From an uncultured Bacteroidales bacterium (lineage in GTDB: Bacteria > Bacteroidota > Bacteroidia > Bacteroidales > UBA932): a stretch of 64,000 bases of DNA. The stretch is from NCBI GenBank assembly GCA_900321715.1, contig ONXC01000008.1, forward strand, positions 81,677 through 145,676, written 5' to 3'. Numbering within the stretch: position 1 is the first letter of the stretch; each line of letters starts with the position of its first letter. Under the pieces are notes generated by a model. The model was not told the origin of the DNA. It saw nothing but the letters and a program-made list of their open reading frames with translations, and searched no databases. Both the position numbers and the translations under genes were made by a program. Shown here piece after piece: positions 1 through 64,000 of this stretch.

Positions 1-954
1 GTAGTGAAATTCGAGAACCAGATAGCAGCCACCAACCGCTCCAAGATTGCAGAGATGGACGCCCGCCTTGGAAACACTACCCTCCAGGGAGAACTGGCCC
101 ATCAGAAAGAGGAAGTCCAGAGCATTACGCGCCTGGTGCTTATCCTTGCAATAGCCATCCTGGTGGCCATCATGACCTTCCTTATAGTCCATATAAGTTC
201 CCTCCGCCGTTACAACAAGGAACTCCTGGAAGCCAACCGCAAAGTGAAACTGGCCGATGAAGCCAAGACCCGCTTCATCCAGAACATGAGCCATGAGGTC
301 CGTACGCCGCTAAACGCCATTGTGGGCTTCTCACAGCTCCTGTCCCTCCCTGACGGCTCCCTGAGCCCGGAAGAGAAGGACGAGTTCTCCTCCCACATCA
401 TCAACAACACCAAGATGCTCACGATGCTCCTTGACGACATCCTCAATGCATCGGCAATGGACAGCGGCAAATACAGTTTCACATTTGAAACCGCAGACAG
501 GGATTACATTGCCCAGCAGGCAATCTCCAGCTCAGAGCATCGCCTGCAGCCGGGCGTCACGCTCACATACGTCCCCGAGGAAAAAGAGCCTCTCCAGTTC
601 ACAACGGATCCCCGCCGCGTACAGCAGATCCTCATAAACCTCATCACAAACGCCTGCAAGCACACCAAAGAAGGCTCCATTGTGGTGGCAAGCTCACTTA
701 CGGAGACTCCGGGATTCCTCACCTACTCCGTGACCGATACCGGAACCGGTGTACCGCCGGAAGACGCCGAAAAGATTTTCGAGCGCTTCACCAAGCTCAA
801 CGACTACGTCCAGGGAACGGGCCTTGGCCTTAGTATCTGCCGCGACATAGCCGGCCGTATGGGCGGCAAGGTTTTCCTTGACACCACCCACACAGGAAAG
901 GGCGCACGCTTTGTATTCACGGTTCCGTTGGAGCCCGTAAAAAAGGAAGCATAA
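1..954 (+). CDS. Sensor histidine kinase, C-terminal part (cut by window edge)
   Basis: The frame is open at the first base, so this is the end of a longer gene. Counting from the GTG at base 4, residues 1-40 look like a coiled linker, 41-64 form one membrane helix, and a HisKA domain follows with the phospho-acceptor His97 in FIQNMSHEVRTPLN. The ATPase domain has the N box (NLITNACKH, 212-220), the G1 box (DTGTG, 245-249) and the G2 box (GTGLGL, 271-276), so the kinase core looks active. It would pass phosphate to a receiver; the receiver-only gene 30 bases downstream is the obvious partner. In this phylum such kinases often carry N-terminal TPR sensor repeats; that part lies outside the window. 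Confidence 0.9.
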   Translation, partial: VVKFENQIAATNRSKIAEMDARLGNTTLQGELAHQKEEVQSITRLVLILAIAILVAIMTFLIVHISSLRRYNKELLEANRKVKLADEAKTRFIQNMSHEVRTPLNAIVGFSQLLSLPDGSLSPEEKDEFSSHIINNTKMLTMLLDDILNASAMDSGKYSFTFETADRDYIAQQAISSSEHRLQPGVTLTYVPEEKEPLQFTTDPRRVQQILINLITNACKHTKEGSIVVASSLTETPGFLTYSVTDTGTGVPPEDAEKIFERFTKLNDYVQGTGLGLSICRDIAGRMGGKVFLDTTHTGKGARFVFTVPLEPVKKEA

Positions 955-983
955 GATTTATAGACTAATAAAGACTTTAATAT

Positions 984-1406
984 ATGACACCACTTTACGC
1001 ACAGGACCACGACTATTCCGCATTTAACGTGCTGGCCGTAGACGACATCCCCCTGAACCTCCTTCTGGTCCAGAAGATGCTCTCACGCTTCAATTTTAAG
1101 CTCCGGACTGCGGCCAACGGACAACTGGCCCTGGATGCAGTTGCACAACAGAAGCCGGACCTTATCCTGCTGGACCTCATGATGCCCGGCATTGACGGCT
1201 TTGAAGTTATCCGCCGGCTCAGGGAAGACCCCGAAACCGCAGACATCCAGATTGTGATCCTGAGCGCCCTCAACTCCAACGAGGACGTAATCAAGGGTTT
1301 CAACGTGGGGGCCAACGACTTCATCATGAAGCCCATCATCATGGAAAAGCTGCTCTCATGCGTGGTGAACCAGCTTGCCATTGCAAAGGCAAAGTCCGGA
1401 AAGTAA
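984..1406 (+). CDS. Stand-alone response regulator receiver
   Basis: A 140-residue CheY-like protein with a receiver domain and no output domain. Visible conserved positions are the acidic pair Asp20/Asp21, the phospho-acceptor Asp64 in LLDLMMPG, the switch residue Ser94 and Lys116 in MKP. It follows the histidine kinase on the same strand and probably takes phosphate from it. With no DNA-binding domain, it must act by protein contact or as a phosphorelay intermediate. The next gene starts within or just after its 3' end. Confidence 0.92.
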   Translation: MTPLYAQDHDYSAFNVLAVDDIPLNLLLVQKMLSRFNFKLRTAANGQLALDAVAQQKPDLILLDLMMPGIDGFEVIRRLREDPETADIQIVILSALNSNEDVIKGFNVGANDFIMKPIIMEKLLSCVVNQLAIAKAKSGK

Positions 1407-2748
1407 GCGTCTTATTTTGAGGAAATTCCTTCTATCGGCACTGGCGGCGCTTGTATGCGCTGCCGCCCCGGGGCAGATTGTAAACCGCCTCCGGGTGGAT
1501 CAGAAAACATTCATCCGCTACGCCTACGGCCGTATGCAGGAGTTCAGCTCAGACAATCTTCCCCTGGCCGATTCCCTGTACCGTGAAGGTGAGCTGCAGG
1601 GCAATTCCCGCCTCAAATGTCTGGGCCTTTCCCTTGAGATGCCCGTCCGCTATGCCCGAGGAGAATATGCCAGGATGGACAGCACGGTGGTAGAGATAAA
1701 GACTCTCCTTGCCGACAGAAAGGACCTCCGTGAGTTCTACTTCTCCACTCTCCACGAGTACTGCGAATTCCTTGTCCACACCGGCCGCGTCTCAGACGCC
1801 ATGCTTGAGGCAAGGGCCATGGAAAGGCTGGCTTCCCATGAGAGGAAGCCGCTTGGAAGGATGTATTCCTACAGGATTATCGGCCTTATCCAGAGCTACA
1901 GAGAAAACCACTATCTTGCCATCCAGAACCTTGAGAAGGCCGTGCGCTTCTGCCGCGAGGCCCGCGAAGAGCAGGACCTTCCCAACCTCTACATCCTCCT
2001 TGCCCAGGAGAACATCAAGATGCGCAATTTCCCGGAGGCCGACAACTACTGCCTCAGGGCTGAAGAATATGAGAGTTTCTTCCCCGCCATACGCATCAAG
2101 GCGCTCATGACAAGGGCGTACCTCAGCAATGCCGCCGGCAACGACAAAGCGTTCTGGAAGTACTACGACACCCTCCTCAATGAGCCACTATACGCCGTCC
2201 AGACAGACTCCGACACCCGCACCGGGCTGGACATCACCTACCTACGCTCCAAGGGACTTCTTGAAGAGGCCCTCCAGAAGGCCGATTCCCTTGGCACACT
2301 CCGCGGCCGCCTGGAGCAGAAGCACGGGATCTATGCCGATATGGGAGCTTTCGGAAACGCCTATGGGAATTTATCGGCCCTTATGCAGCAGAAGGACTCT
2401 GTGTACATCACCGTCCAGAACGAAGACCTTGCCATCCTGGACGCGGAAATGAATAACGCGCAGCTTCGGGAGGAGGCCCAAAGGCTGAAGTCCCAGAACC
2501 AGATCACAATCCTCCTTGGCTTCCTTGCCATGTTCGTGATTGCCTTTGCAACAGTGATCTACCAGCAGTGGAAGCTGAGGGACAATCTTGACCAGATGCG
2601 CCACATGTCGCAGGAGGCCGTCCAGGCCCGCCGCGCATTCAAGAAGGCAATGGACGCCAAGGAGTCGGAGAACTCTTACAAGATAAAACTACTGCAAAAC
2701 CGCACTACAAATATCCTCACGGACTATGAAGATATCCTCAATAGTTAA
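1375..2748 (+). CDS. TPR-type sensor-like membrane protein without kinase domain
   Basis: A secreted N-terminus (hydrophobic LLSALAALVCAAAPGQ) is followed by about 330 residues of helical repeats resembling TPRs, one membrane helix near residues 377-397, and a cytoplasmic coiled tail of about 60 residues. This is the layout of Bacteroidota TPR sensor kinases, but the protein stops where HisKA would begin. The ATG at 1375 overlaps the receiver gene by 32 bases; a TTG at 1417 would place the signal peptide at the very start and is a credible alternative. Function unknown. It may sense the same signal as the neighbouring kinase or act as a decoy partner. I see no frameshifted kinase remnant downstream. 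Confidence 0.75.
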   Translation: MPLQRQSPESKRLILRKFLLSALAALVCAAAPGQIVNRLRVDQKTFIRYAYGRMQEFSSDNLPLADSLYREGELQGNSRLKCLGLSLEMPVRYARGEYARMDSTVVEIKTLLADRKDLREFYFSTLHEYCEFLVHTGRVSDAMLEARAMERLASHERKPLGRMYSYRIIGLIQSYRENHYLAIQNLEKAVRFCREAREEQDLPNLYILLAQENIKMRNFPEADNYCLRAEEYESFFPAIRIKALMTRAYLSNAAGNDKAFWKYYDTLLNEPLYAVQTDSDTRTGLDITYLRSKGLLEEALQKADSLGTLRGRLEQKHGIYADMGAFGNAYGNLSALMQQKDSVYITVQNEDLAILDAEMNNAQLREEAQRLKSQNQITILLGFLAMFVIAFATVIYQQWKLRDNLDQMRHMSQEAVQARRAFKKAMDAKESENSYKIKLLQNRTTNILTDYEDILNS

Positions 2749-3148
2749 GAATCACTCAAACGAGATCCTGGCCGTAGTGATCTTCCTGGTGGGCGCCGTC
2801 CTGGGCCTTCTGGGACTCATCCAGATTGTACCCCTTTTAATTGGCGTTTTAGGCCTTATAATCCTCTCCAGTGGGCTCATCTACTTCTGCATCAAGTTCA
2901 CCTCTGAAAAGGCTTATAAGGAGTACTACAAGGAAAGCTACGAGATTGAGCACGAGTCCATTGAGGAAGTCACCCTCACCTCAATGCGCTATCACCGCTA
3001 TCAGGAAGCCGTGCTCTCCCGCTATGAGAGCGCCTGCCGTGACCTTGGCCTTGTGGACGAGCAAAAAGACTGGCTCCTGGACCTCCTTATGGCCGCCAAG
3101 AACAAGGTGGACGATCAGCTGGACCAGGAAGGCGGCGGACACATTTAA
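2726..3148 (+). CDS. Small two-helix membrane protein, unknown function
   Basis: A 140-residue protein that I do not recognise. Residues about 12-33 and 36-58 are two adjacent hydrophobic helices. The rest is a charged, mostly helical cytoplasmic tail rich in Glu, Lys and Tyr, with an Asp-rich end. It overlaps the preceding sensor-like gene by 23 bases in another frame, so the two are probably translated together. It likely belongs to the same signalling unit as the kinase and receiver, but nothing in the sequence fixes a function. Confidence 0.65.
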   Translation: MKISSIVKNHSNEILAVVIFLVGAVLGLLGLIQIVPLLIGVLGLIILSSGLIYFCIKFTSEKAYKEYYKESYEIEHESIEEVTLTSMRYHRYQEAVLSRYESACRDLGLVDEQKDWLLDLLMAAKNKVDDQLDQEGGGHI

Positions 3149-3163
3149 TTTACCCCTGCAAAG

Positions 3164-3194
3164 TTTGCATTTTAAAAAAATCTTAGTAACTTTG
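3164..3194 (+). promoter_or_regulatory. Promoter of tRNA-Val
   Basis: TTTG at 3164-3167 and TAACTTTG at 3187-3194 are separated by 19 bases, the classic Bacteroidota -33/-7 pair. The tRNA starts 15 bases after the -7 box. Confidence 0.85.
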
Positions 3195-3208
3195 CAGTCC
3201 CAAAATGA

Positions 3209-3283
3209 GGGCGGTTAGCTCAGCTGGTTCAGAGCACCTGCCTTACAAGCAGGGGGTCACTGGTTCGAATCCAGTACCGCCCA
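3209..3283 (+). tRNA. tRNA-Val (anticodon TAC)
   Basis: The cloverleaf is read directly. The acceptor arm GGGCGGT pairs with ACCGCCC, the D arm contains TAGCTCAGCTGGTTCAGAGC, the anticodon loop is CTTACAA with anticodon TAC, and the T arm holds GGTTCGAATCC. The discriminator is A and the 3' CCA is not fully encoded. It stands alone with its own promoter and terminator. Confidence 0.97.
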
Positions 3284-3286
3284 CAA

Positions 3287-3316
3287 AAAAAAGACAGCCG
3301 AGTGGCTGTCTTTTTT
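3287..3316. terminator. Bidirectional terminator hairpin
   Basis: GACAGCC and GGCTGTC form a stem around the loop GAGT. A-runs on one side and T-runs on the other make it work in both directions. It lies between tRNA-Val and the convergent outer-membrane protein gene and can serve both. Confidence 0.85.
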
Positions 3317-3318
3317 TT

Positions 3319-4245
3319 TTATTTCTTTTTGGGTTTAGGGCCTATGAAATGGGTATATCCAATCTGGATTCCGATGAGGTCCAGGACGTTTGTGGCGCGG
3401 GAAACCCTTAGGTATGACATCTTGCCGCCGCCGGGAACCACAACCTCTTCCTTGATGAAAGAACCGTCCGGATTCTTCATGCTCTTTCCTTCCTCGTCCT
3501 TCTTGATGGCTTCGTACCTTCTTTCGCTGTTCTGCCAGGCTCCGTTCCAGGTAAGGCCGATGATGGGTACGCTTATGGTAAGGGCGCTGTTGTCCTTCAA
3601 TTTAACGGCAAGACCGCCGGCAATGTCCACACCAACCTGGGCAGTCTGGGAAGTACGTGTCTTACCAAGCTTTTCTGCGTTGCGGGGGCAGGAGAAGGTG
3701 TTGCCGTACTTTGCAAAGAGACGGGCTTCTCCGAATACGCCGAAGGTCTTTGACCCAAAGAAGGAAATATACTTCCTGGCAGAGAATGCAAGGCCCCAGT
3801 TATGGTGCACCATGTGACGGGAAGAAATGCCCACATTAGCAATGTCGGAGCCGTCTCCAAGCCATTCGTAAAGCACGGGAAGGACTTCCCTGAAATCCAG
3901 GTTTATGTTTGTATCGGCCACATATCCTGAGTAGAGGAGATTTGCGCCGATTGAGATGTCATCGGCCACAAACCAGGATATTCTGGGAACCACATTCCAG
4001 GCGTGGACAACTCCGTCGCCCATATTGAGCAGGGACAGCAGGGAGAAGCCGTCTCCGTCTGTGTAGCCGGCCGCGTTGAAGTTGTAGTAGTTTCCGCTGA
4101 AGCCGATGGCATGGTTGCCCTTTTCAACAAATACGGTGTGTCCTTTGTCAGGATCCGTGAAACGGTTCAGGATGCCGGCAATTGGTGTCTGGGCAAAAGC
4201 CTGGAAGGAAAGCATCATGAGAGCTGCAACGATAGTTTTCTTCAT
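3319..4245 (-). CDS. Predicted outer-membrane beta-barrel protein
   Basis: 308 residues with a cleavable signal peptide (MKKTIVAALMMLSFQAFA, then QT). The mature protein alternates short aromatic and polar strands with Gly/Asn/Asp turns and ends in a strand typical of barrel proteins (YTHFIG before a Lys tail). There are no enzyme motifs. It is last in a same-strand run after the MscS-like gene with a 16-base gap, and it ends at a strong terminator. The exact family is not recognised. The context of envelope stress and export genes suggests a small channel or structural outer-membrane protein. Confidence 0.7.
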   Translation of the reverse strand: MKKTIVAALMMLSFQAFAQTPIAGILNRFTDPDKGHTVFVEKGNHAIGFSGNYYNFNAAGYTDGDGFSLLSLLNMGDGVVHAWNVVPRISWFVADDISIGANLLYSGYVADTNINLDFREVLPVLYEWLGDGSDIANVGISSRHMVHHNWGLAFSARKYISFFGSKTFGVFGEARLFAKYGNTFSCPRNAEKLGKTRTSQTAQVGVDIAGGLAVKLKDNSALTISVPIIGLTWNGAWQNSERRYEAIKKDEEGKSMKNPDGSFIKEEVVVPGGGKMSYLRVSRATNVLDLIGIQIGYTHFIGPKPKKK

Positions 4246-4261
4246 TTCTATATCTGATTAT

Positions 4262-6637
4262 TTATTCGTCTTTTATAAGGTGTACGTCGCACTGCGGGAA
4301 CGGGATTGTGATACCGGCCTCGTTGAGCGCCTTGTAGATTATCTCCTTCTCACGGTCTATGAAAAGTCCCCTCTCCGGAACCAGCACAAACTGCTTCACG
4401 GCAATTTCCACGGCACTGTCTCCAAAGTCCCCGAAGCGGATGTTTATGCCAAACTTGGGCTCCACAATGGGCCTTCCGTACTTGTCCTTTGTCTTGAGCA
4501 CTTCCAGGGCTTCCGTGAGCACGGTCCTTACCTTCTCAATGTCCACGCCGTAGGCAACGCCCACGGTGACCTTGGTGAACTCATACTCATTGTTCCTTGT
4601 AAGGTTCTGGAAGCTCTTTCCAAAGAGGTTTGCATTGAGGAAGGCCACAAGGGTACCGGAGATTGTCTCTATCTGGGTGGTCTGGTAGTTTATGTCCGTC
4701 ACCTTGCCGCGGATGCCGTCACATTCAATCCAGTCCCCTACCCTCAGGCGGCCGCTCATAAGCTGCATGCCGTAGATGAAGTTATTCAGGATATCCTTCA
4801 TGGCAAGGCCGATACCGGCGCTGAGACCTCCCGCAACAAGGCCGAGGGACCCCGTGGGAATCTTGAGGAGGAGCACTATCACGGTAATGTAGGTGAACCA
4901 CACTATTACGCTTATGACGCTCTTTCCAAGGGAAAGGTTCACGTCATTTGACTGAACGGTCTGCTGGCCTGTCTTTGCAAGATAGGAGACAAACTTGAGG
5001 TACTGCCACAGGGTCTGGACCACTTTGTTCAGGTACTGGAACACGAAGAACAGGGCAACCAGAAGCACTATGTTGCTCACTGACAGGCGGAATGATACAG
5101 CGCCGGTGGTAGGATCCAGGACCTGGAAGAACGGAGTGTTGTAGAAGGTCTGGAAGAGGTCCGTGAAGTCAAAGATATCCAGGGAATAGCGTATGCACAG
5201 GGGGATTGACACCAGGATGAGTACGGGAATGAACACGTCCCTAAGGAGGTCATAGAACCATGTGGCGCCAAACATCAGGGACTTCTTGGCGGCTCCTGTT
5301 ACATAGCTTATATTGTCCTGGAAGGAAGCGATGCGCTTTGTAAGGCGCTTCTCCTTGTAGAGGCCCATAAGATGGCTTACGGCAAGCAGGGCAAGCACTG
5401 CCGCAAGTTGGAAGTACCACCAGGTCACTATCATGAGGGCTATGAAGATATAGCCAAAGATGGCGGCAAGGGCAGCTGCGCCCATCACAAGAAGTGACAT
5501 AAGGCCCATACCGCGGTTTTCCTTATCCACCTTCCCAAGGTTGAAGCCGCAGGCCAGGGCCTGCCAGATGAATCCCAGAGTCATCACTATAGGGAACAGG
5601 AGGTTCATCAGGATGTTGGGCATGAAGGTGATGCGACAGAAGATCACCACAAGGGTAAGGACAACTGTTGGAAGCAGAAGCCTTATGGTCTTACGTACCT
5701 TTATCTTCTTGAAGCGCACCGCAAGGGCGCCGGCAATGGCAAGAAGCAGCCAGAAGAAGGTCCAGAGCGGGGCCGTCATGTGAAGGTCTGTCTCACGCCT
5801 TGTAAGGGCGTTCTGGGCCATTCTCTTAAAGAACTGAGGGCGGGCAAGTATCTCCCACACTGCAAATTGGCCGTCACGGAAGATTTCCTTCTGGAGGAGC
5901 ATGTAACGGGCCTTGGCGTAGTCGTAGGACTCCTTGAGGCGGAGGTATGCTTCCTGGTAATGGGTGCTGTCGGCAACCATCTGGACCTTGCTTTCAACGT
6001 ACATCCTAAGAATCTCAGATGCATAGTACATGGAGGTATCTCTGTCGGTCTGGCCCTGCTTACTCAGGAAGAAAGGCGTAATCTCCCTCACCGGAAGGAG
6101 AGAGTCAACTGCTGCCTCAACATCCTCTTCAAGGGTTGTTTCGGCGGCCTGGATATGGTGCTCCAGGGAATCGTTGTGGAAGCGGAGGCTGTCGTCAGGG
6201 TATGCCACGGCAGAGCTGTCCAGTGCCGGGGGAAGGCGGCGCATGGATTCAAGGAGACGCGCATAGCGGTCTATCTCCAGGTCCATATCGGCCACAATAC
6301 GGTCATAGGGGGTGCGCTTCTTGTTGAAGTCCTCGTATTCGTCGGTGACCTGCTGCAGGGCGTAGCTGAGGTCAAAGGTGTACTCCTTCTTCTGGAGGTA
6401 CAGCATCACGGAAAGCTCGTTGCACTTCTTGATGAGGGCCAGCATGCGGCCATGCTGGTGCTGGAAGTTGGAGCTCATCCTCTCCTGCATCTTCTGGCGG
6501 CGTACAAAGTCACGCTTGAGCTCCACCCTTGCATCGGCCATGGCCTTGTCCAGGGTCTGGATTTCATCGGCAATTGCAAGAAGCGGCAGTGCCAGGACTG
6601 CAACGGCAAAAATGATGGTAGTGAGTTTTGTTTTCAT
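4262..6637 (-). CDS. Large MscS-family mechanosensitive channel
   Basis: 791 residues. A signal peptide (AVAVLALPLLAIA) leads into a long helical periplasmic region to about residue 285, then a multi-helix membrane region. The MscS core follows from about residue 580: a Gly/Ala-rich pore helix (GGLSAGIGLAMKDILNNF), the beta domain (GDWIECDGIRGKVTDI) and the C-terminal alpha/beta domain. The size and periplasmic arm resemble MscK/MscM-type channels rather than small MscS. The channel releases solutes during osmotic downshock. It starts one base after the stop of the antiporter gene, so both are probably co-transcribed and serve osmotic and K+ balance. Confidence 0.88.
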   Translation of the reverse strand: MKTKLTTIIFAVAVLALPLLAIADEIQTLDKAMADARVELKRDFVRRQKMQERMSSNFQHQHGRMLALIKKCNELSVMLYLQKKEYTFDLSYALQQVTDEYEDFNKKRTPYDRIVADMDLEIDRYARLLESMRRLPPALDSSAVAYPDDSLRFHNDSLEHHIQAAETTLEEDVEAAVDSLLPVREITPFFLSKQGQTDRDTSMYYASEILRMYVESKVQMVADSTHYQEAYLRLKESYDYAKARYMLLQKEIFRDGQFAVWEILARPQFFKRMAQNALTRRETDLHMTAPLWTFFWLLLAIAGALAVRFKKIKVRKTIRLLLPTVVLTLVVIFCRITFMPNILMNLLFPIVMTLGFIWQALACGFNLGKVDKENRGMGLMSLLVMGAAALAAIFGYIFIALMIVTWWYFQLAAVLALLAVSHLMGLYKEKRLTKRIASFQDNISYVTGAAKKSLMFGATWFYDLLRDVFIPVLILVSIPLCIRYSLDIFDFTDLFQTFYNTPFFQVLDPTTGAVSFRLSVSNIVLLVALFFVFQYLNKVVQTLWQYLKFVSYLAKTGQQTVQSNDVNLSLGKSVISVIVWFTYITVIVLLLKIPTGSLGLVAGGLSAGIGLAMKDILNNFIYGMQLMSGRLRVGDWIECDGIRGKVTDINYQTTQIETISGTLVAFLNANLFGKSFQNLTRNNEYEFTKVTVGVAYGVDIEKVRTVLTEALEVLKTKDKYGRPIVEPKFGINIRFGDFGDSAVEIAVKQFVLVPERGLFIDREKEIIYKALNEAGITIPFPQCDVHLIKDE

Positions 6638-6638
6638 A

Positions 6639-8132
6639 TCAGTCGTCGCTTTCTCCCATTACAATGATAAGGTGGTCCCCTTCCATGAGCTCCATGCTGC
6701 CGTGGGGCACCAGGAACTTCCCTTCACGCTTTACCATCATTACGCGGATGCCGTGGGGAAGGTGCATTTCACGGAGGGTCTTTCCGGCCGATAAATCGTC
6801 CGGGGTAACAACGTGGTCTGAGAGCATTCCCATCTCTTCCGGGAGTTCCATACCAAAGCTCTCAACCTCCGGATCCTCAGGATAGGAGAGGTTGAGCCAT
6901 TTGGCTACGGGGGTGAGGGACATTCCCTGCAGGATGAGGGACATAAGGCTCACGATGAACACCACGTTGAATATGTCGCTGGCGCCCTGCACCTCATGGA
7001 CCACAGGGTAGAGGGCAAAGAGGATGGGGCCGGCGCCCTTGAGGCCCACCCATGACACAAAGAGCTTCTCCTTGAACTTTACGCCCTTGAACGGAGCCAG
7101 GGTGAGGAACACGCTCACGGGCCTTGCCACAAAAAGGAGGAAAAGGCCTGTCAGGATGGCCGGAAGTGCCACCTGCACCATGCTGGAGGGGCGCGCAAGG
7201 AGTCCCAGGATAAGGAACATGGCAAGCTGCATTATCCAGGTGATTCCGTCGAAGAACTTGGCTATCTCCTTCTTGCGGGGGATATCGGCCTTATTGGAGA
7301 TTATTACTGCTGCGATGTAGATTGAAAGGAGGCCCTGGCCGCCAAGCAGGGATGCAAGGCCGTTGGCAAAGAAGCCGGTGCTCAGGACCAGGATTCCCAT
7401 GAGGGAATTGTTCTCAAGCCTTATCTTTGAAAGGAGCCATTTGGCGCCGAAGCCTACGCCGAAGCCTACCGCAACGCCTACAAGGATCTGGATAAGCACC
7501 ACAATGATACCTGCAAGCGCGCCCACCCCGGTGCTCAGGCCCTGGAGGGAAGGCTCCGTCATGAATTTCACCATGAGGATGGTGAGGATGTAGGCCACAG
7601 GGTCATTGCTTCCGGATTCAAGCTCCAGAAGGGGTGCAAGGTTGCTTCTAAGACGCAGGCGCTTTCCGTTAAGGACGGAGAACACGGACGTGGAGTCCGT
7701 AGAGCTCATGACGGCCGCCACAAGGAAGCATGCAAGGATGGACACTCCTGTATCGGCAATGATGCGCCCGGTTGCAAAATAGATGAAAAAGCCTGTGAGG
7801 ACTACCGTGATGCAGATGCCCACGGTAGAGAGCATTATGCCCTTTTTCATCACGGGCCTGGTCTCATGGAGAATTGTTTCAAAGCCGCCTGTGAAAAGGA
7901 TTACGGTCATTGCAAAATGGCCGATAGATTCCGCTATCTCATAGTCTTCAAAGTTGAGCCCCAGGCCTTCACGGCCTACCACCATTCCAAGAATCAGGAA
8001 CAGAAGCAGAGAAGGCGCTCCCAGCTTTACGCCTACCTTGGTGATGAGTACGGACACAAACACCAGGACGGAAGCCAGGAGCAACAGGTTGTCGGAGAGA
8101 AGATTTACTGAGAAGACGGCTAGGGGCTGCAT
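6639..8132 (-). CDS. K+/H+ antiporter (NhaP2/CvrA type, CPA1)
   Basis: 497 residues. About twelve hydrophobic helices form a Na+/H+ exchanger domain, including the exchange-site region around SSTDSTSVFSVL and ESGSNDP. A C-terminal TrkA-C-like domain (about 415-497) contains FGMELPEEMG and ends in a regulatory fold. This arrangement matches the potassium/proton antiporters NhaP2/CvrA of the inner membrane, which expel K+ at low osmolarity. The start codon overlaps the stop of the Wzz-like gene (TGATG), so translation is coupled. The ion cannot be settled from sequence. Confidence 0.85.
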   Translation of the reverse strand: MQPLAVFSVNLLSDNLLLLASVLVFVSVLITKVGVKLGAPSLLLFLILGMVVGREGLGLNFEDYEIAESIGHFAMTVILFTGGFETILHETRPVMKKGIMLSTVGICITVVLTGFFIYFATGRIIADTGVSILACFLVAAVMSSTDSTSVFSVLNGKRLRLRSNLAPLLELESGSNDPVAYILTILMVKFMTEPSLQGLSTGVGALAGIIVVLIQILVGVAVGFGVGFGAKWLLSKIRLENNSLMGILVLSTGFFANGLASLLGGQGLLSIYIAAVIISNKADIPRKKEIAKFFDGITWIMQLAMFLILGLLARPSSMVQVALPAILTGLFLLFVARPVSVFLTLAPFKGVKFKEKLFVSWVGLKGAGPILFALYPVVHEVQGASDIFNVVFIVSLMSLILQGMSLTPVAKWLNLSYPEDPEVESFGMELPEEMGMLSDHVVTPDDLSAGKTLREMHLPHGIRVMMVKREGKFLVPHGSMELMEGDHLIIVMGESDD

Positions 8133-9274
8133 CAGTTCTCTTCCTTATCTTCAGGAGAATTGAACATTTCCTTTACCTTGGGCCAGTACTGCTTGCCAAG
8201 GACTATGCCGCAGCCAAGGATACCGCCAAGGAAGGTCCAGATGATGAGGGTCTTGGCCCTGCTGTTGGACGGCTTGGTGGGTACGGTGACGGGCTGCACA
8301 ACGGTGAGGATGGGGGTATCCCTCTTCACCTTCATCTTGGCCGTTTCAAGCTGCTTTGCAAGCTCTGAGTAAACGGCGCTGGAAACGGCGTATTTGGTCT
8401 GGAGGCGCTCCCTTTCCAGGCGGGCGCGGGATGTGGTCATGCTCTGGGAACGGTCTGTGAGCACGGCAAGAGATGCCTGATAGGATTCGGCCTCTTTCTT
8501 CACCTCATTGTAGCGCTCCTGGATGTACTTGAGCTCATCCTCTGCCTTCTCCGTACGGAAACGGGTTACCTCTGCCTGGAGCAGCTCCTGTGCCTTGATG
8601 GCAAGGTCTGCGGTTTGGACGGGCTCCATACCGTTCACGGTAAGGGTAAGATATCCTTCCTTCTTGTCCACGGCAAGGTTCACGGCCGTAGCAAGATACT
8701 TGAGCATCTTTTCCTCATCCTTGGTTACGGTATAGGGCCTGGGCTCATTGGAACCCTCTGCGCTCCAGTCTCCGGGAAGGACCACGTCCTTTGGCTTACT
8801 GAGCTTTGACAGCAGAAGGAAAGGAAGGCCGATGGTGTACTTCTTGATGGTTGCCATCACCCCGGGCTTCATATAATCCTTTGCGTAGGTAAGGAGCGAC
8901 ACTGCTGTATCGGCCTTCTCAAAATGGAGCGGGGCGTGCATGAGCTCCACCCTGTAGGGAACGCTTGATACAATCTGGGGATACACCAGAGGGGAAAGTT
9001 CAGAGGTCTGGGTCATGCCAAGGTCCATACCCGCCAGGGATGCCAGGGATGCCAGGGATGAGCTCCTGGAAGAGCTCATCTGGGGCACCATGGTGGTGGA
9101 TACGGTGTATGTGCGCTTCATGGTGATTGCGGCCACAAGGCCCAGGACGATGAAGATGCCGGTAACGATGAGGATGGTTTTACGGCCATCCCAGAGGCTC
9201 CTCACAAGGGCCATTATGTCAAGGCCTTCTTCCTCCTCAACCATGGGGTTGTTGTACTGATTGTTCTGGTCCAT
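8132..9274 (-). CDS. Wzz-family polysaccharide chain-length / export protein
   Basis: 380 residues with the Wzz layout: a cytoplasmic N-terminus, membrane helix 1 (about 34-53), a long periplasmic coiled domain (about 54-345), and membrane helix 2 (about 347-367) preceded by the Pro-rich VQPVTVPTKPSNSRAK. No tyrosine-kinase domain is fused. Such proteins set chain length and work with the Wza/SLBB channel encoded just upstream. A Ser/Leu-Ala repeat (SRSSSLASLASLAGMD) follows helix 1, and the DNA there is a short near-repeat. No glycosyltransferases are nearby, so the polymer is made elsewhere. Confidence 0.88.
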   Translation of the reverse strand: MDQNNQYNNPMVEEEEGLDIMALVRSLWDGRKTILIVTGIFIVLGLVAAITMKRTYTVSTTMVPQMSSSRSSSLASLASLAGMDLGMTQTSELSPLVYPQIVSSVPYRVELMHAPLHFEKADTAVSLLTYAKDYMKPGVMATIKKYTIGLPFLLLSKLSKPKDVVLPGDWSAEGSNEPRPYTVTKDEEKMLKYLATAVNLAVDKKEGYLTLTVNGMEPVQTADLAIKAQELLQAEVTRFRTEKAEDELKYIQERYNEVKKEAESYQASLAVLTDRSQSMTTSRARLERERLQTKYAVSSAVYSELAKQLETAKMKVKRDTPILTVVQPVTVPTKPSNSRAKTLIIWTFLGGILGCGIVLGKQYWPKVKEMFNSPEDKEEN

Positions 9275-9280
9275 AAGCTG

Positions 9281-12010
9281 CTAGTTGGCTGTTTTGAGAA
9301 GGTTCCTGGAGAGGATGATGATGGACACCACGGAGGTTACGCCGGAGAGGGTCTTGGCGGCCACGGACTCAATGTCAACCTTGCTCTTGGGCTCTTCCAT
9401 CTTGCGGTTGTGGTCTTCAATCTTGTCCTGATCCATGCCAAGGGTGATCACACTGCCGGGCTCCACAACGGGAGTTGCACGGAAGATGAACTGCTTGGTA
9501 CCCTTGGCCTGGCCGTTGGGCAGAGTCACGGTTACGCTCTTGCGATCTGCGTATTTCTGATAACCGCCGGCGAAGTTCTTGATGTACCAGGCTGCGCGGT
9601 GACCGCCCTGATAGATGACGGTCTTGCTTTCATCGGTGAAATCTTCAGGGACATACTGGTTCATGCGGGTGCCAAGTGCACGGATTACCACGGTGTTCTC
9701 CTGACGCGAAACATTGACCACGTCTCCGTCCATGAGGATGGGATCCTGGTCGATCTTTCCCTTACGCCTATTCATGTCCGTAAGGTTCATGCCTATACGG
9801 CCCTGGTGACGGCCCTGGGTGCGGAATACGCTGGTGTAGGGATCTGCGTCGTCAAGGAGACCGCCTGCAAGCTCTATGATATGGGAAAGCTGGGTGCGGG
9901 AATCCTCAAGCACATAGACGCCGGGATACTTCACGCGGCCGCTCACCTCCACCGTGCGTCCGGTAGAGAAGTTGGGGGTCATACGCACAACAACGTGGTC
10001 ATAAGGCTGAAGCTGGAAGGAAGGATCCTTGACATTGTAATCTTCGTCCACCGAAAGGGTAATTACGTCGTAATCCACTTCTGCTGTCTCTGAGATATTC
10101 ACACGGAACACCTGGACCATGTCATAGGCAGCGCCAACCTCGAAGCCGCCGGCCATCATGATGAGGTCATGCACGGTGAGGTTGGGGTCATAGGTGACAC
10201 CGGTTGCGTTCTTGACGGCACCGGCGATACGCACCTCCCCTATGTTGGTGTAGGTGGTGTTGTCGTAGACGGTGAGCTGGTCTCCGGGCTGCAGGTATTT
10301 GTCCTTGTCCCCCTCAAGGGAAATACGGAGGTATTCCTTTTTGTCGGGGTTGGAGATATCCTTGCGGGTGATGTAAGCCACGGGGTAGACGCTGGGCTTG
10401 AGGCCGCCGGCAAGTTCAATTGCCTGGCCTATGGTCATGCGGTCATTGAGGCCGAATGCACGGGTGAAAGGCCTGCGGACCTGGCCGCTGACGGCGATGT
10501 TTTCAGTGTCGCGGTAATCGGCCTGTTCAAGTACGGAAACGCGGTCACGGGCCTGGAGGGTGAAGTCAGGGTTGCCATCCTCTCCGGGGAAAGGAACGGT
10601 GATAACCTCAACTGTTTCGTCGGGGTTGGTGCGCTCCACAATCACGTAGTCCTTCTTGACGGTGTAACGGGGCTCGGCTTTCTCGATGAGGGCCTTGAGG
10701 CTCTTGTTGGACTCATAGTCAAACCTGCCGCCGTAGTAGACGTCTCCGGAGATCTCAACGTAATTCTCCAGGGGACGGGCCGATGACTTGATCCTCACAA
10801 CGTCTCCGGGACGGAGGGAAACCTTCTTTCCGGACATTATCTCAGAGAGCTTGTATTCCTTGTAGCTGAGTTCACCGTTTTCCTGACGCTCAATCTGGAC
10901 GAATTCAGGATATGCGTTGTAGGCAAGACCGCCGGCAAGCTCAATGAGGTCCGTCAGGGTCTCATCCTCAACCATCTCATACTGCATGGGACGCTTCACG
11001 GCACCCTCGATGGAGACAATCTTCTGGGCCAGGGGCACAAAGAGGACGTCGTTGTTCTGGAGGTCATAGGGAAGGCCCACGGTGGGGTTGGTCATGTACT
11101 TGTAAAGGTCAAGGCTGTAGTTCTTGCCTGCGCGTGAGAGCTGGATGTTACGGACGGAACCGTTTGCGGTGGGACCGCCTGCAGCTGCAAGGGCGTTGAA
11201 CACGTTGTTGAGGGCGCTGATGGTGAAACCACCCTGTACGCCAACCTCACCGTAGATGCTCACGGAGAGGGTCCTGGCGGTAGAGATGGTAACGGCAATC
11301 TGGTCCGGGCGGAAGGAATAGTGCTGGGACAGCTTTGAGCGGATGGCAGCACGGCCCTGGGCCAGGGTAAGGCCCTTGAGGAAGATCTTGGAGGAGCCGG
11401 CGGGCTGGATGGAGCCATCTGCGGCTATCCTCTGGTGGATTTCCGTCTGGGAGGAGCCGAAGATTGAGATATGGACCTCATCTCCTTCTCCAAGGATGTA
11501 GGTATCCGGAGCCTGGGCGCCGTCAGTTGTGCGGAATACGTCCAGGGTCTTTCCGGTGAACATTGAATGGCCGTAGATATTGTTACCTTCAGTGGGAGAG
11601 ACATTGCTCTGGGAAAGGGTCTGCTCCAGGGCGCTCTCTGCGGCAGCCTCACCCATTGTTGTCTGGGGGGCATCTGCGGCTGCTACGGGAACAGCTACGG
11701 TTGCGCCTGAATCTGTGGTGGCAACCACGGTGTCTCCGCCTGCGGGGGCGGCCACAGCGGCGCCTGCACTGGCCTTCTGGGCCTGGAGTTCATCCAGGAT
11801 GGCCATCACGCGGCCCTGGTACTTGGGATACTCTGTGGGGGGAATGGCCTCGGGGTTGATGCCGTCCTGCAGAAGGCGGGCACGTACCTCAGCCTCAGTA
11901 AGACCACGCTTGTCAAGTTCTGCGCGGGCCATTGAAAGCATTGATGCGGACTGCGCCATGGCAATGACCGACACCGAAATCATAAGTAATGAGAGGAAAA
12001 ATCTCTTCAT
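9281..12010 (-). CDS. Polysaccharide export protein with SLBB repeats (Wza-like)
   Basis: 909 residues with a signal peptide ending AMAQS. An Ala-rich linker runs to about residue 160, a polysaccharide export domain starts at YILGEGDEVHISIFG (about 170), and six or so SLBB repeats follow. Each repeat has the pattern V-x-G-x-V-x-x-P-G-x-Y or F, for example VEVSGRVKYPGVYVLEDS. A hydrophobic segment lies near the C-terminus (TSVVSIIILSRNLL). It should form the outer-membrane export pore for capsule or exopolysaccharide. Unlike E. coli Wza there is no lipobox cysteine; the C-terminal helix may span the membrane instead. It is first in the minus-strand operon running down to 3319. Confidence 0.9.
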   Translation of the reverse strand: MKRFFLSLLMISVSVIAMAQSASMLSMARAELDKRGLTEAEVRARLLQDGINPEAIPPTEYPKYQGRVMAILDELQAQKASAGAAVAAPAGGDTVVATTDSGATVAVPVAAADAPQTTMGEAAAESALEQTLSQSNVSPTEGNNIYGHSMFTGKTLDVFRTTDGAQAPDTYILGEGDEVHISIFGSSQTEIHQRIAADGSIQPAGSSKIFLKGLTLAQGRAAIRSKLSQHYSFRPDQIAVTISTARTLSVSIYGEVGVQGGFTISALNNVFNALAAAGGPTANGSVRNIQLSRAGKNYSLDLYKYMTNPTVGLPYDLQNNDVLFVPLAQKIVSIEGAVKRPMQYEMVEDETLTDLIELAGGLAYNAYPEFVQIERQENGELSYKEYKLSEIMSGKKVSLRPGDVVRIKSSARPLENYVEISGDVYYGGRFDYESNKSLKALIEKAEPRYTVKKDYVIVERTNPDETVEVITVPFPGEDGNPDFTLQARDRVSVLEQADYRDTENIAVSGQVRRPFTRAFGLNDRMTIGQAIELAGGLKPSVYPVAYITRKDISNPDKKEYLRISLEGDKDKYLQPGDQLTVYDNTTYTNIGEVRIAGAVKNATGVTYDPNLTVHDLIMMAGGFEVGAAYDMVQVFRVNISETAEVDYDVITLSVDEDYNVKDPSFQLQPYDHVVVRMTPNFSTGRTVEVSGRVKYPGVYVLEDSRTQLSHIIELAGGLLDDADPYTSVFRTQGRHQGRIGMNLTDMNRRKGKIDQDPILMDGDVVNVSRQENTVVIRALGTRMNQYVPEDFTDESKTVIYQGGHRAAWYIKNFAGGYQKYADRKSVTVTLPNGQAKGTKQFIFRATPVVEPGSVITLGMDQDKIEDHNRKMEEPKSKVDIESVAAKTLSGVTSVVSIIILSRNLLKTAN

Positions 12011-12050
12011 AGCTATAGTTTTGTTAAAATTATTCCTGTATATAAGCCTA

Positions 12051-12058
12051 CAAATTTA
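12051..12058 (-). promoter_or_regulatory. -7 box of the export operon
   Basis: TAAATTTG on the minus strand, 40 bases before the ATG of the SLBB gene. No clear -33 element is present. Confidence 0.6.
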
Positions 12059-12108
12059 CAAAAATTAATTGAATATCTAAAGTGTGCTGCTATTTGGTAC
12101 AGAAAGTG

Positions 12109-12116
12109 TATATTTG
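12109..12116 (+). promoter_or_regulatory. -7 box before the secreted-protein gene at 12134
   Basis: TATATTTG on the plus strand ends 17 bases before the ATG at 12134. This box decides the start: the upstream GTG at 12119 would lie at or before the transcription start. Confidence 0.6.
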
Positions 12117-12133
12117 CAGTGGAATTTGACATT

Positions 12134-13111
12134 ATGAAAAAAGTACTTCTGAGCATCCTCGCAGCCCTTGTGTGCTGCAGCGCCTTCTCCCAGCAGATCC
12201 GCACAAACTACCGCAGCGGCGGTTTTACGCATATCTCCACGGATTATGAGGATATAAAACTGGCCGATATCCCCTCTGAGATGAGGGTGGAGCTTGTGGG
12301 CCTTCCTGACGGTTCATCCATGTACCTTCTGTACATAAACCTCATCCAGAAAGAAGCCGTAGTTACGCCCAAGGGCGTGAAGATGTCGGCCACCCTGCCC
12401 TCCGGAAAGTTTATCCGCCTGGACCAGATAGGCCAGGATTCCGCCACAAAGAGGCGCAGGGAAGACGGCCTGTTCGTGAACAGGCTCAAGTATGCCGCAG
12501 AGCCTGCCGATATTGAGAAAATGATACGTGGTGTCAAATCCATAGACCTTGTGACCGGCTGGAACCCGGACGACTACGTCCAGGCGTCATTTGACCAGGA
12601 CCAGTTTGCAAAGCTCCTCAAATCCCACTGCGAGGCCATCCTGAAGGCATCGGAATCCACCATCGAACTAACTGCCACCATAGCCAGCCGCACGGATAAC
12701 GCGGGCAGCATCCTCACCGCTTCAAATCCCGTGGTAGCACGCGGAAAGGAGATGGACTACAACGTAATCCTTTCCCATCTCTACTACAAGAATACCGGCA
12801 ATGAGGACCTTGACCTTGCGGTAGTTATCGGCACATCCGGAAAGCACCACATCCCCTATGACGCTCCTGTCAGGTTCACCCTCCTTGACGGGTCGGAGAT
12901 CTCCCTCATTCAGACAAGGGACGACTATAACTTCTTCTACGTCTATCCTTCCCTTCAGGATTTCTACAGGATGGCATACGTGGGGATAGGAGCCATATCA
13001 ATAGAATGCGAGGACGGCATCCTTCAGGATACCATCCCCGCATCAGGTGAAGATTTCACTGCCGCAATTTCCCAGCAGCTCAATCTGCTTCTTTCGGTGA
13101 GCCCGCGCTAG
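12134..13111 (+). CDS. Secreted protein of unknown function
   Basis: About 325 residues from the ATG, with a clear signal peptide (MKKVLLSILAALVCCSAFSQ). I chose this ATG over a GTG 15 bases upstream because the promoter leaves almost no room for the longer form. The mature protein is mixed alpha/beta with no motif I recognise. It is probably periplasmic. It is a single-gene unit, divergent from the export operon and convergent with the GH109 gene. The two convergent genes share the palindrome CTAG as their overlapping stop codons. Confidence 0.75.
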   Translation: MKKVLLSILAALVCCSAFSQQIRTNYRSGGFTHISTDYEDIKLADIPSEMRVELVGLPDGSSMYLLYINLIQKEAVVTPKGVKMSATLPSGKFIRLDQIGQDSATKRRREDGLFVNRLKYAAEPADIEKMIRGVKSIDLVTGWNPDDYVQASFDQDQFAKLLKSHCEAILKASESTIELTATIASRTDNAGSILTASNPVVARGKEMDYNVILSHLYYKNTGNEDLDLAVVIGTSGKHHIPYDAPVRFTLLDGSEISLIQTRDDYNFFYVYPSLQDFYRMAYVGIGAISIECEDGILQDTIPASGEDFTAAISQQLNLLLSVSPR

Positions 13112-14481
13112 TGCGCAAAGGCGTAGCTGAAGCCCTGGATCTTGTCCCAGTCTCCGCGTGTGAAGTCAGGAATCTCCACGGGAACGCAGCCGTTCTCTAT
13201 TGAGATCCTGGAGAGTTCCGTCACGCAGCACCATTCGGCAAGGTCATACACGTCCATATCCAGCGGCAGGCCGTTGTTCAGGCAGTACACAAGGCGGTAG
13301 TCCATGATGAAGTCCATGCCGCCGTGGCCGCCCACTTCCTTTGCCAGAGCCTCAAGCTCAGGGGTGAGGATGGGGTTGCGGTACTTGGCCATAAGTTCCT
13401 CCAGCTCATCTCCTTCGTAGACTTTCTCAAACTCAAGGTCTTCGTAGTCCACTTCTCCGGTGGCTTCCGTCCTCAGGCATACCTGGCCCACGGGATACTT
13501 GGCGGCATAGCCGTCAGTGCCCACAAGCTGGTACATGCGGTCATACGGGCGGGGAGTCATTACGTCGTGCTCAATGAGGATGCTCTTGCCCTTTGCGGTA
13601 CGGATCATGGTCATGGTCTCATCACCGTTCTGGAAATCAGTGCAGGGCTTGCCGGTGCGTTTCTCAACAAGCTTGGGGCCGTTGAAAGCGTCCGTATCCA
13701 TAGCCACAAGGGTGGTGAGGCGGTCTCCGCGGTGGATATTGAGGGCCTGGCATACGGGGCCGAATCCGTGGGTGGGATAGAGGTCTCCCCTGTACTTCTG
13801 GTTGAAATCCAGGCGCCAGTTGTGCCAGTATTTGTCCCAGTAGGGATCAAGGTTGTGGTGGTAGGAGCCTTCCACGTGGATGATGTCACCAAACACACCC
13901 TGCTGTGCCATTGTGAGGGCTGTGAGCTCAAAGAAGTCGTAGCAGCAGTTCTCAAGGATCATGCAGTGCTTGCGGGTGCGCTCAGATGTGTTCACAAGGT
14001 CCCAGCAGGCCTCAAGGGTTTCTGCGGAAGGGACTTCAAGGGCAACGTGCTTTCCGTGCTCCATTGCATAGAGGGCCACGGGAACGTGGTGTACCCAGTC
14101 TGTGCAGATGTACACAAGGTCCACGTCAGGGTCTTCACAGAGCTGCTTGTAAACCTCTTCATCGCCGGCATATACCTTGGCGGTCATTCCGCGGCTTTCA
14201 AGGACCTTGAGGTTCTTTTCTGCCCTGTCCGGCTCTACGTCGCAGATGGCTGCCACGTGGCTTCCGGGAACAAAGGAAAGACGATGCACGGCACCGCTGC
14301 CGCGGTCTCCGAGGCCAACTACGCCGATACCTACATCGGCAATGGGCTCAGCGGCAAACTGAAGCATGGTTTCCTGACCCGCAGGACGGGCGGGGACGGG
14401 AGTCTTGATAATCTTTGCAGACTGGCTGCAGGAAACGGCGGCAAGGATTGCAGCCGTCAAGATGATGGCTCTTAGTTTCAT
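13108..14481 (-). CDS. Lipoprotein GH109-type Gfo/Idh/MocA glycosidase
   Basis: 457 residues. The N-terminus is a lipoprotein signal (LAAVSC, Cys18). A Rossmann NAD-binding motif follows (VVGLGDRGSG, about 54-63), then the family signatures YWDKYWHNW, YPTHGFGPV and HGGMDFIMDYRL. These match glycoside hydrolase family 109, whose characterised members are NAD-dependent alpha-N-acetylgalactosaminidases. The lipid anchor places it in the periplasm or on the surface. Its start overlaps the stop of the upstream kinase gene (ATGA), so release of a sugar and its phosphorylation appear coupled. Family members vary, so GalNAc specificity is an inference. Confidence 0.85.
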   Translation of the reverse strand: MKLRAIILTAAILAAVSCSQSAKIIKTPVPARPAGQETMLQFAAEPIADVGIGVVGLGDRGSGAVHRLSFVPGSHVAAICDVEPDRAEKNLKVLESRGMTAKVYAGDEEVYKQLCEDPDVDLVYICTDWVHHVPVALYAMEHGKHVALEVPSAETLEACWDLVNTSERTRKHCMILENCCYDFFELTALTMAQQGVFGDIIHVEGSYHHNLDPYWDKYWHNWRLDFNQKYRGDLYPTHGFGPVCQALNIHRGDRLTTLVAMDTDAFNGPKLVEKRTGKPCTDFQNGDETMTMIRTAKGKSILIEHDVMTPRPYDRMYQLVGTDGYAAKYPVGQVCLRTEATGEVDYEDLEFEKVYEGDELEELMAKYRNPILTPELEALAKEVGGHGGMDFIMDYRLVYCLNNGLPLDMDVYDLAEWCCVTELSRISIENGCVPVEIPDFTRGDWDKIQGFSYAFAH

Positions 14482-15530
14482 ATCTTTTCAATAAATTCTT
14501 TCATCTGAGGGACCTTTGCCATGGCGGCATGGAACAGGGCAACCTGGTTGCGGGTGCGCACAAGGTTGTGCTCCGGGTATTTGATCTTGTAGTAGGTGTC
14601 TCCGTTGATGTAATCGGCAAAGAAACGCACGGCCTGCATATAGGGGAACAGGCATGCGGCGTAAGGGAGGTTCTCCTTTTCAATGGGGGTGAGGAACACG
14701 TTTGCGCTCTCAAGATAGCCTTTTGCAAAGGCCTCGAAGATGTCCATCCTGAAGTCCACCTTCTCTACCTCCGGGCTGTCTTCGGCAACGGTGTTTGCGG
14801 CGGTGCGGAGGAAGTCTCCGAAGTCACTGAACACGAAGCTTGGCATGAGGGTGTCAAGGTCTATGACGCAGAGGATGTTGCCGTTCTTGTCAAAGAGCAT
14901 GTTGTTCACCTTTGTGTCGCAGTGGCAGATTCGCTTGGGAAGCTTGCCTTCACGGTAAAGGCGCTCGGCCTTGCACATCTCCTCCTCATAGGGCAGGAGG
15001 TCCTCAAGGATGGCCTTTACCTCCGGTTCTGCCATACGGCCTGATTTATTGGCCTTTACAGCCTCATGGAGCTGGCGGGCGCGGAGTTCCATGTTGTGGA
15101 AATCCGGGATGGTCTCTCCAAGGGTGTCGGGGATATCGGAGAGCATGGCCTCAAAGGCGCCGAATGCCTTTCCGGCATAGTATGAATACTCAGGATTGAC
15201 AGTCTCGAACGTGAGGGCGTTCTTGATGAAGATGGATACGCGCCAGTATTCCTTTCCGTCTGTCCAGTAGGTTTTGCCGGTTTCCTTGCAGGGGATGAAG
15301 GTGAGGGACATCTGGCCCTTGCGGCGGATATGTGCCGTGGCGCAGTCGATATTGTGCTGAAGCAGTTCAACGTCCTGGAAAATGGCGTTGTTGATTCTCT
15401 GGAGGACGTAATCATCCGGACCGTCGGTCTTCACCAGAAGGGTGTCGTTGATAAGACCGTTTCCAAGGGGTTTAATCTCCTTTACATTGCCTTTTATGGC
15501 AAAGAGTTTTACAATTTCAAGTGGTTCCAT
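14478..15530 (-). CDS. Sugar 1-kinase of the APH/NahK type
   Basis: 350 residues of the phosphotransferase (APH) fold. The catalytic loop HCDTKVNNMLFD near residue 201 gives the H-x-D-x4-N pattern, followed by the metal-binding DLDTL near 222; the N-terminal lobe has GNGLINDTLLV. The closest described function I know for this type is N-acetylhexosamine 1-kinase, which phosphorylates GalNAc or GlcNAc at C1. Translational overlap with a GH109 gene supports GalNAc as substrate. It is cytoplasmic with no signal. It is first of a two-gene operon with its own promoter 24 bases upstream. Confidence 0.8.
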   Translation of the reverse strand: MEPLEIVKLFAIKGNVKEIKPLGNGLINDTLLVKTDGPDDYVLQRINNAIFQDVELLQHNIDCATAHIRRKGQMSLTFIPCKETGKTYWTDGKEYWRVSIFIKNALTFETVNPEYSYYAGKAFGAFEAMLSDIPDTLGETIPDFHNMELRARQLHEAVKANKSGRMAEPEVKAILEDLLPYEEEMCKAERLYREGKLPKRICHCDTKVNNMLFDKNGNILCVIDLDTLMPSFVFSDFGDFLRTAANTVAEDSPEVEKVDFRMDIFEAFAKGYLESANVFLTPIEKENLPYAACLFPYMQAVRFFADYINGDTYYKIKYPEHNLVRTRNQVALFHAAMAKVPQMKEFIEKI

Positions 15531-15553
15531 CTGAATGAATAGTGTTATCTATG

Positions 15554-15561
15554 CAAAGTTA
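15554..15561 (-). promoter_or_regulatory. -7 box of the kinase-GH109 operon
   Basis: TAACTTTG on the minus strand, 23 bases before the kinase ATG. The -33 element is weak. Confidence 0.65.
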
Positions 15562-15633
15562 GTGTTTTTTTGCATACGAAACACCCCCTGTTTCGAAAAA
15601 CGTTTCAAAGGGTTTCGGAGTGACGCAGAACAA

Positions 15634-15659
15634 TAAAAAAAGCCGCCCGGGAAGGCGGC
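15634..15659 (-). terminator. Terminator of tRNA-Arg
   Basis: GCCGCC and GGCGGC form a GC-rich stem directly downstream of the tRNA on the minus strand, followed by a run of seven T. Confidence 0.85.
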
Positions 15660-15664
15660 CAGTG

Positions 15665-15738
15665 TGATTCCGACGCGATTCGAACGCGTGACCCACAGCT
15701 TAGAAGGCTGTTGCTCTATCCAGCTGAGCTACGGAACC
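15665..15738 (-). tRNA. tRNA-Arg (anticodon TCT)
   Basis: Read on the minus strand: acceptor GGTTCCG pairs with CGGAATC, the D arm holds TAGCTCAGCTGGATAGAGC, the anticodon stem ACAGC/GCTGT encloses loop CTTCTAA (anticodon TCT), and the T arm holds CGTTCGAATCGCG. The discriminator is A and no CCA is encoded. It has its own promoter and terminator. Confidence 0.97.
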
Positions 15739-15754
15739 ATCCTCAATGGGACTG

Positions 15755-15785
15755 CAAAGTTAGTTATTTTTCCGCTAATTGCAAA
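15755..15785 (-). promoter_or_regulatory. Promoter of tRNA-Arg
   Basis: On the minus strand TTTG (15782-15785) and TAACTTTG (15755-15762) are 19 bases apart, the same architecture and -7 octamer as the tRNA-Val promoter. Confidence 0.85.
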
Positions 15786-15797
15786 CGTAGAGGGCCT

Positions 15798-17171
15798 CTA
15801 CTGCACAAAGCTTGCGAAGTAGCCGGCGAAGAATACGTTGGTTATGAGATAGCCGATGATGGTGGAGACAAATACGCATATTAGTCCCGGCATCATGAAG
15901 CTGTGGTTCAGGAGGTATTTGCCGATAACCGTGGTACCGGAGCGGTCGAAGTTCACGGTGGCGATATCGGACGGATAGTTGGGGATGAAGAAGTAACCGT
16001 ACACGCTGGGAAGGACGCCAAGGAGCACGGGGCCGGCGATTCCAAGCTCATAGGCCAGGGGCAGCATGGCCACAACCACGGCGCCCTGGGAGTTGATGAG
16101 AACGGATACCAGGAAGAACACGAACGCTATGCTCCAGGGGTAGTTTGTGACAAGGCCCGTGAGCATCTCCTTCATCTGGTCCATGTAGTTTCCAAAGTAG
16201 GTATCGGCCAGCCAGGCAATGCCGTAGATTGCCACAACGGCAACCATTCCGGACTGCCACACGGCTCCTGCAACGGCTTTTTTGGGCTGGGCCTTGCAGA
16301 AGATGATGTTGGCTGCTGCGGCCGTGAGCATGATTATCTGGATGCAGATGTTCATCTTGGGAAGGTTGATGGTCTTGGCTAGCGAGACTCCGTCAATCTT
16401 TATCATCTGGCAGAATGCGAATCCCACAATCACAAGGAGGGCGCCAAGGAACACGAATACAGATGCCTTTGCCTCTTTGGTGATTTCCTTGTCAAGGGTG
16501 GTGGCGCTGTGGCCGTACATGTACTGGTACATCTCGGGATCGGCCTTACGGGCAAGGAAGTCAGGGTCCTTGTCAAGGTCCTTACCTCTCTTGTAGGATG
16601 CCGCGGCGGCGCACATGAGGCCGCACACGCATGCCGGAATTGTAACCATCAGGACCTGGGGGATGCTCACCATGTAGCCGTTGGCGTTTGAAATTGTAAC
16701 AAATGCCACCACGGCGGCCGCAATGGGAGAGCAGGTGATACCCACCTGGGAGGCAACGGATGCCACGCCGCAGGGACGCTCAGGGCGGATATTCTTCTTG
16801 AGGGCAATGTCACAGATGATGGGCATGATGGTATAAACCACGTGGCCTGTACCAACCAGGACGGTAAGGAAGAAAGTCACAAGAGGACCCAGGAAAGTGA
16901 TGTGCTGGGGGTTTTTGCGCAGCATTCTCTCTGCAATCTGGATCATCCAGTCCATACCTCCGGATGCCTGCAGGGTGCCGGCGCAGGTTACGGCCGCGAT
17001 GATGATATAGATAACGTCCGTGGGGGGCGTGCCGGGTTTGAGGCCAAAGCCGAATACAAGGATAGCAAGGCCGATACCGCTGATTGCTCCAAGGGCCAGT
17101 GACCCGTAGCGGGAGCCCACGTACAGTGCTGCCAGAACGATGAGCAGCTCGATGATCATAGTGAAAGTCAT
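15798..17171 (-). CDS. dcuB: Anaerobic C4-dicarboxylate transporter (DcuA/DcuB family)
   Basis: About 457 residues of a polytopic inner-membrane protein close in pattern to E. coli DcuB: LKPGTPPTDVIYIII, TLQASGGMDWMIQIAERMLRKNP, GTGHVVYTIMPI and NIRPERP. It exchanges fumarate, malate or aspartate for succinate during anaerobic growth, which suits a fumarate-respiring Bacteroidales. A longer reading to 17393 exists but would be antisense to the GH109 gene; I chose the ATG at 17171 (a second one at 17159 gives MIIELLIVLAALY and is equally typical). It is a single-gene unit. DcuA versus DcuB cannot be separated with certainty. Confidence 0.88.
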   Translation of the reverse strand: MTFTMIIELLIVLAALYVGSRYGSLALGAISGIGLAILVFGFGLKPGTPPTDVIYIIIAAVTCAGTLQASGGMDWMIQIAERMLRKNPQHITFLGPLVTFFLTVLVGTGHVVYTIMPIICDIALKKNIRPERPCGVASVASQVGITCSPIAAAVVAFVTISNANGYMVSIPQVLMVTIPACVCGLMCAAAASYKRGKDLDKDPDFLARKADPEMYQYMYGHSATTLDKEITKEAKASVFVFLGALLVIVGFAFCQMIKIDGVSLAKTINLPKMNICIQIIMLTAAAANIIFCKAQPKKAVAGAVWQSGMVAVVAIYGIAWLADTYFGNYMDQMKEMLTGLVTNYPWSIAFVFFLVSVLINSQGAVVVAMLPLAYELGIAGPVLLGVLPSVYGYFFIPNYPSDIATVNFDRSGTTVIGKYLLNHSFMMPGLICVFVSTIIGYLITNVFFAGYFASFVQ

Positions 17172-17271
17172 AGTGCCAATGTGGTTTGGGACTGCTAATA
17201 TACAAAAAAACGGTGACAATCGTTGCAGGCGCACGCTTGCTATTGTGATTAATTTTTCTGAACTTCGCATT

Positions 17272-18465
17272 ATGGATTCTTCTGTACTGCGTCTTGCACG
17301 TAAGCCCATAGAGAATGTGCGTGTGGGCTTTATCGGCCTTGGGATGAGAGGTCCCGGCGCCGTGGAGCGTTTCATTTCCCTGGAACATGCCACGGTAGCG
17401 GCGCTATGTGACCTGTATCCCGGTCCCGTGGCGGACTCTCAGAAAATACTGGCCGATAAAGGCTGTGCTCCTGCAAAGGAGTTCACGGGCCCGGATGGCT
17501 GGAAGCGCCTCTGTGAGCTCCCGGACCTTGACCTTGTGTACGTGGCGGCCCCCTGGCAGCTTCACGCCGCAATGGGCATCTACGCCATGGAATGCGGCAA
17601 GAACGTGGCCCTGGAGGTTCCTGCGGCAACCACCGTGGAGGAATGCTGGGCGCTTGTAGATACGGCAGAGCGCACGCGCATGCACTGCATGATGCTGGAG
17701 AACAGCTGCTACGATTCCTTTGAAATGACCTGCCTCAGGATGGCCCGTGAGGGCGTTTTTGGAGATATCGTCCACGTTGAGGGCGGGTACTGCCACAACC
17801 TCTCCACCTACTGGGACAAATACCGCGACGACTGGAGCATGCGCTTCAGCGCAGAGCACCACGGAGACGTCTATCCAACTCATGGTATCGGCCCGCTTTG
17901 CCAGCTTCTTGACATCCACCGCGGGGACAAACTCTCATATCTTGTGTCCATGGATTCGGCGGCAATTGCCGGCCAGGCGGCAGCAGATTCCCGTTATGGC
18001 GCCGGAAATGTTTCATTTTCTAACGGAGACATCACATCCACCCTCATCCGCACCACACGCGGCCGCAGCATCCTGCTTCAGCACTCGGTGATGACACCCC
18101 AGCCCTACAGCCGCCTGTACCGCATCTACGGCACCCGCGGCTTTGCCAACAAATACCCCGCTCCGGGCTTTGTCTTCGATGAAGGGAAGGAGTATATGCC
18201 TCAGGAGGAAGTATCGGCCCTTATGGCACGCTACAAGCATCCCGTATGGCAGGAGCTTGAGCAAAAGGCCCTCACCGTTGGCGGCCACAACGGCATAGAC
18301 TACATCATGGACTACCGCCTGGTGGAATGCCTCCACAAGGGTCTCCCGCTGGATATGGACGTGTATGATGCGGCCGAATGGAGCAGTATCGTGGAGCTCT
18401 CAGAGCAGTCCATCCTTGGCGGCTCCATCCCCGTCCAGATCCCGGATTTCACAAGGGGCCGATAA
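17272..18465 (+). CDS. Cytoplasmic GH109-type Gfo/Idh/MocA protein
   Basis: 397 residues from MDSSVLRLARK; the frame is open further upstream but that part overlaps the divergent transporter gene. It has the NAD motif VGFIGLGMRGPGAV and the GH109-like blocks VEGGYCHNLS, YWDKYRDDW, YPTHGIGP and GGHNGIDYIMDYRLVE. It is a paralogue of the lipoprotein at 13108 but lacks any signal peptide, so it acts in the cytoplasm. A likely job is NAD-dependent cleavage of imported alpha-GalNAc-containing sugars; a plain dehydrogenase role cannot be excluded. It is a single-gene unit, divergent from dcuB. Confidence 0.83.
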   Translation: MDSSVLRLARKPIENVRVGFIGLGMRGPGAVERFISLEHATVAALCDLYPGPVADSQKILADKGCAPAKEFTGPDGWKRLCELPDLDLVYVAAPWQLHAAMGIYAMECGKNVALEVPAATTVEECWALVDTAERTRMHCMMLENSCYDSFEMTCLRMAREGVFGDIVHVEGGYCHNLSTYWDKYRDDWSMRFSAEHHGDVYPTHGIGPLCQLLDIHRGDKLSYLVSMDSAAIAGQAAADSRYGAGNVSFSNGDITSTLIRTTRGRSILLQHSVMTPQPYSRLYRIYGTRGFANKYPAPGFVFDEGKEYMPQEEVSALMARYKHPVWQELEQKALTVGGHNGIDYIMDYRLVECLHKGLPLDMDVYDAAEWSSIVELSEQSILGGSIPVQIPDFTRGR

Positions 18466-18767
18466 TTCCCTCACTTCCCGCATCGATACCCCCCTGCCCT
18501 CAATAGGCCCTGGCGATTAACTGACTGACAAACAACGTGTTAACAAAACCTGATTGTGCACCCGGCCCAATCAGAATTTCATAGCGTTTTGACAATCAGC
18601 CATTTATCCGCCAGGAGCTTTAGAGTAAGCGTTTGGTGTAAGTTAAGTGATTGAAAACCAGGTTTTTACAAAGGTTTCTACTAGAACTTTTTCTGGTGGA
18701 AGAGTGTGTAAATGATTGGTTATTAGCAAATTAGGCTCCACCGAAAGGGGAGAACAATAACGTGTGA
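18466..18767. other. Intergenic region without a recognised gene
   Basis: This lies between convergent genes. I see no RNA gene or strong terminator. It contains CTGATTG (18550-18556) and two copies of CAATCAG (18568-18574, 18593-18599), so a small inverted repeat is possible. It is richer in A and T than the neighbouring genes. Confidence 0.4.
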
Positions 18768-19637
18768 TTACTTGGAGCCGAAGTACAGAAGGACCATGCT
18801 GGCAAGCAGGAGCACCAGGTCCAGGGCTTTGGAACGGATGTTCTTTTCCTTCAGGATGAATGCACCTATCGCAAAACTCACCAGCACGCTGCCGCGGCGG
18901 ATCATCGACACCACGGCTATGAGGGCATCGGGCTGGGAGAGGGCCTGCATGTAGAGGTAATCGGCCCCGCAGAGGAAGATGCTGATAAACGGAATGGACC
19001 AGTCCCAGCGGAAAGGCGTGGTCTTGCGCCGCACCGGAAGCCACAGGAAAACCAGCACAAGAGCCATCATCCCGGCCTGATACAGGGTGTACCACGCCAG
19101 AACCTGGCTGCGGTCAAGTCCAAGGCGTTCCGGGGACATCAGGAACTTGTCATAGAGCCCGCTGGCGGCCCCAAGAATCACCGCCAGTATAAGGCATACC
19201 AGCCACTTGTTACCCGGTTTTATGCCTTCCTTGTGCCCGCTCAGGCGCATAAGGAAATACGCCACCATGGCAAAGATCACGCCGCCCCACTGGAGGGCGT
19301 TCAGGTGCTCGTCAAAGATGAAGATGGCTCCCAGCAGCACCAGCACAGGCCGCGTGGCATTAATGGGCCCCACGATGGTTAGCGGAAGGTTCTTCATTGC
19401 AAAGTACCCAGCCATCCAGGAGCTTAGGACCAGAGCGCTCTTCAGGAGTATAAACTTCTGCACGGCCCATCCTCCCCAGCCGGTAGTGAAAAGGAACGGG
19501 GAAAAGATAATGGCCGATAAAACCGTGTTAAGCAGCAACACCGGCACTACGGCATTGTCCTTCAGGGATATCTTCTTGAAGGAGTCATACCCGCCCAGAA
19601 GGGCCGCGGAACAGAATGCCAGTAACCACCAGGTCAT
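18768..19637 (-). CDS. EamA/DMT-family transporter
   Basis: 289 residues with about ten membrane helices in two five-helix halves, the drug/metabolite transporter fold (MTWWLLAFCSAALLGGYDSF; GPINATRPVLVLLGAIFIFDE). It likely exports or imports a small metabolite; the substrate is unknown. I chose the ATG at 19637. A TTG 12 bases upstream lies inside the -7 promoter box and cannot be used. It is a single-gene unit, convergent with the second GH109 gene. Confidence 0.82.
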   Translation of the reverse strand: MTWWLLAFCSAALLGGYDSFKKISLKDNAVVPVLLLNTVLSAIIFSPFLFTTGWGGWAVQKFILLKSALVLSSWMAGYFAMKNLPLTIVGPINATRPVLVLLGAIFIFDEHLNALQWGGVIFAMVAYFLMRLSGHKEGIKPGNKWLVCLILAVILGAASGLYDKFLMSPERLGLDRSQVLAWYTLYQAGMMALVLVFLWLPVRRKTTPFRWDWSIPFISIFLCGADYLYMQALSQPDALIAVVSMIRRGSVLVSFAIGAFILKEKNIRSKALDLVLLLASMVLLYFGSK

Positions 19638-19646
19638 ATCAGGATG

Positions 19647-19654
19647 CAAAGATA
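19647..19654 (-). promoter_or_regulatory. -7 box of the EamA gene
   Basis: TATCTTTG on the minus strand, only 9 bases before the ATG, which implies a leaderless or nearly leaderless mRNA. Confidence 0.65.
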
Positions 19655-19672
19655 CAACTTTTCACTCTAAAC

Positions 19673-19715
19673 CGTCGCAGGTCACAGCCCATATTGTCGC
19701 AGGCCACCTGCGACA
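19673..19715. repeat. Three GTCGCAGG copies with a perfect hairpin
   Basis: GTCGCAGG occurs at 19673-19680 and 19696-19703. The second copy forms a perfect 9-base hairpin with CCTGCGACA (19695-19703 with 19707-19715, loop CCA). It lies 20-60 bases upstream of the EamA -7 box and could be an operator. Confidence 0.5.
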
Positions 19716-19761
19716 TCCAATAGCGCCTGGCGCATAAGTACCTATAACTCAGCGCATTACG

Positions 19762-19791
19762 CAAAATCGGGTACACTTGCAGGTGCACCCG
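19762..19791 (-). terminator. Possible terminator after rnfA
   Basis: CGGGTGCAC and GTGTACCCG (one mismatch) form a stem 45 bases downstream of rnfA, followed on the minus strand by ATTTTG. The T-run is short. Confidence 0.45.
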
Positions 19792-19834
19792 ACAGTTAGC
19801 AAATAGCTGATAATCAGTGAGTTCCTAGCCAGGG

Positions 19835-20434
19835 CTACTTCACCATTCCGCTGAAGCCCATGAAGGCAAGGGCAAGGATACCTACGGAGATGATGGCGAT
19901 GGGAACGCCCTTGAAGCTCTTGGGAACGTTCATCAGGGCAAGGTGCTCACGGATACCCGCAAAGATCACCATTGCAAGGCCGTAACCAAGGGATGTGGCA
20001 AAGGCGTAAACCAGTGCCTGACCAAGGTTGAGCATGCCGCCGGGAACAAAGGAGAACTCCTTGGTTACCACGTTGATGGCAACACCCAGAACCGCGCAGT
20101 TGGTGGTGATAAGGGGCAGGAAGATACCCAGGGCCTGATACAGGGACGGGGAAACCTTCTTGAGCACAATCTCAACCATCTGGACCAGGGCCGCAATCAC
20201 AAGGATGAATGCGATGGTCTGGAGGAAGGTAATTCCAAAGGGCACCAGCAGGTACTTGTTTATCAGATATGTAACAAGCGTTGCGAGGGTTATCACAAAG
20301 CACACTGCCATGGACATGCCGGTGGCGGTGGAAAGCTTGTTGGAGACACCCAGGAAGGGGCATATACCCAGGAACTGGGCCAGGACAATATTATTTACGA
20401 ATATTGCCGATATTATTATGAGAAAGTACTCCAT
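19835..20434 (-). CDS. rnfA: RNF complex subunit RnfA
   Basis: 199 residues, six membrane helices, and the typical start [31 protein letters not shown]. RnfA and RnfE are paired inverted homologues that bind an iron-sulfur centre between them in the membrane (conserved Cys in GICPFLG and TTNCAVLG). The RNF complex oxidises reduced ferredoxin, reduces NAD+ and pumps Na+ or H+. It is last gene of the rnfBCDGEA order, three bases after rnfE. Its full length matches the family. Confidence 0.96.
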
Positions 20435-20437
20435 AGC

Positions 20438-21028
20438 CTAGCTGTTCTTTTTGAGGAATTTGTTAAACAGTACCATAAGATAGCCAAGGCACAGGAATGC
20501 GCCGGGAGCCATCACGAATGCCAGCATGCCGTCTGCGCCGCCGGTAAAGCTCCAGCCAAATGCGCTTCCGGAGCCAAGTATCTCACGCACAAGACCAAGT
20601 ACGGTAAGTGAGCAGGTGAAACCAAGGCCCACTCCAATACCGTCCAGTGCGCTCTCCCCTACGCCGTGCTTGTTGGCAAAAGCCTCAGCGCGGCCAAGGA
20701 CTATGCAGTTCACCACGATAAGCGGGATGAAAAGGCCCAGGGTCTCATACATGGCCGGGGTGTAGGCCTGCATGAGGAACTGAAGCAGGGTCACAAACGT
20801 AGCAATCACCACAATGTACACGGGAATGTGCACCTTATCCGGAACAACCGGAGCAATGAGGGAGATTGCCATGTTGGAAAGGACCAGCACAAAGAGAGTG
20901 GCCAGGCCCATTGAGAGGCCGTTTATGGCCGATGTAGTTGTGGCCAGCGTGGGGCACATACCCAGCAGGAGCACAAAGGTGGGGTTGTTCTTGACAAGCC
21001 CGTCTGTCAGAAGTTTGAATTTACTCAT
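20438..21028 (-). CDS. rnfE: RNF complex subunit RnfE
   Basis: About 196 residues with six membrane helices, from MSKFKLLTDGLVKNNP. The signature Cys motifs are GMCPTLA and VNCIVLGRAEAFA. I chose the ATG at 21028 because a strong Shine-Dalgarno (AAGGAGG), unusual in this window, lies 8 bases before it; an ATG 18 bases upstream (MKEDRT) would put that site inside the gene. It overlaps the end of rnfG by 8 bases. It forms the ferredoxin-to-NAD electron path with RnfA, D and G. Confidence 0.95.
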   Translation of the reverse strand: MSKFKLLTDGLVKNNPTFVLLLGMCPTLATTTSAINGLSMGLATLFVLVLSNMAISLIAPVVPDKVHIPVYIVVIATFVTLLQFLMQAYTPAMYETLGLFIPLIVVNCIVLGRAEAFANKHGVGESALDGIGVGLGFTCSLTVLGLVREILGSGSAFGWSFTGGADGMLAFVMAPGAFLCLGYLMVLFNKFLKKNS

Positions 21029-21617
21029 TGTCCTGTCCTCCTTCATCTGTTAAGGGTTCTTCTTCCGGGACTACTACGTCCTGCTCCAGGCCGTCAAACA
21101 CCTTCAGGGCATTCTCCACTGCAAGGGTATAGGCCCTGGAAGTGATTGTGGAAGCCGTTATGGCATCTACGTCACCGCCGTCCTTCTTAACGGAAAGCTT
21201 CTTGACTGCGGGGTCAAAGCCTCTCCACTGATCCATGAACTTTGCATCCGTGGAGCACTTTGCGCCAAGGCCGGGAGTCTCTGAATGAGAAAGCACGGAA
21301 GTGTTATACACAACGCCGTCAACGGTTACGCCCACCATCAGTGACAGAGGGCCGCCAAAGCCAACCACCGTGGATTCAATTGCGTAACCCACAACTGCCT
21401 CACCGTCCTTTGCCGTATAATAATGGTTATCGGCATTATACTCAAGAGTCTCAAAATGCGGGAGCACCTGGGCCACGGCAGCCTGAGTCTTTGCTGCAGC
21501 CGCTGCCTCAATTGGAGCCTTGGTTATCACATACGCGCCGCCAAGGACTGCGCTGCAGGCAAGGCACACCAGCCCAAGGACCAGCACCATATTGGTAAGA
21601 TTAGATTTTGCTGCCAT
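21021..21617 (-). CDS. rnfG: RNF complex subunit RnfG (FMN-binding)
   Basis: 198 residues: one N-terminal membrane anchor (about 10-32) and a periplasmic FMN-binding domain. The covalent FMN site is normally S/T-G-A-T-S/T; here the matching stretch reads DAITASTITS, so the acceptor threonine is present but the Gly-Ala pair is not canonical. HSETPGLGAK is the usual family motif before it. It hands electrons between RnfD and the rest of the pump. It lies 3 bases after rnfD and overlaps rnfE. Confidence 0.94.
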   Translation of the reverse strand: MAAKSNLTNMVLVLGLVCLACSAVLGGAYVITKAPIEAAAAAKTQAAVAQVLPHFETLEYNADNHYYTAKDGEAVVGYAIESTVVGFGGPLSLMVGVTVDGVVYNTSVLSHSETPGLGAKCSTDAKFMDQWRGFDPAVKKLSVKKDGGDVDAITASTITSRAYTLAVENALKVFDGLEQDVVVPEEEPLTDEGGQDNE

Positions 21618-21620
21618 ACT

Positions 21621-22592
21621 CTATTTCCTCCCGAATTTTTTCTGGTGGAACCACATGTTAAGCAGCGGAACCACGGAGTTCATGATCAAAATGGCAAATG
21701 AAACGCCCTCCGGATAGGAGCCGAAGTAACGGATCATCATGGTAAGGAAGCCTATTCCAACGCCGAAGATAACGCCGCCCCAGAGGCTCATTGGCGAAGT
21801 CACATAGTCCGTTGCCATGAAGCAGGCACCAAGGACAAGACTGCCGGTGAGGAGGTTGAACAGGGGATCCGTGAAGCGGGAAGGATCTATTCCCCAGAAA
21901 ATGAGGGAAGTGAGAGCCACCGTTCCAAAGATGCTGAGGGTGATCCAGGGCTTGATGACCTTACGGCAGCAAAGGTACACGAAACCGGCCAGAAGTGCCA
22001 GTGCGCATGCCTCGCCGGCGCTGCCGCCAAGGTTTGCAAACAGAAGGTCCTTATAATTGAAGGCCGATGTAAGCTCCTGCACGGAAGCTCCCTGCATGAG
22101 GCCTTCCTGGATTGCGCCAAGCGGGGTGGGGCCTGAAACGGCATCCACAACGCCCTGAGGGGTACCCCAGGTGGTCATATAAGTAGGGAATGAAACCAGC
22201 AGGAAGACGCGGCCCACAAGGGCGGGATTCCAGATATTCTGGCCGATACCGCCGAAGGTCATCTTGGCAACGCCGATGGCAACCACCGCGCCTATCATCA
22301 CAACCCACCAGGGCGTGGTGTAGGGAAGGTTCAGGGCCAGAAGGATACCGGTAATGACTGCGGAAAGGTCCCCTATTGTGGAGGGTTTCCGGAGCATATA
22401 CTTTGTGATAGCCCATTCAAGCAGCACGCATGAAGCCACGCTCACCGCCATCACAAGGATCTCTCTCCATCCGTAGAATACGAAGGAGCATATTACCGCG
22501 GGGATAAGCGCGATAATAACGTCACGCATGAGGGTCTTGGTGGAAACCGGAGCGTGAATATGGGGATTGGGAGATACTAATAACTTTTCCAT
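21621..22592 (-). CDS. rnfD: RNF complex subunit RnfD
   Basis: 323 residues, multi-helix membrane protein starting MEKLLVSPNPHIHAPVST. Visible family blocks are GGIGQNIWNPALVGR and the covalent FMN site DAVSGPTPLGA, followed by a short insert before FNYKDLLFANLGGSAGE. It binds FMN and probably forms the ion channel of the pump. It sits between rnfC and rnfG with small gaps, as is usual. Confidence 0.95.
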   Translation of the reverse strand: MEKLLVSPNPHIHAPVSTKTLMRDVIIALIPAVICSFVFYGWREILVMAVSVASCVLLEWAITKYMLRKPSTIGDLSAVITGILLALNLPYTTPWWVVMIGAVVAIGVAKMTFGGIGQNIWNPALVGRVFLLVSFPTYMTTWGTPQGVVDAVSGPTPLGAIQEGLMQGASVQELTSAFNYKDLLFANLGGSAGEACALALLAGFVYLCCRKVIKPWITLSIFGTVALTSLIFWGIDPSRFTDPLFNLLTGSLVLGACFMATDYVTSPMSLWGGVIFGVGIGFLTMMIRYFGSYPEGVSFAILIMNSVVPLLNMWFHQKKFGRK

Positions 22593-22598
22593 AGTCAG

Positions 22599-23972
22599 TT
22601 ACTTTTTAGCGGCTTCAGCGGCGGCCTTTGCGGCAGCGGCACGGGCGCGGATGGCACCCATGGCCAGGCCTTTACCCAGACGTACCCAGTCCAGCAGAGG
22701 AATGTTGGCGGGGCAGGAATACAGGCAGCAGCCGCACTCGATGCAGTCGTGGGCGGCATTTGCCTCCAGGGCCTCTACATCGGCATTACGGGACAGCTTT
22801 TGGAGAAGGAAGGGTTCAAGACCCATGGGGCAGGCATCGGCACAGCGGCCGCAGCGGATACATTCAGATTCCGGTGCGCGGCGTGTCTGGGCCTCAGTGA
22901 GAAGAAGGAGTGCACCTGTTCCCTTCACGGTTGCGGCGTCAAGGTTAGAGACGGCACGTCCCATCATTGGGCCGCCGCTGATAACCTTGGCTGCATCGGC
23001 AGGAATACCTCCAAGGTAATCCAGGATGTAGCGCAGAGGGGTTCCCACGCGCACCAGGAGGTTTGCCTGGTTGGGGAAGCACTCACCGGTAACGGTTACG
23101 GAGTTGTCCACAATGGGCTTGTTCTTCTGGACGGCATCATAGACCGCCAGAGCGGTTGCAACGTTCTGGACGACGGCGCCAACGCTGATAGGAAGGGCGC
23201 CTGAACCAACCTGACGATGCATCACAGCATCAATGAGCTGTTTTTCACCGCCCTGCGGATACATCATCTTCATCTCCATCACCTCAATGCCCTCATAGCC
23301 AAGCTTTGCAATTACTTCGCGGATATGGGCAATGGCCTCGGGCTTGTTTTCCTCAATTGCAATGGTGCAGGGGACATTACCCATCACCTGCCTCAGGATA
23401 GCGGCTCCAACCACCACCTGCTCTCCCTTTTCAAGGAGGGTGCGGAAGTCGGAGGTGAGGTAAGGCTCACATTCGCAGCCGTTTATGATAACTCTCTCGC
23501 ACTTTGATCCGGGAGGCGGGGAAAGCTTCACGTGAGTGGGGAAGGTTGCACCGCCAAGGCCCACAACGCCGCCAAGGCGGATCTTCTCCACAATGGCCTT
23601 GTTGTCGGAGGGAATCTCCGTGACGAGGGTATCGGTGGTATCAATTCCATCGGCCCATTCATCACCTTCCACGGCAATCTCAATATGCGTGACGGGACGT
23701 CCGGCAAGGTCCGGGCGGGGGCCGATAGATTTAACGGTTCCTGAAACGGAGGAGTGGATGAAGGCGCTCACAAAGCCGCCGGGCTCTGCAATCACCTGAC
23801 CCACCTTCACTTTGTCACCAACGGCAACGCAGGGAACGGAGGGCGCGCCAATGTGCTGTGCCACAGAAATATACACTGTGGGTGCAAGAGGCAGGGGGCA
23901 AATGGGGCAGCCCCTTGAAATCTTGCTGTCGTGCGGATGAACACCGCCGATGGAGAATGTTCTCTTACTCAT
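22599..23972 (-). CDS. rnfC: RNF complex subunit RnfC (NADH-binding, two 4Fe-4S)
   Basis: 457 residues. An N-terminal barrel-sandwich starts at TFSIGGVHPHDSK, the NADH/FMN Rossmann region contains GLGGATFPTHVKL, and an SLBB domain follows. Two ferredoxin motifs are CIRCGRCADACPMGLEP and CIECGCCLYSCPANIP. The C-terminus is an Ala/Lys-rich tail. It is the cytoplasmic subunit that reduces NAD+. It overlaps rnfB by 8 bases. The length is typical for Bacteroidota and shorter than the tail-extended enterobacterial form. Confidence 0.96.
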   Translation of the reverse strand: MSKRTFSIGGVHPHDSKISRGCPICPLPLAPTVYISVAQHIGAPSVPCVAVGDKVKVGQVIAEPGGFVSAFIHSSVSGTVKSIGPRPDLAGRPVTHIEIAVEGDEWADGIDTTDTLVTEIPSDNKAIVEKIRLGGVVGLGGATFPTHVKLSPPPGSKCERVIINGCECEPYLTSDFRTLLEKGEQVVVGAAILRQVMGNVPCTIAIEENKPEAIAHIREVIAKLGYEGIEVMEMKMMYPQGGEKQLIDAVMHRQVGSGALPISVGAVVQNVATALAVYDAVQKNKPIVDNSVTVTGECFPNQANLLVRVGTPLRYILDYLGGIPADAAKVISGGPMMGRAVSNLDAATVKGTGALLLLTEAQTRRAPESECIRCGRCADACPMGLEPFLLQKLSRNADVEALEANAAHDCIECGCCLYSCPANIPLLDWVRLGKGLAMGAIRARAAAAKAAAEAAKK

Positions 23973-24861
23973 TTGCTGCAGCCTCCTTCGCTTTCTGGTT
24001 ACGGATTTTAATACGCTCCTTGATGGCTTCCTTGTCCAGCGGCTTGGGGAAATTCACGCCGTGGATGGCGCCGGTAGGGCACATTGCCTCGCACTCGCGG
24101 CAAAGCTTGCACTTGGATGCATCGATATAGGCGATATTGCCTTCCACCACAATGGCGTCATGGGTGCAGGTCTTGGCGCAGATGCCGCAGCCAATACAGG
24201 CCGATGCACATGCCTTCTTTGCAACGGGACCCTTATCCCTGTTAAGGCAGCTCACGAACATGCGCATGCCGCGCGGGCCCATGGGCCTTAACTCGATGAC
24301 TTTCTTGGGGCAGGCCTTCACGCAGGCGCCGCAGGCGGTGCACTTCTCCTGGTCCACCACCGGAAGACCGGTTTCTGGATCCATTGAAAGGGCTCCAAAC
24401 TGGCATGCCTTCACGCAGTCTCCGCAGCCAAGGCAGCCGTATGCACAGCCGGTATCTCCGGCGTACAGCTGGGCCTTCACGGCGCAGGACTCAGTACCTC
24501 CCCATTCGTTGACCTTGGGGCGTACGGCGCAGGTGCCGTTACACCTTACCACGGCCACCATGGGGGCTTTGGCCTTAACCTCATAGCCAAGGATGGCGGC
24601 CACCTTTGCCATTGTGTCGTTGCCGCCCACAGGACAATAGTTGTTGTCCAGATTGGGCGCTTTCACGGCAGCCTCGGCAAAAGCGCGGCAGCCGGCGAAG
24701 CCGCAGCCGCCGCAGTTTGCGCCGGGCATGGCTTTCTCGACTTCGTCGATGCGGGGGTCTTCCTCAACCTTGAACTTCTGGGCCACAAGGTACAGGACCA
24801 GGGCAAGCAGAAGGCCAAGGACGGTAACCACCGCAATCGTCCAAATGATTGTTGATGACAT
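23965..24861 (-). CDS. rnfB: RNF complex subunit RnfB (multi-cluster ferredoxin)
   Basis: 298 residues: one N-terminal membrane helix, an Fe-S domain (NCGGCGFAGC), then four CxxCxxCxxxC ferredoxin motifs (CLGCGDCVKAC, CTACGACVKAC, CIGCGICAKTC, CKLCRECEAMC). E. coli RnfB/RsxB has two such motifs; the four-motif form is the anaerobe type that accepts electrons from ferredoxin. It is the first rnf gene and starts three bases after the end of rseC, so the whole set is co-transcribed with rseC. Confidence 0.96.
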   Translation of the reverse strand: MSSTIIWTIAVVTVLGLLLALVLYLVAQKFKVEEDPRIDEVEKAMPGANCGGCGFAGCRAFAEAAVKAPNLDNNYCPVGGNDTMAKVAAILGYEVKAKAPMVAVVRCNGTCAVRPKVNEWGGTESCAVKAQLYAGDTGCAYGCLGCGDCVKACQFGALSMDPETGLPVVDQEKCTACGACVKACPKKVIELRPMGPRGMRMFVSCLNRDKGPVAKKACASACIGCGICAKTCTHDAIVVEGNIAYIDASKCKLCRECEAMCPTGAIHGVNFPKPLDKEAIKERIKIRNQKAKEAAANE

Positions 24862-24864
24862 AGT

Positions 24865-25278
24865 TTATCGTTTAATAGTAAATACGTATTCTGTCTGAAG
24901 TTTCCCGCGGAAAAGCCACAGCAGGAAATAGTACACGGCAACTGCCGCAATGCCGGAAAGCCCTGCAACCACTTCTCCCACCCCAAGGGCCATGAGCCCC
25001 AGGATTGCGGCAAGGAGTATCACAAGGGGGATAAGGTATGCAAGGTACACGGCCTTGAAGCCCATGGATGCCTTGAGAAGGACCTCCACTTCATCTCCTA
25101 CGGCGTGCTTGTTATAAGGATCCGTGGGGAGCTCAACCACTTTTTCTGCGACGTCTCCCATGCTGCATAGCCCTGCTGCATGGCATTCAGAGCATGCTCC
25201 GTGCTGCACAAACGCAACGGTTGTCACCTGAGGGGTGATACTTACTATCTTTCCTTTATGGGAAATGCTCTCACTCAT
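24865..25278 (-). CDS. RseC/SoxR-reducing family protein
   Basis: 137 residues. A cytoplasmic N-terminal domain contains the cysteines of ACSECHAAGLC, then two membrane helices (about 77-100 and 104-123). This is the RseC-type layout; in Bacteroidota this gene regularly precedes rnfB, and in enterobacteria RseC works with Rsx/RNF to reset SoxR. There is no SoxR gene here, so a role in assembly or regulation of the RNF complex is more likely. It overlaps the DUF3108 gene by 4 bases. Confidence 0.88.
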   Translation of the reverse strand: MSESISHKGKIVSITPQVTTVAFVQHGACSECHAAGLCSMGDVAEKVVELPTDPYNKHAVGDEVEVLLKASMGFKAVYLAYLIPLVILLAAILGLMALGVGEVVAGLSGIAAVAVYYFLLWLFRGKLQTEYVFTIKR

Positions 25279-26093
25279 TTTACCCTGGCTTCAAAAGGAT
25301 ATTTAAGGTTTTCAAGCTGCTTTACCCACCCCTGCACGGAGCCAATCCTGAGGGGCGCCATAAAGCCGATGGGAATATGGTTGGAGTCATCGGAGAACCA
25401 GAGGATCATCTCCGTATTTCCGTCAAACATGGCTCCGGACACCACCGAGCAGCTGAACCTCATGGAATTTACCTTTCCAAGACGCTTTGTCTTCACAGCT
25501 TCCCTTCCACGGTAGGTGAGGATTATGTCAAAGACGGTGTCGTCAATTGCAAAGCTGATAGGGATCTTCTTTCCTGGAGTGAGGGACCCGAAGTCCATTG
25601 TCCTTATAAGGTAGAGGATGGACGTTATGTCGCACACGCAGTCGTGGATGGGAATATCCAGGATCTGCTGTCCCCTGCCCTCAAAGTTTATATCGGCATG
25701 AATCTCCTTCTTGTCCCAGTCGTAGATATAGTTATTGAAGGCGCGGTAATCCCCCTGCTTTGTGTTGCGGTAATACTTGAGGGGGCGTACGGCGTCCTTG
25801 GCGAACCAGGTCTCAAAGCGCTCATGCATGTCGTAGAAGACGCTGAAAAAAGGTGCGCTGTCGGCAATGAGTGATGCCTTGTACACGCTTTTTCCGTTCA
25901 GGGCCGATTCTTCCAGCGAAAGGTCTCCGGTTGCTACCTCCGTGTTCACCGCACCCCATTTGAAATAAAGGCCCATCCTGATCTTTTCACCCGCCTTGAA
26001 GGGCAGCTCCTCACCGGTGGAGAAGCAGCTCTGGGCCTGCATTGCAAAACTTGCAAGCAAAGTGAAAAGCAGTATGACGGTTATCCTTTTCAT
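25275..26093 (-). CDS. DUF3108 secreted protein
   Basis: 272 residues with a signal peptide (LLFTLLASFAMQAQS). The mature part matches the DUF3108 pattern: GEELPFKAGEKIRMGLYFKWGAV near the start, an FYDMHERFETW block, and IGFMAPLRIGSVQGWV near the end. It is predicted periplasmic and all-beta; the function is not known. Its start overlaps the dnaB stop by one base and it is coupled to the rseC-rnf genes, but a shared function is not shown by sequence. Confidence 0.82.
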   Translation of the reverse strand: MKRITVILLFTLLASFAMQAQSCFSTGEELPFKAGEKIRMGLYFKWGAVNTEVATGDLSLEESALNGKSVYKASLIADSAPFFSVFYDMHERFETWFAKDAVRPLKYYRNTKQGDYRAFNNYIYDWDKKEIHADINFEGRGQQILDIPIHDCVCDITSILYLIRTMDFGSLTPGKKIPISFAIDDTVFDIILTYRGREAVKTKRLGKVNSMRFSCSVVSGAMFDGNTEMILWFSDDSNHIPIGFMAPLRIGSVQGWVKQLENLKYPFEARVK

Positions 26094-27562
26094 CAGAAAT
26101 CCTGGGACGAGTCAAAATCCTGATAGCTTCCTCCGGGAGCGGGCTCATTGGCGGCGCTTGCCACCGGGCCCCTCTGGGCATAGATGTCAAGGCTTTGATC
26201 GGCCTCAACAAACTTCACCTGACCGGCCTTGTACTTCATCTCAATGTCACAGACTTCTCCGTTACGGTGCTTTGCTATCACAATGTATGCCTTCTCCTTA
26301 TCTTCCGGGTTTTCGCTCATACCTACAAAATCCGGGCGATGGATGAAGATGACCATATCGGCATCCTGCTCGATGGAACCGGATTCACGTAAGTCACTGA
26401 GCTGAGGCTTACCCATGCCGCCCGTACGCTGAACCGCATTACGGGACAGCTGGGACAGGGCTATGATGGGGATGTTGAGCTCCTTTGCCGTTGCCTTGAG
26501 GGTACGGGAGATGGCTGCAACCTCCTGCTCACGCAGGCCGCGGAGTTCCACGGGACCCTGCATGAGCTGAAGATAGTCCACAACAATGAGGCGAACGCCC
26601 TTCTGCTTTACAAGGCGCTTTGCCTTGGTGCGGAATTCCATGATGGGAATGCCGGGGGTGTCGTCAATGTAGAGCGGAGCCTTAGCAAGGCGCTTGAGGG
26701 TGTCCTCAAGCTGGATCCACTCAAAGCTCTCAAGCTTTACGCCGCCCTTGATCTTTTCTCCGGAAAGGCCGCTTTCCGTGGTGATAAGACGCTTTCCAAG
26801 CTGGTCTGCGCTCATTTCCAGGGAGAACACCGCTACGGGCATATTGGCATCTACGGCCGCATTGCGCGCAATGTTCAGGGCAAAGGCGGTTTTACCAACG
26901 GAGGGACGGGCCGCAAGGATGATGAGATCCGATTTCTGCCACCCTTGCGTTACACGGTCTATGGAAGGATAACCGGAGGGGACGCCGGAAGGCCCCGTGA
27001 TGTTCTGGAGCTCCTGGAGGTTGTCCAGCACGGTGTTGATGATGGAACCTATGTCCTGGACATCCCTCTTTACGTTGTTCTGGATGGCTGCAAAGACCTT
27101 GGTCTGGGCATTGTCAATTAGGTCGTCCACATTTGTGGACTCATCGAAAGACTGCTTCAGGATATCGTAGGAGGCCGTAATGAGGTCCCTCTGGATGGTC
27201 TTCTGCTTGAGGATCTTGATGTAATACTCAATGTGGGCAGCTGCGCCTATGTTCTGTGACAGGCGTGCAAGCTCCACGGGACCGCCAATCTCCTCAAGGT
27301 CTCCGCGTGAACGGAGTTTCTCACTTACGGTGACTATGTCGATGCTCACGTGCTCATTCACCAGAGCACTCATGGCCTCGAAGATCTTGCGGTGGCGGGG
27401 GTCATAGAAACACCCCGCGCTAAGTTCCTCCATTGATTCGTCAATGGTTGCCGGCTCTACCAGCATGGCACCCAGCACGGCCTCCTCAACGTCAAGCGCC
27501 TGAGGGGGTTTGTTCCCCATCAGGGCTTCAAGGTTGAGTGGTTCCTGAGGTTTCCTAGGCAT
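26093..27562 (-). CDS. dnaB: Replicative DNA helicase DnaB
   Basis: 489 residues from MPRKPQEPLNLEAL, the N-terminal domain then the RecA-like helicase domain with Walker A ARPSVGKTAFALN, Walker B VRLIVVDYLQLM and the C-terminal block DLRESGSIEQDADMVIFIHRP. It unwinds DNA at the fork. I chose the ATG at 27562, which overlaps the end of the zinc-ribbon gene by 8 bases; the open frame extends upstream only as antisense-free overlap with that gene. It ends with an acidic SSQDF tail. Its presence in a mixed envelope/redox operon is typical Bacteroidales clustering. Confidence 0.96.
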   Translation of the reverse strand: MPRKPQEPLNLEALMGNKPPQALDVEEAVLGAMLVEPATIDESMEELSAGCFYDPRHRKIFEAMSALVNEHVSIDIVTVSEKLRSRGDLEEIGGPVELARLSQNIGAAAHIEYYIKILKQKTIQRDLITASYDILKQSFDESTNVDDLIDNAQTKVFAAIQNNVKRDVQDIGSIINTVLDNLQELQNITGPSGVPSGYPSIDRVTQGWQKSDLIILAARPSVGKTAFALNIARNAAVDANMPVAVFSLEMSADQLGKRLITTESGLSGEKIKGGVKLESFEWIQLEDTLKRLAKAPLYIDDTPGIPIMEFRTKAKRLVKQKGVRLIVVDYLQLMQGPVELRGLREQEVAAISRTLKATAKELNIPIIALSQLSRNAVQRTGGMGKPQLSDLRESGSIEQDADMVIFIHRPDFVGMSENPEDKEKAYIVIAKHRNGEVCDIEMKYKAGQVKFVEADQSLDIYAQRGPVASAANEPAPGGSYQDFDSSQDF

Positions 27563-28379
27563 CAAAATCGGGGTTGATGATGATTCGGCCGCAGTGCTCA
27601 CAGATGATGAGCTTGCGGTTTGAGGCAATCTCTACCCGGCGCTGGGGAGTGATGGTGTTGAAGCATCCTCCGCAGGAGTCTCCGTTGTAGATACCAACCA
27701 CGGCAAGGTGGTTGTTCACGCTTGCACGGATACGCTCATAGGCGCTCATGGTACGGGCGTCGATCTTGGCGGCGCACTCTTCCCTGCGGGCACGGAGAAC
27801 GGCTTCTTCCTTGGCGGTTTCCTCAACGATGGTCTCAAGCTCTGCCTTCTTGGCGGCAAGGTCCTCTTCACGGATGGTGAGGCGGTCCTTTATGTCGTCA
27901 AGCTCTGCCTTCTTCTCACCAATCTCATAGCGGGTGTCGTTGATGGTTTTCTCGTCAATCTGACGGAGGAGGTCCTGGTTCTCGATCTCCTTGTTCAGGG
28001 AATCGTACTCACGGGAGTTGGTGATGGTCTCCAGCTGGTGCTGGTATTTCTGGATGGTGCCTTCATGCTCTGCGATGGACAGCTTTGCGTCTGCGATATT
28101 GCGGGTGAGCTGATCCACCACGGCCGATATGGAAGCGCTGCGCTCCTTGAGGGTTGCGATCTCATTTTCCAGGGCCTCTACCTCTGCGGGGAGGGCGCCA
28201 CGGAGCTGGATGATCTTGTCAATCTCTGAATCTGCGGCCTGAAGCTGATAGAGGGTCTTGAGCTTTTCCTCAACGCTCATCTCAGAGTCTCCGAAAGACT
28301 TCTGGAGAGATACGAAGGTTTCCCTGTTGTCGATGGGAGCCTCTACTTTCTTGGCTGCTGTTGTTTTTTTGGTTGCCAT
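27555..28379 (-). CDS. Coiled-coil protein with C4 zinc ribbon
   Basis: 274 residues. The start is Lys/Ala-rich, residues about 35-200 form a long coiled coil, and a C-terminal zinc ribbon carries the four cysteines CGGC and CEHCG (the C4-type zinc ribbon family, DUF164-like). Proteins of this type are common in Bacteroidota next to Nif3-like genes, as here, but their role is unresolved; nucleic-acid or protein scaffolding has been suggested. A perfect 16-base palindrome lies 4 bases upstream of its ATG. Confidence 0.85.
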   Translation of the reverse strand: MATKKTTAAKKVEAPIDNRETFVSLQKSFGDSEMSVEEKLKTLYQLQAADSEIDKIIQLRGALPAEVEALENEIATLKERSASISAVVDQLTRNIADAKLSIAEHEGTIQKYQHQLETITNSREYDSLNKEIENQDLLRQIDEKTINDTRYEIGEKKAELDDIKDRLTIREEDLAAKKAELETIVEETAKEEAVLRARREECAAKIDARTMSAYERIRASVNNHLAVVGIYNGDSCGGCFNTITPQRRVEIASNRKLIICEHCGRIIINPDFDA

Positions 28380-28383
28380 ATGT

Positions 28384-28399
28384 AATAAATCGATTTATT
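28384..28399. promoter_or_regulatory. Perfect palindrome between nif3-like and zinc-ribbon genes
   Basis: AATAAATCGATTTATT is fully self-complementary. It covers the stop of the Nif3-like gene and ends 4 bases before the next ATG. It could be a small operator or an intergenic pairing site; it has no T-run to act as a terminator. Confidence 0.4.
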
Positions 28400-29186
28400 T
28401 ATGCATCACAAAATAGTGGACGGGATTGCTCCTGTCCAGCGTGCCGGATGAATAGCTTGCAAAGGTAGGAAAATTTTTCCGTATTTGCGTAAGCAAAATG
28501 TCCACAATGTCAACTTCGCTCTCAAAATGGCCGATATCCATCACCATGAAGCCATCCCGGGTGAAGAAATTGTGATAAGATACATCGGCCGTGATATAAA
28601 GCTGCGCTCCGGCACAGAAGGCCGATTCAATCTCCGAGCCTCCGCTTCCGCCAAGCACCGCAACGCGGCTGATAGGGCCCGGGGTGGGCCTTGAGCTTCT
28701 GATAAGAGTAAGGCCGAAAGCCTTCCCCACATACTCCAGAGCCTCATTTCCGGAAAGCGGCCGGGGCAGGGTGCCAATGCACCCAAGGCCATTCCCGCAT
28801 GCATCCTTCTCAAGGATCTCAATGTTCTGAAGGCCAAGCTTAAGGGCCATTGCCCAGCTCACGCCCTGAGGCACTTTATCGGCCGATGTATGGGCGGCAT
28901 AAACCGCCACCCCGCTGCGGATTGCTGCCATTACGGTGGCCCCCACAGGATCCTGAGGCCCAATCTGCTTGAGCCCGTGGAAAATGAGCGGATGATGCGT
29001 CACAACCATGTTGCAGCCCCTTGAGAGAGCTTCCTCAATGAGCTCCACGGTGCAGTCAAACCCCACCAGGACCCCCTTCACCTCATCCTCCGGACCCCCT
29101 ATGAGAAGCCCGCTGTTGTCCCAGCACTCCTGCACCCCGCGGGGTGCAAACGCCTCTATGGCCCTTACGATGTCCTTTACCTGCAT
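28395..29186 (-). CDS. Nif3-like dinuclear metal protein
   Basis: 263 residues of the NIF3/DUF34 family: VKDIVRAIEAFAP at the start, the metal-binding histidines of THHPLIFHG and AAHTSADK, and DIGHFESE near the end. It forms hexameric dinuclear-metal rings; a GTP cyclohydrolase-like fold is discussed but the function is not settled. It is the short form, without the 100-residue inserted domain found in many relatives. It overlaps the MerR-type gene by 10 bases. Confidence 0.9.
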   Translation of the reverse strand: MQVKDIVRAIEAFAPRGVQECWDNSGLLIGGPEDEVKGVLVGFDCTVELIEEALSRGCNMVVTHHPLIFHGLKQIGPQDPVGATVMAAIRSGVAVYAAHTSADKVPQGVSWAMALKLGLQNIEILEKDACGNGLGCIGTLPRPLSGNEALEYVGKAFGLTLIRSSRPTPGPISRVAVLGGSGGSEIESAFCAGAQLYITADVSYHNFFTRDGFMVMDIGHFESEVDIVDILLTQIRKNFPTFASYSSGTLDRSNPVHYFVMHK

Positions 29187-29500
29187 AATACCTCCCTCAC
29201 TGCAACAAGCTGTTCACGGATGACCTTAAGGCTGTCCAGGGCCTTCACGCGGCGGTCTACGCTGCGGTGGTCCTCCCTCATCTTCTGCATCGCCCCCTCC
29301 AGGGTAAGTCCCTGCTTCTTGACCATGAACTGGATCTGCTTCAGGGTCTCTATATCCTCAGGATGGTACAGGCGGTTACCCTTTGCGTTACGCTGGGGCT
29401 TCACGTACTTCTCAAAGTAATTGCTCCAGTAACGTACGGCCGACGGCGCTTCAGAAAGCATATCGGCCACCTCTCCCATTGTGTACAGCAGTTTAGCCAT
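29177..29500 (-). CDS. MerR-type HTH regulator
   Basis: 107 residues from MAKLLYTMGEVADML. The N-terminal MerR helix-turn-helix covers about residues 4-70, including VRYWSNYF and NRLYHPEDIETLKQIQ, followed by a short coiled dimer helix. There is no effector domain. It is the common Bacteroidota MerR-like protein found beside trmB and nif3. A longer reading upstream overlaps trmB and is not supported. It starts 2 bases from the trmB stop. Its target is unknown. Confidence 0.85.
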   Translation of the reverse strand: MAKLLYTMGEVADMLSEAPSAVRYWSNYFEKYVKPQRNAKGNRLYHPEDIETLKQIQFMVKKQGLTLEGAMQKMREDHRSVDRRVKALDSLKVIREQLVAVREVLCR

Positions 29501-29501
29501 A

Positions 29502-30410
29502 TTACTGTTTTTTGTTAGGTTGATGCGAAAATGAACGGCGGGGGCCCTCCTGCTCCAGCCAATAATAGTGGTCAAACGCCTCTCCCGGTCCCACAAACGC
29601 CCCCTCATGCTCCAGCGTGAACGCCATATACGTTATGGGCAGCCCCATCTCAAGGAACATCTTCTCATAGAACGTCTGCACTGAGGTAACTTCCTCAACA
29701 GAGAGGGGATACATGTCCTGGAACCTCTGGCCACCCTCGGCCGGATAAGAGGGAGGGGCCCACGAAGTGGGAGGGGTCGGCGCAGCCGACGGTTCAAGGA
29801 TATGTATCCCCTCTCTGTAAACATCTGTACCATAGGCCAATACATTCAAATTATTGACCTTACATACAGCCTGGGTGTATTCGTAGAGGTAGCGTGAATC
29901 CGTTTTGAGATGGATGAGGCCGCCGGGGCGGAGGAAGCCGCGGTAGCGCTCCAGGAACATGGGCGACGAAAGTCTGGCATTCTCTGAGCCGCGAAGCTGG
30001 GGATCGGAGAAAGTGAGCCAGATTTCAGAAACCTCGGAAGGGCCGAAGAAAGCCCCTATGAACTCAATCCTGGTACGAAGGAAAGCCACATTTGGGAGAT
30101 TGTTCTCCGTGGCGAATTTGGCCCCGGACCACAGGCGTGCGCCTTTGATGTCTACGCCTATATAATTGACCTCAGGATGCCTCAGGGCTAGGGCGATAGT
30201 ATAATCCCCCTTGCCACATCCAAGCTCCAGGACAATGGGATGGTCATTACCGAACATCTCCTTCCCCCAGTTGCCCTTGATGGGATGATCCTTAAGGACA
30301 AGCGCCTTGGAACCGGGAGCCTTTGGAGCCAGCACGGCCGATGCATCCGGCTGCAGGAGGCAGCGGAAGGTAGCATTCTGAGCAAATTTTTTCAGTTTCC
30401 CGTGACCCAT
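29502..30410 (-). CDS. trmB: tRNA (guanine-46-N7)-methyltransferase, with in-frame insert
   Basis: 302 residues, about 45 longer than the Bacteroidota form I know. The SAM motif is VLELGCGKGDYT, followed by the family blocks VDIKGARLWSGA, FLRTRIEF, IWLTFSDPQ and HLKTDSRYLYEYT. It methylates G46 of tRNA using SAM. An extra Pro/Ser-rich stretch (about residues 198-237, EPSAAPTPPTSWAPPSYPAE) is encoded by a palindromic repeat inserted in frame between REGIHI and SVEEVTSVQTFYE, just where other TrmB proteins have a short loop. The catalytic part looks intact, so the enzyme is probably active. Confidence 0.93.
   Translation of the reverse strand: MGHGKLKKFAQNATFRCLLQPDASAVLAPKAPGSKALVLKDHPIKGNWGKEMFGNDHPIVLELGCGKGDYTIALALRHPEVNYIGVDIKGARLWSGAKFATENNLPNVAFLRTRIEFIGAFFGPSEVSEIWLTFSDPQLRGSENARLSSPMFLERYRGFLRPGGLIHLKTDSRYLYEYTQAVCKVNNLNVLAYGTDVYREGIHILEPSAAPTPPTSWAPPSYPAEGGQRFQDMYPLSVEEVTSVQTFYEKMFLEMGLPITYMAFTLEHEGAFVGPGEAFDHYYWLEQEGPRRSFSHQPNKKQ
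29699..29817. repeat. Inverted-repeat element inserted in trmB
   Basis: 27-base arms at 29699-29725 and 29791-29817 are complementary at 25 positions. The 65-base interior carries further hairpins (CCCAC/GTGGG, GTCGGC/GCCGAC) and shares GGGAGGGGCCCAC, GTGGGAGGGGTCG and CCACCCTCGG with the atpA-atpG spacer at 48171-48290. The reading frame stays open across it. Confidence 0.8.
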
Positions 30411-31546
30411 TACTTCCTGTTACGGTTCTTACGGCGTTTCTTACGTTTTTTCTCAGGATCAAACCTGTTGATTGCATCGTCACCCACGGCCGATACAAAC
30501 TCAGGAGAGCGCTCCGGCTCTTCCTGAAGCGTGGCGGGACGCTCACCGCGGCGGTTCATGGCCTGGATCTCCCTCACTTCATCGGCCGATAATCCATAAA
30601 CCTTAGCAAGAGAGCCCTTCTCGTAGGAGAAATACAGCATCCCGGCAAGGATGTCAGTCTTCACAAGGAAAGCCTGGCCGTCCTCAAGTTCAAGGGGTTC
30701 GTTAACGCGGGGAAGGCGTGAACGGGCATCCGTGTATGCTGCAACCTCATAATTGAGACAGCACTTTAGCTTTCCGCACTGGCCGGCAAGCTTCTGGGGA
30801 TTCAGGGAAAGGTCCTGGACGCGGGCGGCTGCGGTGGTGATGGACTTGAACTCCGTGATGTAGTTGGCGCAGCACAGCTCACGGCCGCAAACGCCAAGGC
30901 CGCCAATGAGGCCGGCCTCCTGACGGGCGCCAATCTGCTTCATCTCTACGCGGATATGGAATTCCTCCGCGAAATCCTTGATAAGCTGACGGAAGTCCAC
31001 GCGGCCATCGGCAATGTAATAGAAGATGGCCTTGGTGCCGTCTCCCTGGAACTCCACATCCCCTATCTTCATCTCCAGACCAAGGTTTGCGGCAAGCACG
31101 CGGGCGCGGATCATGGTCTCCTCCTCGCGGGCAATTGCCTCCTGCCAGCGCTGGATGTCAAAGGGGCGCGCTTTACGGTATATTTTCTTGAGTTCCTGCT
31201 GCGCAGGGTCTACGCCCTTGCACTTCATCTGGCGGGCAACCACGGGGCCCTCAAGGGTAACAATTCCTAGGTCGTGCCCGGTTGCGGCCTCTACCACAAC
31301 AAGGTCTCCGGTCTTGATACTCTGGCCGGAAGCATTCACGTAGATGCCCTTACGGGTGTTCTTGAAACGGACCTCGAAGTAGCCGTCCCACTGCTCCTGG
31401 GCTATGCCCTTGAGGGTATCATATACCTCAAGCTTGCAGCAGCCCTGACGGTAGCGTATATCTTTTTCTCCCGATTCCTCGTCTGTCACAACCGTACAGC
31501 CGCGGAAGCAGTCGAACTGGATTGATTCATTGCTATAATCTTTCAT
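30410..31546 (-). CDS. PSP1-domain protein (YaaT/RicT-like)
   Basis: 378 residues. The PSP1 C-terminal domain region contains the conserved cysteine pairs CGRELCC and CGKLKCC and the block DFRQLIKDFAEEFHIRVEMKQIGARQEA. The C-terminus is a Lys/Arg tail (KKRKKRRKNRNRK) likely to bind RNA or DNA. In Bacillus the relative YaaT/RicT binds an iron-sulfur cluster and aids RNase Y-dependent RNA processing and sporulation; a similar RNA-linked role is possible here, while sporulation is not. It overlaps the holB-like gene by 4 bases, and its neighbours (holB-like, trmB) match the usual synteny. Confidence 0.87.
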   Translation of the reverse strand: MKDYSNESIQFDCFRGCTVVTDEESGEKDIRYRQGCCKLEVYDTLKGIAQEQWDGYFEVRFKNTRKGIYVNASGQSIKTGDLVVVEAATGHDLGIVTLEGPVVARQMKCKGVDPAQQELKKIYRKARPFDIQRWQEAIAREEETMIRARVLAANLGLEMKIGDVEFQGDGTKAIFYYIADGRVDFRQLIKDFAEEFHIRVEMKQIGARQEAGLIGGLGVCGRELCCANYITEFKSITTAAARVQDLSLNPQKLAGQCGKLKCCLNYEVAAYTDARSRLPRVNEPLELEDGQAFLVKTDILAGMLYFSYEKGSLAKVYGLSADEVREIQAMNRRGERPATLQEEPERSPEFVSAVGDDAINRFDPEKKRKKRRKNRNRK

Positions 31547-32523
31547 AGCGATATATATAGTTTGCTCACAAGGTCTGTGAACAGGATTTTCTGGTTTACG
31601 TTGCGCTCAAGGAGCGTGAGGGCACGCTCCAGCGCCTCATTTGCCTTGCGGGGGAAGGTGGGTTTGAGGGCCCCTGCCATGCGGCGGAACCAGTCTCCCT
31701 CCCCTTCAGGAAGAACCGCCAGCTGCGGAGTTTTCTGGACCAGGAAGATGCGACGGAGATCCTCCGAGGCAAGCCTGCAGAAAGACTTCTGCTTCTCCCT
31801 GTCCTTAAGGTCTGCAACTGCATCAGAGGTTTCAAGCGCCTGAAGGAGATTGCGTGCGGTAAGAGCCTCCAGAATATCGTGGAAGAGGTCCCTGAGGACC
31901 GCAGCGCCGGCAACCTCACGAGCGTGGACAATGGAATTGGCCTCAAGGGAAAGCGGCTGTATCCTTATGTGAAGGCAGCGGGAGGAAATGGTCACAAGCA
32001 CCTTTTCCGGAGCCTGGGTTATGAGGAGGAAAAGCGTCTTCTGAGGCGGTTCCTCCACCATTTTGAGGAGGGCGTTTGCCGCCTGGGCGTTCATCTTTTC
32101 CGGAAGGTACATCACAACGGTGCGGTAGCCTCCCTCAACGGCGCTCAGGGAAAGCTTGTCAAGAAGCGCCCTGGCCTCGTTGACGGAGATGTTACTCTGC
32201 TTCCCTTCTATGCCGATGGCCTCATAAAGCTCGTTCTCAAAAAAGTACGGATTCTCCTGAAGGAGCTCCCTGAAAGGGCCGATAAAATTCTGGGACACTG
32301 GTTTATCCGACCCCGCCACCGGGAACACAAAGTGGATATCCGGGTGGATGAGTTTCTCCACGCGGGGATTGCCGCCGTAAAGCTCTTCAAGGAAGTTCAG
32401 GGCAATGGGGAAGGCACCGGCGCCGTCGTCCTGATGGAGGAGGATAGCGTGGGGAACGTGGCCAGTCTCCACCATCCGGTGAAGGGCCTCCACAACTTCC
32501 GTATTCCCGTAAACCTTCATCAT
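31543..32523 (-). CDS. DNA polymerase III delta-prime-like subunit
   Basis: 326 residues, AAA+ clamp-loader fold: HVPHAILLHQDDGAGAFPIAL at the degraded Walker A position, HPDIHFVFPV, then the conserved NAQAANALLKMVEEPP and LLITQAPEKVLVTISSRC. Delta-prime does not need ATP binding, so loss of the Lys-Thr of Walker A is expected. The cysteine-rich zinc module seen in most delta-prime proteins is missing: the sequence jumps from EELYGG to HPDIHF. The subunit opens the sliding clamp at the fork. It overlaps neighbours on both sides by 4 bases. Confidence 0.85.
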   Translation of the reverse strand: MMKVYGNTEVVEALHRMVETGHVPHAILLHQDDGAGAFPIALNFLEELYGGNPRVEKLIHPDIHFVFPVAGSDKPVSQNFIGPFRELLQENPYFFENELYEAIGIEGKQSNISVNEARALLDKLSLSAVEGGYRTVVMYLPEKMNAQAANALLKMVEEPPQKTLFLLITQAPEKVLVTISSRCLHIRIQPLSLEANSIVHAREVAGAAVLRDLFHDILEALTARNLLQALETSDAVADLKDREKQKSFCRLASEDLRRIFLVQKTPQLAVLPEGEGDWFRRMAGALKPTFPRKANEALERALTLLERNVNQKILFTDLVSKLYISL

Positions 32524-33488
32524 TTTCCCCTCTCTCCAACGAACCTTGCTATGGTTACAAGGCGGTCTTTGGCCGCGCCTTCAGGGAGGAAATCCAGCTG
32601 GCCGATGGCCTTCTGAATGAACTGGTCCACCTTTAGGGCGCTCTTCTCAATACCGCCACGGCTCTTTACAAATTCCAGCACCTCACGGCCAAGTTCAGGG
32701 TTATCGGCAATCCTTGTAACCTTCTCCCTTATATCGGCCTCATTATCCGCGCCTTCAAGGGCGCAGAGAAGCGGCTGGGTTATCTTCTGCTCCTTGAGAT
32801 CTATGCCCACAGGCTTTCCAAGGGCGTCTTCCCCGGCAGCGTAGTCCATCCAGTCGTCTTTCACCTGGAAGGCCATTCCAAGCAGCCTGGCAAACTCTCC
32901 CATTGCCTGAATGCTGTGCTCCGGGGCACCAACGGAGACCGCCGCACTAAGGGCCGATGCCTCAAAGAGCGATGCAGTCTTGCAGTAGATTATGCGCTCA
33001 TAATCCTGCTGGGTGGTGTCTCCCTTTACAGCCTTTTCCATCTGGAGGAGTTCACCCTCTGCGAGATGGCCAAGGGTTGCGGCAAATATCCTTGTTACCC
33101 TGTCTGTGTTTCTGGATGCGCCAAGGATGGTGTTAACCGCCTTTACCAGCCAGAAATCACCTATGAGGACGGAAGCGTGGGGGTTAAGGAAACTTGCCAC
33201 TGTTGGACGGCCCCTTCTTTCAGAAGCGCAGTCCACTACGTCGTCGTGAAGGAGGGTGGCATTATGGAGAAGTTCCGCAGCAGCAGCAAACTTTATGGTG
33301 TCGTCGTTAGGAGCCCCCACTGCATCGGCACAGAGAAGTGCCAGGGAAGGCCTCATCATCTTGCCGGGATTTTCCCTGAGGGAACGGTTGGTGGCGTCAA
33401 GAAGGGATACGTCAGAGCGGAGGGCGTCTTCTATGACACTCTCCACCTTACCCAGCCAGGGCTGCAGATATGCTTTAATCTCCTTCAA
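32520..33488 (-). CDS. Trans-polyprenyl diphosphate synthase
   Basis: 322 residues of the isoprenyl synthetase fold. The first aspartate motif is LLHDDVVD followed by RRGRPTV, and the second is QVKDDWMDY, both required for Mg2+ and diphosphate binding. It condenses isopentenyl diphosphate units to make the long side chain of menaquinone, the quinone of this phylum; chain length cannot be read safely. It overlaps the LOG-family gene by 14 bases and the holB-like gene by 4. Confidence 0.92.
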   Translation of the reverse strand: MKEIKAYLQPWLGKVESVIEDALRSDVSLLDATNRSLRENPGKMMRPSLALLCADAVGAPNDDTIKFAAAAELLHNATLLHDDVVDCASERRGRPTVASFLNPHASVLIGDFWLVKAVNTILGASRNTDRVTRIFAATLGHLAEGELLQMEKAVKGDTTQQDYERIIYCKTASLFEASALSAAVSVGAPEHSIQAMGEFARLLGMAFQVKDDWMDYAAGEDALGKPVGIDLKEQKITQPLLCALEGADNEADIREKVTRIADNPELGREVLEFVKSRGGIEKSALKVDQFIQKAIGQLDFLPEGAAKDRLVTIARFVGERGK

Positions 33489-34008
33489 AATATTCCAGCA
33501 GTTCTTCTACGGTTTCAGGGAACTTCACAAGGGCTCGGTCCCGGGGCTCCAGCATTCCGGTTTCCACAAAATGGTCCAGAAGGGCCTTCAGGGGGTTATA
33601 GAAGCCGTCCAGATTGAGGGCATAAAGGTCTCCGGCGTATTTACTCAGTTTTCTCAGGGTATGGGTCTCCATGAATTCATCCATGGTGCCGATTCCCCCG
33701 GGAAGGGCTATTGCAGCCACGGTGCCTTCACGCATGGCGGCCTTGCGGCTTGCCATGGAGTCTGTCCAGATTACCCTGGAGACGGCCGGATTCTCAAGGC
33801 CCCTCATAAACTCAGGGAGCACCGCGGTATGGTCTCCGCCACACTTCACCGATTCATCCGTGATGGCGCCCATGGTGCCAATCTTTCCGCCTCCGGACAC
33901 AAGGCCGTAGCCCTTTGCGTGAAGCCCGCGCGTGAGTTTACGTGCGGCCTCATTATACTTGGGGTCAATCTTTACACTGGCGCTGCAGAAAACCGCAATC
34001 TTTTTCAT
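33475..34008 (-). CDS. LOG-family nucleoside monophosphate phosphoribohydrolase
   Basis: 177 residues of the TIGR00730/LOG family with a Rossmann fold. Motifs are SGGGKIGTMG near residue 40 and LPGGIGTMDEFME near 103, which hold the catalytic Arg/Glu region. Members release ribose 5-phosphate from AMP-like or cytokinin nucleotides; the real bacterial substrate is uncertain. It is cytoplasmic. It starts 9 bases after the thioredoxin stop. Confidence 0.9.
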   Translation of the reverse strand: MKKIAVFCSASVKIDPKYNEAARKLTRGLHAKGYGLVSGGGKIGTMGAITDESVKCGGDHTAVLPEFMRGLENPAVSRVIWTDSMASRKAAMREGTVAAIALPGGIGTMDEFMETHTLRKLSKYAGDLYALNLDGFYNPLKALLDHFVETGMLEPRDRALVKFPETVEELLEYFEGD

Positions 34009-34017
34009 GCCCCGCCC

Positions 34018-34329
34018 CTACAGATTTGCCTTGATTTTCTCAAGAAGTGCAGGCTTGGGCATTGCGCCCACGGTCTTGTCCACTATCTCACCGTTCTTCA
34101 CAAAGAGAAGGGTGGGGATGCTCATGATGCGGTACTGGGCGGCAATTTCGTCGGCGTCGTCCACATTCACCTTCACAACGGTGATCTGGTCCGGCATCTC
34201 TTCCTCTACCTGGTCAAGGATGGGGGAAAGCATACGGCAGGGACCGCACCAGGTGGCCCAGAAATCCACAATTACAAGCTTTGAGTCCTGCAGGAGCTCA
34301 TTGAAATTGGTATTTGTTGCTACTTTCAT
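34018..34329 (-). CDS. trxA: Thioredoxin
   Basis: 103 residues with the active site WCGPC (Cys28 and Cys31), the cis-Pro region SIPTLLFVKNGE and the normal thioredoxin length. It reduces disulfides in cytoplasmic proteins such as ribonucleotide reductase. It has its own promoter and is first of the long minus-strand run that ends with rnfA. Confidence 0.96.
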   Translation of the reverse strand: MKVATNTNFNELLQDSKLVIVDFWATWCGPCRMLSPILDQVEEEMPDQITVVKVNVDDADEIAAQYRIMSIPTLLFVKNGEIVDKTVGAMPKPALLEKIKANL

Positions 34330-34352
34330 AACTGTACATTTTTATCAAGTTA

Positions 34353-34383
34353 CAAATATACAAAAAAATATCCTCCCTTCAAA
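34353..34383 (-). promoter_or_regulatory. Promoter of trxA and the following run
   Basis: TTTG (34380-34383) and TATATTTG (34353-34360) on the minus strand are 19 bases apart; the ATG lies 23 bases further. The -33 element sits inside the terminator hairpin of the upstream gene. Confidence 0.8.
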
Positions 34384-34399
34384 CGCGTTGAAAGGAGGA
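34362..34399 (-). terminator. Terminator of the outer-membrane barrel gene
   Basis: A 12-13-base stem (TCCTCCTTTCAA with TTGAAGGGAGGA, loop around CGCG) is followed by TATTTTTTT on the minus strand. It overlaps the trxA promoter. Confidence 0.85.
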
Positions 34400-34421
34400 C
34401 ATTAATCTTTGATTAATTGCC

Positions 34422-35120
34422 CTAGAAGAACAGGGCGGCGGTAATCTTTATACCCTGGTAGTTCTTGATGTCCTTGTAGTAGGCCTTTACGTCGTTGGCT
34501 ATCTGGGCGGAATCAATCTTTCCGTCGTTGTACAGATTGCCAAGGTTCATGTACCACTGGACACTTACCTGGAAGTGCTCAAGCAGGGTTATGCCGCCAC
34601 CGATGCCAAAGCCGTACTCCAGGCCGTTCTTCACGTTATTGAGGGCTGCGTTTACATCGGCATCCGTGATTGAGCCGTTTGCAACGCCCTCCCCTACCTG
34701 GGAGAATGTGTCCTTGCCCTTATACACTGCATAGCCCACGAAAGGCTCAAAGAGCAGGTATGGACGGGCAACAAGGATGTCAATTCCAAACTGAAGGCCT
34801 GCCGACAGCTCCAGATAGCCGGTAGAGCTCTGGAATGAGTTCATGGCATTCTGATATGTGCCTTCGGTGATGGTCTTGTATGCATCGGAACCCTTCATCT
34901 GGTACAGGAGCTGGGGCTGGATTGCAAAGAAAGGCCCCACTTCAAGATTGTATGCCACACCGGCGTGCCATAGGCTCACGTTCTTGAGGTTTGCCATAGC
35001 GTCCTTGGTGTCTATGCTTGTGTAGGATGACGTGAATCCGCCAATTACGCCAAAACGCTGGGCCTGTGCCGCAGAAGCGCTGAGGAGAACCACTGCAATG
35101 ATGGTAAACAGTCTTTTCAT
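34422..35120 (-). CDS. Outer-membrane beta-barrel protein (PorT-like fold)
   Basis: 232 residues with a signal peptide (VVLLSASAAQA/QRFGVIGG). The mature part has the alternating strands and Gly-rich hairpins of the small outer-membrane barrel family common in Bacteroidota (RFGVIGGFTSSY, YLELSAGLQFGI, YGFGIGGGITLLE, ending KITAALFF with the usual terminal Phe). Function unknown. It is a single-gene unit with its own promoter and a strong terminator, between the RND efflux set and trxA. Confidence 0.8.
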   Translation of the reverse strand: MKRLFTIIAVVLLSASAAQAQRFGVIGGFTSSYTSIDTKDAMANLKNVSLWHAGVAYNLEVGPFFAIQPQLLYQMKGSDAYKTITEGTYQNAMNSFQSSTGYLELSAGLQFGIDILVARPYLLFEPFVGYAVYKGKDTFSQVGEGVANGSITDADVNAALNNVKNGLEYGFGIGGGITLLEHFQVSVQWYMNLGNLYNDGKIDSAQIANDVKAYYKDIKNYQGIKITAALFF

Positions 35121-35157
35121 TATAACTCTCTTTTTAGGTTAATTCTACTTGCAGAAG

Positions 35158-35165
35158 CAAAGGTA
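35158..35165 (-). promoter_or_regulatory. -7 box of the outer-membrane barrel gene
   Basis: TACCTTTG on the minus strand, 37 bases before the ATG. The -33 position falls in the 3' end of the PG0541-type gene. Confidence 0.6.
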
Positions 35166-35175
35166 GCAAAAAAAT

Positions 35176-35469
35176 CTAAATTGCATCCTCCACGGGAAGG
35201 AGGTATGCCCTGAGGCCGAGGGCACTGTTTGCGGCATCCTTTTCCCGGAGCGCATCCATGATCTTTGGTGCAAGGGAATCCTCCACGGCCGTAAGGACGG
35301 CGTGATTCTGGGCGGGCCAGGCGTGGGACCCAAGGTGGGGCTCACCGTCTACGGTTCCTCTTCCGCCAACTTCAGTCCAGACCGTGTAACCTCTCTGGCC
35401 CAAGCCTTCCAGAAGCTGGACAATCTCCTGATTGTATGCCTGATTGTATGCTATAAATATCGCTTTCAT
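35176..35469 (-). CDS. PG0541-family, PII-like efflux-associated protein
   Basis: 97 residues, small alpha/beta protein beginning MKAIFIAYNQAYNQEI, with the Gly-rich segment VGGRGTVDGEPHLGSHAW. Size, fold pattern and position directly after an RND permease match the PG0541 transporter-associated proteins of Bacteroidota, which resemble nitrogen-PII signalling proteins. It may sense a ligand or metal and tune the pump; that is inference. A short direct repeat near the start encodes YNQAYNQ. Confidence 0.75.
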   Translation of the reverse strand: MKAIFIAYNQAYNQEIVQLLEGLGQRGYTVWTEVGGRGTVDGEPHLGSHAWPAQNHAVLTAVEDSLAPKIMDALREKDAANSALGLRAYLLPVEDAI

Positions 35470-35498
35470 TTCATGAAATAAAATGTTTACGTTACCCC

Positions 35499-38400
35499 CT
35501 ATTGTGCTTGTTTCTCCGATTTACGGGCTTTGCGGCGGGCACGGTGCTCCGTGAAGCCGCAGTAAAGGACAGGAATGATGACAAGGGTGATGAGGGTGGA
35601 GATGGAAAGGCCCCAGGCCACGGTGATGCCAAGGCCCCTCCAGAGGTCTGCGCCCTCTCCGGTTCCCCAGGCCATGGGGAGCATACCAAGGACGGTGGTG
35701 AGTGTGGTCATGAGGATAGGCCTCAGACGGCTTCTTGCAGCGGTTACGGAGGCTTCCCTCACCGCTACTCCCCTCTCCTGCAGGAGGATGGTGTAGTCAA
35801 TGAGCACGATACCGTTTTTCACCACAATACCAAGCAGGATTATTATACCCACCATACCCATCATACTTATTGGCATCCATCCGTGAACCATGCTTCCAAG
35901 CGCTACGCCAACAAGGGCGAAAGGAATGGAGAACATAATCACGAACGGTCCCAGGAGGGATTCAAACTGGGATGCCATGACCATGTACACAAGGATCACG
36001 ATGAGCACAAACAGCAGGAACATGTCCTTGAAGGATTTCTGCTGCTCCTCATAGTCTCCGCCTATCCTCCAGCTCATGTGTGAGGGAAGAGGGTTGGAGG
36101 CCATAAGGCCGTTCACTATCTCAACGCCTTCACTGAGGGCCTTTCCGCGGGCCATCATACCGGTTACGGTAATGTAGCGGTCACGGTTCTTTCTCTGGAT
36201 TGTGGGAGGTACCTTGGATTCCTTGATGGTTCCCAGGTCACGTACCCTTATTCCCTGTCCCTGAGTATTGTAAATCACAATATTCTCAAGGTCCTCGATG
36301 GAACTTCTGAACTCCGGGGCATAGCGCACGCGGATGTTGTACTCCTCACCGTCTTCGCGGAAGAAGGAGGCCACGGTACCGGACATGGCGGCCGATACAT
36401 ATGCGGCTGCGGTTGTGGACGTGAGGCCATTGAGGGCCAGTTTCTCACGGTCAAAGTCTACCTCGTATTCCGGAGTGTACTGGTCCCTGGAAAGGATTGC
36501 CTGGGTGAAGAACCCGGTTTCCATCATGGCGGCGCGAACCCGGCGGGCCTCGGCCTCAGTCTCCTCAAAGTCATAGCCGTATATTTCCACCTGGACATTG
36601 GCGCGGCCGCCCATGCCCATGCCGCCTTCAGTCACGTTGAAACGGTTGAGTTCCGGGAATTCGCGGAGGTCGGCACGGATGATATCGGCAATCTCGTTGA
36701 CAGACCGCGTACGGGTAGAGATGGAGCCGATATTGATGTTCATGGTGATGAGGTACGTTCCGTTCTGACGCATGGAGGCGAACGCGTTCTCGGAATCGGC
36801 CTGACCGTAGCGGTAACTCAGGACCTTGAGTTCCGGGACATCGGCCTTGATGCGCTCATATATGCGCCAGGCAACGTCTCCTGTGACGTGCTGGGCCGTT
36901 CCTATAGGAAGTTCAATGGTGGCCGATATACGGCCCTCGTCCTCCTGAGGGAAGAATTCCGTACGCATCTTGGGGATGAAGATATACAGCACCACGCCGA
37001 ATATCACAACGGCGCCTATCATGATGAGCTTCTTGTGGTTCATGCTCCAGCCTATAAGGCGGGCATAACCGCGGGAGATAGCGTCCAGGACCTTGTTCAC
37101 TGGGCCGAACACAATCCTGTATGCCTTGTTGTTCACGGGCTTGTTGTTCATCAGGAGGGCGCACAGGGTGGGCACCAGGGTAAGGGCCGCCGTGGTGGAC
37201 ACTATCATGATGATGGAAACAATCCAGCCAAGCTGCTTGAACATGATTCCGGCCATACCGGTGATCATGGTAAGCGGCAGGAACACGCACAGCATGGTGA
37301 GCGTTGATGCAATAACGGAGATACCAACCTCTGCGGTGCCGTGAACGGCCGCCTCCTTGGGCTTTTCTCCCCTTTCCAAATGCGTTGTCACGTTCTCCAG
37401 CACCACAATTGCGTCGTCCACCACCATACCTATGGCAATGGCAAGGGCGCTCATGGAGATGATGTTAAGGGTACTGCCAGTTGCAAACAGATAGAGGAGT
37501 GACGCAAGCAGGGCAATGGGGATGGAGAGAACCACAATCAGGGTTCCCTTGAGCCTTCCAAGGAAGAGGAACACCACCAGCATAACCACCAGGAAGGTGA
37601 TCATGATGGTGTCACGCAGGGACTTGATGGTAAGGAGGATGTCCTCCGAATTATCCACGATGGTTGTTATCTTGATATCCGAAGGAAGGTTTCTGGAGAT
37701 TGTCTTCATCTCCTGTTTGATCTTCCTTACAACCTCAACCGTATTGTATCCGGACTGCTTCTGGATTATGATCTGCGCACCGCGGCTGCCGTTGGTGTAA
37801 GACTCCTGGGATTTCTCCTCAAGGGTGTCGTCCACGCGGGCTACGTCCCTGAGGTACACGGCCGATCCGCCAAAGTTTCCAAGGACCACGTCAAGAATCT
37901 CCTGGGGGTCCTGGAATTCCTTCTTGATACGGAGCGTATAGGTATCGGAGCCGATATCGATGCTGCCGGACGGGACGTTACGGTTTTCTGCGGCTATCAC
38001 CTGCGCGATTGCGGCGATGGAGATGTGATAGGACTCCAGCTTTGCGGGGTCGCAGTACACCTGGATCTCACGCTTTGGGGCACCTGCAACCGTTACCTGA
38101 CCAACACCGGAGACACGGGCAAGCGGGGTTGCCACTTTATCGTCCAGGATCTTGTCCAGGGCGCTCACGCTCTGGTTTGCGGTAGCCGACATCATCATGA
38201 TGGGCATGTCGTCCACGCTGAACTTGAACAGATACGGAAGCGAAGCGCCGTCTGGAAGTTGCTGTGACACCATGTCAAGCTTGTCTCGGACGTCGTTGGT
38301 GGCCTCGTCTATGTCTGTGCCGTACTCGAACTCCAGCGTGAGGATGGAGATGTTCTCACGGGAATTGGAAGTAAGGTTCTTAAGGTTTGCAACACCGTTA

Positions 38401-38612
38401 AGGGTGTTTTCAAGCACCTTGGTAAGGTTATTCTCAACGTCCTCGGCCGATGCCCCGGGATAGGAGCTCATCACCATGATGGTGTTGGACTCTATTTCCG
38501 GGAAATTGTTTACCGGCAGCCTTGTGAGGGCGAAGATGCCCAGTATGGCGAAGGCCAGGAATACAAGGCAGGTTGTAACCGGGTGCTCTACCGATGTTCT
38601 GTAAATGCTCAT
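35499..38612 (-). CDS. RND efflux permease (AcrB/HAE1 type)
   Basis: 1037 residues with twelve membrane helices and two large periplasmic loops. The helix-4 motif GMVVDDAIVVLEN carries the Asp pair of the proton relay. Other family blocks are SSYPGASAEDVE, FFPQEDEGRI and GIVVKNGIVLID. It is the inner-membrane pump of a tripartite system and exports drugs, bile acids or lipophilic compounds; the substrate is unknown. The ATG overlaps the adaptor stop by 4 bases. The lineup TolC, adaptor, permease, PG0541 is typical for this phylum. Confidence 0.94.
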   Translation of the reverse strand: MSIYRTSVEHPVTTCLVFLAFAILGIFALTRLPVNNFPEIESNTIMVMSSYPGASAEDVENNLTKVLENTLNGVANLKNLTSNSRENISILTLEFEYGTDIDEATNDVRDKLDMVSQQLPDGASLPYLFKFSVDDMPIMMMSATANQSVSALDKILDDKVATPLARVSGVGQVTVAGAPKREIQVYCDPAKLESYHISIAAIAQVIAAENRNVPSGSIDIGSDTYTLRIKKEFQDPQEILDVVLGNFGGSAVYLRDVARVDDTLEEKSQESYTNGSRGAQIIIQKQSGYNTVEVVRKIKQEMKTISRNLPSDIKITTIVDNSEDILLTIKSLRDTIMITFLVVMLVVFLFLGRLKGTLIVVLSIPIALLASLLYLFATGSTLNIISMSALAIAIGMVVDDAIVVLENVTTHLERGEKPKEAAVHGTAEVGISVIASTLTMLCVFLPLTMITGMAGIMFKQLGWIVSIIMIVSTTAALTLVPTLCALLMNNKPVNNKAYRIVFGPVNKVLDAISRGYARLIGWSMNHKKLIMIGAVVIFGVVLYIFIPKMRTEFFPQEDEGRISATIELPIGTAQHVTGDVAWRIYERIKADVPELKVLSYRYGQADSENAFASMRQNGTYLITMNINIGSISTRTRSVNEIADIIRADLREFPELNRFNVTEGGMGMGGRANVQVEIYGYDFEETEAEARRVRAAMMETGFFTQAILSRDQYTPEYEVDFDREKLALNGLTSTTAAAYVSAAMSGTVASFFREDGEEYNIRVRYAPEFRSSIEDLENIVIYNTQGQGIRVRDLGTIKESKVPPTIQRKNRDRYITVTGMMARGKALSEGVEIVNGLMASNPLPSHMSWRIGGDYEEQQKSFKDMFLLFVLIVILVYMVMASQFESLLGPFVIMFSIPFALVGVALGSMVHGWMPISMMGMVGIIILLGIVVKNGIVLIDYTILLQERGVAVREASVTAARSRLRPILMTTLTTVLGMLPMAWGTGEGADLWRGLGITVAWGLSISTLITLVIIPVLYCGFTEHRARRKARKSEKQAQ

Positions 38613-39637
38613 AGTACGTTCACCTTGACTCCGTCCTTAAGTGCCGACTGGCCCTTTACCACAATGGTGCTTCCGGCTTCCAGACCGGCAGTGATCTCAT
38701 ATTCCGCTCCAAGGTGACGGCCCACGGTTACGGGAGTGTAACTTACGGTGCCGTCCTCTGAAAGGACATAGATGAACCTTGTGCCGGTGCCTTCCTGCTT
38801 AACTATGCTCCTGTCAGGGACCACGATGCTGTTGCGGGTGCCAAAGTTCACCGTTACGCGGGCGTACATGCCGGGGCGGAGGACTTTATCGGCATTGGGA
38901 ACCACAACCTCCGCCTTGAAGGTATGGGTGGCGGCATCGATGGTGGGATAGAGGCGCTCCACCTTGCCCTGGAAGGTCTTTCCGGGGATGGCGTCTACGG
39001 TAAGGGACACCTTGTCTCCCTTTTTCACCTTGGTGTATTCGCTTTCTGAGATGCCCACGAGGAGCTTTACGGGAACCACCTGTTGGACGGTGAAGATGGG
39101 GGCGCTCATCCCGAACATATCGCCTTTGTCAAAGTTTCTGGCCGATACATAACCCGTGATGGGGCTGCGGAGGATGGTGTTCTCCTTGACGTTATTGTAA
39201 TTGGACTTACGGACCTTGTAGCCAAGCTCCGCTGTCTCGAAGTCGCTCTGGGAGACGCCGCCTTCGGCGTAGAGGCTCTTCAGGCGCTCGTACTCAATTT
39301 CGTCGTTTTTAACCTGGAGCTCCAGCTGCTCAAGCTGGATGCGGTCCATTTCGGCCAGGACCTGTCCCTTCTGGACGTAGTCCCCTACCTCAACGTTGAT
39401 CTTGCGGATACGGCCGCCGCTCTGGGGCATGATGTTGTTCACTGCGTATGCCTCAACGGTAGAGGCGTAAACGCTCTCCTGGGGCACCATGCGGGCCTCG
39501 GCCACGGCTACTTCCACGTTGGGGATGATCTCTGCGGGAGCCTGTGCTGCGGGAGAATCGGCCTTTTTAGTTCCAAAATTGCCGCATGACACTGCGGCTG
39601 CAAGGGCTGCAAGTATTGCAATTCCTCTTCTATTCAT
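38609..39637 (-). CDS. RND periplasmic adaptor lipoprotein
   Basis: 342 residues with a lipobox (AAVSCGNF, Cys18), a lipoyl/barrel-sandwich split by a short coiled hairpin (GGRIRKINVEVGDYVQKGQVLAEMD to NTILRSPITGYVSARNFDKGDMF), then beta-barrel and membrane-proximal domains. It links the permease to the TolC-type outer-membrane channel. It overlaps both neighbours by a few bases, so the three are made together. Confidence 0.93.
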   Translation of the reverse strand: MNRRGIAILAALAAAVSCGNFGTKKADSPAAQAPAEIIPNVEVAVAEARMVPQESVYASTVEAYAVNNIMPQSGGRIRKINVEVGDYVQKGQVLAEMDRIQLEQLELQVKNDEIEYERLKSLYAEGGVSQSDFETAELGYKVRKSNYNNVKENTILRSPITGYVSARNFDKGDMFGMSAPIFTVQQVVPVKLLVGISESEYTKVKKGDKVSLTVDAIPGKTFQGKVERLYPTIDAATHTFKAEVVVPNADKVLRPGMYARVTVNFGTRNSIVVPDRSIVKQEGTGTRFIYVLSEDGTVSYTPVTVGRHLGAEYEITAGLEAGSTIVVKGQSALKDGVKVNVL

Positions 39638-41147
39638 ATGTCTTTTCTTCTGTAAAATCGTAACCTAGTGTCTGTTCAAGGCCGGCCTTTGCTACCACAA
39701 AGTTGTATACGGCCTGGGCGGCCTGGAGGCGGGTCTGGGTAAGGGTGAGCTCAGTGTTGTTGAGGTCAGTGAGGGTGCTCTTTCCAACCTCGAAACTCTT
39801 GGAGGCAATGTTGTAAGCCTTCTCTGCGCTTGTGAGGGCCTCCTTTGCAGCGTCGTAGGTTTTCATCGCCGTATCCATGGTGGAAAGGCTCTGGCGGATG
39901 CCTATACGGATCTGGCGCTCAGTGTTTTCCCTCTGGAGGTCCAGTTCATCGGCCTGGACGCGGGTCTGCTTTATTGTGTGGTAGCGCTGCCCGCCGGAGA
40001 AGATGGGGATGTTCAGGGAGAACACCGCCGTGCTTGAAGGCAGCCATTTCCACTGGCTCAGATTGAATTTATCGCTCTGGGTATAATAATTATAGGATAT
40101 CTGGGCCGATAAAGTGGGAAGATACGCGTACTGCTGCATCCTAATCTGCTTGGAAAGGATCTCTGCCTGGGCAGCCAGCTGACGAAGCTGGGTGTTGCGG
40201 TCAAGGGATGCTTCCGTGCCCTCGTTGATGTCATAGAACATATGCTCCGCGTAGTCTTCAAGGGTACCCACAACGTCCACGGGGCGGTCAAGGTCAAGGC
40301 CCATCACGGCTTTAAGCTGCCACAGGGACAGGTAGATGGCGTTTTCTGCGTTGTAAACGTTGGGGATTGCGGCCGCAAGGGAACTCTGCGCGCGGGCAAG
40401 GTCAAGCTCGGAGGCCTTCTGGACGTTGTACTTGCTTTCCGTTGTCTTGAGATTCTGGGCGGCGTTTTCAAACACGGCGTTGTAAACGTCGTAGGAAGCC
40501 TTTGCCATAAGGACGGCGTAGTAGGCCTGCTTCACCTGGGTAACGGTTCCAAGGCGGCTTTCACGAGCCTTTTCAACAGCCAGTTCCACCTGGTCTCCGG
40601 TGAGGCACAGGCTTTCCCAGAGCTGGGCGTTGACGATGGGCATTGAGGCGCTAAGGCCCAGCTGGACCTGGTTACGGCGGCCCATCTCAATGGGGTCACT
40701 GCTGGAGGATGACTTCTCTTCCGTCTTTGGAGCCTCATAGGGCACAAAGGGAGTGCTGGTTGCCGTATACAGCTGCTGGATGTAGTACATGATGGGCTCG
40801 AAGGCGCTTGTCATCATGGATGCCATGCCGCCTCCGCCGCTGCCGGAGGATTCGTCGTCAGAGCCAAAGAACACCTTCTGTTTCTGGATGGCGTAGCTGT
40901 ACATTCCGGTGGCGTTGATCTGGGGGAAAAGTGCGCCGTAAGCGCCCTTACGGGCATATTTCTGGCGCGTGACCTCCATATCGGCCACCTTTACGGACGT
41001 ATTTTCACTGAGGGCTATCTTGAGGGCGTCGTCCAGCGTAAGGACAAGAGTGCTGTCATCCGCCTCCTGAGGTGAATCCTTATACTGCGCCCATGCCGCT
41101 GAAGGCAGCAGAATAGCGAGCAAAAGGATCATTTTTTTAACACACAT
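39630..41147 (-). CDS. TolC-family outer-membrane efflux channel
   Basis: About 505 residues. The signal peptide is ILLLAILLPSAAWAQ, followed by two repeats of long helices with the usual LTLDDALKIALSENTSVKVA start and the hairpin KAYNIASKSFEVGKSTLTDLNNTE. I chose the ATG at 41147 (MCVKKMILLL); an earlier one gives an unlikely N-terminus. It forms the outer-membrane duct of the pump. A Ser/Gly stretch (SSGSGGGGM) lies in the first repeat. A possible -7 box (GATTTTTG) lies at 41179-41186. Confidence 0.92.
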   Translation of the reverse strand: MCVKKMILLLAILLPSAAWAQYKDSPQEADDSTLVLTLDDALKIALSENTSVKVADMEVTRQKYARKGAYGALFPQINATGMYSYAIQKQKVFFGSDDESSGSGGGGMASMMTSAFEPIMYYIQQLYTATSTPFVPYEAPKTEEKSSSSSDPIEMGRRNQVQLGLSASMPIVNAQLWESLCLTGDQVELAVEKARESRLGTVTQVKQAYYAVLMAKASYDVYNAVFENAAQNLKTTESKYNVQKASELDLARAQSSLAAAIPNVYNAENAIYLSLWQLKAVMGLDLDRPVDVVGTLEDYAEHMFYDINEGTEASLDRNTQLRQLAAQAEILSKQIRMQQYAYLPTLSAQISYNYYTQSDKFNLSQWKWLPSSTAVFSLNIPIFSGGQRYHTIKQTRVQADELDLQRENTERQIRIGIRQSLSTMDTAMKTYDAAKEALTSAEKAYNIASKSFEVGKSTLTDLNNTELTLTQTRLQAAQAVYNFVVAKAGLEQTLGYDFTEEKTYE

Positions 41148-41222
41148 AAAACTAACTGAATAAGCTGGCAATTTACTGCAAAAATCGGGCCTATACAGTT
41201 AGTTCTATGAGGTATTATTATT

Positions 41223-41708
41223 CTAATCCTGTGAGTATAATTCAATCAGATGGTCATCTACCGTATAAGTGACATCAGCCATGTCATGCGGGACGTTTTT
41301 GGTATACTGATCCAGATCTACATATACCCTATATGTCCTGACGGACGTATTAGTGAAGAAGTAGTTGGCCCAAGGTGACATCTCCGCACTTCTGACGCAA
41401 ACAACGTCTTTATTGCTGTCCACCAAATGGATAGTGACTTCCGAGGCCTCAGAAACGGATACCATCGGCCTGAATGCACCACGGTCATAACTGGCCGATT
41501 CCCTGGATTTGATAACCACCACCGAATCCTTGCCAAAATCCTCGGAATGTATCTTGAAAGATATGGATTCATCCAAACTGTTGACCACTATGTCCTTTCC
41601 CGATGTCCCCCACTCCACAAGAACGTATTGCTCCGGCAGTTTATTCCCACACCCCGCCAGCAAAAGCATAGCACAGACAAATGACACAATGTTTCTAATC
41701 ATAACCAT
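41223..41708 (-). CDS. Orphan lipoprotein, unknown function
   Basis: 161 residues with a lipobox (MLLLAGCGNK). The mature part is beta-rich and has no known motif. A start at the third codon (MIRNIV) is also possible. The DNA here is visibly richer in A and T than the neighbours, and I find only two GGCCGAT words in the gene. It is followed upstream by another orphan lipoprotein in the same orientation. Both look like accessory genes. Confidence 0.65.
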   Translation of the reverse strand: MVMIRNIVSFVCAMLLLAGCGNKLPEQYVLVEWGTSGKDIVVNSLDESISFKIHSEDFGKDSVVVIKSRESASYDRGAFRPMVSVSEASEVTIHLVDSNKDVVCVRSAEMSPWANYFFTNTSVRTYRVYVDLDQYTKNVPHDMADVTYTVDDHLIELYSQD

Positions 41709-41754
41709 TAAGTTTTAATAATTAAGTCATTAGTGTTATATGATTAATCCGTTC

Positions 41755-42492
41755 TTACATCCTAATTGTAAAAGTGCAGCGGAGTTCTTCTTTTCTAAAA
41801 GGAACAGCCGCATCTGGATTTGTTATTCTGTCGTTAATCCAATGTAGGTAGTTAACAACAGTTACTGGGATGCGTATGCTGAAAGTTATGTCTTCTTTTG
41901 ATACGTTACTGGAGTCTAACGGGATTTTTATGCCAAAACCTTTCTCCATCAAATAATTATAATCGAGAGGTATATCCAAATATGAACCGGCCTTGTCTTC
42001 TTTATTAAAAGGTGAGATTATTTCATGTAGATATGGTGAGAGTTCATCATAAGCATCGTGTCCCGCGAAGGGCTTGTCCGCAGTGAATGATATTCCTCCC
42101 GAATATAATATTGTGACAATAGAAAAGTGACTCCCTTGATTGCCAAGGCCAGCAACTAACTTATTCATTATTGCATTATATTCTTCTTCAACCATCTTTG
42201 AATTGCTGCCGAAAGATGAAAAAAGATTATTATCTGGAGTGTGATAATACGGATATGGGGAGTAATCGCTTTCCTTAGAGTGTATGTTAGACAGATCTAG
42301 ACGAAATCCAAAATGAAAATAACCGTCACTATCCAATTCTGTATGAGCAAGAGTCAATTCTGGACTGACCAAACACTCTCCAGTCAGAAATTCATATTCT
42401 TTTGCCGGCGTACCCCATGGATGATGACTACATGCACAAATAATCATTCCAGATACAATAACAGTGACGAGAATTATAGAATATTTATTCAT
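41755..42492 (-). CDS. Orphan lipoprotein, unknown function
   Basis: About 245 residues from MNKYSIILVTVIVSG with lipobox IICACSHH. The mature protein is rich in Ser, Asp and Tyr and probably beta-structured; I do not recognise a family, though its size and style resemble small Bacteroidota lipoproteins of unknown function. The gene is AT-rich, uses codons such as TTA, ATA and AGA more than its neighbours, and has no GGCCGAT word, all of which suggest recent acquisition. No clear promoter is seen. Confidence 0.65.
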   Translation of the reverse strand: MNKYSIILVTVIVSGMIICACSHHPWGTPAKEYEFLTGECLVSPELTLAHTELDSDGYFHFGFRLDLSNIHSKESDYSPYPYYHTPDNNLFSSFGSNSKMVEEEYNAIMNKLVAGLGNQGSHFSIVTILYSGGISFTADKPFAGHDAYDELSPYLHEIISPFNKEDKAGSYLDIPLDYNYLMEKGFGIKIPLDSSNVSKEDITFSIRIPVTVVNYLHWINDRITNPDAAVPFRKEELRCTFTIRM

Positions 42493-42588
42493 TTGCCGAG
42501 AATCCATAGGTCATATAAAAGTTATTATAACTATAATTCTTTAGACACAATAATGATGCTTTTTTTTTCAAAACGTTGCACTTACGAG

Positions 42589-42617
42589 TTGAATCCAGCT
42601 TATTTTGTTTAAATTTG
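42589..42617 (+). promoter_or_regulatory. Promoter of lgt
   Basis: TTG (42589-42591) and TAAATTTG (42610-42617) are 18 bases apart. The ATG lies 4 bases after the -7 box, so transcription probably starts at or inside the start codon. Confidence 0.65.
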
Positions 42618-42621
42618 CAGT

Positions 42622-43569
42622 ATGGAATCATTGATTGTTAATTGGAACGTGAACCCCGCCATCCTTCATCTTGGCGGCTTTGAACTCAGATGGTATTCCC
42701 TCCTGTTTGTGAGCGGTTTCATCCTGGGCTGGTTCATCATGAAAAGCTTCTTTGGCCGTGAAAAGATAAGCGAGGCCCTCCTGGACCCCATGCTATACAT
42801 GCTCCTCATCTGCACCATAGTGGGCGCGCGCCTTGGCCACTGCCTGTTCTATGAGCCTGATTACTATCTGGCGCCGTTCTTCCAGATGTTCGGAGGCACC
42901 GTTTCCCCCCAGGTGGCGGCCCGCGGAATGACCAATTGGCAGGCCTTCTGGGAAATTTTCATGCCCTGGAAAGGCGGCCTGGCAAGCCACGGCGGCACCA
43001 TAGCCATCATCCTTGGTATTATCTGGTATGCCCGTAAGTACGGCCCCGCAAACGGCTTCGACTTCGTCTGGGTCATCGACCACATTGCAATCCCCGTTGC
43101 CTTTGCGGCGTGCTTCATCCGTCTTGGCAACCTCTTCAACTCAGAGATCTACGGCGGTCCCACCTCCCTTCCATGGGGTTTTGTGTTTGAGCGTAACGGA
43201 GAAACTGTTCCCTGCCACCCCACCCAGCTATACGAGGCTCTTACCTATCTCCTCCTTGGATTCCTCCTTATCTGGCTGTACCGTAACAGGCTGGAGAAAC
43301 TGTACAGGGGTACGTTCATCGGCATATTCCTCATTGTGTGCTTCGGGAGCCGCTTCCTCATTGAGTTTGTAAAGAACGATCAGGTAGACTTCGAGGCCAA
43401 CATGGCCCTCAACATGGGCCAGCTCCTCTCCATCCCGTTCGTACTCCTTGGTATAGGCTTCCTGGTGTATGCCTTCGTGAAGAAGCAGCCAGCCATGGCC
43501 GTTCACCCTGAACCCGCCGCCAAGCCCAAGGCACAGCCCACCCACTACGCCCATCCCACGGGGAAATAA
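42622..43569 (+). CDS. lgt: Prolipoprotein diacylglyceryl transferase
   Basis: 315 residues, seven or so membrane helices. Conserved blocks are GFELRWYSLLFVSGF, GARLGHCLFYEPDYY, the HGG motif (ASHGGTIAIILGI) and the signature RLGNLFNSEIYGGPT. It transfers diacylglycerol from phosphatidylglycerol to the lipobox cysteine, the first step in making all the lipoproteins seen in this window. The C-terminus is a charged Pro/Ala/His tail beyond the last helix. The promoter gives almost no leader. Confidence 0.96.
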   Translation: MESLIVNWNVNPAILHLGGFELRWYSLLFVSGFILGWFIMKSFFGREKISEALLDPMLYMLLICTIVGARLGHCLFYEPDYYLAPFFQMFGGTVSPQVAARGMTNWQAFWEIFMPWKGGLASHGGTIAIILGIIWYARKYGPANGFDFVWVIDHIAIPVAFAACFIRLGNLFNSEIYGGPTSLPWGFVFERNGETVPCHPTQLYEALTYLLLGFLLIWLYRNRLEKLYRGTFIGIFLIVCFGSRFLIEFVKNDQVDFEANMALNMGQLLSIPFVLLGIGFLVYAFVKKQPAMAVHPEPAAKPKAQPTHYAHPTGK

Positions 43570-43669
43570 CCCCGCCCTCCCCTGGTTTTCTTCCTCGGCA
43601 GTTCTCCCCTAGCGGTTCTCCCCTGGCGGTGGAAGCCAACCATCTCATTTACAGCAACTTACAGCATCT

Positions 43670-43693
43670 TCTACCAGAAATAATTCTGGTAGA
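43670..43693. repeat. Hairpin behind lgt
   Basis: A perfect 10-base stem TCTACCAGAA / TTCTGGTAGA with loop ATAA. There is no T-run, so it is not a classic terminator. It lies in the 230-base spacer that also holds the 22-base repeats. Confidence 0.6.
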
Positions 43694-43746
43694 CACTCTT
43701 GCAATTCACTGTATATCAACCACTTAGCCTCCACCGATTCTACCCT

Positions 43747-43781
43747 TGGACCTGGTCCACCACATCCTTGGACCTGGTCCA
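43747..43781 (-). repeat. 22-base repeat, two copies
   Basis: TGGACCTGGTCCA occurs at 43747-43759 and 43769-43781, exactly 22 bases apart. It is the same unit as at 45986-46064 in the opposite orientation. Confidence 0.85.
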
Positions 43782-43799
43782 CCACCTCACCAGTTCCCA

Positions 43800-45152
43800 C
43801 TATTTCCTCAGGTATTTCCACCCTATGACCGGCAGGGTGAAGGCCAGAAGGCACGCGGCTATCCAGAAGATGGATACCGGTGCAAAGTTGTAGGCCCCGG
43901 CAACGGTGTTTCCCTCAATGAGGAAGCCGCTCACAACGCTCTGAAGGCCCGCGGCGGCATAGCTGGAGATACCAACTATACCAAGCGCAGCACCCGTGGC
44001 TTTGCGGGGCACGAAGTCCAGGGCCATAAGTCCGGCCACAATGCAGAACACCACGCTGAAGGCAAAGCTGAACAAGGCCACAAAGGCCATATTGCCCCAG
44101 AAGCCGCCGCCAAGGAACAGGAACGCGGCCAGTGAGCACACCGCAAGGATGCCGGATCCTACCACGGGCTTTACGCGGTTGCCTTTGAGGAGAACATCGG
44201 AGATCCACCCGGCGGCAAGGTTACCCGCCACGCCAAAAATTTCGGCAAGGCCGATCACCTGCGTTGCTCCTTCAAGGGAGAACCCTTTCTGCTTCTGGAG
44301 GAACAGCACGCCCCAGTCGGAGACGGCGTGCTGAGTCACATACAAAAATGCCGTAGAGATGGCTATGACCCATATTCCGGGGTGTTTGAATACCCACTTC
44401 TGGAGTTCGCGCGTGGGCTTTTTATCAATTGGCCTGGTCTCTTCTCCGGAGAGTTCCTGGACTGAGGGGAGACCCTGGCTTTCGGGGGTATCGGCAATGA
44501 AAATGAGGGATACCACAAGGCCCATCAGTCCGGCCACGGCAGCAGCCAGAAAGCCCCATTGCCATCCTGCTGCGGCTACGATAAAGCCCGTCATCATCAT
44601 TGAGACGGCTTTGCCAAGCTGAGGAGTGGAGGAGAAGATGCTGTAGTATCGGCCCCTCAGGGAAAGCGGGAACCAGCGGGAAAGGCTGATTGTTCCGGGA
44701 GGAGAGCCCATGGACTGCATCCAACCGTTGATGCCCCAAAGCAGCGTGAACGTGACAAGCATCACAACGGAACCAAATCCCAGCGGACCCTGAAGGAGGC
44801 CCATCAGGCCCAGGATCAGATTGACTGCGGCCGATATCCCGATGCCCACCGCCATGAACCTGCGGATGTTGCAATAATCGGCAATGAAGCCGTTAAGGAA
44901 CTTCCCCACCGCATAGACAAAGTAGAAGGCCGAGCCTATTATACCAAGCTGCCCTGCCGTGAGCACGCCTCCGTCAATGAGCGGCTGCTTCACAACGCCC
45001 AGCGTCATCCGGCATACATAATATAAGGTATATGCTACGGTGACGCCCCAGAAAGTACGGCTGCGGAGACGCCTGTATGTGGCGTCCACCTCTCCTGACG
45101 GCACTTTTGCTGCCGATGGCTTGCTTATACGGAAATGGCTGTAGAGTGACAT
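43800..45152 (-). CDS. MFS transporter of the OPA (organophosphate) type
   Basis: 450 residues, twelve membrane helices. The N-terminal TFWGVTVAYTLYYVCRMTLGVVKQPL and FYFVYAVGKFLNGFIAD match the OPA family (GlpT, UhpT, UhpC), which exchange phosphate for glycerol 3-phosphate or sugar phosphates. The substrate is not determined. It starts 2 bases after the end of the HAD phosphatase gene, so transport and dephosphorylation may be coupled. It ends directly at the 22-base repeats. Confidence 0.87.
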   Translation of the reverse strand: MSLYSHFRISKPSAAKVPSGEVDATYRRLRSRTFWGVTVAYTLYYVCRMTLGVVKQPLIDGGVLTAGQLGIIGSAFYFVYAVGKFLNGFIADYCNIRRFMAVGIGISAAVNLILGLMGLLQGPLGFGSVVMLVTFTLLWGINGWMQSMGSPPGTISLSRWFPLSLRGRYYSIFSSTPQLGKAVSMMMTGFIVAAAGWQWGFLAAAVAGLMGLVVSLIFIADTPESQGLPSVQELSGEETRPIDKKPTRELQKWVFKHPGIWVIAISTAFLYVTQHAVSDWGVLFLQKQKGFSLEGATQVIGLAEIFGVAGNLAAGWISDVLLKGNRVKPVVGSGILAVCSLAAFLFLGGGFWGNMAFVALFSFAFSVVFCIVAGLMALDFVPRKATGAALGIVGISSYAAAGLQSVVSGFLIEGNTVAGAYNFAPVSIFWIAACLLAFTLPVIGWKYLRK

Positions 45153-45154
45153 TC

Positions 45155-45769
45155 CTAGCAGTCTGAAAGAAGAAGACCAAGGTCTGTGCCCGGATTGTAC
45201 AGACGGGCATCCAGGCCAACCGCCCTTGCGCCGTCTACGTTGGCCTTGTTGTCATCTATGAAAAGGATCTCCTGCGGCGGCAGGCCAATCCTCTGAATCA
45301 CGTACCGGTAGAACTCCGGGGCCGGTTTCATCATCTTGAGATCAGACGATATGAACTGCCCCTTGAAAGTAGCATCCGGGTCAATTCCATTATCCTTAAG
45401 CACCCTGAGGCAGTGCCTCATGGAAATGGGATTATTATTGGAAAGGAGGTAGAGGGGGTATCGGCCTTTAAGGTCAAGTACGGCCTTGACGGTACGGGGA
45501 TCCATCTTCTTGTCAAGAAGTTCCCCCATTGCGTATTCCACATCCTGAGGCTTTGTTCCGGGGCGGGACTCGGCAAGGACAAGATCCTTGAAGTGCTGCT
45601 CGCTTAGACGGCCGCCCTCCAGTTCTCCGTAGATACCCTTCTGGTGATAAGGGTCCAGAAGCTCAGTGATCCTTTCAAAGCCAAGTGTGGAGCGGAATGC
45701 TTCTATGCACCTGCTCATATTGAGGCCGATAAGTACCCCGCCTATGTCAAATACTATTGCTTTAGGCAT
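45155..45769 (-). CDS. HAD-family phosphatase
   Basis: 204 residues. Motif I is FDIGGV with nucleophile Asp8 (the second Asp is replaced by Gly, as in YihX-type sugar-phosphate phosphatases), motif II is LLSNNN, motif III contains Lys of KPAPEFY, and motif IV is FIDDNKANV. It is cytoplasmic. The likely substrate is a small sugar phosphate. It forms an operon with the OPA-type transporter, which imports such compounds. Confidence 0.88.
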   Translation of the reverse strand: MPKAIVFDIGGVLIGLNMSRCIEAFRSTLGFERITELLDPYHQKGIYGELEGGRLSEQHFKDLVLAESRPGTKPQDVEYAMGELLDKKMDPRTVKAVLDLKGRYPLYLLSNNNPISMRHCLRVLKDNGIDPDATFKGQFISSDLKMMKPAPEFYRYVIQRIGLPPQEILFIDDNKANVDGARAVGLDARLYNPGTDLGLLLSDC

Positions 45770-45780
45770 AATTCAGTGCA

Positions 45781-45812
45781 CAAAGGTAGTCATTTGCCGC
45801 GGCATTCGCAAA
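45781..45812 (-). promoter_or_regulatory. Promoter of the HAD-OPA operon
   Basis: TTTG (45809-45812) and TACCTTTG (45781-45788) on the minus strand are 20 bases apart; the ATG follows 11 bases later. The palindromic elements start 8 bases upstream of it. Confidence 0.75.
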
Positions 45813-45820
45813 AGTCCTTT

Positions 45821-45953
45821 GCCGTGTTGACACAAAAACCCCATCCTGGGCATTCTGGCTGTCAACACGGCCACGTTTCTTGCATTTTGGGCCGATTCCC
45901 TTGCCGTGTTGACACAAAAACCCCATTCTGAGCGTTCTGGTTGTCAACACGGC
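45821..45953. repeat. Two copies of a 51-base palindromic element
   Basis: Copies lie at 45821-45871 and 45903-45953. Each has perfect 12-base arms (GCCGTGTTGACA and TGTCAACACGGC) around a core starting ACAAAAACCCCAT and ending TTCTGG. The two cores differ at only four or five positions. Spacer 31 bases. The 54.1 kb cluster has related cores. Confidence 0.85.
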
Positions 45954-45985
45954 TGAGGCAGGACTGCCGCCAGGTTACGAGGCGG

Positions 45986-46064
45986 TGGACCAGGTCCAAG
46001 AATGTTGTGGACTCGGTCCAAGGATGTGGTGGACCAGGTCCAAGAATGTGGTGGACCAGGTCCA
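45986..46064 (+). repeat. 22-base tandem repeat, four copies
   Basis: TGGACCAGGTCCA (second copy TGGACTCGGTCCA) starts at 45986, 46008, 46030 and 46052, an exact 22-base period, with spacer AGAATGTGG or AGGATGTGG. Each unit is itself a palindrome. Confidence 0.9.
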
Positions 46065-46113
46065 GCCCCCAAACCAGTGGAAGCCAAACGACTGATACAC
46101 AGTTAGTTGTGGA

Positions 46114-46145
46114 GTTATTTGGGATTACCAGTAATCCCAAATAAC
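46114..46145. repeat. Perfect 15-base hairpin
   Basis: GTTATTTGGGATTAC pairs fully with GTAATCCCAAATAAC across a 2-base loop. No T-run follows. It is in the repeat-rich 527-base spacer between the HAD gene and yitT; nothing else codes there. Confidence 0.75.
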
Positions 46146-46212
46146 CGCGTAAGTAACTGACAGTTAGCGAGTTGAATTCCACCGTATCGGCATTACAGTA
46201 CCCTGCCGGGGC

Positions 46213-46254
46213 AAAAAAGAAACCCGCACGCGAATTTCACAATTGGCGGCGGGT
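46213..46254 (-). terminator. Terminator behind the yitT-like gene
   Basis: ACCCGC and GCGGGT enclose an inner CGC/GCG stem, followed by TTTCTTTTTT on the minus strand. A second small hairpin (GGTATCA/TGATACC, 46264-46288) lies between it and the stop codon. It would end the atp-yitT transcript. Confidence 0.8.
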
Positions 46255-46296
46255 GTATGGTAAGGTATCAATATTTATGTCTGATACCACTTATAT

Positions 46297-47229
46297 CTAA
46301 TTCTGTGCCAAACTCTTCTTTTTACGAGTTTTTTTATGCCAATCACCGTAAATTTCACTCACATTGCCCGCGGTGATGAATCCGTGGATATCGTTTGACT
46401 TCATATAATCCATAAGGTGGGCAAACTCATCCTGGGTCAGGAGGGACTGTATCTCAACATTCTGATGGCCGTTGTAACCGCCCGTAACGTTGTAAAGGGA
46501 GCATCCACGCTCAAGGTCCTCGATGATATACTTACGTAGGCGCTCGTACTGAGAAGAAATGATGCACACCCTCTTGCGGCGGTTGAGACCGGCTGTGAAA
46601 TAATCCAGCGCAAGGCCGTTGATCCATGTTCCAATAAGGCCGATGACAACCAGTCTGAAAGGGTTGATGGCAAACGCCGTGCAGCAGATGATGGCTCCGG
46701 CAACGGACACTGATGTGCCGATATCAACGTGCATATACTTGTTTACGATCTTAGCCAGGATATCCAGCCCTCCAGTAGACGCGTTGATATGGAACAGGAT
46801 GGTCTGTGATGCGCTGAGGATAAGGACAAAACACAGAAGGTCGAACCAGGGGTCGTTCATAAGGGACATCTGGCCCGGCTCCAGAAGACGCTCAATGGGA
46901 AGTACCTTCTCCCAGAAATCCACCAGGGGACCAAGGATAAGGGCCGTGTAAACCGTCTTGGCCCCGAATTCCTTGCCGATCAGTATCCACGCCAGCACCA
47001 GCAGGATGGCGTTAATGATAACTATCACCTGTGACACCTTTATGCCGATACCTGCAATGTTCAGAAGTTTTCCAATCACAATGGAAAGACCCGTTATGGA
47101 GCCCACAACCAGTTTGGAGGGCATAAGGAAGTAGTACACTGCAGCTGCCGCTATGGTCATGCCGGCAGTCATGATGAACAGTTCCTTCCAGAATTTCCAG
47201 GTTTTCAGAATTTCAAGAATGTTTTTCAT
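46297..47229 (-). CDS. YitT-family membrane protein
   Basis: 310 residues: about five membrane helices, with SKLVVGSITGLSIVIGKLL and STGGLDILAKIVNKY, then a cytoplasmic DUF2179 domain (RVCIISSQYERLRKYIIEDLERGCSLY, TRDEF-like region). The family is widespread with unclear function; membrane transport has been proposed. It begins 20 bases after the atpG stop with no visible promoter, so it probably rides on the ATP synthase transcript, ending at a strong terminator. Confidence 0.88.
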   Translation of the reverse strand: MKNILEILKTWKFWKELFIMTAGMTIAAAAVYYFLMPSKLVVGSITGLSIVIGKLLNIAGIGIKVSQVIVIINAILLVLAWILIGKEFGAKTVYTALILGPLVDFWEKVLPIERLLEPGQMSLMNDPWFDLLCFVLILSASQTILFHINASTGGLDILAKIVNKYMHVDIGTSVSVAGAIICCTAFAINPFRLVVIGLIGTWINGLALDYFTAGLNRRKRVCIISSQYERLRKYIIEDLERGCSLYNVTGGYNGHQNVEIQSLLTQDEFAHLMDYMKSNDIHGFITAGNVSEIYGDWHKKTRKKKSLAQN

Positions 47230-47249
47230 TTTATGTGGTTAGTCTAATC

Positions 47250-48140
47250 TTATTCGGCAGCCTGACCTCCCGCGAGGTCCAGGATTTCAGATGTAATCTT
47301 CTGCTGACGGCCCTTGTTGTACTGAAGGGTGAGTTCAGCAAGCAGGTCCTCTGCATTGTCTGTTGCTGTTTGCATAGCAATTGTGCGGGCCGCATGCTCC
47401 GCCGCCGCGCTGTCAAGGAGCGCCGCGTATAGTTTTAGTTTCAGTGTCCGGGGAAGCAGGGCCTCCAGAAGCTCCCGGGCCGATGGCTCCAGGATGGCGT
47501 CTGGGCCGGGAATAACGGCCCCTTCGTCACCCCCGACGCGATCGGGGGTCTCAATCGGCAGCAGGCGTTCCACCACGGGAACCTGCCGGGAAGTGGATAC
47601 AAAGTGCGTGTACACCAGCGTTACGCCGCTTATCCTGCCTTCGTAAAAATCCTTGGAGAGTTTCTCCACAAGCGCCGCAGCATCGGCATAAGCCGGATGC
47701 TCGGAGAGAGTGGAGTAGTCTGAAGGAGAGCTGAACCCGTCCCTGGCCATTGCATCGGCCATCTTTCGGCCTATGGAATATACCACGTCTCCGGAACGCC
47801 GTACGGCCCTCACCTTTGCAATCACATTGGCATTGAACCCGCCGCAAAGGGAAGAGTTGGACGCAACCGCAATGATCACTGCCGGTGATGTGACATTTTC
47901 CGGCACATCACCCGCAAAATCGGCCTTTTTTGCCGGTGATGTGACTGTTTCCGTCACACCACCCGCACCCGAAGCCATTGCCAGCATCCTCCTCAGTTCC
48001 TCCTCATAGGGCCGCATTGCCACTATGGCATTCTGCGCCTTACGCAGTTTGGCCGATGACACCAGCTTCATTGCCGATGTTATCTTCAGCGTACTCTTGA
48101 CAGACCCTATCCGGCCCTTTATTTCCTTTAACGTTGGCAT
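47250..48140 (-). CDS. atpG: ATP synthase gamma subunit, with repeat-derived inserts
   Basis: 296 residues. The conserved ends are present: LKEIKGRIGSVKSTLKITSAMKLVSSAKL and NAEDLLAELTLQYNKGRQQKITSEILDL. Gamma is the rotating shaft inside the alpha-beta hexamer. Two variable stretches are encoded by palindromic DNA: a 17-residue unit repeated in tandem (TETVTSPAKKADF / PENVTSPA) just before SNSSLCGGF, and PDRVGGDEG before EPSARELLEALLPR. Both are in frame and lie where gamma subunits vary in length, so function is probably kept. It follows atpA after a 149-base spacer. Confidence 0.94.
   Translation of the reverse strand: MPTLKEIKGRIGSVKSTLKITSAMKLVSSAKLRKAQNAIVAMRPYEEELRRMLAMASGAGGVTETVTSPAKKADFAGDVPENVTSPAVIIAVASNSSLCGGFNANVIAKVRAVRRSGDVVYSIGRKMADAMARDGFSSPSDYSTLSEHPAYADAAALVEKLSKDFYEGRISGVTLVYTHFVSTSRQVPVVERLLPIETPDRVGGDEGAVIPGPDAILEPSARELLEALLPRTLKLKLYAALLDSAAAEHAARTIAMQTATDNAEDLLAELTLQYNKGRQQKITSEILDLAGGQAAE
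47531..47551. repeat. Small palindrome inside atpG
   Basis: ACCCCCGA and TCGGGGGT form a perfect 8-base stem around CGCGA. It lies in the stretch coding for the variable loop before EPSARELLEALLPR. Confidence 0.6.
47881..47966. repeat. Tandem 51-base palindromic repeat inside atpG
   Basis: Two copies start at 47881 and 47932. Each has arms GCCGGTGATGTG and CACATCACCCGC or a close variant around a short loop. The period of 51 bases equals 17 codons, so the frame is kept. Confidence 0.8.
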
Positions 48141-48170
48141 ATCCTTTGCGTAAGCGACATATTATCTGAA

Positions 48171-48290
48171 AACCTGTTGCCACCCTCGGCATCACCCCGA
48201 AGGGCAAATATCCCCTTGGGGGGATAATAGGGGGGACAAACTCCCATCCCGGAACGGGAGGGGCCCACCGCAGGTGGGAGGGGTCGCGAT
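48171..48290. repeat. Multi-hairpin repeat between atpA and atpG
   Basis: It begins right at the atpA stop. It contains CCCACC/GGTGGG, TCCCG/CGGGA and TATCCCC/GGGGATA hairpins, and shares GGGAGGGGCCCAC, GTGGGAGGGGTCG and GCCACCCTCGGC with the element inside trmB. No gene fits here. Confidence 0.75.
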
Positions 48291-49873
48291 CATTTCATTG
48301 CTAAAATAACTGATTCGGCGGTTTCGGTGAGAATCTTTTCAATCTCAGGGGTGAGCTTACCTTCTCCAAGAGGGGCAAGGACATCCTGGGAGTGAGTGGC
48401 GCGAAGACGGTCCAGGAATGCATCCTGGAAGGCGCGGACAGAGGAGACTGGAATGTCCCTCATAAGTCCGTGCGTGCCGCAGTAGAGCACCGCCACCTGC
48501 TCCCCAACCGGCATGGGGCTGTACTGGGGCTGGATAAGAAGCTGATTGTTCTTACGGCCCTTATCCAGTGCAAGTTCCGTAACCTTATCCACATCGGACG
48601 AGAACTTTGAGAATGCCTCTAGTTCCGCCCACTGGGCCTGGTCTATCTTTAGGGTACCTGCCACCTTCTTCATGGACTTCACCTGGGCGCTGCCGCCTAC
48701 GCGGGAAACGGATATACCCACATTGATTGCAGGACGTACGCCCTGGTTGAAGAGCGCCTGCTCCAGGTAAATCTGACCGTCCGTGATGGAGATCACGTTT
48801 GTAGGGATATAGGCCGATACATCACCCGCCTGAGTCTCTATTATCGGAAGAGCCGTAAGGGATCCTCCACCCTTCACTTTGTCCTTCAGGGCTTCCGGGA
48901 GGTCGTTCATCTGAGCCGCAACCTCTTGCTGGTCGATGATGCGGGCTGCGCGCTCAAGAAGGCGTGAATGCAGGTAGAAAATGTCTCCGGGATATGCCTC
49001 ACGACCGGAAGGACGTTTCAGAATAAGGGACACCTCACGGTATGCCACAGCCTGCTTTGATAGGTCGTCAAACACAACCAGGGCATGGCGACCGGTGTCA
49101 CGGAAGTACTCTCCAATTGCCGCTCCGGCAAACGGTGCATAATACTGCAACGCGGCGGGATCCGCTGCGGTAGCAGCCACCACAATGGTGTAATCCATTG
49201 CCTTGTGTTCCCTCAGCGTCTGGACTATTGAAGCCACCGTTGAGCCCTTCTGGCCCACGGCAACATAGATGCAGTACACGGGCTCCCCTGCCTCATAAGC
49301 GCCCCTCTGATTGATGATTGTATCAATTGCGATAGCCGTCTTTCCGGTCTGGCGGTCTCCAATTATGAGCTCACGCTGACCGCGGCCGATAGGAATCATG
49401 GCATCAATAGCCTTCAGGCCAGTCTGGAGAGGTTCCGAAACCGGCTGGCGGAAGATAACGCCCGGGGCCTTTCTCTCCAGCGGCATGTCTATCTTCTCCC
49501 CGCCCACGGCGCCAAGGCCGTCCAGGGGGTTGCCAAGAGGGTCTATCACCCTGCCAAGGAGGCTGTCGTTAACGCCAACGGAGGCGATGCGGCCGGTGCG
49601 GCGCACAAGCATTCCTTCCTTCACATGGTCCGTGGGACCCATAAGGACGGCGCCCACGTTATCGGCCTCAAGGTTCATCACAACGGCCATGACTCCGCCG
49701 CCGCAGTCCAGGAGCTCCCCGGCCTCGGCGTGGTCAAGGCCATAGATGCGTACTACGCCGTCGCTCACCTGCAGGGCCTTTCCGATCTCCTCAAACTGGA
49801 GGTCGTTTTTCATATCCCTGAGCTGACTGAGAAGGATGTCGCTTACTTCGCTAGGTTTAAGAGATACGCTCAT
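48290..49873 (-). CDS. atpA: ATP synthase alpha subunit
   Basis: 527 residues. Walker A is GDRQTGKTA, the alpha signature includes [17 protein letters not shown], and the C-terminal helical domain is complete. Alpha alternates with beta in the F1 hexamer and carries non-catalytic nucleotide sites. The start overlaps the atpH stop by one base. Length is slightly above the usual 505-515, with an acceptable loop insertion. Confidence 0.97.
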
Positions 49874-50433
49874 CAGATAATTCTTCTATTCTTTTCTATA
49901 AACTGTTCACGGATAAGGTCCAGCTGGCGCCTTACGCTGGCATCCAGGAGGTAGTCGTCAAGGTCAAACACAAAGCCACCCACAAGGTCAGGGTCCACTT
50001 CCACCTCAATTATCACATCGTCCCCGGTCTTCTGCTTCACCAGGGCCTTCAGGCGCTGAAGAAGGCGCTCGGAGGGCTCACGCGCAGTGGTAAGGCGGGC
50101 TTTCCTTATGCCGATGCTCCTGTGGTAGATGTCCACAAAATCCCTCAGGATATCCTCCACAAGTTCCATCCTGCCGTTGCGGTTAAGAAGGGTGAGGAAA
50201 CGGCTCATCTCCGTGGAAAGCCTGTTCCCAAGGGTAGTCTGGAGGAGTTTTTTCTTGTCAAAGGGAGACACCACGTCATCGGCGGCGGTAACCATACGCC
50301 TGAGGTCCGGCACGGTGCGGATTGCCCCCAGGAGGGTTTCTGCCTCAGAGCACACAAGTTCACCCTGCCCGCTCTCACGGGCATACTTCACCAGCGCATA
50401 GGCATAGCGTGTTATGACGATGCTACGGTTCAC
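49873..50433 (-). CDS. atpH: ATP synthase delta subunit
   Basis: 186 residues, beginning with GTG ([18 protein letters not shown]) in a GTGA overlap with the atpF stop. It has the helical N-terminal domain and the C-terminal [25 protein letters not shown] signature. Delta holds F1 to the peripheral b stalk. Confidence 0.94.
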
Positions 50434-50936
50434 GATCCAAGTCTGGCCTCATTTGCCTCATCCACCAGAGACTCTATGAAAGCCCTCTGGCTGCCTGTAT
50501 CCTGGAGTTCGTGGCGGAGCACTTTTTCCGCCACCTCAACGCTCAGGAGGGCAATTTCCTTTCGGACATCCCTCAGGGCGCTCTCTTTCTCCGCCTCAAT
50601 CTGGAGCCTTGCGTTTGCGATGATTGCATCGGCCTCGGAACGCGCCTGGGCCTTAGCATCGGCAAGGATCTTTGCCTTTGCGTCCGTGGCCTCACGGATC
50701 ATCTGGGTCTGCTCCCTTCTGGTTTCCTCCAGCATGCGGGCATGCTCGTCTTTCCACTGAGCCATCTGCGCCTTGATTGTATCGGCATCCTGCAGGGCCT
50801 TCGCGATCTTGGCGCTGCGTTTATCCACCATGTCGGTTATAATGGGAAAACCGAACTTCGCAAGGAGGAAAAACACAATGCCGAAAATCACGACCATCCA
50901 GAAAAGGAGGCCGAAATCTGGCGTCACAAGGTTCAT
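50430..50936 (-). CDS. atpF: ATP synthase b subunit
   Basis: 168 residues: one membrane helix near the start (GLLFWMVVIFGIVFFLLAKFGFP) and a long charged coiled coil. It forms the peripheral stalk of the enzyme. It lies 2 bases after atpE and overlaps atpH. Confidence 0.95.
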   Translation of the reverse strand: MNLVTPDFGLLFWMVVIFGIVFFLLAKFGFPIITDMVDKRSAKIAKALQDADTIKAQMAQWKDEHARMLEETRREQTQMIREATDAKAKILADAKAQARSEADAIIANARLQIEAEKESALRDVRKEIALLSVEVAEKVLRHELQDTGSQRAFIESLVDEANEARLGS

Positions 50937-50938
50937 GG

Positions 50939-51199
50939 CTACTTAATTACAATTGCAAGCAGTGCAACGATGATTGCGAACAGGGCAGCGCCCTCAACCA
51001 TACCGGCAGCGATGATCATGGAGGTACGCAGGTTGCCGGCGCTTTCCGGCTGGCGTGCGATGGCTTCCATGGTGGATTTGCCGATTTTACCGATGCCGAT
51101 AGCTGCTGCGATGGCTGCGATTGCTGCGCCAAGGGCGGCACCTGCCTTTCCGAGGGCTGCGCCCGCGGCTGCCTGGAGAATCAAAGTACTTAAAATCAT
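50939..51199 (-). CDS. atpE: ATP synthase c subunit
   Basis: 86 residues, two hydrophobic helices joined by the polar loop IARQPES. The ion-carrying Glu69 lies in GMVEGAALFAI. The residues after it are Gly-Ala rather than Ser/Thr, and no glutamine is at the matching place in helix 1, so proton rather than sodium coupling is likely. The Gly/Ala-rich helix 1 (GAALGAAIAAIAAAIGIG) is normal for the rotor ring. Confidence 0.96.
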   Translation of the reverse strand: MILSTLILQAAAGAALGKAGAALGAAIAAIAAAIGIGKIGKSTMEAIARQPESAGNLRTSMIIAAGMVEGAALFAIIVALLAIVIK

Positions 51200-51218
51200 A
51201 ATATCAAAGTTTTAAAGT

Positions 51219-52219
51219 TTATTCCTCTTCCTTTTGCCGTGCCAGCCCTATGTAAATGGAGCTGAGCATGGTGAAAACATAAGCCTGGATAAAGGCCACA
51301 AGGCACTCCAGGGCATCCAGGAACACCCCGAAGAGCACGCTCACAACCGTCATTCCTCCGCCAAGGAGCGGGCCGTACTTGGCCATTATGAAAATGATAC
51401 ATACCATGCTGAGTATCATAATATGACCTGCCAGCATGTTGGCAAAGAGACGGATAGTGAGGGATACCGGCTTCATGATGGCGCTGAAAACCTCTATGAC
51501 CGGCATTATGGGTTTAAGGAAGCCCGGAACGTCCGGGGCAAAAATCTCCTTATAATAGTGCTTGGTACCGTTGAAATTCACTGTGAAGAAGGTGCAGAGC
51601 GCAAGCACCAAGGTAATGGCAATATTACCTGTGAGATTGGCCCCGCCCGGGAAGAACGGCATGATTCCAAGGAAGTTGTTGAGAAGGATCCACAGGAAGG
51701 CCATGCAAAGGTAAGGGGAGAACTTCCTGTAATCCGGGCCGATATTCTCCTTTGCCATGTCATGCACCATCATCACAAGCGGCTCCATGGCGGCCGCAAG
51801 GCCCGTTGGAGCCTCCTCAAGGGCATCGTGTTTCCTATACCACCTTGCGGTGAGAAGGACTATGACAAGAAGGAGCGCCGTACTCATCATAAGGGCCAGC
51901 ACGTTCTTGGTTATGGAAATGTCCACGGGACGCTTACCCGTAGTTGCATTCACAAGCTTTCCGTCCTCATTGAACGTGTATCCATGTTCTTCTGCGTGAT
52001 GCGCCGTAAACACCTTCACTCCCTTATCTATCACTATGCACGGCAGCGGAATTGCCACCGGCTCACCCTTCCACTCCGTTATGTGCCACTCATACTCATC
52101 CCCAATGTGGTCAAAGATAATCTCCGACACATTGATCTCAGGAGATTCCTCGGCTTCGCTCGGAATGACAGAGGAAGCGGGAGCCTGAAGAAGAAACAGC
52201 GATATGAGGAAACTAAGGA

Positions 52220-52223
<4 letters not shown>
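51219..52223 (-). CDS. atpB: ATP synthase a subunit
   Basis: 334 residues with a signal-like first helix, a long periplasmic N-terminal part (about 18-115) typical of Bacteroidota, then the membrane domain with the essential Arg in SLTIRLFANMLAGHIMI. It forms the half-channels for protons. Residues 18-27 (SSVIPSEAEE) are the translation of a well-known type of bacterial repeat, in frame just after the first helix. It overlaps atpC by 4 bases. Confidence 0.95.
52145..52166. repeat. CGAGCGAAG-type repeat inside atpB
   Basis: On the minus strand the sequence starts ATTCCGAGCGAAGCCGAGGA and then reads AT, preceded by TGTC. It matches the widespread intergenic repeat with core GAGCGAAG, but is inside the coding region and in frame. 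Confidence 0.7.
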
Positions 52224-54014
<1,791 letters not shown>

Positions 54015-54125
54015 TGATGTTTATTCGCTTTCGTTCCTGGCCGTGGAGACAAGAGCCTGTTTCCTATACTTCTGTTCTTCTGTTTGCCGCCAATCCATCT
54101 GGGGGCCGCCTGAGGCACTTTTTCC

Positions 54126-54406
54126 GTACTGGCGGCAAAGAAAATGCCTCCTGGGGCCGAAATGCCAGCCGCCAGTACACAAAAACCTCATTGTGACCGT
54201 TCTAAATGGCTTGGCGGCAAAGGCGGTCCGTCTTGGGCGAGGTTGGCACCACTTTTGGGCGAGGTTGGTTTTTGTGCGACCAGCCTCGCCCAATCCAAGC
54301 ACCACTGGGTACTCACTGTACACAGAAATGCCTTGCAACGTGTTCGGCCAGTACCATCGAGTACTCACTGTACACAAAAATGCCCTGAAACGTGTATGGC
54401 CAGTAC
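54126..54406. repeat. Cluster of palindromic elements with shared core
   Basis: Five elements. 54126-54178 has 11-base arms GTACTGGCGGC/GCCGCCAGTAC. 54168-54218 shares one arm with it and has the core ACACAAAAACCTCATT. 54255-54293 has 14-base arms starting TTGGGCGAGG, with a direct copy of the left arm 22 bases before. 54308-54355 and 54361-54406 are direct repeats with GTACT/AGTAC arms. Cores resemble those at 45.8 kb. Confidence 0.8.
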
Positions 54407-54650
54407 CGAGAAGGTTGTTGGACCTGGTCCAACTGCAGGCCGGACAAGCCAGGATGTCAAACTTACAAAACGGGAAAAGGAAGTGGTCCGCCTTCTCATG
54501 GAAGACAAGAGCACCAAGATGATTGCCGATGAAATGGGGGTGAGTTATGAAACAATTGTCTGGTACCGCAAGCGCCTTCTGGCCAAACTGGATGTCCACA
54601 CCTCCACCGCCCTCATCGCCGAAGTAATGAATCGGGGGCTGTTGAATTAG
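54396..54650 (+). pseudogene. Orphan LuxR-type HTH, probably a truncated regulator
   Basis: 84 residues from an ATG inside the last palindromic element. Residues about 21-84 are a complete LuxR/NarL DNA-binding domain (LTKREKEVVRLLMEDKSTKM, then IADEMGVSYETIVWYRKRL). The receiver domain normally in front is missing; its place is taken by the repeat cluster. The frame happens to be open to 54144, but that part is repeat sequence. No promoter is seen. It could be a remnant or a small free HTH protein. It is convergent with the LytTR regulator. Confidence 0.55.
54419..54431. repeat. Single copy of the 22-base repeat palindrome
   Basis: TGGACCTGGTCCA, as at 43.7 and 46.0 kb, 12 bases after the palindromic cluster. 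It is inside the N-terminal coding part of the HTH fragment. Confidence 0.8.
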
Positions 54651-54660
54651 GAAGAGATTG

Positions 54661-55389
54661 TCAGAACCCCGGGTTCATCACCAAAAGGAGTTTTTCAATT
54701 CCGCTTTTTGACAGTTCTATTACCCTTGAGCGGCCGTCCGGGGATAAAAGTGTGCATGTGCGTTCCTGGGCATTCAGGCGGCTCACGAGTTGCAGGTTCA
54801 CTATGGTGCTGCGGTCTGCCCGGACAAACGGCGGGTTTTCAAGACGCCTTTCCAGAGACAGCAGACTTTCCAGAATAAGGTCTTCGCCGTCAAACGTGAC
54901 AAGTTTTGAGTAGTTGCCATCGGCCTGGATTGCGGCAATGTCTCCGGGCTCCGCGAAAATCATGCTCCCAACGGCCTTGAAGCCTTTTTTTGTATTTGCC
55001 AATGCCTCTTCAGAGGCGCGGTTGGATATCTTTGCCATGGCGTGGGAAAGCTCAGCCTTGCCTATCGGCTTCACCAGATAATCCACGGCCGAGAGCTTGA
55101 TTGCGCTCATGAGGTACTTGCTGTCGGAGTATGCGGTTGTGAAAATCACGTACGGCAGGGTGATGGTCTGCCTGAGCTCTTCCAGCAGTGAAATTGAGTT
55201 CTGCCCCCGCAGCTGGATGTCCAGGAACAGAAGTTGAGGCCGATGCAGCAGGATACTGTCCCGTGCGCTCTCATAGCTGTCACAGGCATCCACTACCTCT
55301 ATTACAGGGTAGTCTTGCAGCTTTTGAAGCAAGGTAAGTCGCGGCAGGCGCTCGTCTTCCACAACTATGGTTTTAAGTCTTTTTGTCAT
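54661..55389 (-). CDS. LytTR-family response regulator
   Basis: 242 residues: receiver domain with Asp57 (LLFLDIQL), the acidic residues EDE at 11-13 and Lys of YLVKPIG, then a LytTR DNA-binding domain (about 140-240; AEPGDIAAIQADGNYSKLVTF, RADRSTIVNLQLVSRLN). Such regulators bind two or more 9-base direct repeats about 21-22 bases apart. Its partner kinase is the next gene upstream, 6 bases away. Matching direct repeats lie at 58041-58091, upstream of the divergent Ig-like/LRR genes, which are therefore its best candidate targets. Confidence 0.92.
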   Translation of the reverse strand: MTKRLKTIVVEDERLPRLTLLQKLQDYPVIEVVDACDSYESARDSILLHRPQLLFLDIQLRGQNSISLLEELRQTITLPYVIFTTAYSDSKYLMSAIKLSAVDYLVKPIGKAELSHAMAKISNRASEEALANTKKGFKAVGSMIFAEPGDIAAIQADGNYSKLVTFDGEDLILESLLSLERRLENPPFVRADRSTIVNLQLVSRLNAQERTCTLLSPDGRSRVIELSKSGIEKLLLVMNPGF

Positions 55390-55395
55390 TCTTAA

Positions 55396-57972
55396 CTAAA
55401 ATTGAAACCCTTCCGGGACCCAGGTCTCAAAGCGGGTGCCGGCCGGATGGCCTTCGGCATCGGCAAGGTCTATAACCTGCTGGACAATATGGTGTCTGTT
55501 GGAACGGTTGTACAGTTCTATCTGCTGCTGAAGGATACTGAGCCCCTGTTTGGTGGAATGGCCGCCGGACATAGCCGCACGTATTCGCCCTACTCCGTCA
55601 TCGGCCACGGATACCAGAATGCCATCCACGCCGCCTCTTGTCTCTCTGGAAACATTTACATGTATATGCCCCGTTCCGTTTTTGGCCGATATCCCGTGTT
55701 TGACGGCATTCTCGCAGTAGGTATGAAGAAGCATGGTGGGAAGAAGTGCTTCCCTGTCCACGTCCCGGGCCACGTTGACATCGTACTCAAACTGCTCACC
55801 GTAACGCAGTTTTTCCAGTTCCAAATAACCCCTGACGTAATCCACTTCTTCGGCCACGGTGCGGGCCGGCCGCTCTATGTCTGAGAGCGTCCGGTTTGTG
55901 AAGTCGGAGTACAGTTTCAGGTAATACGAGGCTTCTTCGGCCGAATTGTTCATGACAAAGTATTCGATGCCGGACAGTACGTTTGCGTGGAAGTGGGGGA
56001 TGGACTTTAGGCGTACCGACCTCAGCTGCAGCTCCTTAAGCTGCTTCTCACGTTCCAGCTCCTCCATCTTCCTGCGTGAAGCCCGTTTTTCAAAGTGCCG
56101 TGCTGCCATCCATACGCAGAAGGAGAGCAGAGCCGCAGCCAAAACCCAGAGCCACCAGTTCTGCCACCACGGGCGGGGACCTGGGATGAAGGTGGATTCC
56201 CGGTTGTCTTCCAGGAGCTTTTCAGGGTGGAAAGACGTCATCTCTTCCAGACCGGCCAGCCATATGGTCCCGTCGGGGGCTTCCGCCATTGGCGCGGCAA
56301 GAGGTTCCACGGTTGTGAACCCGTTGAAGGAGTCAAACCAATGGGAATCATCGGCATATCCCCGGTCATCCAGACGTGCGACAAGCAGGCCGTCGACGGC
56401 CGCCACAACCAAATACCCCTGCCGGGAAATGTGGATTGAACGGATTTCGTGGCCGGAGACCGGAAGTTCCGTCATTTTACGGATTTGCCCTTTTTTGATC
56501 ACAAAAAGGGAATCGCCTTCGGCAAAGCAGACAGTGCCTTTTTCATCGGCAGTCATGGCGGTGATGACAAGTGTGGAGGGTGTGCTCCTGACTTTGCGTA
56601 TGGTGTGTGGCTCCTCAAGGCAGTACAGACCGGGGTTACCACTTACCCACAGGCGCCCCTCCCCGTCCTCTACCACGCACCAGGGGTGGACAATCTGCGT
56701 GGTGAGGGTATCGGTAATGCCCGTATGCGTATCATAGGAAAGAACGGCCGAACGCGTGCCGATGATAAGTTTTCCTCCGGCGGCCGATACAAAGCGGTAG
56801 CGGTCATAGGGAAGGCCGATCCACTTCATGGAGTGCCCGCTGACGGCCGCAATATCACCGTTTCCGGCCATATAGACCGTTCCGTCCAGGGCGGCGGCGC
56901 CGGGAGCATAGAAATTGTCATCTTCCCGGCTTATGACCTCTCCGCCGGCCAGGATTTTTCCGTTGAGGGTTCCCATGACCGGACTGTCACCGCTGAATGC
57001 GAGTGCACGTACTATATCGTTGTCGTCGTCCAGCGAATGGTTGATGATGTTGCAATGGAAAAAGCAGTAGGCTCCCTGGTATGTGGCGGCCCACAGGCGG
57101 TCCCATCTGTCCACTAAGATGCCCCTGATGAGGTTGAAGCCCGACACCAGACGGTGGAGTTCCCCGTCATACATCCAGATGGTGTGGGCGTCGGCAATGT
57201 ATATCTGCCCGCGTGAGTTCTGCCTGACGGAAAGGCCGTAATCCGGATTGGGGAACCGGAATGGATGGGCAAGGGAGAGGCTGTCATTATTCACGGTCCA
57301 GATGCCGTCTCCGGCAAAGGTTGCAAGCCCTTCTTCCGTCCGGATGAGAGCGTAGATATCGGCCTTGCGGGTGAGAAGGCGGATTTCGTCGTTCACCGCC
57401 ACAAAAAGTCCTTCGGAGGTGGGGACGTATATACCTGTGGAGTCCACGTACATTTTCCGGTCCGGAGTCATCTTGTCCAACAGCGGGAGGTCCAGTACGG
57501 GGGCCATTTCATCGGCCTCCAGCCTTGCAAGGACACGCCCCTTCTCAAGGCGGTCTTCAAGGAGTATGTAACCCGGGGGAAGGTCCGCGGCGTTAAAATT
57601 GTTCAGTAGCAGCTCCCCGTCAGGGTCTATGGGTTGCATCCAGGCTTTGTCTCCGCGCACGGTCCACTGCCGTACAAAGCCAAGGGCACGTACCTTCCCG
57701 TCCACTTCCTGGAAACTCACAATGTTCTCCCTCCGTCCTTTGAGAAAAGGGGAGAGAGACCTGCCGTCGTAACGGACAAAACCGGAAAGCGTACCTATAT
57801 AGATATAGCCGCGGGAGTCCTGCCATACGGCTTCCGTCTGCATTTGCGGCAGGCCGTCCAGCGTAGTGAAACGCCGGTAACTGAGCGAATGTTCCAGATT
57901 GTCCGCCGCGGCCTGCAGGCAGAAGGCTGCAGCCAGCAGCAAGGCAATACAATATGAGAGAGGCTTTTTCAC
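55396..57972 (-). CDS. LytS-type sensor kinase with beta-propeller sensor
   Basis: 858 residues, starting with GTG. A signal peptide (LLLAAAFCLQAAA) is followed by a periplasmic propeller with two-component-propeller repeats (FTTLDGLPQMQTEAVWQDSRGYIYIGT and similar) to about residue 590, a membrane helix at about 600-622 (WWLWVLAAALLSFCVWMAA), a short coiled linker, and a His_kinase domain with His in IPHFHANVLSG and ATPase box YCENAVKHGI. The usual motif is NPHFLFN; here Phe-Leu-Phe-Asn is changed to Phe-His-Ala-Asn. It probably senses a glycan or surface signal and phosphorylates the LytTR regulator. Confidence 0.9.
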   Translation of the reverse strand: MKKPLSYCIALLLAAAFCLQAAADNLEHSLSYRRFTTLDGLPQMQTEAVWQDSRGYIYIGTLSGFVRYDGRSLSPFLKGRRENIVSFQEVDGKVRALGFVRQWTVRGDKAWMQPIDPDGELLLNNFNAADLPPGYILLEDRLEKGRVLARLEADEMAPVLDLPLLDKMTPDRKMYVDSTGIYVPTSEGLFVAVNDEIRLLTRKADIYALIRTEEGLATFAGDGIWTVNNDSLSLAHPFRFPNPDYGLSVRQNSRGQIYIADAHTIWMYDGELHRLVSGFNLIRGILVDRWDRLWAATYQGAYCFFHCNIINHSLDDDNDIVRALAFSGDSPVMGTLNGKILAGGEVISREDDNFYAPGAAALDGTVYMAGNGDIAAVSGHSMKWIGLPYDRYRFVSAAGGKLIIGTRSAVLSYDTHTGITDTLTTQIVHPWCVVEDGEGRLWVSGNPGLYCLEEPHTIRKVRSTPSTLVITAMTADEKGTVCFAEGDSLFVIKKGQIRKMTELPVSGHEIRSIHISRQGYLVVAAVDGLLVARLDDRGYADDSHWFDSFNGFTTVEPLAAPMAEAPDGTIWLAGLEEMTSFHPEKLLEDNRESTFIPGPRPWWQNWWLWVLAAALLSFCVWMAARHFEKRASRRKMEELEREKQLKELQLRSVRLKSIPHFHANVLSGIEYFVMNNSAEEASYYLKLYSDFTNRTLSDIERPARTVAEEVDYVRGYLELEKLRYGEQFEYDVNVARDVDREALLPTMLLHTYCENAVKHGISAKNGTGHIHVNVSRETRGGVDGILVSVADDGVGRIRAAMSGGHSTKQGLSILQQQIELYNRSNRHHIVQQVIDLADAEGHPAGTRFETWVPEGFQF

Positions 57973-57977
57973 TGCTG

Positions 57978-57985
57978 CAAATTTA
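57978..57985 (-). promoter_or_regulatory. -7 box of the LytS-LytTR operon
   Basis: TAAATTTG on the minus strand, 5 bases before the GTG start. It implies a nearly leaderless mRNA. Confidence 0.6.
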
Positions 57986-58040
57986 TAAAAATTGTAACGT
58001 AAAACTGCCGTATCTGGCTAATTGTCAGTAACTTTTTTTG

Positions 58041-58091
58041 CTTCGTCAACGCAGCGGGGGGCTTCGTCATCCGCAGGGGATGATTCGTCAA
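58041..58091. promoter_or_regulatory. Three 9-base direct repeats, candidate LytTR operator
   Basis: CTTCGTCAA (58041-58049), CTTCGTCAT (58062-58070) and ATTCGTCAA (58083-58091): 9-base units with 12-base spacers, exactly 21 bases apart. The last ends 40 bases before the -7 box of the Ig-like gene, a normal activator position. Confidence 0.65.
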
Positions 58092-58131
58092 AAAGGGCCT
58101 TCCGGAGGGCTCTGGAGTGGTATAATCTTCA

Positions 58132-58139
58132 TATATTTG
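58132..58139 (+). promoter_or_regulatory. -7 box of the Ig-like/LRR genes
   Basis: TATATTTG, 22 bases before the ATG. No good -33 element, as expected for an activator-dependent promoter. Confidence 0.65.
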
Positions 58140-58161
58140 GGCGAACCAGAATAGTAAAGCC

Positions 58162-59097
58162 ATGAAATCTGCTACTCTCAAGATGCTGACGGCCGGTGTA
58201 GCCATAGGCACTTTCCTCTTTTCCTGTGAAAAGGCTCCGGACATCCCGGATGTCCCCGATGTTTCCAAAGTGGAAGTAACCGAAATCTCCCTGAACCATA
58301 CCAGCGAATCCGTCAAGGTAGGTGAGACTCTCCAGCTCGCCGCCACCCTCAAACCGGACAACGCTACCGACAAAACCGTTATTTGGTATACCCTGGAGCC
58401 CAAGGTGGCCAGCGTCTCGGAGAGCGGCCTGGTGAAAGGCCTTGAACCGGGATCGGCCGTTGTGGGCGCCAAAACCGCCAACGGACTTACCGCAGAATGC
58501 GAGATAGTGGTGTGGAGCGACGAAGGCCCCGGCCCCGGAGGGTATGTGGACATTACCGGCATAACGGTAACACCCTCTGAAGCGGAAATAAACGTGGGAG
58601 AGACAGTAAGACTCTCGGCCACAGTAGCCCCAGACAACGTAACTGACAAAACCGTCTATTGGCGTTCCTCCAGCACCTCCACGGCATCTGTGACCAGCGA
58701 CGGAAATGTCACCGGCGGCAAGGCCGGTACAGCCACCATCTATGCCTACAGGCAAACGCTCCAGGGACAGGAAGTCTCCGGCACCTGCACGGTTACCGTA
58801 GTCCAGAAAGTGAGCACCATTGCCCTAAACATTTATAGCGCTCACCTCGTCGTCGGAAACACCATAACGCTCTATCCTACGGTTACTCCGGAGGATGCTC
58901 CATCGGCCAAATCTCTGGAGTGGAAGAGCTCCAATGAGAGCGTGGCTACCGTGGATGCCACGGGCAAGGTTACGGCTCTCGCTTTGGGACAGGCCGATAT
59001 CACGGTCTCGGCCGACGGCATCTCCGCGGGGTGCACCGTCACGGTAGAGCCTGTCTCCGGCGGCAACGAAGGAACCGGTGAAGAAGATTGGAAGTAA
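58162..59097 (+). CDS. Lipoprotein with three Ig-like (BIG2) domains
   Basis: 311 residues with a lipobox (GTFLFSCEK). Three bacterial Ig-like repeats start near VTEISLNHTSESVKVGETL, ITGITVTPSEAEINVGETV and IALNIYSAHLVVGNTITL; each ends with a WxSS(N)ESVA/ASV(T) and a G-x-A-x-I/V strand. A Gly/Pro linker separates repeats 1 and 2. It is surface-exposed or periplasmic, probably in adhesion or glycan binding. It lies 19 bases before the LRR gene and after the candidate LytTR sites. Confidence 0.88.
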   Translation: MKSATLKMLTAGVAIGTFLFSCEKAPDIPDVPDVSKVEVTEISLNHTSESVKVGETLQLAATLKPDNATDKTVIWYTLEPKVASVSESGLVKGLEPGSAVVGAKTANGLTAECEIVVWSDEGPGPGGYVDITGITVTPSEAEINVGETVRLSATVAPDNVTDKTVYWRSSSTSTASVTSDGNVTGGKAGTATIYAYRQTLQGQEVSGTCTVTVVQKVSTIALNIYSAHLVVGNTITLYPTVTPEDAPSAKSLEWKSSNESVATVDATGKVTALALGQADITVSADGISAGCTVTVEPVSGGNEGTGEEDWK

Positions 59098-59116
59098 CCA
59101 TTAAAGATTGAAAGCC

Positions 59117-61771
59117 ATGAAAAAGACTATATATATTCTTTCTGCATTTCTTACCCTTGCAGCCTGTGCCCGCGAGGAAGTACCCGTGGAGGAGGAATCC
59201 CCCTTCTTTACCATCCGTGCCACCGGTGAAGGCAATCCCACCAAAACCGTCCTTCAGGAGGATGGCGCCATCTTCTGGGAAGACGGCGACGCCATCAAAG
59301 TGTACTTCTTGGACGAGGAAAAATTCACCGCGTCCCTCAGCGCCCCGTCCCAGACAGCCGATTTTACCGGCAGCATGCGCTACGACACCTACACTTGGAT
59401 AGAGGGCGGGTATGATCTCTGGGCAATGTATCCCTATGAGGCGGCAGGACGGATGCAGCGGAACAGCTACATGGAAACGGCCGTCCCACATATACAGACG
59501 GCCACTGCAGGCACTTTTGACAGGACAGCTTTCATCTCCTGCGCCCATACCATGGTCCATGCTCCCAAGGAATCCTTTGAGACACTCACTTTCTACAACC
59601 TCTGCGGCGGTGTGAAATTCTCCATCAGGGAGGAGGGCGTGGAAAAGGTGGTCCTCTTTGCCAACGGCGGTGAAAAAATTGCCGGGCAGGTGCTTGTAAC
59701 TTTTGACGACGACGGCAAGCCCTATTGCTATATCCCGGCATCCGTCTCGGAATTCGGCCCCCAGGAGGAATATAGCCGCATCGAACTCCGTGCCCCGGAT
59801 GGAAAGACCTTTGAGAATGGCAAGTGGTACTGCATCGCCTGCCTCCCGGGTACGCTGGAGCAGGGTTTCACCCTTCGCTTTACCAAGAAGGTTAACGGAC
59901 TGGAAGTTTCGGCCGGAGAATACATCCACCGTGAGCCAGTTACCGTCAAGCGTGCAGTATGGGGCAAGGTGGGTGATGCCGACGAAGGTGACATCTATAC
60001 CGTACAGCTGGCCGACAACACCATCATCTACACCACTGATAACGGCCTTCCCGCAGGCTGCAAGACGGAAGGCTCCGGATTTGACGAGAACGGAGATCCT
60101 GTCCCCGAGGGCTTCTTCACCCAGGAAGGCATCGTGAGCCATGTTTATGATGCCGACAATGACCGCTACATTCTGGTCTTTGACGACAAGGGTACGGGAG
60201 AACTGCCGAGGTATTTCTATTCCTGCAAGAACCTGGTTTCCGTGCAGCTTCCGGGCAACATCAGCGCCATCGGGGATTTTGCCTTTTACGACTCTTCGCT
60301 GAAGAGCATCGCATTTCCTCCCCGCCTCAATGCCATCGGCGCAGGCGCTTTCTCCTATACTCCTCTGGAAGAGGTTACACTCCCGGACAATGCCATGACC
60401 TTCGGCAAAGGAGTATTCAGCGGATGCTGGAAACTCACCTCCATCAATATTCCCGCCGGGACAAAACAGATTGGAGACTGGATGTTCTCCAATTGCTCCG
60501 CTCTCAAGAAGCTGGAATTGCCTTCTTCGGTGAAACTCATCGGCGAGTATGCCTTCTCAGGTACCGGCTTCACCTCTTTTGTGATTCCGGATTCCGTCAC
60601 TGCTATATGGCAGGGGGTCTTCTACGGCTGCCAGAATCTTGAGGAAGTTACATGGTCCAAGGGGTATCAATATGTAAGCAATTATGCTTTCAAGAACTGC
60701 GAGCGCCTATGCTCCGTTACACTGCATGACGGTATTTCAAATATCGGCAAGGAAGCTTTCTATAACTGCGGCAAGATTTCTTCCATAGACTGGCCGTCTT
60801 CTCTGGAATATATCGGCGAATATGCCTTTGTGTATTCAGGCATTCAGGAGGCTGTTCTGCCGGAAGGATTCAGGGGGATGGGAGACAACGCCTTTGCCGG
60901 CAGCGGTCTTAAAAAGTTGGTCCTTCCTTCATCCGTTACGGAGATCGGCACCTTCAATCTCTTCGCAGATTGCACTAAACTGGAAGACGTGACCCTTCCT
61001 TCCACGCTCACCAAAATCACTTCCAGCGGCGTATTCTCCGGCTGCACCAGCCTGAGGTACATCGACTTGCCGGAAGAACTCAGCGTGCTTGGCTACTGGA
61101 CCTTCCAGAACAGCGGCCTGGAATCCTTCACATTGCCGAAGAATATCAATGTAGTAGTGGAGAGACTGCTTGCGGGTTGCGAGAAACTTACGGAAGTGAA
61201 TCTGCACGAGGGCATTACCCTCATCCAGGGCGGAGCATTCTATGGCTGTTCTTCACTGGAAAGCATTCTTCTCCCTTCCACGCTTACGGAACTCAGGGAC
61301 AACGCTTTCACAAACACCGCACTCAAAGAAATCTCCATTCCGGAGAGCGTTACTGAAATGGGAGCCGGCACTTTCTCGGGCTGCCGCTGCCTGAAGAAGG
61401 TGAATGTCCCTTCCGGTGTCACCGCAATAAAGAGATATCTTTTCAGCGAATGTACAGCTCTTGAGGAACTTACCCTTCCGGAAAGCATCAAATCCATCGG
61501 CTACAGTGCCTTCAACAGCACCAACCTGAAGGATTTCACGCTTCCTTCCACCGTGGAGGCGATTGAGGCTGAGGCGTTTTACAGGTCTGCCCTTGAAAAG
61601 CTGACTATCCTCGCCGCTACGCCTCCCCATACCCCCGGCGCGGATATCAGCTCCAACTTCCTGCCCCGCCGCTTCGACTTTGAAATCCGCGTCCCTTCCG
61701 GCTCCGTGGACGCCTACAAGGAGGCCGAAGGCTGGAGCAACTATGCCGATATAATATCGGCCATAGAGTAA
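59117..61771 (+). CDS. BspA-like leucine-rich repeat lipoprotein
   Basis: 884 residues from the ATG (a TTG 9 bases upstream is less likely), with lipobox LTLAACARE. Residues about 25-300 resemble the fimbrillin/Mfa-like N-terminal fold (ATGEGNPTKTVLQEDGAIFW, then strand-rich). About 20 LRR_5 repeats of the BspA/Treponema type follow (pattern L-x-x-I-x-L-P-x-x-V/L-x-x-I-G-x-x-A-F-x-x-C/S-x-x-L), and the end is a typical VPSGSVDAYKEAEGWSNYADII cap. It is probably surface-anchored and adhesive. GGCCGAT words are rare inside it, suggesting different history or constraint. Confidence 0.9.
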   Translation: MKKTIYILSAFLTLAACAREEVPVEEESPFFTIRATGEGNPTKTVLQEDGAIFWEDGDAIKVYFLDEEKFTASLSAPSQTADFTGSMRYDTYTWIEGGYDLWAMYPYEAAGRMQRNSYMETAVPHIQTATAGTFDRTAFISCAHTMVHAPKESFETLTFYNLCGGVKFSIREEGVEKVVLFANGGEKIAGQVLVTFDDDGKPYCYIPASVSEFGPQEEYSRIELRAPDGKTFENGKWYCIACLPGTLEQGFTLRFTKKVNGLEVSAGEYIHREPVTVKRAVWGKVGDADEGDIYTVQLADNTIIYTTDNGLPAGCKTEGSGFDENGDPVPEGFFTQEGIVSHVYDADNDRYILVFDDKGTGELPRYFYSCKNLVSVQLPGNISAIGDFAFYDSSLKSIAFPPRLNAIGAGAFSYTPLEEVTLPDNAMTFGKGVFSGCWKLTSINIPAGTKQIGDWMFSNCSALKKLELPSSVKLIGEYAFSGTGFTSFVIPDSVTAIWQGVFYGCQNLEEVTWSKGYQYVSNYAFKNCERLCSVTLHDGISNIGKEAFYNCGKISSIDWPSSLEYIGEYAFVYSGIQEAVLPEGFRGMGDNAFAGSGLKKLVLPSSVTEIGTFNLFADCTKLEDVTLPSTLTKITSSGVFSGCTSLRYIDLPEELSVLGYWTFQNSGLESFTLPKNINVVVERLLAGCEKLTEVNLHEGITLIQGGAFYGCSSLESILLPSTLTELRDNAFTNTALKEISIPESVTEMGAGTFSGCRCLKKVNVPSGVTAIKRYLFSECTALEELTLPESIKSIGYSAFNSTNLKDFTLPSTVEAIEAEAFYRSALEKLTILAATPPHTPGADISSNFLPRRFDFEIRVPSGSVDAYKEAEGWSNYADIISAIE

Positions 61772-61798
61772 TATTTGCCCGGCTTAAAGTGAATTTGG

Positions 61799-61990
61799 CT
61801 ATTCAAGCATCAGGGTGCGGAGGTCGTCAATGTCTTTCTGGGATACTCCTATTGAAAGAAGGTAGGCTTCCGCACGCTGCTTGAAGCTCACGGAGGTGTC
61901 GGAATCCGCTGCTCCAAGGGCCTTGCCGCCCAGGCTCCAGATGGTGTCGCTTTTTTGCGGTTTTTTGTGTATTTTTGCAGGATAAGTCAC
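61799..61990 (-). pseudogene. Possible gene remnant before pfkA
   Basis: A reading frame of about 60 codons ends with a protein-like tail (SFKQRAEAYLLSIGVSQKDI, then DDLRTLMLE) that looks like the end of a real protein. A GTG at 61990 is the only start outside pfkA. It overlaps the pfkA promoter on the other strand. Most likely it is the 3' end of a lost gene; it could be chance. Confidence 0.3.
61970..61977 (+). promoter_or_regulatory. -7 box of pfkA
   Basis: TATTTTTG, 23 bases before the ATG. T-rich upstream, no clear -33. Confidence 0.6.
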
Positions 61991-62000
61991 AATTAATCGA

Positions 62001-62990
62001 ATGGAACGCAAAATCAACACTATCGGCGTACTTACCTCAGGCGGAGACGCCCCCGGAATGAACGCAGCCATCAGGGCCGTCACCCGCAGCGCCCGCTACC
62101 ACAACATGAACGTGGTTGGAATCATGAGGGGCTATCAGGGACTCATAGAGAAGGAGTTCGTGAAATTTACCTCATCGTCGGTATCCAATACTATCCAAAG
62201 AGGCGGCACCATCCTCAAAACCGCACGCTGTGGCGCTTTCATGACCCCCGAAGGTCGAAAGACCGCCTATGACAATATGGTGGAGGCGGGAATTGACGCC
62301 CTGATTGTAATTGGCGGAAATGGCTCACTTACAGGTGCCCAGCTCTTCGCCAGGGAGTACGACATCCCCATTATCGGCCTTCCTGGCACCATAGACAACG
62401 ACCTTTATGGCACGGACTCCACAATTGGCTACGACAGCGCCCTCAACACCATAGTTGAATGCGTGGACAAAATCCGCGACACCGCAAATTCCCATGACCG
62501 CATCTTCTTCATAGAGGTAATGGGCCGTGATGCCGGTTTTCTGGCCCAGAACAGCGCAATCGCTTCCGGTGCAGAGGCCGCAATTATCCCCGAGGACTCC
62601 ACGGACGTAGACCAGCTGGCCGAATTCATCGAAAGAGGCAAGCGCAAATCCAAGAACAGCGCCATAGTGCTGGTCTCCGAAGCCCAGAAGAACGGCGTGG
62701 GCGGCGCTTTCTATTATGCCGAAAGAATCAAGAAGGAGTACCCCCAGTTTGACGCCCGCGTCACCATCCTCGGTCACCTGCAGAGGGGTGGTACACCTTC
62801 GGCCTATGACCGTATCCTGGCATCCCGTATGGGTTATGCCGCCATTGAGGCTCTGCTGGAAGGCCAGCGCAACATCATGGTGGGCATAAAGAACGACGAA
62901 ATTGTGTACGTCCCCATCTCCCGCGCCATCAAGATGGACAAACCCATTAACAAAGAACTCATCGCAGTTCTCAACGTGCTATCGATGTAA
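62001..62990 (+). CDS. pfkA: ATP-dependent 6-phosphofructokinase
   Basis: 329 residues of the short bacterial PFK type. Blocks: [25 protein letters not shown], the catalytic [29 protein letters not shown] and [12 protein letters not shown]. The Gly in GGNGS (where many have GGDGS) suggests ATP rather than pyrophosphate may still be used, but the D-to-N change is worth noting. It phosphorylates fructose 6-phosphate in glycolysis. Its stop overlaps the lpxK start (TAATG). Confidence 0.93.
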
Positions 62991-63988
62991 TGATTTACGG
63001 TCTTTGGCTGAGGCTTAGGCACCTTGCCTACAATAAGGGCTGGAAAAAGAGTTTCAAGGCCGATGTCCCCACCGTCTGCGTGGGCAACATCACGACCGGC
63101 GGCACCGGCAAAACCCCTCATGTGGAGATGCTCCTCCACTACCTCCGTGTCAGCGACAAATGGGGCTACAGGCCTGTTGCCGTGCTTTCAAGAGGGTATA
63201 AGCGCAAATCCCGCGGCTTCCAGATCGTGAAGCCGGATTCATCGGCCTCCTTCTGTGGGGATGAACCCCTGCAGATTGCCCGCAAATTCCACGGCGTAAC
63301 CGTTGCAGTAGACAAAGACCGCGTGGAGGGTTGCCGCAAGCTTGACGCCGACATAATAGTCCTTGACGACGCCTTCCAGTATCGAAGGCTCTGCCCCAGC
63401 CTCAGCATAGTCCTGGTAGATTATTGGAGGCCAATCTGGGAAGACAGGCTTCTCCCCTGGGGCCGCCTCCGGGATCTCCCTTCCCGTATTCTCAAGGCCG
63501 ATGTAGTGATAGTCACAAAATGTCCACCGGAGCTGGATAGCTGGTCCCGTCAGGAGTTCGGCCGAAAACTGGGCCTGAGGCCTGAGCAGAAGCTCTTTTT
63601 CACATGCATCCGCTACCTCCCTCCGGAGCCCGTTTTCCCGGAAGCCGATGCCCGTTACACCTACTCCAACAAGACCATACTTGTTTCCGGAATAGCCAAC
63701 GACGCCCCTCTCAGAAGCTATCTCTCAGATACTTACAAGATTGTGAAGCGTCTCTCTTACCCGGATCACCACCGCTTTGGGAAGGCCGATATCCGCGCCA
63801 TGGCTTCCGCGGTCAAGGCTGCTCCCACGGCCTGCCTCATAACCACGGAAAAAGACGCCCAGCGCCTCCGCGAGGTCAAGGTTGTGCCGGATTCCCTCAG
63901 GCAGCGCCTTTTCTACCTCCCCATAGAGGCCGCTTTTGTCTCTGAAGATGACGAGAAGGCGTTTGTGGAGATACTGGACAAGGTATGA
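62990..63988 (+). CDS. lpxK: Tetraacyldisaccharide 4'-kinase
   Basis: 332 residues. An N-terminal membrane-associated helix leads into the Walker A loop VCVGNITTGGTGKTPHVEML, and DDAFQYRRL and SYPDHHRFGKADI are further family blocks. It phosphorylates the 4' position of the lipid A precursor. It is translationally coupled to pfkA. No gene follows in the last 12 bases. Confidence 0.95.
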   Translation: MIYGLWLRLRHLAYNKGWKKSFKADVPTVCVGNITTGGTGKTPHVEMLLHYLRVSDKWGYRPVAVLSRGYKRKSRGFQIVKPDSSASFCGDEPLQIARKFHGVTVAVDKDRVEGCRKLDADIIVLDDAFQYRRLCPSLSIVLVDYWRPIWEDRLLPWGRLRDLPSRILKADVVIVTKCPPELDSWSRQEFGRKLGLRPEQKLFFTCIRYLPPEPVFPEADARYTYSNKTILVSGIANDAPLRSYLSDTYKIVKRLSYPDHHRFGKADIRAMASAVKAAPTACLITTEKDAQRLREVKVVPDSLRQRLFYLPIEAAFVSEDDEKAFVEILDKV

Positions 63989-64000
63989 TTCTGTATCTTA

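Follow-up and report, generated by a model that had tools for sequence, protein, structure and literature searches.

The window analysed here is a stretch of 64,000 nucleotides from an uncultured Bacteroidales bacterium, in which the word GGCCGAT was counted 58 times on the plus strand and 45 times as ATCGGCC, giving a total of 103 copies (about 1.6 per kb) against 9.0 expected from an order-2 Markov model. A sequence-only reading of the same DNA had reported about 100 copies (about 55 and 45) where about 10 were predicted, and the counts bore this out. The 2.04-Mb genome carries 3,279 copies of GGCCGAT, while a reversed-word control returned 226, and the abundance of the word is confirmed as real and genome-wide. 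Chance or base composition as its source was ruled out by the window and Markov counts. The sites of the window referred to below are the following.

28878..28887, no strand: ATCGGCCGAT, palindrome of two overlapping words, from the sequence
30581..30590, no strand: ATCGGCCGAT, second overlapping pair, from the sequence
20927..20933, plus strand: word copy, unchanged in 8 of the 16 relatives aligned there, with TGCCGAT in two others and GGCCGAA in two
28529..28535, plus strand: word copy, unchanged in 13 of the 17 relatives aligned there
23720..23726, plus strand: word copy, unchanged in 7 of the 18 relatives aligned there
12269..16202, no strand: longest stretch of the window without the word, ordinary under random placement
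41755..42507, minus strand: AT-rich ORF (GC 0.37) without the word, from the ORF count

The two palindromes described earlier at 28878 and 30581 were both found, and the AT-rich ORF at 41755 contained 0 copies, as had been claimed. The gene labelled LRR, said to have almost none, corresponds to an 887-aa ORF at 59108-61771 with one copy. The 12.3-16.2 kb stretch (gap 12262-16203) indeed lacks the word, but its absence carries no significance, because random placement (721 spacings between copies, mean 541 bp) gives a longest gap of about 3.9 kb. Spacings were exponential (CV 1.01) and bin counts Poisson-like, the sole short-range peak being the 3-bp overlap (16 cases), and depletion of the word at gene ends was weak. 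Even spacing or terminator-like inverted pairs were ruled out by the exponential spacing. Strand bias, evaluated as skew per contig piece, was absent over 21 pieces (chi2 9.5, df 21).

The null models for the genome were calculated on 427,807 of its 2,044,722 bases, with genes called by custom ORF scripts rather than a gene finder for the codon null, placement and orientation tests. GGCCGAT ranked first of all 7-mers by the codon null and occurred 7.2-7.9 times above codon-preserving shuffles (two codon nulls, 342 kb of ORFs). The sequence-only reading had stated that an abundance explained by 6-mers would count against the word. To the letter this was nearly the case: the order-5 model expected 667 copies against 742 observed. 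The reason is that the hexamer GCCGAT itself already carries the excess (1,106 observed against 177 expected, order-2 model). The fuller spelling is KGCCGAT followed by R, and specificity was graded, with the near-words TGCCGAT and GGCCGAA at 3.7 and 1.95 times the codon null and GACCGAT, GCCCGAT and GGCCGAC at 0.21, 0.20 and 0.47 of expectation. Flank preferences occurred at positions -2, 8 and 10; the flank analysis showed no preference for a palindrome, and a full palindrome was rejected as the true site.

Among the 668 copies lying wholly inside called genes, 331 were in sense and 337 in antisense orientation, and the excess held for each orientation (343 copies in both, where 50.4 and 38.9 respectively were expected). 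The earlier statement that copies lie in all frames and both orientations was accurate for the orientations and only loosely so for the frames, sense and antisense copies amounting to 292/212 in frame 2, 35/121 in frame 0 and 4/4 in frame 1. Its claim of bent codon choice was upheld: across 381 kb of called genes, the Ser codon preceding GCC was TCG in 256 of 505 cases compared with 364 of 7,355 elsewhere, and Asp after GCC was GAT in 434 of 532 cases compared with 2,094 of 6,751 elsewhere. Copies lie mainly at synonymous positions, with little change of protein sequence, and a strong form of amino-acid-level drive was rejected from the gene-orientation analysis. In 61 kb of uncalled DNA, which takes in contig ends and missed genes, 70 copies were found where an order-2 model expects 8.4 and an order-3 model 13.8; the short gaps between genes, 16.4 kb in all and a cleaner intergenic figure, held 17 copies. 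Codon or codon-pair bias of the ordinary kind, the latter named beforehand as a possible refutation, would fit the fact that a few codon pairs hold most copies (GCC-GAT, TCG-GCC and ATC-GGC, by frames). However, the 7-8-fold excess survives codon- and context-preserving shuffles, unrelated codon pairs of both strands are bent alike, and the uncalled DNA is enriched as well, so that this origin is scarcely conceivable.

The distribution of the word among relatives was examined on a single-gene RnfC tree built from the 44 of 100 extracted rows with whole-genome counts (two genomes entered twice with equal counts, G003 as L140 and G017 as L105). All 16 rows with at least 0.75 words/kb, a mark chosen after the counts were seen and with genome sizes rounded, fall in one supported clade of 21 rows, whereas none of the 23 rows outside reaches it; the distribution amounts to two changes on the tree. 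Variant spellings were detected in small samples, GGCCGAA at 2.8 times in G062 and 2.2 times in G080, and TGCCGAT at 4.0 times in G073, while another clade showed a weaker word, GAATAT, at 1.7-2.5 times, also in small samples. GAATAT was missing from the top words of one member of that clade (G017/L105), and another member, G020, lay outside the sample. Relatives were represented by 20 sets, each of 33-96 kb of coding sequence, picked after looking and some pooling several genomes; in the order-2 Markov comparison the small samples of G001, G002 and G030 say little. Within these limits of a single-gene tree and small samples for the variants, the spelling dialects are congruent with phylogeny. 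By the codon null GGCCGAT was outside the top three words in L090, L092, L095 and L114, single loci with about 9-18 kb of coding DNA; these four are loci of word-rich genomes.

Conservation was assessed in six of the 18 aligned relatives, and in all six the word was kept better than the average 7-mer. Among 5-21 frequent 7-mers compared it ranked first in L089, L091 and L094, second in L093 and L098 and fourth in L090. One-mismatch states occurred at all seven positions, most often at position 7 (C 20, G 11, A 6), in counts pooled over relatives and hence not independent.

These data bear on several further explanations. A Chi-like function of the word, with RecBCD or AddAB as the enzyme, would fit its being short, asymmetric and overrepresented, and Chi sequences vary among lineages. 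A 65:35 skew of the 742 copies would, however, add about 67 to chi2, where 9.5 was observed, and sense and antisense use are equal. The excess in both orientations and in uncalled DNA, the lack of skew and the random placement together make both codon-pair bias and Chi-like use fail, and we regard the latter as very unlikely. Directed mutation or very-short-patch repair turning one near-word into the word might account for the rarity of GACCGAT, GCCCGAT and GGCCGAC. Yet several near-words are depleted and none alone, and the aligned relatives show mismatches at every position; single-base conversion was ruled out by this pattern, leaving directed repair highly improbable. Alternatively, the word could be the target of a DNA methyltransferase, made abundant through methylation-directed mismatch repair or a restriction-modification partner. 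Asymmetric words with a single adenine resemble one-strand methylation targets, and G000 encodes an MmeI-type enzyme of 927 aa that includes a target recognition domain. Elhai proposes methylation-directed repair for HIP1, a further point for this explanation. A cognate methyltransferase, which the sequence-only reading had suggested looking for, did not emerge: matches to PF01555, PF00145 and PF07669 are sporadic and none tracks the word, the word-rich G065, G066, G067 and G073 (completeness not given) match none of the three, and of the 6 of 40 genomes in which all or most of the MmeI-type protein was found only G000 has at least 0.75 words/kb. The link was rejected just for these three families and the MmeI-like enzyme, PF02384 and Dam-type enzymes lying outside the genome search, and a methyltransferase origin appears unlikely on the whole.

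The com genes, which the sequence-only reading had proposed to look for, were also searched. DprA was present in 24 of 24 genomes and ComEC in 23 of 23 own-genus genomes, with the competence domain only in G000, where ComEC measures 362 aa. In 22 of the 23 the protein is 351-406 aa in frame, while in 8 of the 13 genomes of other families with a match it reaches 691-713 aa. Both genes occur alike in word-rich and word-poor relatives and neither tracks word richness. PF00437 (pilus/secretion ATPase) was above the cut-off in one of 23 own-genus genomes only, the word-poor G016; in the word-rich G000, G005 and G019 matches were weak and below it (20.6 bits against 24.9 in G000, which is 80.6% complete), G028 and genomes G061-G084 as such being outside this search.

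We tentatively propose that KGCCGAT(R) may be a recognition word particular to this clade, serving sequence-specific handling of DNA and closest in kind to DNA-uptake words; the process would most likely be a bias towards kin DNA at its uptake or incorporation. A DNA-handling step of the cell would read KGCCGAT(R), kin DNA would preferentially be taken up or incorporated, and word-bearing variants would enter or survive more often through recombination. Words would then accumulate at random sites wherever the protein code permits a synonymous fit, and their spelling would drift as the putative reader changes. We infer the existence of such a reader protein and its action in DNA uptake or recombination. 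Counted in favour were the excess over codon nulls, its presence in both orientations and in uncalled DNA, the lack of strand skew, random placement and restriction to a clade, along with graded specificity, variant spellings, conservation and the presence of DprA and ComEC, and from the literature the Neisseriaceae uptake words and the two Riemerella species described below. Counted against were the PF00437 results, the short ComEC, the occurrence of DprA and ComEC in word-poor relatives, the four word-rich loci without top rank, and the similar statistics given by HIP1-like words of unclear purpose. The main competitor is a HIP1-like word bound by an abundant protein of the chromosome, with a part in nucleoid structure, segregation or repair, and kept by weak selection at thousands of sites. 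Above-average conservation, graded specificity and flank preferences are consistent with this explanation, and it would not require uptake genes. Also counted for it was that one HIP1-type word can take the place of another between strains, the derivatives included (PMC4390886). Random placement without spacing or gene-orientation preference, with just weak depletion at gene ends, argues against it, as does the word differing between related clades, for which a changing reader is required; we consider it possible but doubtful.

Read as a recognition word for kin DNA, KGCCGATR could, with considerable reserve, mark a gut Bacteroidales clade with a self-DNA recognition system, dialects in related species and no type IV pili. 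Reiterated genomic words are known from few lineages. To our knowledge, their reason is well supported only in Neisseriaceae and Pasteurellaceae, and we know of no earlier self-recognition word system in Bacteroidales. A narrow search, with most subscription papers and bioRxiv preprints outside its scope, turned up nothing relevant on a word of this kind in Bacteroidetes or on GGCCGAT in connection with motif and methylation. In gut Bacteroidales, a strong word bound to one clade and spelled differently in relatives would point to frequent exchange of DNA with a sequence bias and would predict which species exchange DNA, and clades with differing words offer a handle for finding the putative reader by comparison.

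Among known systems, Chi sites are likewise short, asymmetric and overrepresented, but they are usually skewed toward the leading strand, unlike GGCCGAT, which shows no skew per contig piece. The likeness to uptake words and HIP1 noted by the sequence-only reading holds for density, use of both strands and tree-linked spellings, and not for palindromy or, in the three word-rich genomes and the three families searched respectively, for the pilus ATPase and the methyltransferase link. HIP1 of cyanobacteria (GCGATCGC) is also a genome-wide word of unclear purpose, in some strains with derivatives; it is, however, a palindromic octamer, whereas GGCCGAT is asymmetric, and it contains sites of two orphan methyltransferases, while the families searched here do not track GGCCGAT. 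Within the Bacteroidota, Riemerella anatipestifer is described as competent, although homologues of a type IV pilus or a T4SS were not found in it (PMC6533540). Riemerella columbina, of the same phylum, prefers its own DNA, which is the better transformation competitor; its commonest words are A-rich runs (PMC7965970, Table 3), unlike GGCCGAT, which is composition-independent. The DUS of Neisseriaceae and USS of Pasteurellaceae are longer (9-12 bp against a core of 7-8 bp), and the word-rich genomes tested (G000, G005, G019) differ from them in having no type IV pilus ATPase above the cut-off. Neisseriaceae uptake words show comparable counts (kingDUS 5,918 copies in 2.4 Mb, wadDUS 2,426, N. 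cinerea 943) and tree-congruent dialects (PMC3630211). Like DUS and USS, GGCCGAT is a short asymmetric word with up to thousands of copies on both strands, whose dialects follow the tree and whose near-words are tolerated.

GGCCGAT is a real, strong and clade-bound word, which has variant spellings in relatives. The sequence-only reading had claimed about 100 copies on both strands of the window where chance gives about 10, and the counts confirmed this, with 58 copies of GGCCGAT and 45 of its complement ATCGGCC against an order-2 Markov expectation of 9.0. The window's own genome, G000 (2,044,722 bases in 29 contigs, 80.6% complete), carried 1,662 and 1,617 copies on the two strands and 226 of the reversed-word control, the same letters read backwards; the finding is therefore genome-wide, at about 1.6 words per kb. 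In 427,807 sampled bases of G000, GGCCGAT was the most deviant of all 7-mers by the order-2 model (742 observed vs 61.5), with expectations of 125 at order 3, 296 at order 4 and 667 at order 5, the last being high because the signal is already present in the hexamer GCCGAT (1,106 observed vs 177 by order 2). The claimed excess thus held genome-wide against the control (3,279 vs 226), but much less so against the 6-mer-based expectation, as GCCGAT is itself in excess.

Synonymous shuffling within 250 ORFs (342 kb) returned 85 expected copies, or 78 when neighbouring bases were also kept, against 615 observed, and GGCCGAT ranked first among all 7-mers under both shuffles. Both gene strands were enriched (343 vs 50.4 and 343 vs 38.9 expected); the four frequent frame and orientation classes reached 4.5-21x expectation, and the two rare ones showed 3 vs 1.4 and 4 vs 0.7. 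In uncalled DNA, where order 2 predicts 8.4 copies and order 3 predicts 13.8, 70 were counted, 17 of them in short gaps totalling 16.4 kb. The codon bending noticed by eye was borne out, as TCG served as Ser codon before GCC in 256 of 505 cases vs 364 of 7,355 elsewhere, and GAT as Asp codon after GCC in 434 of 532 vs 2,094 of 6,751. Protein composition shifts little, with at most a slight rise of the Ala-Asp dipeptide (1.10 of expectation in G000; 0.98-1.30 in seven word-rich sets vs 0.81-1.28 in 13 others), so that the word settles mainly at synonymous positions. GC-richer genes carry the word more densely. Compared with the shuffles it stood at 5.4-8.7x in four GC classes of 20 to 142 genes each, the two extreme classes holding one gene each.

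Along the genome, strand counts over 21 pieces were if anything evener than chance (chi2 9.5 at 21 degrees of freedom), 331 copies were sense and 337 antisense, spacing was exponential (mean 541, CV 1.01) and 2-kb bins were Poisson-like (mean 3.47, variance 3.60). No Chi-like skew, even spacing or terminator pairing was seen in these strand, spacing and bin tests.

Copies were also conserved in aligned loci of relatives. In L089, at 93.6% DNA identity to the window, 20 of 23 words were kept vs 0.66 for the average 7-mer, and the same was observed in L091 (8/21 vs 0.21), L093 (8/19 vs 0.22), L094 (5/15 vs 0.25) and L098 (7/23 vs 0.20); L090 was weaker (12/22 vs 0.40), the word being outranked there by 3 of 10 frequent 7-mers. 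At site 20927 GGCCGAA was present in two relatives and TGCCGAT in two others, of which L101 comes from a genome whose sample favours TGCCGAT. In G000 these near-words were themselves in excess over the codon null, the expectation from synonymous shuffling (TGCCGAT 3.7x; GGCCGAA slightly, 1.95x). In the flanks, T or A was favoured at -2, A was favoured and C avoided at position 8, and G was avoided at position 10, with no preference found for completing a palindrome. Depletion confined to one single near-word was not seen against the codon null, and one-mismatch states pooled over aligned relatives occurred at all seven positions, mostly position 7 (C 20, G 11, A 6); both results weigh against a one-base repair conversion.

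RnfC relatives were taken from named MAGs, with whole-genome word counts for 24 of those genomes. Counts ranged from 103 to 3,333 per genome in 36 same-genus genomes (reversed control 87 to 390) and from 2 to 898 in 24 genomes of other families, the 898 being found in 4.4 Mb with a control of 562. G036 (same genus, 2.2 Mb; 632 vs control 87) and G053 (another family, 2.7 Mb; 474 vs 34) far exceeded their controls, yet at low density, and G056, of another family, had uneven strands (383 vs 224). In an RnfC tree of 44 rows, all with whole-genome counts, the 16 rows at or above the 0.75/kb mark all fell in one 21-row clade (SH-aLRT 99), whose five low rows were L096, L144, G034 and G003 = L140; none of the 23 rows beyond it reached the mark, the top value being 0.51, and the fewest changes of word state were two. 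Ruminant hosts or organs given for several of the nearest RnfC relatives make a ruminant-gut origin likely. The RnfC of one record named Candidatus Cryptobacteroides matched that of the window at 67%, inside the 61-92% spanned by the window's own genus (one genome with a split match set aside), and on this ground we presume that the genus may be GTDB Cryptobacteroides.

The codon null was applied to 20 sets of relatives' coding DNA, and GGCCGAT reached 3.3-7.4x in seven, all from the word clade, vs 0.1-1.6x in the 13 others. Among single loci with 9-19 kb of coding DNA, it was in the top three words of L089, L091, L093, L097, L098 and L101 and not in those of L090, L092, L095 and L114. TGCCGAT stood at 4.0x in G073 and 4.1x in G062, and GGCCGAA at 2.8x in G062 and 2.2x in G080 (consistent with a whole-genome count of 1,506 vs control 497) but 0.6x in G073. 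GTCGATG was enriched 2.8x in G073 and 2.2x in L140+L144. CATCGAC/GTCGATG, one base off GCCGATG, was enriched in both orientations in the L140, L144, L149 and G073 samples and is possibly a further dialect.

A different word, GAATAT, showed 1.7-2.5x in G079, G081, G033 and L106+L110+L142, with the excess in both orientations and the palindrome GAATATTC at 45 vs 13 in the samples of L109, L118, L106, L110, L142 and G033. L109 (= G079), L118 (= G081), G033 and L106 grouped in a separate supported 7-row clade, L110 and L142 being outside the tree. Against a clade-bound GAATAT, G017/L105 of the same clade lacked it among the top words (G020 was unsampled), and G028 (1.6x) and L130..136 (1.5x) lay near the lower end of the range. 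The palindrome TCCGGA stood at 1.4-2.5x under the codon null in 18 of the 20 sets, irrespective of whether they were rich or poor in the word, the exceptions being G081 and G014. The top 7-mers of locus L147, AACAGTC (13 vs 1.1), CAGTCCA (11 vs 0.7) and AGTCCAA (12 vs 1.2), perhaps represent a dispersed repeat or another word.

Two proteins considered in the search for a reader of the word were located by profile or domain matches:

L232:7267-8355, + strand, short ComEC (profile/domain match)
L233:10809-13592, + strand, MmeI-type restriction-modification protein of 927 aa with all five MmeI domains (domain match)

ComEC occurred in 23 of 23 own-genus genomes but was short, with an in-frame length of 351-406 aa for 22 of them (in G000 362 aa, competence domain only) vs 691-713 aa in 8 of the 13 other-family genomes with a match; DprA was present in all 24 genomes searched. 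The pilus/secretion ATPase PF00437 passed the cut-off in one of 23 own-genus genomes, the word-poor G016, with a full match; in G000, G005 and G019, the word-rich genomes searched, the matches were weak and fell below it.

Sequence-biased handling of kin DNA is the mechanism that we tentatively prefer. That the word is the site of a chromosomal protein ranks second and seems rather unlikely. A tie to methylation, ranked third, is improbable: in a survey of PF01555, PF00145, PF07669 and one MmeI-type enzyme (PF02384, Dam-type and Vsr being outside it), the three families were found in 10 (9 over cut-off), 4 and 16 (9 over cut-off) of 24 genomes, scattered over word-rich and word-poor ones. The MmeI-type protein is sporadic in the genus; 6 of 40 genomes had a match covering the whole protein or the greater part of it, only G000 among them having at least 0.75 words per kb, and G065, G070 and G081 had just short matching stretches.

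By the defining features tested, GGCCGAT is not filed under DNA uptake sequences (DUS), HIP1 or Chi. HIP1 and its derivatives have been described as related to methyltransferases (Elhai, PMC4390886). Within Bacteroidota, Riemerella anatipestifer is reported to be competent, with neither a type IV pilus nor a T4SS homologue found in it (PMC6533540); the lack of a pilus ATPase over cut-off here thus argues against a DUS of known kind, not against uptake in this phylum. R. columbina is described as preferring its own DNA, its commonest words being A-rich runs (PMC7965970). The suggested likeness to uptake words or HIP1 stands in part: neither the pilus ATPase nor the methyltransferases surveyed follow the word, but of the known systems it works most like DUS, whose Neisseriaceae dialects (Frye et al.), with for example 5,918 kingDUS in 2.4 Mb, are described as congruent in spelling with the core-genome tree (PMC3630211).
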